29,108 nucleotides of DNA from a virus, in the IMG/VR virus record IMGVR_UViG_3300021963_005367, positions 1 to 29,108 of that record; one strand, given 5' to 3'. The notes below the pieces were generated by a model that worked only from the letters and a program-made list of their open reading frames with translations, had not been told where the DNA came from and ran no database searches. Numbering within the stretch: position 1 is the first letter of the stretch; each line of letters opens with the position of its first letter. Position numbers and translations under genes: made by a program. This document shows, one piece after another, positions 1 through 29,108 of this stretch.

Positions 1-2
1 CA

Positions 3-476
3 ACTTCTGACTTCTACAACACACAAGGTCAGTGGTTCCAAACTTTAGGTACTAAAATCCAAAAAGTATCTAACAAAATTCACCAAAAGACATTACGTGG
101 TGGTGCTAACTTCTTAGTATGTTCTCCAAACGTAGCAACTATCTTAGAATCTATTCCAGGATATGCTGCTGATACAAACGGCGACAAAATGGAGTTTGCA
201 ATGGGTGTTCAGAAAGTTGGTAACTTAAACAGTCGTTTCAAGGTTTACAAAAACCCTTACATGACTGAGAATACCATCTTAATGGGCTTCCGTGGTGGTC
301 AATTCTTAGAGGCTGGTGCGGTTTACGCTCCTTATGTACCTTTAATGATGACTCCATTAGTGTACGATCCAGAAACATTTACTCCACGTAAAGGTTTGAT
401 GACTCGTTACGCTAAGAAAATGATCCGTCCAGAATTCTATGGTAAGATCTACATCACAGATTTAGAGCAAATCTAA
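3..476 (+). CDS. 23: Major capsid protein, gp23-like (C-terminal part)
   Basis: The reading frame is open from the window edge to a TAA at 474-476, so only the last ~157 residues are present and the real start lies upstream. The protein would be the hexamer-forming major head subunit. The visible part has the features of the T4 gp23 C-terminus: an FLVCSPNVATIL segment, a GxQxVGNLNSRFKVYKNPY-type strand region, a conserved FRGGQFLEAGAVYAPYVPL stretch and a final TRYAKKMIRPEFYGKIY region. In T4-like phages gp23 is very highly expressed and ends in a similar TRYA motif. A strong intrinsic terminator follows 22 bases after the stop, consistent with an abundant transcript ending here. An internal ATG at 189 is in frame but is not the start. 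Confidence 0.9.
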   Translation, partial: TSDFYNTQGQWFQTLGTKIQKVSNKIHQKTLRGGANFLVCSPNVATILESIPGYAADTNGDKMEFAMGVQKVGNLNSRFKVYKNPYMTENTILMGFRGGQFLEAGAVYAPYVPLMMTPLVYDPETFTPRKGLMTRYAKKMIRPEFYGKIYITDLEQI

Positions 477-498
477 TCTAGGATAGAGTAATAGAAAG

Positions 499-522
499 AG
501 AGGCCTTCGGGCCTCTTTTTTT
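499..522 (+). terminator. Intrinsic terminator after the capsid gene
   Basis: A perfect 7-bp stem, AGAGGCC/GGCCTCT, with a UUCG tetraloop is followed directly by a run of seven T (516-522). The GC-rich stem stands out in this AT-rich DNA. It lies 22 bases after the gp23-like stop codon and separates capsid transcription from the PhoH-like gene. Confidence 0.93.
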
Positions 523-544
523 GTTTATATAGGTCTTTATTGTC

Positions 545-553
545 TATTTATAA
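545..553 (+). promoter_or_regulatory. Putative late-promoter motif TATTTATAA upstream of phoH-like gene
   Basis: TATTTATAA lies in the gap between the capsid terminator and the PhoH-like start, 34 bases before the ATG at 588. It is one of nine copies of TATTTAT[AT] in the non-coding gaps of this window. A terminator immediately upstream makes a fresh promoter here likely. Promoter function is inferred from position and recurrence only. Confidence 0.45.
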
Positions 554-587
554 ACATACAAAGAGTTGTTTCATTAAATAAAGATCT

Positions 588-1274
588 ATGACATCAAAAC
601 CACACACTGATGAGGTATATGTTGAAAAACGTAAACCTAAAAACCCAATTAAGTTTAATATTCAGCTCAACGAAGAGCAAAAAGTAGCCAAGTCGATAAT
701 TATAGAGAATCCAATAACAGTTATAAAAGGAATGGCAGGTTCCGGAAAGACATTAGTGGCAGCACAAGCAGCTTTAGATATGTTATTCAACAAAGATGTT
801 GAACGTATTGTTATTACCAGACCAACCGTATCCAAGGAGGATATAGGCTTCTTACCAGGAGATATTAAAGAGAAGATGGATCCTTGGTTGGCACCAATCT
901 ATCACAATCTATACATGCTTTATGATAAGGCTAAGATAGATAGAGATTTAGAAAACGGTAAAATAGAAATTGTACCATTTGCATTCATGAGAGGAAGAAC
1001 TTTTGTAGATGCTTTTGTGATTGTCGACGAAGCCCAGAACGTAACTCATTCCCAAATGGAAGCTGTAATTGGACGTTTAGGTAAAGGAAGTAAAATGGTA
1101 ATTTGTGGAGACATGGCACAGATAGATTTACACTCCAGAAAAGAAACAGGGTTCTCTTTCTTAACAAGAGTTGAAGAGCAGGTACCTGGTTTCAGAATTG
1201 TGAATCTAGAAAAGAATCACAGACACGAAATAGTATCACCGGTCTTAAAGGTATATGAAACCTTTAGGGACTAG
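588..1274 (+). CDS. phoH: PhoH-like P-loop ATPase
   Basis: This is a PhoH-family ATPase with the helicase-like P-loop fold; the family is common in phages of aquatic bacteria, but its role in infection is unsettled. Visible motifs are Walker A GMAGSGKT (residues 48-55), Walker B VIVDEAQN (144-151), a motif-III-like CGDMAQID (173-180) and a C-terminal NHRH near 210-213. At 228 residues it is close to the usual phage PhoH size and appears complete. It has its own upstream gap with a terminator and a TATTTAT motif, and it lies between capsid and neck genes. That location is unusual because T4 itself has no such gene there. The ATG at 588 is the first in-frame start after the gap. Confidence 0.88.
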   Translation: MTSKPHTDEVYVEKRKPKNPIKFNIQLNEEQKVAKSIIIENPITVIKGMAGSGKTLVAAQAALDMLFNKDVERIVITRPTVSKEDIGFLPGDIKEKMDPWLAPIYHNLYMLYDKAKIDRDLENGKIEIVPFAFMRGRTFVDAFVIVDEAQNVTHSQMEAVIGRLGKGSKMVICGDMAQIDLHSRKETGFSFLTRVEEQVPGFRIVNLEKNHRHEIVSPVLKVYETFRD

Positions 1275-1284
1275 AGTTAGTTAC

Positions 1285-1294
1285 TATTTATTAA
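1285..1294 (+). promoter_or_regulatory. Putative late-promoter motif TATTTATTAA upstream of neck genes
   Basis: TATTTATTAA lies in the 34-base gap after the PhoH-like gene and 14 bases before the ATG at 1309. If it works as a -10-type late element, the leader would be very short. It heads a run of five tightly linked structural genes (1309-4889). Function is inferred from recurrence. Confidence 0.42.
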
Positions 1295-1308
1295 TAAAAT
1301 AAAGAAGA

Positions 1309-2499
1309 ATGGCTAATATACAGATATGGAACGGTTCGTCACAGTTTGCAGCAGGGCAAACACCGTTTGGATTTTATGACACAGATGCTGAGTTTATCGC
1401 AGAAGCTGATAAAGTAGCAAAATACTGTGCTATAAAATTAGGCTGGCCTTTAATGGATGTTGAATTAACATCTGGTTCTTTCTATACAGCATTTGAAGAA
1501 GCAGTTACACAGTACGGTAACGAACTATACCAACAACAGATTCAACAAAACTTCCTTTCAGTACAAGGAGGAAATTCAGCTATAAACTTAAATGCTACTT
1601 TAGTTCGACCATCATTAAATAGAATGATCGAAATTAGTAAGAATTATGGAACAGAAGCTGGAGTAGGAGGTACGGTTAGAAAATATTCAGGCTCCTTAGA
1701 TACGGTACCGGATCAACAGACCTATGACTTAAACTTATGGGCAACCCAGCAGGGTATAACAGGAGGAATCGAGATTAGAAAAGTATTCTATGAAGCACCA
1801 CCTGCTATATTAAGATACTTTGACCCTTATGCCGGTACAGGTACAGGTGTACAGTCTTTAATGGATGCTTTTGACTTTGGATCATATAGCCCAGGTGTGA
1901 ACTTCTTATTAATGCCAACCTCTTTTGATATGTTAAAAGTTCAAGCTATTGAATTTAACGATCAGGTGAGACGTTCAGCCTATTCTTTCGAACTAGTAGC
2001 AAATCAATTAAAATTATTTCCAGTCCCTAAGAACGGTGGTAAATTATTTTTTGAATATTATAAAAATTCAGACAAAAGATATATCGACGACGGTGTAATG
2101 CTAGGTGGAGGTTCTGCAGGATCTTCTTACGGAGGTTCTACAAATTCAAATAATATTATTACAAATATATCTAACGTACCATATTCAAACCCGGTATATT
2201 CTGATTTTAATGCTCCAGCAAAAGCTTGGGTATATAACTACGCTGCAGCTGTAGCAAAAGAAATGTTAGCTTACATTAGAGGTAAGTATACATCACTTCC
2301 AGTACCTGGTTCTGAAGCTACTTTAAATCAATCTGACTTATTACAAGATGCTAGAACAGAAAAAGCAGCACTAATAGAAGGTTTAAGAGCTAATTTAGCT
2401 TCAACTAATATGACTTCTCTACTAGAAGCAAAAGCAAGCGAAGCTAAATTCCTAAATGATACCTTACAGGGTGTACCAATGTTAATTTATATAGGATGA
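1309..2499 (+). CDS. Putative neck protein, gp13-like
   Basis: This 396-residue protein probably sits at the head-tail junction. The N-terminal region (about residues 35-70) reads KLGWPLMDVELTSGSFYTAF and continues with EEAVTQYGNEL. That resembles the helical start of T4-like neck and connector proteins, in which an LGxPxxxVEL segment precedes an amphipathic helix. A glycine/serine-rich loop at about 265-282 is the only low-complexity part. The strongest argument is order: it precedes gp14-like and gp15-like genes as gp13 does in T4. It is longer than T4 gp13 (about 309 residues), so it may carry an extra domain. Its stop overlaps the next ATG (ATGA). The gp13 assignment rests on gene order and a short motif, so it is moderate. 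Confidence 0.5.
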   Translation: MANIQIWNGSSQFAAGQTPFGFYDTDAEFIAEADKVAKYCAIKLGWPLMDVELTSGSFYTAFEEAVTQYGNELYQQQIQQNFLSVQGGNSAINLNATLVRPSLNRMIEISKNYGTEAGVGGTVRKYSGSLDTVPDQQTYDLNLWATQQGITGGIEIRKVFYEAPPAILRYFDPYAGTGTGVQSLMDAFDFGSYSPGVNFLLMPTSFDMLKVQAIEFNDQVRRSAYSFELVANQLKLFPVPKNGGKLFFEYYKNSDKRYIDDGVMLGGGSAGSSYGGSTNSNNIITNISNVPYSNPVYSDFNAPAKAWVYNYAAAVAKEMLAYIRGKYTSLPVPGSEATLNQSDLLQDARTEKAALIEGLRANLASTNMTSLLEAKASEAKFLNDTLQGVPMLIYIG

Positions 2500-2801
2500 T
2501 AAAACTACTTCAAATATTAACCGAAGAAGAGTATAATACGTACCAAGGATTAGTAAGAATTACTATATCTCCAGAAGCTACTATACAGGAGACCGGTGAA
2601 TTGATGAGAGCTATGCCTGGAGTTATAACAGTAACACAAGTATCTCACAATGATGGTAATAATACCGCTGTAATGAAGATGAAGATTATCACTAAACAGC
2701 AAGCAGAACCGGCTTTCGCTAAATTAAAACAAGTTTCATTAAGTAAAATCCCTCAAATATCAAAGTTTGAGTTCGCACCTAAAACAATTGAGGTAAAATG
2801 A
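2496..2801 (+). CDS. Small protein of unknown function between neck genes
   Basis: This 101-residue protein has no family I can name. It has no signal peptide or membrane segment. The alternation of predicted strands and helices (VRITISP, a helix ETGELMRAMPG, VITVTQVS, AVMKMKIIT, a helix QAEPAFAKLKQV, ISKFEFAP) suggests a small ferredoxin-like or ACT-like alpha/beta fold. Its start overlaps the previous stop by 4 bases and its stop overlaps the next start by 4 bases, so translation of all three genes is probably coupled. The position between gp13-like and gp14-like genes suggests a virion or assembly role. T4 has no equivalent gene at this place. Confidence 0.8.
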   Translation: MIKLLQILTEEEYNTYQGLVRITISPEATIQETGELMRAMPGVITVTQVSHNDGNNTAVMKMKIITKQQAEPAFAKLKQVSLSKIPQISKFEFAPKTIEVK

Positions 2802-3286
2802 TATTCGGAAGTACAAGAGACTTTGGACTACTTACTAATATAGGTAGAGAATTACTCAAAGATATAATTGAGCAGGAAGTCTTGTACTATAAATTTAGTG
2901 TAGAGGATACTGAAGCTAACCTATACGGTGAAGCACTTGAAAAATCTTTTTGGAATGCTATAAAACTAAACTGTTTTATTACTAGAGGTGAACAAGTAAT
3001 AACTGATGATGATTTCGGTCCAGATTTAACAAGAGAGGCATCATTTGCCTTTATACGACAAGACTTAGTAGATACAAATATAGTACCAGAAGTGGGGGAT
3101 ATCTTACTTTGGCATGAAAATTACTACGAAGTAGACACGGTTGTAGAGAATCAACTATTCTTAGGTAGAGATAGTAGCTATAATTTTACAGAATACGGCT
3201 CTCGATTCGGAAGCTCAGTATCTATTATAGTTAAATGTCACTTAACAAGAGCAGAAAAAGTAGGAATAACACAAGTAACTATATAA
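2798..3286 (+). CDS. Putative neck protein, gp14-like
   Basis: This 162-residue protein is a likely head-tail neck component. Residues 97-123 (PEVGDILLWHENYYEVDTVV then ENQLFLG) resemble the T4 gp14 core, where a GD-hydrophobic-(W/F) strand leads into an F/Y-E-[IV] strand and a VE...FxLG segment. Upstream, DDDFGPDLTREASFAFIRQD (71-90) fits the preceding gp14 strands. It is shorter than T4 gp14 (about 256 residues). It follows the preceding gene with a 4-base overlap and is followed within 3 bases by the gp15-like gene, giving the T4 order 13-14-15. The assignment is moderate: the motif is short but the context agrees. Confidence 0.55.
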   Translation: MIFGSTRDFGLLTNIGRELLKDIIEQEVLYYKFSVEDTEANLYGEALEKSFWNAIKLNCFITRGEQVITDDDFGPDLTREASFAFIRQDLVDTNIVPEVGDILLWHENYYEVDTVVENQLFLGRDSSYNFTEYGSRFGSSVSIIVKCHLTRAEKVGITQVTI

Positions 3287-3289
3287 TAG

Positions 3290-4525
3290 ATGGCTAATAA
3301 TAAACCAATACCTAAAACACAGCTAGAGATTGCACAAAGTTTTGTGGATCCGTTACTGAATACAGGTAAAAATCCGTCTATTGATAATAAAAGAAGAGAA
3401 TTACAGAAGACTGTAAAGAATGATGATGTAAAACAGTTCTCTTTAGGTTTAAAAGACATAGATGAGACTATATTCTATTACTTTACTAAGGTAATTAGAC
3501 CTACAGTAATACAGAATGGTATAAAAAAAGAGGTACCCTTACTATATGGCTCACCAGAACGATGGGCTGCTGTACAGAAAGACGGATTCTATAGAGATAA
3601 AGGAGGTAAAATACAAGCCCCTCTTATCATGTTTAAGAGAGACTCTGTAGAAAAGAATAGAAGCTATGGAAATAAGCTAGATGCTAACAATCCATTAAAT
3701 TACGGTATCTTTGAAAAAAGATTTTCTAAGAAAAACATGTATGACCGTTTCAGTTTATTAAATAACAGAGACGAAGTGAAGGAATTCTACGCTGTAGTTA
3801 TGCCAGACTTTGTGGATATTACATACTCATGTATAATCTTCACAGATTACGTAGAACAAATGAACAAACTAGTAGAAGCTATTAACTTTGCTTCAGATTC
3901 GTATTGGGGAGACCCAGAAAGGTTTAGTTTTAGAGCTATGATTGACAGTTATGCACAGACCACTGAGCTAGCCGCAGGATCTGACCGTACAGTTAAGACT
4001 ACTTTTACAATTAAACTACTAGGACACATAGTTCCTGACTCAATAAACGCTACTGTAAAGGGTATGAATAAATTCTACTCTAAATCAGCAGTTAATTTTG
4101 GTTTTGAAATGGTTTCTAATATTGAAACACAGACAACAACACAAGCAGTGAAAGGAAAAACAAGATTTTACGATAAAGCAAGTGATAGTCTAAATTTAAC
4201 AACAATTGAAGAGTCTATGACATCAGAACAGAAAGCATATGTGACTTTACAGAAGGTAATTACAAGTAATACAATAAATACCCAAGTAAACACAGGAGCT
4301 AGAACATTAACCTTTGTAGGACAGCAGTTAGCTGAAGCTCCTTCAGGATTCCCTGCAATAACTAAAGCTAATTTTCAGGTATTTATTAATGGTATGATTG
4401 TTGAAACAGATGCAATCGATACAATTGTAGAATCAGGTGGTAACTTAGTAGTAACTTTTAATAGTTCATTAGGTTTTGCTATTGCTTCTTCAGATGAATA
4501 TACATTAATAGGAAAACTAGCATAA
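3290..4525 (+). CDS. Tail terminator/sheath stabiliser, gp15-like, with C-terminal extension
   Basis: This 411-residue protein probably caps the tail and joins it to the neck. Residues 82-118 (VPLLYGSPERWAAVQKDGFY ... PLIMFKRDS) and 172-250 (an IIFTDYVEQMNKLVEAINF segment, then a serine-alanine strand, then TFTIKLLGHIVPD) follow the T4 gp15 pattern of VP-x-x-YxS, SIFTRYEDDM, and a final strand ending near a proline. T4 gp15 is about 272 residues and the match ends near residue 275. The extra ~110 residues (about 300-411) look like an all-beta add-on, with FVGQQLAEAP and FQVFINGMIVE segments. The start at 3290 follows the previous stop by 3 bases. Confidence 0.62.
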   Translation: MANNKPIPKTQLEIAQSFVDPLLNTGKNPSIDNKRRELQKTVKNDDVKQFSLGLKDIDETIFYYFTKVIRPTVIQNGIKKEVPLLYGSPERWAAVQKDGFYRDKGGKIQAPLIMFKRDSVEKNRSYGNKLDANNPLNYGIFEKRFSKKNMYDRFSLLNNRDEVKEFYAVVMPDFVDITYSCIIFTDYVEQMNKLVEAINFASDSYWGDPERFSFRAMIDSYAQTTELAAGSDRTVKTTFTIKLLGHIVPDSINATVKGMNKFYSKSAVNFGFEMVSNIETQTTTQAVKGKTRFYDKASDSLNLTTIEESMTSEQKAYVTLQKVITSNTINTQVNTGARTLTFVGQQLAEAPSGFPAITKANFQVFINGMIVETDAIDTIVESGGNLVVTFNSSLGFAIASSDEYTLIGKLA

Positions 4526-4526
4526 G

Positions 4527-4889
4527 ATGGCATTAATACAGTGGAAACAGATAAGTCCTCACCTTAGTGGATCCGGAGATTTAACAGGATCACTAAATGT
4601 ACTAGGTAGTTTTACCTTAAACGGACAGCCTATCTCTACTATTGATGCTTCTGTCTTTAATAAAACAGGGTCTTACGCATCAGCTACTACAGATGTACAT
4701 GTTACAGGGTCTTTTAGACTTAAATTAGACGGAGTATCAAAGTATTTCGCAGTAAATGTAGGCGGTAAAGATAAATTTAAAGTAAACGAACAGGGAGTTG
4801 TAGTATTACATCCTTTTTCAACTCCTCCTACAGCAATTACAGGTAGTATATACTATGGAGCAGATAATACCTTTTATTTTGGAATGTAA
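4527..4889 (+). CDS. Small fibre-like virion protein
   Basis: This 120-residue protein is beta-rich and full of G, S and T. Its N-terminus (MALIQWKQISPHLSGSGDLTG) is a diverged form of the WK-x-L-[IV]-VSGS start seen in the next two fibre proteins. The middle has a GSF-x-LNGQP segment and a TGSFRLKLDG strand, and the end (AITGSIYYGADNTFYFGM) looks like a terminal beta-strand cap. It starts one base after the gp15-like stop and so belongs to the neck transcription unit. It is probably a short fibre, decoration or adhesin-base protein. No enzymatic motif is visible. Confidence 0.6.
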   Translation: MALIQWKQISPHLSGSGDLTGSLNVLGSFTLNGQPISTIDASVFNKTGSYASATTDVHVTGSFRLKLDGVSKYFAVNVGGKDKFKVNEQGVVVLHPFSTPPTAITGSIYYGADNTFYFGM

Positions 4890-4898
4890 TAAACGGAA

Positions 4899-4908
4899 TA
4901 TTTATTAA
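4899..4908 (+). promoter_or_regulatory. Putative late-promoter motif TATTTATTAA upstream of fibre gene
   Basis: TATTTATTAA lies in the 46-base gap between two fibre-like genes, ending 27 bases before the ATG at 4936. The spacing is close to that seen for the sheath gene. Function is inferred from recurrence. Confidence 0.45.
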
Positions 4909-4935
4909 TACATAAAAATAACTTAAAATAACAAC

Positions 4936-5976
4936 ATGGCACAGTGGAAAAAACTCGTCGTTTCTGGTAGTAATATAAGCCAGTTAACCAACGACTTAAA
5001 TTATGCAAGAAACGGAGTGGCTGGACAGTCTATTACCGGTTCATTCTCAGGAAATGGTTCGGGATTAACAGGCTTACAAGCTGATTCGGTAGCATTTGCA
5101 AACATTACAGGTAAACCAACCTTAGTATCAGGATCTTCTCAGATTACAATTACAGATACTACAGGATTTACAGCTTTTAGTTCTTCTTTAGCAAGTGCAG
5201 ACACTGCTATAAAAGGAACAGGTATTACTGGCGGTGATGGTATTACATCTAGCGGTACTATTGGCGGTAATAACTTAAGTATTGCAGCAGACGTAGACGG
5301 AACATCTATTGAAATTGACGGTTCAGCTAAGATTAGCTTGAAAGCTACTTCAGTTAGTGCAGGTTCTTACGGTAGTGCTACAGCAATTCCTACTTTCACA
5401 GTAGATGCTGACGGTCGCTTAACAGCCGCAAGTACTGCTAACATTAGCACAACACTAACTATTTCTGGTTCTACAGGAGCTGGCACAGTTGCTTTAGGAA
5501 GCCAAGCTTTATCTATCGTTGGTACAGCTAACGAAGTAACAGCTGCTGCTTCAGGACAAACAATTACAATCGGTTTACCAGATAACGTAAACATTGCAGG
5601 TAATTTAAGCGTTCAAGGTAACTTAGACGTACAAGGTACTGTAACAAACATCAATACAACTAACCTAGATGTAGAAGATGCTTTCATCTTATTAAACTCT
5701 GGTTCAGCTGCAACAGGTGATTCAGGTTTCGTATTCGGTGGATCTAATGGAACTGCTCAATCAGGTGCTGGTTTAATTTGGGATGCTAGTTATAACAGTA
5801 ATGACGGACGTCTTGCAGTTGTAGGTAATATGGCTTCTAATGCAACAGGTGCACAAACTCCATCTTACTATGTAGGAGGTGTATTTGCAGGTACTTCAAC
5901 AGATGCAGCTACAGCAGAAGCAGATCACGTTGGTAACATTAGAGTAGAAGGAGAAGATATATTCATTTACGTATAA
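4936..5976 (+). CDS. Tail fibre/adhesin-like protein
   Basis: This 346-residue virion protein starts with MAQWKKLVVSGS, the N-terminal signature shared with the fibre at 6283. Residues ~28-75 (TGSFSGNGSGLTGL, then FANITGKPTLVSGSSQI) are closely matched by the start of the 1144-residue fibre at 7201 (IGNGSGLTNV, then YANVLNKPTLLSGSAQI). The region GNLDVQGTVTNINTTNLDVE followed by DAFILLNSGS has a paralogue in the same large fibre (residues ~395-430). It is beta-rich, G/S/T-rich and has almost no charged clusters, as in trimeric fibre shafts. There is no S74 chaperone domain, so it may fold alone or with help from a partner. It is likely part of a fibre with its neighbours. Confidence 0.75.
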   Translation: MAQWKKLVVSGSNISQLTNDLNYARNGVAGQSITGSFSGNGSGLTGLQADSVAFANITGKPTLVSGSSQITITDTTGFTAFSSSLASADTAIKGTGITGGDGITSSGTIGGNNLSIAADVDGTSIEIDGSAKISLKATSVSAGSYGSATAIPTFTVDADGRLTAASTANISTTLTISGSTGAGTVALGSQALSIVGTANEVTAAASGQTITIGLPDNVNIAGNLSVQGNLDVQGTVTNINTTNLDVEDAFILLNSGSAATGDSGFVFGGSNGTAQSGAGLIWDASYNSNDGRLAVVGNMASNATGAQTPSYYVGGVFAGTSTDAATAEADHVGNIRVEGEDIFIYV

Positions 5977-5991
5977 AAATAAAATAAAGTT

Positions 5992-6174
5992 ATGGGGTTA
6001 TTAGATAAGCTCGGAGCGAAAGGAAGCAAACCAGAAGCCCAATCAGGTTTTACAAAGAAGGAAATCGAGTTTCTACTCGCTAAACTTCGAACAGCTACCT
6101 ATAAAGGTGATGAATTCGAAGCCTTTTACAACATATGGGTTAAGCTCACAAACGAATTAGAGAAAAACAATTAG
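5992..6174 (+). CDS. Small helical protein
   Basis: This 60-residue protein starts with a flexible G/K/S-rich segment (residues 1-22). A predicted amphipathic helical hairpin follows: FTKKEIEFLLAKLRTATYKG, then FEAFYNIWVKLTNELEKNN. It has no membrane segment or cysteine. It is 15 bases downstream of the fibre stop with no TATTTAT motif between, so it is probably read from the same message, and a terminator follows directly. It could be a fibre assembly chaperone or a small virion protein. I do not recognise the family. Confidence 0.75.
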   Translation: MGLLDKLGAKGSKPEAQSGFTKKEIEFLLAKLRTATYKGDEFEAFYNIWVKLTNELEKNN

Positions 6175-6181
6175 AAAGTAA

Positions 6182-6203
6182 AGGGACCTTAATAGGTCCT
6201 TTT
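6182..6203 (+). terminator. Intrinsic terminator after the small helical gene
   Basis: GGACC (6184-6188) pairs with GGTCC (6195-6199), and the stem is extended by a G-U pair and A-T pairs. The loop is TTAATA, and TTTT (6200-6203) follows. It begins 8 bases after the stop at 6174. It is weaker than the terminator at 499-522. Confidence 0.75.
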
Positions 6204-6205
6204 GC

Positions 6206-6214
6206 TATTTATAT
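6206..6214 (+). promoter_or_regulatory. Putative late-promoter motif TATTTATAT before a GC-rich leader
   Basis: TATTTATAT starts three bases after the T-run of the terminator and 69 bases before the ATG at 6283. The terminator-then-motif arrangement is the same as at 499-553. The leader it would produce is unusually long and GC-rich for this window. Confidence 0.45.
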
Positions 6215-6224
6215 GTACATTATA

Positions 6225-6265
6225 GGCCCGAAAGGGAAGTGGGCACCGCACATTGGTGTAACCAA
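6225..6265 (+). other. GC-rich, hairpin-forming leader of the 6283 fibre gene
   Basis: The leader contains CCC-GAAA-GGG (6227-6236), a stem closed by a GNRA-type loop, and a perfect TTGGT-GTA-ACCAA hairpin (6253-6265). CACC at 6244-6247 can alternatively pair with GGTG at 6255-6258, and GCCC at 6226-6229 with GGGC at 6241-6244. The two sets of pairings exclude each other. A 42-codon ORF (6213-6341) also runs through it in another frame, so the base composition could have a coding explanation. No known RNA family is recognised. Confidence 0.35.
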
Positions 6266-6282
6266 CCGTAATAGTAACACGA

Positions 6283-7155
6283 ATGCCAAACTGGAAGAAA
6301 CTCATCGTAAGTGGGTCAAGTGCACACTTATACAATCTTAATGTAGCTAGCGCAGTAACTGCTTCTTACTTTGTAGGAGACGGTTCTGGCTTAACTAATG
6401 TAAGTTCTACAATATCAGAACAAGCTACAGTAGCAGATACATTTACTAATACACTAACCAAGGTAGTTAATCATAACTTCTCTTCGAAAAACTTAGTTAT
6501 AAGTGTTTACGATGAAGACGATAATCAGATTATACCAGCTAATGTAAATCTTACAGATTTAAACAACGTTACTATTACATTTAATCAACTATCTACAGGT
6601 ATAGTAGTAGTTGCAAAAGGAGGACATATAGTAGGAGGTAATGCTAGAATAGATCAAGTAACAACCGTTACAGATACCTTCATAAACGCTACTTCAAAAG
6701 TAGTTACTCATAATTTTAACACAAGAAACGTTTTAGTATCGGTTTACGACAACCAATACAATCAAATTATACCAGAAACAGTTAATGTCGCAAACGTAAA
6801 CAACGTTTCTGTTACATTTACTCAACAATCCTCAGGATTTGTAGTAGTAGGTAGAGCTGGACATATTGTTTCAGGGTCTGCATCAAATGCAAATAACCTA
6901 GGAGGAGAAAATCCTGCATATTACTTAAATTATAACAATTTCACAAATATACCCTCTTCTTCTTATAGACAATCTATAGAAGGAAGTGGCCCTTTCACTA
7001 TTACTCATAATTTATCCGAAGATTTCCCAGTAGTACAGGTATATAGTTCACAGAGAGAACAAATTATACCGGCTAAGATAGTATCTACTTCAAATAACGT
7101 AGTAGTATTAGAGTTTAGTGCTTATATTTCAGGAAGTGTAGTAGTAAATAAGTAG
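6283..7155 (+). CDS. Fibre protein with three HNF...QIIP modules
   Basis: This 290-residue virion protein opens with MPNWKKLIVSGSS, the shared fibre N-terminus, followed by a YFVGDGSGLTNV module (residues 29-40). Next come two clear ~72-residue tandem repeats (48-118 and 127-198). Each has DTF-x-N, [VT]xHNF, V-x-VYD, NQIIP, NNVxVTF, G-x-VVV and GGHIV or AGHIV. A diverged third copy (about 228-289) keeps THNL, VQVY, EQIIP and GSVVV. Between copies 2 and 3 is a NANNLGGENPAYYLNYNNFT linker, a motif often found in phage fibres. The repeats look like beta-sandwich receptor-binding or shaft modules. There is no S74 domain. Its 5' leader is unusual (see 6225-6265). Confidence 0.75.
   Translation: MPNWKKLIVSGSSAHLYNLNVASAVTASYFVGDGSGLTNVSSTISEQATVADTFTNTLTKVVNHNFSSKNLVISVYDEDDNQIIPANVNLTDLNNVTITFNQLSTGIVVVAKGGHIVGGNARIDQVTTVTDTFINATSKVVTHNFNTRNVLVSVYDNQYNQIIPETVNVANVNNVSVTFTQQSSGFVVVGRAGHIVSGSASNANNLGGENPAYYLNYNNFTNIPSSSYRQSIEGSGPFTITHNLSEDFPVVQVYSSQREQIIPAKIVSTSNNVVVLEFSAYISGSVVVNK
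6424..6876 (+). repeat. Two tandem ~72-codon HNF...QIIP repeats
   Basis: The DNA encodes residues 48-118 and 127-198 of the fibre at 6283. Matching landmarks occur in the same order and spacing in both units: ADTF/TDTF, HNF, VYD, QIIP, VNNV/LNNV, TF and GHIV. A third, weaker unit covers about 6964-7150. The nucleotide copies have diverged, so the duplication is not recent. Confidence 0.75.
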
Positions 7156-7156
7156 A

Positions 7157-7166
7157 TATTTATTAA
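7157..7166 (+). promoter_or_regulatory. Putative late-promoter motif TATTTATTAA upstream of large fibre gene
   Basis: TATTTATTAA begins just after the stop of the preceding fibre gene and ends 34 bases before the ATG at 7201. It would let the large fibre be transcribed on its own. Function is inferred from recurrence. Confidence 0.45.
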
Positions 7167-7200
7167 CAACGTAGTAAAAAGACTGTAAAAGAAGAATAAC

Positions 7201-10200
7201 ATGAGAATTGACAATCCAATAGGTAGTAACGCCGCACTGACAGGATCCTTTAGTGGGTCTTTCATTGGAAACGGATCCGGCTTAACTAACGTAGCAGCTA
7301 CTAGCGTAGAGTATGCTAACGTATTAAATAAACCAACCCTATTATCAGGGTCTGCCCAAATTGCATCCCAAATATCAGGATCATTTACTGCAGTATCAGC
7401 ATCAATCGCTACTAGATTTGACAATCTAGGTACCGGTTTTGCAACTGATAGTGAATTAGCAAACGTTTCTTCTTCTTTAGCAGGAGATATCACAAATATA
7501 TACAATACTTACGCTACAGATACCGAATTAGGGTTAGTCTCTTCTTCTTTAGCTAACAGAATTACAACAATTACTAGCACTTACGCTACAGATAGTGAAT
7601 TAGCAAGTGTCTCTTCTTCTGTTGCAAACGACATTACTACAATCTATAACACTTACGCTACAGATACCGAATTAGGTTTAGTCTCTTCTTCTTTTGCTAC
7701 AAGTATAACCGGTATTAACAGTACAATAAGTGGATTAGACAGCACTTACGCAACAGACGCTCAGTTAGCTGCACTTTCTTCTTCATTAGTAACAGTAGAC
7801 GCAGACTTTCACTTAGAGTTAGCAGCTGTTTCTTCTTCATTAGCAAATAATATACTAGGAGTCAATAATAGAGTAACAACCTTATCAGGTTCTTTAGCAA
7901 CTAGAATAGATAATATTAATACAAACATAAGTAACTTAGGAAACACTTACGCTACTGATGCAGAATTAATACTAGTCTCTAGTTCTTTTGCTTCTACAAC
8001 AAGCACTAACGTACAAATAGCTCGTTTAAACTCCGGATCATTTGCGACTAGAATCGACAACATTAATACTACAGTTAATAACCTAGGTAGTACTTATGCA
8101 ACAGATAGTGAATTAGCTTCTGTTTCTTCTTCTTTTGCAACTAGGGTAACTACAAGTGAAGGTACATTAAGTACTGCAGTAAGCACAAATACTACTCAAA
8201 ATAATAGATTAGCTGCTCTTGAAGCTGCTACAGGATCTTACCAAGCAGGGTTAACATTTAATGATACTACCGGACAAGGTGGAATCGACTTTACAAACAT
8301 ATCTGGTACAATTACTGCAACAACAGTAGGTCTAGGTACAGCAAGCAATGTTACATTTAACGACGGTACATTTAATGGTAACGTTTTCATAGACGGTAAC
8401 TTAACAGTATCAGGATCCAATACATCTTTAAACGTACAAAACCTACAAGTAGCTGACGCCTTTATATATCTAAACAGCGGAAGTAATTCTACTAACCCGG
8501 ATATGGGTTTTGCAGGTAACTACAATGATGGTACTTATCATCACGCAGGTTTCTTTAGAGATGCTTCTGATGCAGGTACGTTTAAAGTATTTGAAAACTA
8601 CGGACCAGAGCCAGATGCAAGTATTTACATTGATACTGCTCATGCTACTTTTAGATTAGCACCATTTGCAGCATCAAAAATTACTGCAACATCTATAACA
8701 GGATCTTTACAAGGTAATGCTTCTACAGCTTCTAAATTAGCAACTGCTAGAACAATTACTTTAGGAGGTGATTTAACCGGTAACGTTTCTTTTGACGGAT
8801 CTGAAGGAGTAACTCTTACAGCAACAATTGCTGCTGATTCAGTTGCTTTAGGAACTGATACAACAGGGAACTATGTGGCAAGCTTAGTAGCAGGCACAGG
8901 TATTACTTTAGCAAACAACACAGGAGAAGGAGCTACACCAACAATAACAAACTCTGCTCCTGACCAAACAGTAGTATTAACTGCAGGTTCAAATGTGAGC
9001 ATTTCAGGAACATATCCTAATTTTACAATTGCATCTACAGATACAAACACAACGTATACCGCTTCTACAGGTTTATCTTTAACAGGTACAGCTTTTAGTA
9101 TCGATAACTCAGTAGTAACTCTATCAGGAGCTCAAACATTGACTAATAAATCAATAGGTGGAGGTCAATTAGTAGATGCTTCAGTAGCAAATGCTAAATT
9201 AACTAACTCATCAGTAACTGTTACAGCAGGAACTGGAATGAGTGGAGGAGGAGCTGTTTCATTAGGAAGTTCAATAACTTTAACTAACGCGGGTGTTACT
9301 TCAAACGTAGCAGGTACAGGTATTACAGTATCAGGAGGAACAGGAGCAGTAACAATTACAAACTCAGATAGAGGTTCTTCTCAAAACATATTTAAGAATA
9401 TTGCAGTATCAGGTCAGACTACCGTAGTAGCTGACGGTAATGATGATACACTAACACTTGCAGGAGCTGGAGCTACAACAATTACAACAGATGCTACAAC
9501 AGATACTATTACAATTTCTTCTGTAAATACAACTTACAGTGTAGGTGATGGCGGTTTAACAGCAGTAAACTTTACAACAACTCGTAGAGATAAATTAGAC
9601 GGTATTGCTGCGAATGCAAATAACTACTCACTACCCACAGCTACTTCAACAGCTTTAGGAGGTATAGAGCTGGCTAGTGACACTGCACAAACAGTTGCAG
9701 CTAATGCTGTATCGTCTACAGCTTCTAGAACATACGGATTACAGTTAAACGCTGCTTTACAAGGCGTTGTTAACGTACCTTGGACAGATACAACCTACTC
9801 AGTAGGTGATGGTGGTTTAACAGCAGTAAACTTTACAACAACTCGTAGAGATAAATTAGACGGTATTGCAGCAGGAGCTACTAACGTAACAAATACTAAC
9901 CAGTTAACAAACGGTGCTGGGTATATTACAGCTTCTTCTTCAGACACCTTAACTAATAAAGCTGGTAACATATCACAATGGACTAACAACTCTGGATACA
10001 TTACATCTTCAGGTACTGCAGCTAAGGTAGAAAATACAGTAGGAGGTTCTAGTGCAGTAGATTTAGTATACGGTAACATGGCCGATAACGATCAGTTCCG
10101 TATTAGAATAGGAGGTACAGCTTCAAACTCAGGCTTTGTTGAAATAGCAACAGCAGATGATGCAGCTGAGCCGATTTATGCTAGACAGTACTCAGGCGTA

Positions 10201-10635
10201 TTTACAACTCTTTCACGTACAGCAGCTATCTTAGACGGATCTGGTAATACAACATTCCCGGGTGATGTTACAGCATATTCTTCTGATGAAAGATTAAAAG
10301 AAAATGTACAGAACATACCAAACGCATTAGACAAAGTACTATCTTTAAATGGTGTGACTTTCGATTGGAAGCAAGAAGCATTTGATGCAGGATTTAATCC
10401 TAAGATCAAAGAAGGTGATGCTGGAGTATTAGCACAACAAGTACAAGCAGTCTTACCTCAAGCAGTTAAACCTGCACCATTCGATATAGATGAAAACGGA
10501 GGATCAATATCAGGAAAAGATTACTTAACAGTTCAGTACGAAAAATTAGCTCCATTGTTTATTGAAGCAATAAAAGAGCAACAAGTGCAAATTGAATTAT
10601 TAAAAGCAGAAATAGCAGAACTAAAAAATAAATAA
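7201..10635 (+). CDS. Large tail fibre with C-terminal S74 self-cleaving chaperone
   Basis: This 1144-residue protein is a trimeric fibre candidate. Its N-terminus lacks the WKK start but carries the GNGSGLTNV and YANVLNKPTLLSGSAQI module shared with the fibre at 4936. Residues ~79-320 hold repeated YATDSELxxVSSSLA units of about 24 residues, probably coiled coil. The middle is beta-rich, with TLTNK and TAGTGMSGGG segments and a duplicated GDGGLTAVNFTTTRRDKLDG block. From about residue 1026 an intramolecular chaperone of the S74/ICA type is evident: AYSSDERLKENV, a GVLAQQVQ segment, then YEKLAPLFIEAIKEQQ and a coiled-coil tail. S1028 is the expected nucleophile in the SDERLK motif, with K1033. 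In that family the chaperone is cut off after the fibre trimerises. This is probably the main host-recognition fibre. Confidence 0.88.
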   Translation: MRIDNPIGSNAALTGSFSGSFIGNGSGLTNVAATSVEYANVLNKPTLLSGSAQIASQISGSFTAVSASIATRFDNLGTGFATDSELANVSSSLAGDITNIYNTYATDTELGLVSSSLANRITTITSTYATDSELASVSSSVANDITTIYNTYATDTELGLVSSSFATSITGINSTISGLDSTYATDAQLAALSSSLVTVDADFHLELAAVSSSLANNILGVNNRVTTLSGSLATRIDNINTNISNLGNTYATDAELILVSSSFASTTSTNVQIARLNSGSFATRIDNINTTVNNLGSTYATDSELASVSSSFATRVTTSEGTLSTAVSTNTTQNNRLAALEAATGSYQAGLTFNDTTGQGGIDFTNISGTITATTVGLGTASNVTFNDGTFNGNVFIDGNLTVSGSNTSLNVQNLQVADAFIYLNSGSNSTNPDMGFAGNYNDGTYHHAGFFRDASDAGTFKVFENYGPEPDASIYIDTAHATFRLAPFAASKITATSITGSLQGNASTASKLATARTITLGGDLTGNVSFDGSEGVTLTATIAADSVALGTDTTGNYVASLVAGTGITLANNTGEGATPTITNSAPDQTVVLTAGSNVSISGTYPNFTIASTDTNTTYTASTGLSLTGTAFSIDNSVVTLSGAQTLTNKSIGGGQLVDASVANAKLTNSSVTVTAGTGMSGGGAVSLGSSITLTNAGVTSNVAGTGITVSGGTGAVTITNSDRGSSQNIFKNIAVSGQTTVVADGNDDTLTLAGAGATTITTDATTDTITISSVNTTYSVGDGGLTAVNFTTTRRDKLDGIAANANNYSLPTATSTALGGIELASDTAQTVAANAVSSTASRTYGLQLNAALQGVVNVPWTDTTYSVGDGGLTAVNFTTTRRDKLDGIAAGATNVTNTNQLTNGAGYITASSSDTLTNKAGNISQWTNNSGYITSSGTAAKVENTVGGSSAVDLVYGNMADNDQFRIRIGGTASNSGFVEIATADDAAEPIYARQYSGVFTTLSRTAAILDGSGNTTFPGDVTAYSSDERLKENVQNIPNALDKVLSLNGVTFDWKQEAFDAGFNPKIKEGDAGVLAQQVQAVLPQAVKPAPFDIDENGGSISGKDYLTVQYEKLAPLFIEAIKEQQVQIELLKAEIAELKNK
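7435..8151 (+). repeat. 72-nt periodic repeats in the fibre shaft
   Basis: Units such as ACTTACGCTACAGAT-(A)-GAATTAG recur at 7507, 7579 and 7651, exactly 72 bases apart, with a diverged first unit at 7435. Further irregular units lie near 7744, 7945 and 8092. Each encodes a YATDSEL...VSSS-type 24-residue block. The regular units are close enough in sequence for recombination to change copy number. Gaps in the later units suggest past gain or loss. Confidence 0.85.
9531..9611 (+). repeat. Duplicated fibre block, copy 1
   Basis: It encodes TYSVGDGGLTAVNFTTTRRD followed by KLDGIAA. It is nearly identical at the DNA level to 9792-9872, with a few differences, mostly at third positions, and an offset of 261 bases. 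The block is conserved more strongly than the sequence between the copies. Confidence 0.85.
9792..9872 (+). repeat. Duplicated fibre block, copy 2
   Basis: Second copy of the GDGGLTAVNFTTTRRDKLDG block in the same fibre gene, in frame with the first (offset 261 bases, or 87 codons). Confidence 0.85.
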
Positions 10636-10636
10636 A

Positions 10637-11188
10637 ATGGGTTTACGTCTAAATGTTGATCTAGAGACGAGCGCAGGACCTTCTCAAGAGGTCTATGCTC
10701 GAGTAGAAAGCATCAGTTATAATAAATTTACCTCAGCAGTAATGTTTCAAATTACATACTGGGTAGATCAAAATCATGCAATAAAAGCCACTAAGACTTT
10801 TTTGGATGAAGAGCCGAGAAATATGGTGGGGTTAATTTACGACAGAGTACTTTACTACCCATCAGAAAACTCAGATGAGATTGAAATAAACTTACCGCAA
10901 TACTTAGATGTATTTGCAGTAAACGAAGAAGAAGTGGATATACCTATATATGAAACTAAATTAGGGAAAAGAGAAGTACCTTATGTTAGTTTTGATGAGA
11001 ACGGAGAAGAGGTAACACTTTACAGAACTGTAACAGAAGAGAAACAAGTTCAGGTAGGAGTAAAAAAAGAAGTAAAAAAAGTAATTGATTACGGTGTATC
11101 GAATAGATTAGCAGAATTTACTTATGAGGTTTTAAAAGGTGAATTAGCAAAATGGTTTCCTAAAGATAATATCGAAACAGTAAAATAA
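10637..11188 (+). CDS. Unrecognised protein next to the large fibre
   Basis: This 183-residue acidic protein starts one base after the fibre stop, so it is almost certainly co-translated with it. The first half looks beta-rich (ARVESISYNKF, SAVMFQITYWVDQ). The middle has an NLPQYLDVFAVNEEEVDIPI segment and a charged EEKQVQVGVKKEVKKV strand pair. The last ~35 residues form a likely helix (VSNRLAEFTYEVLKGELAKW). It has no signal peptide, membrane segment or enzymatic motif. Its position suggests a fibre accessory or assembly protein, or a virion component. I do not recognise the family. Confidence 0.75.
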   Translation: MGLRLNVDLETSAGPSQEVYARVESISYNKFTSAVMFQITYWVDQNHAIKATKTFLDEEPRNMVGLIYDRVLYYPSENSDEIEINLPQYLDVFAVNEEEVDIPIYETKLGKREVPYVSFDENGEEVTLYRTVTEEKQVQVGVKKEVKKVIDYGVSNRLAEFTYEVLKGELAKWFPKDNIETVK

Positions 11189-11189
11189 G

Positions 11190-11654
11190 ATGTCAAGAAA
11201 AACGTACGGTGGATCAAATATAAATTGGGGGTCTTTTGACGAATGGTCAAACTCAGTTTCTTCAGACAGTAACACTTCTATAGCTACTGCCATGAATGAT
11301 ATGTACCCGGCGAATACATCTCCATTCAGTGCAAGTGAGATAGCAAATAGTACAATTTTTAAAGGAGTAATACGAGCACAAACAGGAGGTACGGTTGCAA
11401 TGACTGCACCCTACACTGTTGTTGCAACCAGTGGAAACATAACAGTAAAGAACGTTTTCTTAAATGCCTACAATATAACAATAGTTGCAGCCGCTACATA
11501 CCCTTGGACATTCTCGGCATGGAGATCAGGAGCTGGAGCAACAGGTGTTGAAATTTCTACATCAGCTACATTTACCATTACTAATAGTACTAATGCAGAC
11601 TATGCTAACTACTACGCATACTTTACAACTACTCACTTAAATCCTTACGCATAG
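11190..11654 (+). CDS. Unrecognised beta-rich virion-like protein
   Basis: This 154-residue protein is rich in S, T, A and N and poor in charged residues. The first ~60 residues (NINWGSFDEWSNSVSSDSNT, then IATAMNDMYPANTSPFSASE) look like a linker and helix. The remainder (GGTVAMTAPYTVVATSG, ITVKNVFLNAYNITIVAAAT, ATFTITNST) reads as a beta-sandwich resembling short phage adhesins. It begins one base after the previous stop and ends the fibre block. There is no membrane segment; the alanine/valine-rich stretch is too short and polar. A small adhesin or fibre tip is possible, but this is inference. Confidence 0.7.
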   Translation: MSRKTYGGSNINWGSFDEWSNSVSSDSNTSIATAMNDMYPANTSPFSASEIANSTIFKGVIRAQTGGTVAMTAPYTVVATSGNITVKNVFLNAYNITIVAAATYPWTFSAWRSGAGATGVEISTSATFTITNSTNADYANYYAYFTTTHLNPYA

Positions 11655-11707
11655 TAGTTGGATATATGCAAAAAAGTTCGTAATTTTAATAATTAATTGA
11701 CTTAGTT

Positions 11708-12562
11708 TTGAAAGTAATTTGGGTTTTAGAAAATATTAAAGATGATGAGAGTATCTACGGAAAATTAAATACTCTAATGTTAATTGCTTCCATACAGTTA
11801 TGGAAGAAAAATCATCCTACAGACAACTGCGTACTCTACTGTGATAAGTTAACCCTACGTTATATAGAGCGTCTCTCTATAGGTCATTTGTGGGATAGTA
11901 TAGAAGAGTATACTCATACAAGAAACATCGATAGAAACGTATTCTGGGCGGCTAGTAAAGTAGCAGTCCTTTCCCAACAAACAGAGCCGGTTATACTAAT
12001 GGATAATGATACCTTAGTATACAAACCTATTGCTCATCTTTTAGATAAAGATACAACTTATGTATGTAATTTAGAAAAAGGAAGAGGTTATTACCCGACT
12101 GGATATGATGAGATAATTAAAAAACTAAGTTACCGTCCTCGATGGAAAACTGATTCTCTCTGTGTAGCATTCCTACATTTACCTGATCCGGAATTTACTA
12201 GACTGTATGCTAATATGAGTTTAGATATGATGGAAGAGATGACAGCTTTAGGTGCACCAAATCCACAGTATTTAATTTTCTCAGAACAGTTACTTCTCCG
12301 ACATTTACTAGAAGTAAAACAAAAACCACTAAAAGGTTTAATAAGAACATATTGGGATTGCCAGGCGTGGGAATGGGCAGATGACCATGAAGATGGATTA
12401 TGGACCTATGAAGAGTCCCAGCAATACTTTAAACATTACGGACCTTTAAAAAATTGGATTATCAGAAACGAAGGTGACCAGAATTACGATAGGGTAATAA
12501 AAGAGTTGGAAAATTGCGTAAATATGCCTAACTTAGACCTATCGCACTTAACGGTTATGTAA
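11708..12562 (+). CDS. Putative GT-A type glycosyltransferase
   Basis: This 284-residue protein resembles sugar-nucleotide-dependent glycosyltransferases. The N-terminal strand MKVIWVLEN is followed by a helix and a CVLYCDKLTL strand. A DxD-type metal-binding motif lies in VILMDNDTLVYKP (D99, D101). Downstream FSEQLLLRHLL (about residues 191-203) fits the acceptor-side helix of such enzymes. The start is a TTG at 11708: an in-frame stop lies at 11690-11692 and no ATG or GTG lies between. The next in-frame ATG would remove the first strand. No good Shine-Dalgarno motif precedes it, and the 53-base gap has no TATTTAT motif. It opens the enzyme cassette and abuts the methyltransferase directly. 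The substrate is unknown. Confidence 0.65.
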   Translation: MKVIWVLENIKDDESIYGKLNTLMLIASIQLWKKNHPTDNCVLYCDKLTLRYIERLSIGHLWDSIEEYTHTRNIDRNVFWAASKVAVLSQQTEPVILMDNDTLVYKPIAHLLDKDTTYVCNLEKGRGYYPTGYDEIIKKLSYRPRWKTDSLCVAFLHLPDPEFTRLYANMSLDMMEEMTALGAPNPQYLIFSEQLLLRHLLEVKQKPLKGLIRTYWDCQAWEWADDHEDGLWTYEESQQYFKHYGPLKNWIIRNEGDQNYDRVIKELENCVNMPNLDLSHLTVM

Positions 12563-13285
12563 ATGTCAATAGTAGATTTAAAATATATACAAGAAAAAAT
12601 AACTACTAATAACGGAACTCCAATAGAATATAGATGGACTCATGGTGCAACCGATAAACATCTAGGAGACGGGTTATTAGTTTATAGCATCATACAAATG
12701 ATGCGGGCAAAGGTATGTGTTTGTATTGGTAGCGGTAGCGGTTTTATCCCTCGCATCATGACACAAGCTAGAATTGATTTGTATAACCAAGGTATTTTTG
12801 AAGGAAATGCAGACTATAATTGGGGTGATATTGGTGTTAGTTATCTTGTTGACGCTTGTAATGGCGTTGGGGGCCCTAATGATTTGGATGATGAGGATTC
12901 ATTCTTCCGCAAGAACTTTTATCCTAGATTTATCAAATCGACTTCTGTCGACGCCTATTATAACTTCTTTGTTAAACAAGATATTCAAATAGACTTTCTT
13001 TTTATAGATGGAGATCATTCCTACGAAGGAATAAAGACAGATTTCGAACTATACTCTAAACTACTTTCAGATAAGGGAATTATTGCTATTCACGACACAG
13101 ATAAGAATTACGAAAAAGCTCTTATCATTTCCGAAGATGCAAAAAAAGATTACTATTCATTTACGGGACCTTCTAAATTTATAGAAGAACTAGGACCAGA
13201 ATGGAAATTATTTAATTTCTTTAATGAGGGTATAGTAAAAGACAAACCATCATCTACAGGACTCACAATCATACAGCATGCTTAA
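12563..13285 (+). CDS. Class I SAM-dependent methyltransferase
   Basis: This 240-residue protein has the pattern of the Methyltransf_24/CmcI-like family, which often modifies sugars or other small acceptors. The glycine-rich SAM-binding loop is VCIGSGSGFIPR (residues 53-64). The family's metal-site segment is FLFIDGDHSYEG (145-156), followed by IIAIHD (173-178). Between them a FYPRFIKSTSVDAYYNFF segment is present. The ATG directly follows the previous TAA, and the C-terminus overlaps the next gene by 8 bases. In this context O-methylation of a glycan or sugar is plausible, but the substrate cannot be read from the sequence. Confidence 0.78.
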   Translation: MSIVDLKYIQEKITTNNGTPIEYRWTHGATDKHLGDGLLVYSIIQMMRAKVCVCIGSGSGFIPRIMTQARIDLYNQGIFEGNADYNWGDIGVSYLVDACNGVGGPNDLDDEDSFFRKNFYPRFIKSTSVDAYYNFFVKQDIQIDFLFIDGDHSYEGIKTDFELYSKLLSDKGIIAIHDTDKNYEKALIISEDAKKDYYSFTGPSKFIEELGPEWKLFNFFNEGIVKDKPSSTGLTIIQHA

Positions 13286-14117
13286 TTTAGTAACAGTAGT
13301 AGGACGTAACACACATATCCTTCCGCATATGTTAAAACACTATGAAGGAAAGGTAGATAAGGTGTATGTAGCTGTCTATAGACAACATGAGAATGATGGG
13401 GTACTAGAAGAGGTTCTAGACCTAGGAATAAAGCCTTGTATAGTCACAACAGAAGAAAAGTATAACTGGGAAAGAGTAACTGCTTTATACAACTACATAA
13501 AAGGAACAAGACCTAACGATTGGTGGATAGTTTCAGATGACGATGAATTGCAGGTTTATCCTTATGAAATTTCTGATATAATTAAAGAATGTGAAAAGCA
13601 TAACTTTGATTTTGTAACAGGAGGTTTTTTAGATAGAATAGGACCTGACGGAGTATTTCCGGAAGTAACTAGAGATACTGATATACATTCTGCCTTTCCC
13701 TATGCAGGTTTTTTTAGGCACCCAATGTCAAAAGCATGTCCAAATAAGGTAACCCTTATGAAAGGCTTTCAAGATATTTGCTCAGGACAGCACTATGCTA
13801 CCTTTAAAGATGGAACAAACAGTTGGGGAAAATCACATCCTAAAAGAATGCCGATTGAAGAAGTTTTTACACAAGTACATCATTTCAAATGGGACTCTAC
13901 TTGTGTGGAAAGAATAAAAGAAGTAGCAGATGTCGATAAACCTTATGCGTATTCTGAGGAATATAAAGCGATGTATAATGCAATAAGAGTTTTTGACTGG
14001 AAAATTGATATATGTAATCCTGAATTTAAAGTTGAAAAATTGAATAATTTTTCGTATATTGATTATATGGATTACTCTAAATGGAATTTATTAAGAGATA
14101 AAATTGTTACAATATGA
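13278..14117 (+). CDS. Glycosyltransferase family 2-like protein
   Basis: This 279-residue protein looks like the GT2_4/DUF23-type group of GT-A enzymes. It starts with LVTVVGRNTHILPHMLKHY, as in family members that begin with a strand and an N-x-x-x-[LI]PxML[KR]HY motif. A second strand VDKVYVAVYR follows. The likely metal site is WIVSDDDEL (D87-E90). A VTGGFLDRIGPDG strand and HHFKWDSTCVERI lie further on, the latter typical of the acceptor/catalytic half. The start overlaps the methyltransferase by 8 bases, and the stop overlaps the next ATG by 4. The acceptor and donor are unknown. Confidence 0.75.
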   Translation: MLNLVTVVGRNTHILPHMLKHYEGKVDKVYVAVYRQHENDGVLEEVLDLGIKPCIVTTEEKYNWERVTALYNYIKGTRPNDWWIVSDDDELQVYPYEISDIIKECEKHNFDFVTGGFLDRIGPDGVFPEVTRDTDIHSAFPYAGFFRHPMSKACPNKVTLMKGFQDICSGQHYATFKDGTNSWGKSHPKRMPIEEVFTQVHHFKWDSTCVERIKEVADVDKPYAYSEEYKAMYNAIRVFDWKIDICNPEFKVEKLNNFSYIDYMDYSKWNLLRDKIVTI

Positions 14118-14323
14118 GCAAAATACTAAAACAAGATGAATTAGACCTAATCGCTTTGGAAGAAAGAAAGGTTAGAGCTTTAGAAAAGATTGCAGCATCT
14201 ATGGATGCATTGACTATTTGGTTCGAAGAAGTAGATAAAGATGATTGGAGTGAACGTATCCAATTCTACTTGAATGAGTTTCATAACTTTCAGAAACCAA
14301 AAGATCCAACTATAAATGGATAA
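14114..14323 (+). CDS. Small helical protein in the glycan cassette
   Basis: This 69-residue protein is strongly helical. Residues 1-42 (KQDELDLIALEERKVRALEK, then IAASMDALTIWFEEV) look like an amphipathic coiled coil, followed by an acidic W-rich segment DDWSERIQFYLNEFHNF. It overlaps the upstream glycosyltransferase by 4 bases and the downstream GT7-like gene by 8. The overlaps argue for a real, translationally coupled gene. It may be a subunit or scaffold for the glycosyltransferases on either side, but I do not recognise it. Confidence 0.75.
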   Translation: MSKILKQDELDLIALEERKVRALEKIAASMDALTIWFEEVDKDDWSERIQFYLNEFHNFQKPKDPTING

Positions 14324-15731
14324 ACTGGGTATTATAGTACCTTATAGAAATAGGCCTCAACAGCTTTATGATTTCAAATTAAAAATTTCTAGTTACTTAT
14401 TAGCACAGGGAATTGATTACGAATTAATTATCGTAGAACAAGATTCTAATAAGAGTTTTAACAGAGGGAAGTTATTAAATATAGGATTTCAAAAAGCGAA
14501 AAGGCTAGAGTGTACCTACGTGTGTTTCCACGATGTAGATATGCACCCTATAAAAGTAGACTATAGCCCAGTAGATAGACCAACACAGTTGGCTAATAGG
14601 TTTGTGTATGAGGAAGGAGTTAAGAGAACAGTAGCTGATGAGTACTTCGGCGGTGTTACTCTTTTCCCTATCTCTCAATTTGAAGATATTAACGGATACT
14701 CTAATGAGTATTGGGGATGGGGTTTTGAAGATAACGACTTACTGGTTAGATGTAGAGAGAAAGGTATACCACTTGCAACAAAGTTCTATAAACAGAATGG
14801 AGTAAACGGTATAGGATTAGACTTTAACGGTGAGTCTTCTTTTGTAAGATTACCAAACGTTTGTAATTTTAGAAAACCTCTAACAATATACACTACATTT
14901 AAACCTTATAGAGTAAAATCAAACCCTGTAGAAATTGCAGATGAACTAGCAGTTTATTCTATACCAGGACGAGATCTAAACCTTTCCTATAATTCATTTA
15001 ATACTTATAAGTTTGAAACCTTTGATAAAAACGGAGAACCTCATTCTATTCACTCAAAAAATTTACCTCCCCTATCTGCTAAGAGTATAGTAACTATAAA
15101 CCCTAAAACTAAAAAGATAGAATTCTACCTTAATGGAGAGAAGGTTGGTACAAAAGGAATAAAAGATACATTACACCCATACTGGGATCAAAAATACATG
15201 TATCTAGGAGTTGGCGATCCTTTAAGAGAAAAGGTTCAAAAGTACTTTTACGGTTATATAACAGAATTTGCAGTATTTAGTAGAGAATTAACTGCAGAAG
15301 AAATAAAGAGTCTAAATAATAACTCTAGATATAGCCTTACTCAGGAGTTCGGTAGATACAGTCCTGGTAACGAACTTGAAGTATACTACGACGGACGACA
15401 CACTATTGGCAATACCTTAGTAGACCTAAGTAGAAATAATAAAGATGGACAACTAATCAACTGCGGTTTGGTAGAAACATACCAACCTCAAGAATATGTA
15501 CAGTTAGTACCTTCACGCAGGTATAGTACTTTTTCGGTTTTGAATCATAAAGAAAACGGATATAAAGACGGATACTGGGTTAATTGGGCTAGTCGTGAAA
15601 ATCAATTAAGGTATTATGAAAAGGTTCAACAAGGAATTACTCTTGAAAACGACGGCTTAAATAGCCTTAGGTACTCTGTAAAAAGTTTATCAAGTAAGGA
15701 GAATTATCATCATTTAGTAGTTACATTATGA
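14316..15731 (+). CDS. GT7 beta-1,4-galactosyltransferase-like enzyme with inserted LamG domain
   Basis: The N-terminal 160 residues carry the GT7 motif set: VPYRNR (8-13), FNRGKLLNIGF (48-58), FHDVDM (71-76; the DVD metal site), YFGG (110-113) and YWGWGFEDND (132-141). A LamG/ConA-like jelly-roll follows (about 165-340), with LDFNGESSFVRLP, FYLNGEKVG (270-278) and FYGYITEFAVFSRELTAEEI. After it the GT7 fold appears to resume: RRYSTFSVLNHKEN (401-414, with H411 at the place of the metal-binding histidine) and LENDGLNSLRYSV (443-455), a segment that animal beta4GalT enzymes have near their C-terminus. The lectin module therefore seems to sit inside the catalytic domain. Length 471. There is no signal peptide or membrane anchor, so it probably acts in the cytoplasm. 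It forms a tandem pair with the next gene. Confidence 0.8.
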   Translation: MDKLGIIVPYRNRPQQLYDFKLKISSYLLAQGIDYELIIVEQDSNKSFNRGKLLNIGFQKAKRLECTYVCFHDVDMHPIKVDYSPVDRPTQLANRFVYEEGVKRTVADEYFGGVTLFPISQFEDINGYSNEYWGWGFEDNDLLVRCREKGIPLATKFYKQNGVNGIGLDFNGESSFVRLPNVCNFRKPLTIYTTFKPYRVKSNPVEIADELAVYSIPGRDLNLSYNSFNTYKFETFDKNGEPHSIHSKNLPPLSAKSIVTINPKTKKIEFYLNGEKVGTKGIKDTLHPYWDQKYMYLGVGDPLREKVQKYFYGYITEFAVFSRELTAEEIKSLNNNSRYSLTQEFGRYSPGNELEVYYDGRHTIGNTLVDLSRNNKDGQLINCGLVETYQPQEYVQLVPSRRYSTFSVLNHKENGYKDGYWVNWASRENQLRYYEKVQQGITLENDGLNSLRYSVKSLSSKENYHHLVVTL

Positions 15732-17146
15732 CAAAGCATAAGTTAGGAGTCTGTGTTCCGTACCGAAATAGAGAATTACATCTACAGGAGTTTGTACCCA
15801 AAGTAGGTAAGTACTTGAAAGAACAGGGTATAGACTTTCAGATGTATTTTTGTCATCAAGTAGATGATAAACTATTTAATAGAGGAGCTACAAAGAATAT
15901 AGCTGCAAAACATGCATTCGAAGACGGATGTGATTATATAGTATGGCATGATATTGATATGATCCCGGAAGAAGATTGCGACTATTCGTACCCAGAAAAT
16001 GGACCACGTCATATTGCTACTAAGATTTCACAAATGGATTACCAACTTAAGTATCATGAGTACTTTGGAGGAGCTGTTTTATTTACAAAAGAGCATGTAG
16101 AGGCTACAAACGGGTACTCTAATAACTACTGGGATTGGGGAATGGAAGATGACGACCTCTTTTGGAGATGTCATGTAGAAGGTCTTACACGTATTACGTA
16201 TTTAGGACCTCAAGCATTAAAGCAAAAGTATTGGAGATTTAATGGAGAAGATTCTTATATGAAAATACCTTTTCATAGAGAGATGAGAGGATTGACAACA
16301 GGTAGCCATACTATCTCAATACTAACTAGAGCATTTCAACAACCAGAAAAAAATCCTATCTTTTTATTAGGAGATGCTAATAATAAATACGTAGAATACC
16401 CTATCTTTAGATTACCAGGATATGACTACGGTATCTCCTTTAATAATTCTAGAGCAATGACTTTAACCTTTTGGAATAACTTTGATGCACATAATTACAT
16501 GTGGGTTAAGAGGTATGACAATCAATGGAGCTGGGTTACTGCAGTTATAAATGAAAATACAAAAACCGCTCATTTCTACTTAAATGGAACAGAGGTAGAT
16601 TCTAAAGGAGGTTTTGGAAGTCCTTCTCCGTTAGAGTGGGAAGGTAAATTAAAAAGCTATGGAATTAATTCTGCATACTTAGGTATGACTCCTTCCTTAG
16701 AAGAAGGCAATCCTGTAAAATACTTTAAAGGAGATATAGCTAAAGTATTTGCTTGGAAGCGAGCTTTAAGTCCTGCAGAGGTAGCATCTATGCACTTAAA
16801 TCTACCTAAAGGTGACTTAGTGTTAAATTTAGATGCAGACTATCCTAGAACAACGGTAGAATGTTACGGGGTAGAGGAAAAGGAAGAGACTTTTAAAATA
16901 CCTAATTCAATTATACCTTATAGAGTTGAAGGTAAGTTTAGATGCTTACCACATCCTGATGAAGGAATTGTAAATGGTAGGTTTATAAAAGGAGAGACAA
17001 CAGCAGCTAATGAAAGACGTTATGTACTTCAGATGCAACAAGGAGAAGTTAATTATAAAGAAGACGGAATAAAACAGGTACAGTACACCCTGGTAGAAGA
17101 AAAGAAATTAACTCCTTGGGCTAAAATGTTAAATATAACCCTATGA
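15728..17146 (+). CDS. Second GT7-like glycosyltransferase with inserted LamG domain
   Basis: This is a 472-residue paralogue of the preceding protein. GT7 motifs: VPYRNR (10-15), FNRGATKNIAA (50-60), WHDIDMIP (73-80; DID metal site), YFGGAVLF (112-119) and YWDWGMEDDD (134-143). The LamG-like part spans about 168-360, with FNGEDSYMKIP, HFYLNGTEVDSKG and YFKGDIAKVFAWKRALSPAE. The C-terminal GT7 piece follows: GKFRCLPHPDE (402-412, H409 likely metal ligand), NERRY and KEDGIKQVQYTLV (444-456). Sequence drift between the two paralogues is large, so they probably use different donors or acceptors. The start overlaps the first copy by 4 bases and the stop overlaps the radical SAM gene by 4. No export signal is seen. 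Confidence 0.78.
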   Translation: MTKHKLGVCVPYRNRELHLQEFVPKVGKYLKEQGIDFQMYFCHQVDDKLFNRGATKNIAAKHAFEDGCDYIVWHDIDMIPEEDCDYSYPENGPRHIATKISQMDYQLKYHEYFGGAVLFTKEHVEATNGYSNNYWDWGMEDDDLFWRCHVEGLTRITYLGPQALKQKYWRFNGEDSYMKIPFHREMRGLTTGSHTISILTRAFQQPEKNPIFLLGDANNKYVEYPIFRLPGYDYGISFNNSRAMTLTFWNNFDAHNYMWVKRYDNQWSWVTAVINENTKTAHFYLNGTEVDSKGGFGSPSPLEWEGKLKSYGINSAYLGMTPSLEEGNPVKYFKGDIAKVFAWKRALSPAEVASMHLNLPKGDLVLNLDADYPRTTVECYGVEEKEETFKIPNSIIPYRVEGKFRCLPHPDEGIVNGRFIKGETTAANERRYVLQMQQGEVNYKEDGIKQVQYTLVEEKKLTPWAKMLNITL

Positions 17147-18540
17147 GTTTACAAGAAGTAAAAAATAAATTAGACGGAGTAGGATGCGGTTTTTGTTTAG
17201 CAAAATGGACACAAGTTACTATGCATTTAGGAATGGGTATGACGCATTCATGTCACCACCCTTCCCCTCATAAGATACCGTTAAAAGAAGTAGAAAGAAA
17301 TCCTTCAGCATTACATAACACTTCCTACAAGAAACAGAAGCGAAGAGAAATGCTAGAAGGTAAGAAACCAGAAGAGTGTAACTATTGCTGGAAAGTAGAA
17401 GAGAGTTCTAATTCCTTTTCTGATAGAGTCTTTAAATCTTCAGAACCTTGGTCAATAGATCAGTTCGAAAAAATAAAAGAAAGCCACTGGAGGGAAGATT
17501 TTAACCCTAGATATGTAGAGGTATCTTTCTCAAATACCTGTAACTTCAAGTGTGCTTATTGTGGGCCACAGTATTCATCCAAATGGGTAGAAGAGATTGA
17601 GAAACACGGGGCATACCCAACTAGCTACAATTTTAACGACATTAGCAATATACAGGCAAGAGGAGAGATGCCGTATAAACATTCTGAACTAAATCCATAT
17701 GTAGAAGCATTTTGGAAATGGTGGCCGGACTTATACAAGGACTTACATACCTTTAGAATTACCGGAGGAGAGCCTCTATTATCTAAAGATACTTTTAAGG
17801 TATTGGAATACATACAAGACCATCATCATAAGAATCCAAACTTATCTCTTTCTATAAACTCTAATCTTGGTGTTCCGGATAATCTTATAGATAAGTTTAT
17901 TGAGATTGCTAAAGACCTTTGTGAGAATGATAAAGTAAGAGAACTTACCATATTCACTTCAGTAGAAGCTAAGGGGGCACAAGCAGAGTATACTAGGTAC
18001 GGGTTAGAGTATGATAGGTTCTGGGCTAATGTAGATAAGATTTTAACTGCTTTACCGAAAGTGACTATCAACATTATGGCAACATTCAATGCACTTTCTG
18101 TATTTAGTTATGATGAGTTAATAGATAAGACTTTTGAAATGAAAAAGAAACATGCTAATGGACAGAGGTATTGGGTATCTGCTTTACAGTTAGATACATC
18201 GTACTTGAGATGGCCTACACATCTTTCCGTAAAGATACTAGAACCAAAACATAAAACTTTAATTTTGAAGTCTGCAGAAAAAGCACTATATTATGGTATC
18301 AAAGAATTTACTAACGACAATTACGGTTTTTCTAACGTAGAAATTCAAAAGATAAAACGAATATACGACTACGCTATTTCTGAAGGGGATTTTAACTTAG
18401 ATCAGAATAGAAAGGATTTTGTAATATTTGTAGACGAATTAGATAAACGAAGAGGTACAAACTTCTTAGAAACATTCCCAGAACTAAAAGAGTTTTATGC
18501 TAAAATTAAAAACAGGAGAACCGTGGGTATTTTGGCCTAG
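17143..18540 (+). CDS. Twitch-type radical SAM protein 1
   Basis: This 465-residue protein is a radical SAM enzyme with the CX3CX2C cluster motif CNFKCAYC (C133, C137, C140) and a SAM-binding TGGEP (207-211). A cysteine set precedes the core (C18, C37, C79, C82) around SCHHPSPHKIPLKEV. This SPASM-like arrangement placed before the core is known from twitch-domain radical SAM proteins of phages, whose function is not established. A long helical C-terminal part follows (about 330-465). Its four N-terminal cysteines have exactly the same spacing as those of the gene at 19081. The ATG overlaps the preceding stop by 4 bases. The substrate is unknown; a peptide, a sugar or a sugar-nucleotide are all possible. 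Confidence 0.82.
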   Translation: MSLQEVKNKLDGVGCGFCLAKWTQVTMHLGMGMTHSCHHPSPHKIPLKEVERNPSALHNTSYKKQKRREMLEGKKPEECNYCWKVEESSNSFSDRVFKSSEPWSIDQFEKIKESHWREDFNPRYVEVSFSNTCNFKCAYCGPQYSSKWVEEIEKHGAYPTSYNFNDISNIQARGEMPYKHSELNPYVEAFWKWWPDLYKDLHTFRITGGEPLLSKDTFKVLEYIQDHHHKNPNLSLSINSNLGVPDNLIDKFIEIAKDLCENDKVRELTIFTSVEAKGAQAEYTRYGLEYDRFWANVDKILTALPKVTINIMATFNALSVFSYDELIDKTFEMKKKHANGQRYWVSALQLDTSYLRWPTHLSVKILEPKHKTLILKSAEKALYYGIKEFTNDNYGFSNVEIQKIKRIYDYAISEGDFNLDQNRKDFVIFVDELDKRRGTNFLETFPELKEFYAKIKNRRTVGILA

Positions 18541-19081
18541 CAGTATTTGCGACACCTTCCCAGAAAATCCAGCAAATAAAATACTAAGAGGAGATTGTTA
18601 TTTTGAGTTTGACCTTAGATTTACTTTAAGAGAAGAACCTACAGAAAGAAAAACAATATTTGCTTTACTCCCTAAATATACAGGATTAGATATCCATTCA
18701 GAAGGAATGGTTTTTGCATATACGACAGAAGAAGAGACTTCATATATGAACCTACCTTCTTTAATTAAGGTAGGAGAAGAGGTGTTACTGACAGTAGAAC
18801 ACCAACCAAATAAGTATTTAAGAATATTTATTAATAAGGAATTAATTGAAGAGATTAATTTAGATAATAAGGTTTTTGGTTTAGATAATAGCCCGCATAT
18901 TATATTTGGCGCAGGTAATTTTCCTAAAAATAACTTCAACCTAAATTATACAAGTTTAGATCTTCATGAATTTATATTAAAAGGAATAACAGGAGTATTA
19001 TCTCATCATAACTTTGAAGAGTTTATATTTGATAAGTCTGTTGATATTTCCGGTAACCTAAATTTTATACATAAATTATAA
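18497..19081 (+). CDS. Stand-alone LamG-like lectin protein
   Basis: This 194-residue protein reads as a laminin-G/concanavalin A-like jelly-roll. Visible strands include YFEFDLRFTLRE, KTIFALLP, GMVFAYTTEEE, EEVLLTVEHQPNKYLRIFIN with a KEL turn, and SLDLHEFILKG. It has no signal peptide and no enzymatic motif. The ATG at 18497 lies inside the preceding radical SAM gene, giving a 44-base overlap, the largest in the cassette. The GTG at 18523, which has a good AGGAG upstream, is out of frame and cannot be the start. The stop shares a base with the next ATG (TAATG). It has the same kind of fold as the inserts in the two GT7-like enzymes. It may be a detached glycan-binding subunit of the radical SAM pair. 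Confidence 0.62.
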   Translation: MLKLKTGEPWVFWPSSICDTFPENPANKILRGDCYFEFDLRFTLREEPTERKTIFALLPKYTGLDIHSEGMVFAYTTEEETSYMNLPSLIKVGEEVLLTVEHQPNKYLRIFINKELIEEINLDNKVFGLDNSPHIIFGAGNFPKNNFNLNYTSLDLHEFILKGITGVLSHHNFEEFIFDKSVDISGNLNFIHKL

Positions 19082-20703
19082 TGGGAGTTTTCGCAAAAAA
19101 GGACGAGGAGTCGTTCCAAGAATATAGAGAAAGGGTTATTAATAAACTATCCCAATCTTTTTGTGGTGCTAAATGGTACAATGCTACCATCTGGCTAGGT
19201 AACGGTACAACAGCAAGTTGTCATCACCCACCCGCACATAAAATACCTTTAGAGGAAGTAGCTAAATCTTATAAAGCAATTCACAACACAACCTACAAGA
19301 AGGCCATCCGTAAGCAAATGATGGAAGGTGAAAGACCTAAGGAATGTGAATACTGCTGGAAGATAGAGGATTTAGGTCCTGATAAAGTATCTGATAGAGT
19401 CTACAAATCAGTTATATATACAGACGAAGAGTTAAAACAAGCTAGAACAGAATTAGGATATACAGAAGACGTAGATTTAAAGACACTAGAGATTGCTTTT
19501 GACCCTAATTGTAATTTTGGCTGCTCATACTGTAATGCTTCTTTTTCAACTACTTGGCAAAACGATATTAAGAAGTTCGGTCCATATCAGAATCTAGTAT
19601 CTGATGGAGCTGGAGCTTTTCAACATGATGGAAGACATGCGATGCCGTATGGTAGAAAGAACGAAGGTAACCCTTACATAGAAGCCTTTTGGAAATGGTG
19701 GGAAGGAGAGCTACAATACTCCTTAAGGGAATTAAGAGTAACAGGAGGTGAACCAACTATGTCTCCAGACTTCTGGAAGTTGATGGATTGGTGGAAACGC
19801 AACCCTCAATGTGAAGTTCCTTTTGCAGTAAATTCAAACTTAGGACAGAAGAAAGAATTATTAGATGCTCTTATAGAATCTACTCATAGTTTTAAAGAAT
19901 TTAACCTTTATACTTCCTGTGAGGCTACTGGATTACAGGCTGAGTATATTAGATACGGACTTGAGTGGAAGACTTGGCTACAGAATATGTATCGAGTTAA
20001 CGAAGAAGCAAATGTAAAGTCTGTAAACGTAATGATGACTATAAACGGATTATGTTTATTTTCAATCACAGAGTTTATGGATGAGATGTTAAAGTTAAAA
20101 GCAAAGCATGGAGCTCATGCAGCTATTATGTCTTTTAATATATTACGTTTTCCTTCCTTCCAGTCAATAGTAACACTTCCTGTTTATATTAGAATGGAAA
20201 GAGCAGCTCATATTGAAAAGTGGTTAGAAGAAAACTGGAAAGGAGGTTCTAACGGACTACTTGATATGGAAAGAGACGGTATCCTTAGAATGATTGAATA
20301 TATCAAACAAGTAGATACAGGTCATGCTTTTACTTCATCGTTAGAAAGTAGAGAAAGAGATTTTAAATCTTTCTACGCCCAGTACGATGTTAGACGAAAC
20401 AAAGATATTTTAGCTGCATTCCCAGAAATTAAAAGATGGTGGGATTCTATACCAGAAACTAAATTAGATGCACTTAAAGAAGTAATAGACGGAGATGATG
20501 CTAAATCGAATAGATACGTTCACGATGTTTTAAAGAAAGCTAAGGAAGAGGGCTGGGTACTTAATCCACAATGGCATAACCCAGGATCACAAGAGTACAT
20601 TGAACCAGATAATCAACAGCAAGATGATATGATTGATTTAATTGACTTGCTAAAGAAGGAATCTGATCCAAAAGGACCAGGTATAAAACACAAGTTAATA
20701 TGA
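19081..20703 (+). CDS. Twitch-type radical SAM protein 2
   Basis: This 540-residue protein has the CX3CX2C motif CNFGCSYC (C144, C148, C151) and TGGEP near 221-225. The N-terminal cysteines C28, C47, C89 and C92 keep exactly the spacing of the gene at 17143 (19, 42 and 3), and SCHHPPAHKIPLEEV matches that gene's SCHHPSPHKIPLKEV. The two are therefore paralogues from a local duplication. A further ~70 residues at the C-terminus are rich in charged residues (DAKSNRYVHDVLKKAKEEGW) and absent from the first copy. It shares one base with the LamG gene upstream and overlaps the next gene by 4. The substrate is unknown. Confidence 0.82.
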   Translation: MGVFAKKDEESFQEYRERVINKLSQSFCGAKWYNATIWLGNGTTASCHHPPAHKIPLEEVAKSYKAIHNTTYKKAIRKQMMEGERPKECEYCWKIEDLGPDKVSDRVYKSVIYTDEELKQARTELGYTEDVDLKTLEIAFDPNCNFGCSYCNASFSTTWQNDIKKFGPYQNLVSDGAGAFQHDGRHAMPYGRKNEGNPYIEAFWKWWEGELQYSLRELRVTGGEPTMSPDFWKLMDWWKRNPQCEVPFAVNSNLGQKKELLDALIESTHSFKEFNLYTSCEATGLQAEYIRYGLEWKTWLQNMYRVNEEANVKSVNVMMTINGLCLFSITEFMDEMLKLKAKHGAHAAIMSFNILRFPSFQSIVTLPVYIRMERAAHIEKWLEENWKGGSNGLLDMERDGILRMIEYIKQVDTGHAFTSSLESRERDFKSFYAQYDVRRNKDILAAFPEIKRWWDSIPETKLDALKEVIDGDDAKSNRYVHDVLKKAKEEGWVLNPQWHNPGSQEYIEPDNQQQDDMIDLIDLLKKESDPKGPGIKHKLI

Positions 20704-22046
20704 AATTCGCATTCGACAAGTATGTAGACTTAGAGGAATATCCGAACCCTTACCCTCTTCCAAATGGAATGGTAGGAGCAGAAGACTTACCTAGAACCTA
20801 TAATGAACTATCTAAATATAATGTTTACGGTTTTCTTTTTAAAAAACACTTAGATTACCAAGAACACCATTTTGGACATGATACTGTAGATAACCTTATA
20901 AAGGGTTCTGAAAAGTTTATGTATTCAATTTTATTGAGAGATAAAACTACTTTCCACAAATTAAGTGATGAAAAGTATTACAAACTTAGTGATAAAATTG
21001 TTAAAGCAGTACAACAAAAACAAGGAGCAATATTACTTAGTCACTTATTCGAAGGAGATTTTAAGAAAAGAGATTATAATGAAGTTGATGCTATTAATCA
21101 ATTTGCACTAAAGTATAATTTTAAGAAAGAGGATATACTAGTACTTTCTAATAACCTAAAATGGAATTACGAAGAACCAGAAAATGCTCTCTTTACAGTA
21201 CGAACCTGTAACTACTTTTTACTTAACCCGTGGTTTATAAAAGAAGACCTTTTAGATGGAGGTAATGATCAATTCTTTCGAATTGGATTTGAAGATAAAA
21301 GAAGGTACATCGGAGCGTACCCAAAACCTAAAAGATTTCTTTCTTTAAATAGAAGACCTAGAACCCATAGGATTGTACTCTTTACAGAGATAGCAAAGAA
21401 CCCACAACTACGAGATACATCAGTACTGAGTATGGGAAAACGTAGCTTAGATCCTAATCAAGACTTAGATAAAGACCATTGGGCTAGAACATATAATAAT
21501 CCCTGGATGACTTTATACGATGCTTTTGTAGCAGATAACTATAAGCATGATAAAAAAGCAGGAATGGAGTTCCTTAATAACTATAATAATAATGAAGATT
21601 ATTTTGTAGATTCTAATTTAGAATATAACCTAGCATTTAATTTAAACGAAACACTCCACTTAAATACATTTGTAAACGTATTTACAGAAACTTTATTTGA
21701 AGAAGATACTATCTTCCTATCAGAGAAAATTTTTAAACCTATATACTGTTTACAGCCTTTTATAGTATTTGGTAACCCCGGTACTCTGGAAGAGTTGCAA
21801 AAGTTAGGTTTTAAGACATTTGGAGAATTTTGGGATGAGTCTTATGATCAAGAAATATCTTTTACAAAGAGATTAGAAAAGATTATGGATATTATGAAAG
21901 ATCTAGCTAACAAAACTCACGGAGAGTTGTTACAGATGACACGAGAAATGTCTCACATACTTGAACACAACTATACACATATGATACAAGCTAGTAGAGC
22001 AGAAGTATTTACATTAAAACAAACATTAAATGAGCAATTCAGTTAA
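20700..22046 (+). CDS. Putative glycosyltransferase (FLSEKIFKPI family)
   Basis: This 448-residue protein contains IFLSEKIFKPIYCLQPFIVF followed by GNPGTLEEL (about 338-366). The segment resembles the nucleotide-sugar binding end of GT10-like fucosyltransferases, where [FY]xTEK[IL]xxxxxxxxPI is conserved. Proteins with an SEK-[TI]-[FW]-[KR]-PI...QPF[IV]...G-x-PG-[TS]-L signature are common and unassigned in aquatic phages. An earlier RFLSLNRRPRTHR stretch (about 217-229) would suit a loop that binds phosphates. It has no membrane segment. Its start overlaps radical SAM 2 by 4 bases and its end overlaps radical SAM 3 by 17. The glycosyltransferase call is moderate. Confidence 0.5.
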   Translation: MKFAFDKYVDLEEYPNPYPLPNGMVGAEDLPRTYNELSKYNVYGFLFKKHLDYQEHHFGHDTVDNLIKGSEKFMYSILLRDKTTFHKLSDEKYYKLSDKIVKAVQQKQGAILLSHLFEGDFKKRDYNEVDAINQFALKYNFKKEDILVLSNNLKWNYEEPENALFTVRTCNYFLLNPWFIKEDLLDGGNDQFFRIGFEDKRRYIGAYPKPKRFLSLNRRPRTHRIVLFTEIAKNPQLRDTSVLSMGKRSLDPNQDLDKDHWARTYNNPWMTLYDAFVADNYKHDKKAGMEFLNNYNNNEDYFVDSNLEYNLAFNLNETLHLNTFVNVFTETLFEEDTIFLSEKIFKPIYCLQPFIVFGNPGTLEELQKLGFKTFGEFWDESYDQEISFTKRLEKIMDIMKDLANKTHGELLQMTREMSHILEHNYTHMIQASRAEVFTLKQTLNEQFS

Positions 22047-23304
22047 AGATTATAAAAAATCAGAACATTTCTGCTCTGCACTATGGATGCACCTACATGT
22101 AGTAAACGACGGTAGAACATATCCATGTTGTATGACTCCTATAGATAACCAATCTACTCTAGGTAACGTAAACAATAATTCCTTATTTGAAATCATGAAT
22201 AGCGATAAAGCTAAGTCGATGAGAAAAGGAATGCTAGAAGGTAAACCACTTCCTTCTTCTTGTTCACGTTGTGTAAGTAAAGAGAAGTCCGGAATGGGTA
22301 GTATGCGAATCGGAATGAATGATCATTGGTTTGATGAAGTTGAAGACCTAGTTGAAAATACAAACGAAGATGGAAGTATAGATGAGTTGAGATTACTATA
22401 CTGGGACTTTAGATTTAGTAATTACTGTAACCTAGCATGTAGAACCTGCTCACCTTTATTCAGTACAGCATGGACTAAAGATTTTGTACAGGTGTTTGGA
22501 GACAAGTCTGAACACTTAGGATTGATTAACTTAGATGGAGCTAATACGTTTTGGGATAATATTGAAGAGACTATTCATACAGCTAAAGAAATTCACTTTG
22601 CAGGAGGAGAACCTTTAATTATGCCAGAACATTGGAAGCTTATTGAGATGCTTGAAGAGCGAAACCTGTACGATGTTAAGTTAAAGTACTCTACTAATGC
22701 TACAATGTTAGAGAATAAAGGTAGAAATATAATTGATATTTGGAAAAAATTTAAACACGTACATTTAAGTTTATCTATAGACGGTACAGGAGATCTTTTT
22801 GAGTTAGTTAGACACAACGGTAAATGGGCTAAAACAAGAGAGAATTTAATAAAGATAAATGAAGCAGGTATTGACTTTTGGTTACATCCAACGATTAGCC
22901 TTTTAAATATATTTAGAATAGATCAAATGCATAAAGAGTTTTTCGATATGGGTTTAATACCTATTCATAAAAAACCTCACGAAAAATATCCTTTCGACCC
23001 TAGTCACTACTTTACAAGTAGGTTTCATATTAACCCTGTCTTCTTCCCTATGTATTATGCGTTAGAGACTCTACCTAAAGAACTGAAAGAATTGGCAACT
23101 GAGAAGATAACTAAGTACGGTAGAAGTATGGAAGCTAAATACGGTATTCCTTTTTCTGGATGGGAATCTTTATTAGATATTATGAATAAGAAAGAAGGTA
23201 ATCCTGAATTTTTTAAACGATTTATAACAGTAACAAAAGACCTAGATAAAGTTAGAAACCAGGACTTCTTAAAACTTAACCCAGAATTCAAGCCTTACTT
23301 TTAA
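22030..23304 (+). CDS. Twitch-type radical SAM protein 3
   Basis: This 424-residue protein has the core motif CNLACRTC (C133, C137, C140) and an AGGEPL segment near 195-200. The N-terminal half carries a more typical SPASM-like set: FCSALWMHLHVVNDGRTYPC (C15, C33), then C34, LGN (44-46), an SLFEIMNSDK segment, and a CSRC pair (C78, C81). The His-rich CHHP motif of the other two is absent here, so this copy is more distant and probably acts on a different substrate. A SLSIDGTGDLFE strand and NEAGIDFWLHPTISLLN follow, as in twitch members. Its start lies within the preceding gene (17-base overlap). The C-terminus overlaps the SGNH gene by one base. Confidence 0.83.
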   Translation: MSNSVKDYKKSEHFCSALWMHLHVVNDGRTYPCCMTPIDNQSTLGNVNNNSLFEIMNSDKAKSMRKGMLEGKPLPSSCSRCVSKEKSGMGSMRIGMNDHWFDEVEDLVENTNEDGSIDELRLLYWDFRFSNYCNLACRTCSPLFSTAWTKDFVQVFGDKSEHLGLINLDGANTFWDNIEETIHTAKEIHFAGGEPLIMPEHWKLIEMLEERNLYDVKLKYSTNATMLENKGRNIIDIWKKFKHVHLSLSIDGTGDLFELVRHNGKWAKTRENLIKINEAGIDFWLHPTISLLNIFRIDQMHKEFFDMGLIPIHKKPHEKYPFDPSHYFTSRFHINPVFFPMYYALETLPKELKELATEKITKYGRSMEAKYGIPFSGWESLLDIMNKKEGNPEFFKRFITVTKDLDKVRNQDFLKLNPEFKPYF

Positions 23305-24230
23305 TGAAAGATATAATTTGGAAGATAGATACAGTAAAAGACTTCTGTGAAATAATGAGACAGGAGTATAAAACTGTTATGACTTTAGACCCATGGGCAG
23401 ATGGAGCATTAAACAGATACACTGCATTTACTTCCTATTCTGAACAAACTCAAGCGATAAAAGCAATTGAAGATAAAAAAACACGATTAAAGTTTGAAGA
23501 TGTAAGGTATTATATAAACGATTATGCAGCTAGAGGAGATTGGAGTATAAACACACCTCATTCAGACCATTTAAAAATAGCTGTATTTGGATGTAGTTTT
23601 ACATTCGGGGTGGGTATTGATGAAGAAGGAACTTGGCATGCTCAAGTAAAGAATCTACTAAAATCAGATAAACCTATACAGCTAATCAACCTAGGATACC
23701 CAGGAGGTAGTATAGCTAAGTGTTTGAAGTTGTTTAAGTATCTTACAGATGTGTACTCAATCGATATTGCGATCTTTTTATTACCAACTCATTGGCGAGA
23801 TGAATATCCAGAGCATACTAATAAGTTAGGAACAAACTACCACAACCTTATACCAAATGTAAATCCACATCTTTTACAACACAAGTGGGAACAGTATTAT
23901 ATGTACGCTACAGAAGAAACTCAGATATACAATGCAGTACGTTCTGTTTCACATATTGATGCAATCGCACAATCCAAGAATATAGAAACCTACTTTAGTA
24001 CATGGGATTTTCCTTTACATAGTTATTTAAAAACAAACTACTTAACTAAAAAACAAACACTTCCTTATTATGAATTTTTAGAAAATCATAAAGGAATTAA
24101 AGACGGGTTTGCTAGAGATGGAAATCATCCCGGTCCTTTAAGTAATGAGCACTTTGCTAATCAAATTTTAGAACACTTAACTACTTTTTCTGAAAAGAGA
24201 ACAGCTAATAAACCTACTAAACTAATTTAA
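23304..24230 (+). CDS. SGNH/GDSL-type hydrolase-like protein
   Basis: This 308-residue protein has an N-terminal helical region and then an SGNH hydrolase domain. Block I is VFGCSFTFGVG (94-104), where S98 takes the place of the GDS nucleophile. Block II is likely NLGYPGGS (129-136). Block V is ARDGNHPGPLSNEHF (270-284), with D272 and H275 completing the triad. The usual aspartate of GDSL is replaced by cysteine (GCSF), a change seen in other members. Such enzymes in glycan clusters often act as O-acetyl esterases or acyltransferases. No signal peptide is evident, so a cytoplasmic role or phage delivery is possible. It is the last gene before the next TATTTAT motif. Confidence 0.72.
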   Translation: MKDIIWKIDTVKDFCEIMRQEYKTVMTLDPWADGALNRYTAFTSYSEQTQAIKAIEDKKTRLKFEDVRYYINDYAARGDWSINTPHSDHLKIAVFGCSFTFGVGIDEEGTWHAQVKNLLKSDKPIQLINLGYPGGSIAKCLKLFKYLTDVYSIDIAIFLLPTHWRDEYPEHTNKLGTNYHNLIPNVNPHLLQHKWEQYYMYATEETQIYNAVRSVSHIDAIAQSKNIETYFSTWDFPLHSYLKTNYLTKKQTLPYYEFLENHKGIKDGFARDGNHPGPLSNEHFANQILEHLTTFSEKRTANKPTKLI

Positions 24231-24232
24231 TC

Positions 24233-24243
24233 TATTTATATAA
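24233..24243 (+). promoter_or_regulatory. Putative late-promoter motif TATTTATATAA inside the cassette
   Basis: TATTTATATAA starts two bases after the SGNH stop and ends 13 bases before the ATG at 24257. It is the only motif copy in a gap within the glycan cassette. It splits that cassette into 11708-24230 and 24257-26834. Function is inferred from recurrence. Confidence 0.45.
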
Positions 24244-24256
24244 AAATACTTAAGAA

Positions 24257-24745
24257 ATGGCAACTAAATACACACTGTCTTATGATGCATCAGTAGATCT
24301 AGGATCTGTTAGAAAGACATTACAAGAATTACAACCAGGAGAATCTATTATTACATACAATACAGAAGAAGGTATATTTGAAGTATCTGAGATAGTTTCT
24401 GTAGAAGTTGACCCAGATGTAGATTACGAGAAATACTACCAAGGTATAAAAATGAACTACCTACCACAGGTATTAACATTGGATTCTATTATATACGTAA
24501 AACAAGACGAAACTACCCTATTAGGATACTTCACAGATGAAGCACCAGAGGTAGAAGGAATAGCTCCAGAAAAGTTAGTAAAAGTTCAAGCAGAGGTACA
24601 TAAAATGTTCGATGGAGTAAATTGGGTTAATATTGATACGTTAGGAATAATGGCATGTCAAGGAAGATTAGCACATATTACTGTTGCTAATAACCATTCA
24701 ATATTTACAGGAAACTTATTAGTATCAGATTATAAAGCAAAGTAA
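24257..24745 (+). CDS. Small protein with a Hint-like pattern (tentative)
   Basis: This 162-residue acidic protein has no cysteine near its N-terminus. An LQPGESIITYNTEEGIFEV stretch (25-43) resembles the block A region of Hint (hedgehog/intein) domains, where a [LV]xxGDxVxTxD segment is followed by a strand. The end (ITVANNHSIFTGNLLVSDYK, 141-160) resembles the last Hint block, which has an N-x-F-x-x-G-x-L-V-H-N pattern. The catalytic Cys and final HN are missing, so if it is a Hint relative it cannot splice. It may instead be an unrelated small beta-rich structural protein; the resemblance is weak. It starts 14 bases after a TATTTAT motif and ends 4 bases before the dehydrogenase gene. Confidence 0.65.
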   Translation: MATKYTLSYDASVDLGSVRKTLQELQPGESIITYNTEEGIFEVSEIVSVEVDPDVDYEKYYQGIKMNYLPQVLTLDSIIYVKQDETTLLGYFTDEAPEVEGIAPEKLVKVQAEVHKMFDGVNWVNIDTLGIMACQGRLAHITVANNHSIFTGNLLVSDYKAK

Positions 24746-24749
24746 TACA

Positions 24750-25922
24750 ATGGAAGTAGGTTTTATAGGAATAGGTAAGTTAGGTAAAGATGCAGCAGAA
24801 GTAATGGCTGAAAAGCATAACGTTGAAGGTTACGATACCGATCAAAGCGTAGCTGCAACAGTTAACTTTACTATGGTTAATAGTATAGAAAAGTTATGCA
24901 AAGGTAAAAACTTAATATTCATAGCAGTACCTACACCTCACCACCCCGATTACGACGGAAGGTACCCTACTTCTCACTTAGAGAATAAAGACTTTGATTA
25001 CAGGATCGTAAAAGAGGTATTAAAGGAAGTAGACAAACATACAAACGAACAGCAATTAGTAGTTTTAATATCAACAGTCTTACCAGGAACTATAAGAAGA
25101 GAGTTTATACCTTTAATAAAGAACTTCAGGTTTATATACAACCCTTACTTAATTGCAATGGGTACCGTTAAATACGATATGGTTAATCCAGAAATGGTAA
25201 TCATAGGAACTGAAGACGGATCTGAAACTGGAGATGCAAAACTACTTACAGACTTTTATAATACCTTTATAAATCCTTCTACTAGGGTTGAAATTGGTAC
25301 CTGGGATGAAGCAGAATCAATAAAAATATTTTACAATACATTTATATCAACTAAAGTAGCTCTTGTTAATATGATACAAGATGTAGCTGAGAAGAATGGT
25401 AATATAAACACAGATGTTGTAACAGGTGCTTTAGAAAGAAGTACAAATAGAATATTAGGACCTGCTTATATGAAAGCTGGAATGGGAGATGGCGGTGGAT
25501 GTCATCCTCGTGATAATATAGCATTAAGGTTTTTAGCACAAAAGTTAGGATTAGGGTATGACCTTTTTGATTCTATTATGAAAGCTAGAGAAAAACAAGC
25601 AAAAAATCTAGCAAATAAGTTGGTTCTTTACGCAAAACTTCATAAATTACCAGTAGTAATATTAGGTAAATCTTACAAACCTGGAGTACCTTTTGAAGAC
25701 GGGTCTTCATCTATACTAGTAGGCTACTATGTAGAAGAGCAGGGATATAAAGTTCTATACGATATTGAAGAACCTATACCTGGAGTTTATTTGCTTGCAC
25801 ATTATAAAAAGCATCATGATTTTGATTTCCCTAAAGGCTCAGTTATAATAGATCCATGGAGAGAATATTCATCTGACCTTAATAGAGTTGTATATTACGG
25901 TAATACTAGGCTAAATGGCTAA
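24750..25922 (+). CDS. UDP-glucose/GDP-mannose dehydrogenase family protein
   Basis: This 390-residue protein has the full set of motifs for a nucleotide-sugar 6-dehydrogenase, which makes the uronic acid form of the sugar with two rounds of NAD reduction. The Rossmann loop is FIGIGKLG (5-12), with D29 at the end of strand 2. AVPTP lies at 59-63, STVLPGT at 108-114, and a NPEMVIIG strand near 146-153. K192 and N196 occupy the family's Lys/Asn positions. The catalytic cysteine is C251 in GGGCHPRD (248-255), and GKSYKPG (306-312) starts the C-terminal domain. It appears complete but is slightly short for the family. A donor such as UDP-glucuronate for the cassette glycosyltransferases is a reasonable inference. 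It overlaps the next gene by 8 bases. Confidence 0.86.
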   Translation: MEVGFIGIGKLGKDAAEVMAEKHNVEGYDTDQSVAATVNFTMVNSIEKLCKGKNLIFIAVPTPHHPDYDGRYPTSHLENKDFDYRIVKEVLKEVDKHTNEQQLVVLISTVLPGTIRREFIPLIKNFRFIYNPYLIAMGTVKYDMVNPEMVIIGTEDGSETGDAKLLTDFYNTFINPSTRVEIGTWDEAESIKIFYNTFISTKVALVNMIQDVAEKNGNINTDVVTGALERSTNRILGPAYMKAGMGDGGGCHPRDNIALRFLAQKLGLGYDLFDSIMKAREKQAKNLANKLVLYAKLHKLPVVILGKSYKPGVPFEDGSSSILVGYYVEEQGYKVLYDIEEPIPGVYLLAHYKKHHDFDFPKGSVIIDPWREYSSDLNRVVYYGNTRLNG

Positions 25923-26565
25923 AGCGGTTATAATATCAGGACTTCTAACCAACTTTTCAGATAACTTTATAAAATTTATAGAAGAGTTAGAAGAAGAAAC
26001 CCACACATACGTACATACTTGGAATACTCCTGATAATTTAAGATGGGTTAATAAGTTGATGAGACATCAACATAAGACTAGGATTACAATTAATATGGAA
26101 GTTCCGATGTATGAAGAAAAGAAGTACCTAATACTACACTCTACATACCAAGCTGCAAACTTAATAAACAACTTATACGATTATTCTACTATTATTAAAT
26201 TTAAACCAGATTTAGAGACAGACCGTATAGAGTATAATAAGAACGTAGAGCAGTATTTTATAGAAGCTGCTATACATGCACATCCATTATTAGATAGTAG
26301 AAAGAAAGAAGAGTTTATTTACGGAAGATACCTATATAAGACGTTAGATGAAAGAATGTTTACCACCTATCCAGAAGGCATAGAAAAACTATTTCATAGA
26401 AGCTATACTGATTTTTTTGATGATATCTTTGCACTTGATTCTTACCTTAAAAAAAAGTATATAGAGAACTACGAAGGGAGCATCCTTTGGACTAATTATA
26501 TAAAAGAAAGGAAGCTAGGAATTATACAAGACCTAACTCTCAAATTACCAAACTGTAAACACTAA
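25915..26565 (+). CDS. Unrecognised protein, possible glycosyltransferase-like
   Basis: This 216-residue protein opens with AKAVIISGLLTNFSDNFIKF and a THTYVHTWNTP segment. That resembles a group of WavE-like or capsule-related proteins in which a strand-loop-helix is followed by [DT]-x-Y-x-HTW. Near the middle, IIKFKPDLETDR could be the strand before an acidic metal site. It has no membrane segment. It overlaps the dehydrogenase by 8 bases and is the last gene of the cassette. The family resemblance is weak, so a non-catalytic role is equally possible. Confidence 0.6.
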   Translation: MAKAVIISGLLTNFSDNFIKFIEELEEETHTYVHTWNTPDNLRWVNKLMRHQHKTRITINMEVPMYEEKKYLILHSTYQAANLINNLYDYSTIIKFKPDLETDRIEYNKNVEQYFIEAAIHAHPLLDSRKKEEFIYGRYLYKTLDERMFTTYPEGIEKLFHRSYTDFFDDIFALDSYLKKKYIENYEGSILWTNYIKERKLGIIQDLTLKLPNCKH

Positions 26566-26576
26566 AAGTTATAAAA

Positions 26577-26834
26577 ATGTCACAAGAACAAAAATTGCAA
26601 CAAGAAGAGATTGACAGTATTAAAATGATACAATCTCAAAAGATTAAATTAAACGAAGAATTAGCAGCAATTTCTTTAGCTGAATTTGAGTTGAAGACTC
26701 GTAAACAAGCCGCAGAAAATTTTTACAGTTCATTAAAAGAAGCAGAGAAATCAATCGCAGCAGAGTTACAAATTAAATACGGATTTCAAAAAATTCACCT
26801 GAATTTAGAAACAGGAGAAATATCAGAAGCTTAA
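26577..26834 (+). CDS. Small coiled-coil protein
   Basis: This 85-residue protein is almost wholly helical, with two heptad-rich stretches (about 5-35 and 42-68) and a short C-terminal tail ending in LNLETGEIS. It is polar, with no cysteine, tryptophan or membrane segment. The tail (Y-G-F-Q-K-I-H-L-N-L-E-T-G) reads as two strands. It sits 11 bases after the preceding gene and is followed by a 127-base gap before the sheath. It may be a tail assembly factor or a small virion protein. Function is not known. Confidence 0.8.
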   Translation: MSQEQKLQQEEIDSIKMIQSQKIKLNEELAAISLAEFELKTRKQAAENFYSSLKEAEKSIAAELQIKYGFQKIHLNLETGEISEA

Positions 26835-26868
26835 AAATATAGGGTAAAGTGTTTCACCTAGATACACC

Positions 26869-26878
26869 TATTTATATA
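26869..26878 (+). promoter_or_regulatory. Upstream putative late-promoter motif TATTTATATA of the sheath gene
   Basis: The first of two TATTTAT motifs in the 127-base gap before the tail sheath, ending 83 bases before the ATG at 26962. With the copy at 26925 it may provide two starts for a highly expressed gene. Function is inferred from recurrence. Confidence 0.4.
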
Positions 26879-26924
26879 CGTAGTTAAATTAAATCTTTTG
26901 AAAAGGGTTTCGAATTTATTAAGA

Positions 26925-26935
26925 TATTTATTTTA
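26925..26935 (+). promoter_or_regulatory. Proximal putative late-promoter motif TATTTATTTTA of the sheath gene
   Basis: Second copy before the sheath gene, ending 26 bases before the ATG, nearly the same spacing as for the fibre gene at 4936 (27 bases). Function is inferred from recurrence. Confidence 0.45.
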
Positions 26936-26961
26936 GAACCCAACTAACAAATAATAGAGAC

Positions 26962-28707
26962 ATGGCAGAAACATTAATTTCACCAGGTGTATTAACGAGA
27001 GAAAATGATATTTCGTTTATCCAACCACAAGCGGCTGCAGTAGGTGCAGCGTTTATTGGTCCAACAGTAAAAGGCCCGGTAGAGCAACCTACAGTAGTAA
27101 CTTCTTACGGACAGTACCAAAGATTATTTGGAACCACGATTGCATCTGGTTCAAATAGCTATGAGTACTTAACATCAATTGCAGTAAAGAGTTACTTTGA
27201 ACAAGGAGGAAACACAGCATTAGTAACTAGAGTAGTATCTGGTTCTTATACAGCTGCTTCTAACACAACCTTAGCAACAGCAGGTGGATCAGTTACTAAC
27301 CCTTTCCGTTTAGAAACATTAGGAAAAGGAGATATCTACAATAACGCAACAGGTTCAAACGCTGGAACAGCTGCAACAAACACAGACGGTTCAATTACGT
27401 TAGGTAAGCCTGATAACATTAGATTTGAAATCACAAACGTTAATAGCGGAAGCGGTACATTCTCATTGTTAGTACGTAGAGGGGATGATAGTTCAAAGAA
27501 TAAGATTATCTTAGAAACCTTTAACGACTTATCATTAGATCCAAACTCAGAAAATTACATCGAGAGAGTAATCGGTAACCAAGCTGTATCTAAAACAGTT
27601 GAAGGTTCAGAAGTATTCGTAAGTGTAACTGGAGAGTATGCTAATAAGTCTAACTATATTAGAGTAAGTGCGGTAAATAACCCAACTTTAAATTACTTAG
27701 CAAACGACGGTATAACTGTTAATAACAGCTACGATGATTTGCTTCCTTCAGCTCAGGTAGGATACTTCTACGGCGCGACAGGTACTGCATTCCCAGGTGG
27801 TAGAGTAGCTAAGTTCTTTAAGAATATTACAAACGTAGACACACAAGGTTTAATAGCAACCAACTATGCAGATGCTATCTCAATCTTAAATAATAAAGAC
27901 GAATACCAATTCAATATTGTATCAGCTCCAGGTCTTGTTTATGACTTTGGAACTCATAAGACACAATTAGATTCTATCATCTCATTAGTAGAAGGTAGAG
28001 GAGATGCAATTGCAGTAATTGACTTAGAGCAATACGGTGCAACAGTATCAAACGTAACAACAGCAGCAGGAACAGTTAACTCTTCTTATGCAGCTTCTTA
28101 CTGGCCTTGGTTACAAACTCAATCTTCTACAGGTAAGAATGAATGGGTTCCTGCTTCAACAGTTATACCAGGAGTTTACGCTTTCACTGATAGTGCAGCT
28201 GCTCCATGGTTCGCTCCAGCAGGTTTAGTTAAAGGAGGTATTCCTAACGTAATCCAAGCAGAACGTAAAGTAAGCCGTGAGCAACGTGACTTATTATATC
28301 GTGCTAATGTTAACCCAATCGCTACATTCCCTGGACAAGGTATTGCAGTATATGGTCAGAAGACTTTACAGAAGAAAGCTTCAGCTTTAGATAGAGTAAA
28401 CGTTCGCCGTTTATTAATCGAATTGAAACGCTTCATCGGAGGTCAAGCTAATAACTTAGTATTCGAACAAAACACAATCGCTACAAGAAACAAATTCTTA
28501 GCAGTAGTTAATCCTTACTTAGAATCAGTAGTTCAACGTCAAGGTTTATACGCTTACAGAGTGGTAATGGATGACTCTAACAACACAGCTGATATCGTAG
28601 ATAGAAATCAGATCGTAGGTCAGATCTTTATCCAACCAGCTAAGACTGCAGAATTCGTAGTACTTGATTTCACAATCGAACCAACAGGTGCAACTTTTGT
28701 AGCATAA
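26962..28707 (+). CDS. 18: Tail sheath protein, gp18-like
   Basis: This 581-residue contractile sheath subunit would polymerise around the tail tube and shorten on infection. The N-terminus (ETLISPGVLTRENDISFIQP) is the typical start of phage sheath proteins, in which an SPGV-x-x-x-E/T segment is followed by a strand. GAAFIGPTVKGP and a YGQYQRLFG loop follow at 28-58. The C-terminal sheath core shows NPIATFPGQGIAVYGQKTL (about 451-469), then VNVRRLLIELKRFI and RNKFLAVVNPYL. It is somewhat shorter than T4 gp18 (659 residues); the variable outer domain, about 90-230, is G/S/T-rich. It is followed after 37 bases by the tail tube gene, as in T4. Two TATTTAT motifs precede it, consistent with strong late expression. 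Confidence 0.93.
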   Translation: MAETLISPGVLTRENDISFIQPQAAAVGAAFIGPTVKGPVEQPTVVTSYGQYQRLFGTTIASGSNSYEYLTSIAVKSYFEQGGNTALVTRVVSGSYTAASNTTLATAGGSVTNPFRLETLGKGDIYNNATGSNAGTAATNTDGSITLGKPDNIRFEITNVNSGSGTFSLLVRRGDDSSKNKIILETFNDLSLDPNSENYIERVIGNQAVSKTVEGSEVFVSVTGEYANKSNYIRVSAVNNPTLNYLANDGITVNNSYDDLLPSAQVGYFYGATGTAFPGGRVAKFFKNITNVDTQGLIATNYADAISILNNKDEYQFNIVSAPGLVYDFGTHKTQLDSIISLVEGRGDAIAVIDLEQYGATVSNVTTAAGTVNSSYAASYWPWLQTQSSTGKNEWVPASTVIPGVYAFTDSAAAPWFAPAGLVKGGIPNVIQAERKVSREQRDLLYRANVNPIATFPGQGIAVYGQKTLQKKASALDRVNVRRLLIELKRFIGGQANNLVFEQNTIATRNKFLAVVNPYLESVVQRQGLYAYRVVMDDSNNTADIVDRNQIVGQIFIQPAKTAEFVVLDFTIEPTGATFVA

Positions 28708-28720
28708 TTAAAATAATTGA

Positions 28721-28730
28721 TATTTATATA
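28721..28730 (+). promoter_or_regulatory. Putative late-promoter motif TATTTATATA upstream of the tube gene
   Basis: TATTTATATA lies in the 37-base gap between the sheath and tube genes, ending 14 bases before the ATG at 28745. The spacing matches the copies at 1285 and 24233. Function is inferred from recurrence. Confidence 0.45.
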
Positions 28731-28744
28731 AAACAGATAATAAA

Positions 28745-29108
28745 ATGGCAGTATTAGATTCTAACGAAATTATGTTCAGAGCCTTCGAACCGAAGGTACA
28801 GAATAGATTTATCCTATACAGTGACGCTATACCATCATTCATGGTTAAGGCGGTAACTGCACCATCTTTCACAGATGAGGAAATCAAATTAGATCACATT
28901 AACTCTTACAGAAAGATTCGTGGAAAGAGAAACTGGGAAAACATGGATATGACATTGTACGATCCAATTAACCCATCAGGTGCTCAAGCAGTAATGGACT
29001 GGGCTCGTCAATCATACGAATCAGTAACCGGTAGAGCTGGTTACTCAGATTTCTACAAGAAAGATTTAACTTTGAATCTTTTAGGACCAGTAGGTGATAT
29101 CGTATCAG
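28745..29108 (+). CDS. 19: Tail tube protein, gp19-like (5' part)
   Basis: The gene runs off the window edge; 121 residues are present. It would build the inner tube inside the sheath. Residues ~10-60 (MFRAFEPKVQNRFILYSDAI, PSFMVKAVTAPSF, then EEIKLDHINSYRKIRGKRNW) follow the T4-like tube pattern: an N-R-F-hydrophobic strand, a V-K-[AS]-[VA]-x-x-P strand and the [IL]-x-LD-x-[IY]-N segment. WENMDMTLYDPINPSGAQAV and a helix VMDWARQSYE follow. It lies directly after the sheath gene as gp19 follows gp18 in T4. The start at 28745 follows an A-rich leader without a clear Shine-Dalgarno motif. Confidence 0.92.
   Translation, partial: MAVLDSNEIMFRAFEPKVQNRFILYSDAIPSFMVKAVTAPSFTDEEIKLDHINSYRKIRGKRNWENMDMTLYDPINPSGAQAVMDWARQSYESVTGRAGYSDFYKKDLTLNLLGPVGDIVS

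Follow-up and report, generated by a model that had tools for sequence, protein, structure and literature searches.

An island of co-oriented enzyme genes between the fibre genes and the tail sheath of an uncultured phage is best explained as a machine that modifies the fibres, a reading to which we assign a probability of roughly 45%. A core of radical-SAM enzymes would act on the fibre polypeptide or on its glycan, the presumed substrates, and glycosyltransferases would add sugars. The island is probably more than a glycan cassette, and its conserved heart is a pair of radical-SAM enzymes. The DNA analysed, hereafter the window, is a viral sequence of 29,108 nucleotides (positions 1-29,108 of IMG/VR record IMGVR_UViG_3300021963_005367). 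Beyond its initial annotation, all three radical-SAM proteins are of the N_Twi_rSAM type and include an rS1/rS2 core, the island's wider linkage is to fibres and not to the sheath, and Bdellovibrionota carry relatives of the core near PqqD and S74 genes.

The island comprises 14 open reading frames of at least 80 amino acids and one small gene, all on the forward strand (as are the flanking genes described here), and occupies the interval from fibre genes to tail sheath, as initially annotated. The upstream anchor is a tail fibre gene (7201..10635) whose product matches PHROG tail fibre families and carries a C-terminal S74 chaperone domain (Pfam Peptidase_S74, 60 bits). The downstream border in the window's clade is the tail sheath gene (26962..28707; Pfam Phage_sheath_1; phrog_23, E 1e-71). 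At the sheath-side edge lies the small gene g26577 (26577..26834), which has matches in 84 loci and stands immediately 5' of the sheath in 35 of the 38 loci listed. The first island gene (11708) is preceded by 53 bases. Overlaps of 4 to 44 bases had been described; we find overlaps of 1 to 44 bases at 11 of the 14 junctions (small gene counted), but gaps of 0, 26 and 4 bases at the other three. The search for the same gene set in other genomes that had been suggested was successful: the order from fibre gene to dehydrogenase recurs in L003, L004, L005, L006, L024 and L050, and L007 has the window's order except that the gene at 24257..24745 is absent. This recurrence in other contigs indicates that the cassette is more than chance.

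Two genes follow the fibre gene ahead of the island. The first, g10637 (10637..11188), encodes a fibre-proximal protein with no Pfam match, and the second, g11190 (11190..11654), a small S/T/N-rich protein (S+T 27%, N 10%) that is a possible acceptor. A gene of the DUF6734 type, a putative glycosyltransferase, lies no more than four genes after g10637 in all 29 loci that have g10637, nine of which are without any core gene. The window's copy (GTA; 11708..12562) matches Pfam DUF6734 (39.4 bits), but this is a DUF family and the GT-A assignment comes from the initial annotation, so its product is a putative GT-A glycosyltransferase. These three genes diverge jointly in L003, where they are 60-66% identical to the window and the rest of the core 90-98%. 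The covariation of g10637 is as strong with the non-adjacent GT7b (correlation 0.88) and rS1 (0.81) as with the DUF6734 gene (0.80), so shared ancestry accounts for much of it. The methyltransferase annotated next is well supported (12563..13285; Methyltransf_24, 44.5 bits against a cut-off of 26.3). The GT2-like glycosyltransferase after it (13278..14117) does match Glyco_tranf_2_4, but at 23.1 bits it falls below the Pfam cut-off of 27.5. The following gene, x69 (14114..14323), was absent from the first reading and was recognized by HMM and alignment; it encodes a conserved protein of 69 amino acids that has no Pfam or PDB match and does not resemble PqqD. Its HMM detected x69 in 38 of the 43 loci scored as GT7-bearing and in no other scanned locus. 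The two GT7-LamG proteins, GT7a (14316..15731) and GT7b (15728..17146), were correctly named, with GT7 N, GT7 C and Laminin_G_3 all above cut-off in both. GT7a is beta-4-galactosyltransferase-like (B4GALT7 in the PDB, E 1e-24) and variable, with 38-48% identity in relatives beyond the closest clade, and GT7b is more conserved. When LamG was probed as an insert, the C-terminal 77 residues of GT7 alone gave no galactosyltransferase match in the PDB. Phage-encoded glycosyltransferases are therefore present in the form of two GT7 proteins above cut-off, a protein of GT-B fold (see below) and a GT2 below cut-off.

All three radical-SAM enzymes of the initial annotation exceed the curated cut-off of 170 bits for N_Twi_rSAM (NCBIfam NF033640): rS1 (17143..18540, 348 bits), rS2 (19081..20703, 312 bits) and rS3 (22030..23304, 372 bits). 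Each has the CX3CX2C motif and the conserved N-terminal cysteine columns, and the motif, and with it the catalytic cysteines, is kept in 363 of 374 N_Twi_rSAM open reading frames from viral loci. rS1 and rS2 form near-single-copy sister clades across divergent viruses (joint node 0.999; clades 0.89 and 0.85), with one member of the rS1 clade in each of 82 loci (alignment A2). rS3 belongs to a diverse multi-copy superclade; the content downstream of rS1/rS2 varies, with up to 19 radical-SAM matches in one record. rS2 is the most conserved core enzyme. Its 14 other members in alignment A1 are 47-76% identical to the window's protein, and its conservation exceeds that of the sheath in 8 of the 9 loci beyond the closest clade; in the majority of loci that allow the comparison, the tube gene is at least as conserved as rS2. 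The rS2 model (pLDDT 81.9) has a radical-SAM fold, and its top structural matches are tied between the sugar enzymes BlsE and DesII and the RiPP maturases SkfB and SuiB. Members of the rS2 family abound in uncultured viruses (at least 600 matches), yet rS2 finds no match among 50,697 phage records, so that collection holds no close cultured model. A literature search found no description of the rS1-rS2 core. The protein encoded between the two enzymes (18497..19081) belongs to a conserved family (alignment A5), and the name LamG that it had been given is not confirmed, as it has no Pfam match.

The variable block starts with a putative glycosyltransferase (20700..22046) that has no Pfam family and no credible PDB sequence match, and whose model (pLDDT 69.5) reaches VIA-align Z scores up to 11.8 against GT-B enzymes. 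The predicted fold is GT-B, and GT10 (2nzx, Z 10.8), to which the earlier label referred, is one of many tied GT-B matches. Downstream of rS3, the proposed SGNH hydrolase (23304..24230) holds up as SGNH-like: G96-C97-S98, R271-D272 and H275 are invariant in ten members, and the best PDB match is a lysophospholipase-type esterase (E 6e-4). We take these blocks to be the SGNH catalytic Ser and Asp-x-x-His. The next protein (24257..24745; alignment A7) is confined to the closest relatives and has no Pfam or PDB match. It is followed by the UDP-sugar 6-dehydrogenase (24750..25922), whose annotation is confirmed by phrog_9148 (E 2e-94) and UDP-glucose dehydrogenase chains in the PDB (E 1e-17), and by a protein that is WavE-like by eye only (25915..26565; family alignment A6; no Pfam or PHROG match).

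Across viral genomes, the wider linkage of the island is to fibres rather than to the sheath. A fibre-like gene is found upstream in 30 of 43 non-redundant viral loci and downstream in none of the 43; 13 loci have none upstream, and 7 of these are among the 16 loci that carry GT7 or the methyltransferase. Eight of ten chosen upstream open reading frames match tail-fibre, tail or virion-structural PHROGs, and the rS1-rS2 core follows fibre-like genes in two different architectures. The placement next to fibres thus recurs, but of 10 records in which the sheath is matched, 8 have the radical-SAM genes more than 50 kb away from it, and closeness to the sheath is therefore not general. Nor is it confined to the window's clade, the sheath gene being about 6 kb upstream in two distant loci (L034 and L055). 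A hydropathy scan found membrane segments in none of 679 named cassette proteins, and a hydrophobic stretch in 13 of 268 unnamed neighbours. That the enzymes are soluble fits an acceptor in the cytoplasm, for instance a fibre.

Further indications of the substrate come from bacteria. Proteins of the rS1/rS2 type are encoded on the chromosomes of 57 of 240 Bdellovibrionota genomes, where genes for PqqD (peptide recognition) and S74 (fibre chaperone) occur near them far above chance. Among 35 of the 57 genomes that were unused in finding the association, PqqD lay within 15 kb of rS1/rS2 for 13 of 39 matches, where 0.47 would be expected, and S74 for 10 of 56, where 0.69 would be. By genome, PqqD was within this distance in 7 of 15 and 13 of 35 (20 of the 50 tested) and S74 in 18 of 57, and in a single case both were on one open reading frame. 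These chromosomal S74 genes are mostly short and stand-alone (open frames of 147-178 amino acids in 16 of 18) and not whole fibres; small S74 proteins in four loci share a similar N-terminal stretch. The PqqD and S74 neighbours point towards a protein substrate, and the presence of rS1/rS2 in predator-related bacteria, partly beside fibre-chaperone genes, suggests that the block probably modifies host-recognition fibres. Neither 21 viral records, each of them possibly a fragment, nor an HMM search of the viral loci yielded a PqqD gene; the usual peptide-binding partner is missing from the phage version. It is possible, if on balance doubtful, that phages and predator relatives have a fibre-maturation system in common, with two N-terminal-twitch radical-SAM enzymes that post-translationally modify adhesive fibre proteins. 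In Bdellovibrionota these enzymes would work with a PqqD protein for recognition and an S74 precursor that cleaves itself, for which fibre genes and glycosyltransferases would stand in among phages.

Rather unlikely, in our estimate, is that the radical-SAM enzymes alter sugars only (by deoxygenation, epimerisation or dehydrogenation) to build a glycan attached to the fibres. The phage neighbours would fit, comprising glycosyltransferases, the UDP-sugar dehydrogenase and the SGNH-like protein, as would BlsE and DesII among the best matches of rS2. GT2 genes also occur in 5 of 20 chromosomal regions versus 0 of 20 controls, with single cases of three GT2 genes near a relative (L190) and of a UDP-GlcNAc 2-epimerase gene (L191). 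However, an rS1 locus supplied the seed of the GT2 model, and with three other sugar-gene seeds neither the chromosomal regions nor the controls (20 each) gave a match. Among the structural matches, RiPP maturases score as high as the sugar enzymes, and PqqD, found near the relatives far above chance, argues against sugars as the only target. The virion self-decoration proposed initially keeps its support from fibre linkage, soluble enzymes and the glycosyltransferase following g10637 in 29 of 29 loci, but probably not as a purely glycan process.

The other initial proposal, a late change of host lipopolysaccharide or capsule that blocks re-adsorption, is weakened and we consider it quite unlikely. 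It is compatible with fibre linkage, since both would track the same receptor, and with the putative glycosyltransferases and UDP-sugar dehydrogenase, and such a role has been proposed for pelagimyophage glycosyltransferases (PMC7029224). With 0/679 membrane segments, however, the named cassette proteins include neither a flippase nor a polymerase nor a membrane acyltransferase, and PqqD and S74 near relatives would be unexpected. In L004, moreover, the S74 tip differs (44% identity), yet the cassette core is 84-97% identical, although the last gene reaches just 67%. That the fibre locus is merely a hotspot holding unrelated metabolic passengers is improbable: the cyanophage g15-g18 region does acquire metabolic genes (PMC2984593) and the island site is empty or otherwise filled in L139 and Flavobacterium phage immuto, but the core follows fibre-like genes in two architectures and is repeatedly associated with PqqD and S74 in bacteria. 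Decoration of phage DNA is extremely improbable. In its favour, virus-encoded DNA-hypermodifying glycosyltransferases are known (Pyle 2024, cited in PMC12619734), T4 BGT is among the many tied matches of the GT-B model (Z 11.4), and 10 of 25 records contain genes of the thymidylate-synthase type. No such gene, however, is found in G001 and G002 (closest to the window; both possibly fragments), and fibre linkage is left without explanation.

Under the preferred reading of fibre modification, the substrate late in infection would be fibre that has just been synthesised, or the proteins g10637 and g11190 encoded beside it. The rS1-rS2 pair would install an invariant modification, such as a crosslink, an epimerisation or a deoxygenation, on the fibre polypeptide or on its first sugar, the methyltransferase and glycosyltransferases would lengthen the glycan, and the dehydrogenase would prepare part of the sugars. 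The variable block would then supply an outer decoration specific to each phage lineage, which may tune receptor binding or shield the virion. Several observations count against this reading: the lack of PqqD in the viral records and loci searched, the shortness of the chromosomal S74 genes, the minority of genomes with PqqD or S74 near rS1/rS2, the 13 viral loci with no fibre-like gene upstream, sheath proximity outside the window's clade, the covariation of g10637 with non-adjacent genes, the strong conservation of the tube gene and the tied structural matches of rS2. Fibres determine which bacteria a phage infects. If they bear installed chemical marks, the fibre sequence by itself would not reveal host range, and fibres produced without the enzymes may fail. 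The Bdellovibrionota relatives offer a cellular system for testing the chemistry and, if the shared system is true, radical-SAM protein modification would be a general route to make or diversify the prey-recognition structures of bacterial killers.

Some RiPP maturases are radical-SAM enzymes with PqqD-type recognition domains. The chromosomal rS1/rS2-type genes resemble them in their proximity to PqqD, but their neighbours are S74 and prepilin-like proteins, the 21 phage records yielded no PqqD, and precursor peptides (x69, g11190, small S74 proteins) are candidates only. Bdellovibrio, which we take to belong to the same phylum as the chromosomal relatives, also makes phage-like fibres. These mosaic adhesive trimer (MAT) fibres carry S74 and serve prey recognition (PMC10769870); radical SAM does not occur in the main text of that paper, and the S74 genes near rS1/rS2, unlike MAT fibres, are mostly short and stand-alone. 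There are published precedents for islands that hold glycosyltransferases and radical-SAM cassettes in the structural region of T4-like phages (PMC7029224, PMC5332604). The pelagimyophage host recognition cluster is likewise a large variable island in a T4-like structural region with tail fibres, glycosyltransferases and radical-SAM cassettes, but it lies between VrlC and gp14, host O-chain modification was proposed for it, and the available text describes no conserved two-rSAM core, x69, GT7-LamG pair or PqqD/S74 link (PMC7029224). Mycobacteriophages also encode glycosyltransferases that glycosylate virion proteins (Freeman 2023, via PMC12363180 and PMC12619734); the acceptors there are capsid and tail-tube proteins, whereas linkage points to fibres here, and the accessible portions of these sources do not mention radical-SAM enzymes (PMC12363180, PMC12619734). 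A T4-like environmental genome with 12 radical-SAM genes, an A-type carrier and Fe-S assembly genes was interpreted in terms of Fe-S metabolism and host adaptation, fibre linkage being undiscussed in the text available (PMC5332604). As in that genome, A-type carriers are present here, in 11 of 25 records.

We found that a pair of N_Twi_rSAM radical-SAM genes, rS1 and rS2, keeps company in phages with fibre-type genes; in some bacteria its associates are a gene for the S74 fibre-chaperone domain and a peptide-recognition gene. The 29-kb virus record that holds the window's pair opens with the end of a capsid-type gene; PhoH, neck-type and fibre genes follow, and after them come the sheath and tube genes. 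The initial annotation had placed a cassette of glycan-modification enzymes between fibres and sheath, and the gene set is as it described, except that one small gene at 14114-14323, encoding a 69-residue protein (x69), had been overlooked; its GT10, GT-A and stand-alone LamG labels are uncertain. GT10 is no more than a candidate name for the gene at 20700-22046, where structure comparison supports a GT-B fold only. A possible galactosyltransferase motif on the C-terminal side of the LamG domain, spotted by eye, was not confirmed, and by-eye readings of 24257-24745 as a Hint/intein C-terminal region and of 25915-26565 as WavE-like found no Pfam or PDB support and no confirmation by search, respectively. 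The T4 late-promoter motif TATAAATA, allowed at most one mismatch, was uninformative (103 matches, 116 expected), and sigma-70 and terminator scans gave no more than chance level. Judged by its sheath, Flavobacterium phage immuto is the nearest isolate (65.7% identity); it has fibre and lysozyme genes upstream of its sheath, but no annotated glycosyltransferase or radical-SAM gene there, and one immuto ORF scores with the GT7 model.

Locus retrieval was limited to the best 80 of at least 600 matches, a sample that leans to close relatives, and an HMM survey of gene order in 162 sequences revealed a conserved left half and a variable right half. The left half comprises an S74 fibre gene (7201-10635 in the window), g10637, g11190, a DUF6734 gene, a methyltransferase, GT2, x69, GT7a, GT7b, rS1, a LamG-like gene and rS2. 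Further radical-SAM genes (rS3 in the window, 22030-23304), GT-B genes, an SGNH gene (23304-24230), a dehydrogenase and others make up the right half, followed by the small gene g26577 before the sheath. The conserved x69 protein, with a core pattern like LEERKVKALEKIA...LWFEEIDK..W..R.QYYL, is present in 38 of 43 GT7-scored loci and in none of the other loci scanned by HMM. Upstream of the sheath, rS1 or rS2 is found in 8 of 38 sheath loci, each with at least 4 kb upstream and many of them incomplete; others have small gene sets there, and in one (L139) g26577 directly follows a structural gene. A different architecture (type II, as opposed to the window-like type I) is seen in more distant viruses, with other genes before rS1-rS2 and variable radical-SAM arrays after; kinship of these upstream genes with the window's glycosyltransferases was rejected (every hhalign probability at most 7). 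Whole records have up to 19 N_Twi_rSAM matches, some under the curated cut-off. In the variable block of one viral locus (L022, 18085-20016), a single ORF matches mannose-phosphate isomerase C-terminal and nucleotidyltransferase families, with APH below cut-off. Genes for A-type Fe-S carriers (PF01521), which may supply clusters to radical-SAM enzymes, occur in 11 of 25 viral records (G004, G005, G007, G008, G010, G011, G012, G013, G015, G019 and G025), the last of which has no N_Twi_rSAM match.

The CX3CX2C motif is kept in 363 of the 374 radical-SAM ORFs of viral loci. Phylogenetically, rS1 and rS2 come out as sister clades (0.999 at the joint node, 0.89 and 0.85 for the individual clades) represented in 82 and 84 surveyed loci, each near one copy per locus, and rS3-type proteins form a diverse superclade. 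Fourteen diverse rS2 members share 47-76% identity with the window's protein, and outside the closest clade rS2 conservation exceeds that of the sheath in all but one of nine comparable loci, the exception being L140 (rS2 43%, sheath 65%); conservation of the tube is similar to that of rS2 or higher in most loci where both are comparable. Comparison of rS2 with solved structures does not distinguish sugar from peptide substrates. Among 50,697 phage records, rS2, GT7b and the GT-B protein had no matches, and rS3 had only remote ones (16, at 23-25%), all but one in Vibrio phages. A 255-kb isolated phage, Vibrio phage K566, carries four remote N_Twi-like radical-SAM genes in a cluster (record positions 147623-176756) and could be a cultured model.

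Linkage of the core to fibre genes was scored by phmmer in 43 non-redundant loci, each retaining 6 kb or more of upstream sequence. Of the 16 type I loci, 9 have a fibre-like gene upstream on the same strand, as do 21 of the 27 type II loci; these counts are partly circular because the seeds came from eight scored loci and the window; the same search found a downstream fibre-like gene in none of the 43. A PHROG scan of ten large upstream ORFs of distant loci, chosen by size and position, provided a separate check: eight hit PHROGs for tail fibres, tails or virion structure, and those of L070 and L032 do not. L075, also a distant locus, gave no structural family for any of eight genes upstream. 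Among the ten records in which a sheath was matched, eight have it more than 50 kb from the radical-SAM genes, with distances measured on linear records, possibly fragments or permuted circles; in the counter-cases L034 and L055 a sheath gene is about 6 kb upstream of rS1.

Close to the fibre, a DUF6734-type gene lies within four genes after g10637 in all 29 loci with g10637, nine of which lack any core gene; five loci have it in the absence of g10637, and in three of these it is at a locus edge. Compared with the window, one contig (L003) shows 60%, 66% and 64% identity in g10637, g11190 and the DUF6734 gene and 90-98% in the remaining core; in another (L004) the same three genes show 94%, 83% and 95%, and the S74 fibre 44% over its final 230 residues. 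Across 15 loci, identity of the DUF6734 gene correlates at 0.80-0.81 with the two fibre-proximal genes and at 0.66 with its other neighbour. Since g10637 tracks GT7b (0.88) and rS1 (0.81) equally well, this covariation is suggestive only, and we gave it up as proof of any action of the DUF6734 protein on g10637 or g11190.

Relatives of the core are also found on bacterial chromosomes. A genome scan with rS2 gave ten loci, five under Bacteriovoracaceae, Bdellovibrionales or Oligoflexia, and one chromosomal locus has Obg, phosphoglycerate mutase and like housekeeping genes nearby. By profile search, rS1/rS2-type proteins occur in 57 of 240 genomes of one phylum, on contigs up to 3.4 Mb, with four of the 57 (G035, G036, G038 and G039) known as positives beforehand. 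We take this phylum, that of a genome titled Bacteriovoracaceae (the one behind L163), to be Bdellovibrionota, and regard the genome owners as putative predators at most. Viral and bacterial sequences are interleaved in the rS1, rS2 and rS3 clades. GT2 genes were found in 5 of 20 chromosomal rS1/rS2 regions versus none of 20 control regions, and three further sugar-gene seeds in neither set. Contigs in bins assigned to Rickettsiales, Pelagibacter and Betaproteobacteria (L167, L168 and L169) carry rS1-rS2 and more radical-SAM genes in phage-like order, and L167 has a virion-structural-like gene upstream, so these bins probably hold phage contigs.

PqqD domains are the peptide-recognition partners of radical-SAM maturases. 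With chance expectations that assume unrelated genomes and uniform positions (kinship among genomes inflates the association), 22 genomes gave 41 S74 matches, of which 4 are no more than 3 kb from rS1/rS2 against 0.13 expected, and 8 no more than 15 kb from it against 0.67. For PqqD, where rS positions, as in the replication below, came from a profile search scoring at most six candidates per genome, 7 of 22 matches in 15 genomes lie within 3 kb (0.05 expected), a count that leaves out G035, G036, G038, G039, G151, G226 and G252, which had the S74 search only. Each of the four genomes with S74 within 3 kb has a PqqD match between the two or sharing an ORF, as well as a nearby protein of 317 to 804 aa that looks prepilin-like by eye. 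Replication in 35 rS1/rS2-positive genomes new to both searches placed 13 of 39 PqqD matches within 15 kb (0.47 expected) and 6 within 3 kb (0.09 expected); for S74, the result is strong at 15 kb (10 of 56, 0.69 expected) and weak at 3 kb (2 of 56, 0.14 expected). PqqD was absent from the 21 viral records searched, and a resemblance of x69 to PqqD was rejected at an hhalign probability of 0.1. Small S74 proteins (144-152 aa) at the Bdellovibrionota loci L205, L217, L218 and L219 resemble one another over about 35 residues immediately preceding the S74 cleavage motif, a segment that could be a self-released peptide. Beside or near rS1 are proteins of 758-804 aa, rich in S, T and N, whose N-terminus looks prepilin-like by eye (L205 10811-13225, L217 10836-13235, L218 6277-8553), and two-part ABC exporter-like genes, also by eye, adjoin the S74 gene at L219 633-2169 and L220 7030-8569.

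The simplest account, to which we give a probability of about 0.45, is that the radical-SAM core would modify the fibre polypeptide, or the glycan on it, and the accompanying enzymes would glycosylate, the fibre being the putative substrate. The covariation table and the sheath positions in L034 and L055 count slightly against it. Remodelling of the host surface by the island is possible, since a receptor-modifying set would likewise be expected to travel with fibres. However, a membrane-type stretch (19 residues, mean hydropathy at least 1.8) is present in 0 of 679 named cassette proteins, so the named genes encode no export route for a lipid-linked glycan; 13 of 268 unnamed neighbour proteins have such a stretch. 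Among the papers listed by our literature search (capped lists judged by title and opening of the abstract, with few subscription papers and no preprints covered), none deals with the rS1-rS2 core or with a PqqD-S74-radical-SAM association. In published accounts, S74 fibres are described in Bdellovibrio (PMC10769870, with no occurrence of radical SAM in its main text), mycobacteriophage virions are glycosylated (as cited by PMC12363180 and PMC12619734), the cyanophage g15-g18 region is hypervariable (PMC2984593), and one T4-like genome combines an A-type carrier with 12 radical-SAM genes (PMC5332604). Pelagimyophages have a variable island with fibres, glycosyltransferases and radical-SAM cassettes, for which modification of the host O-chain was favoured (PMC7029224).
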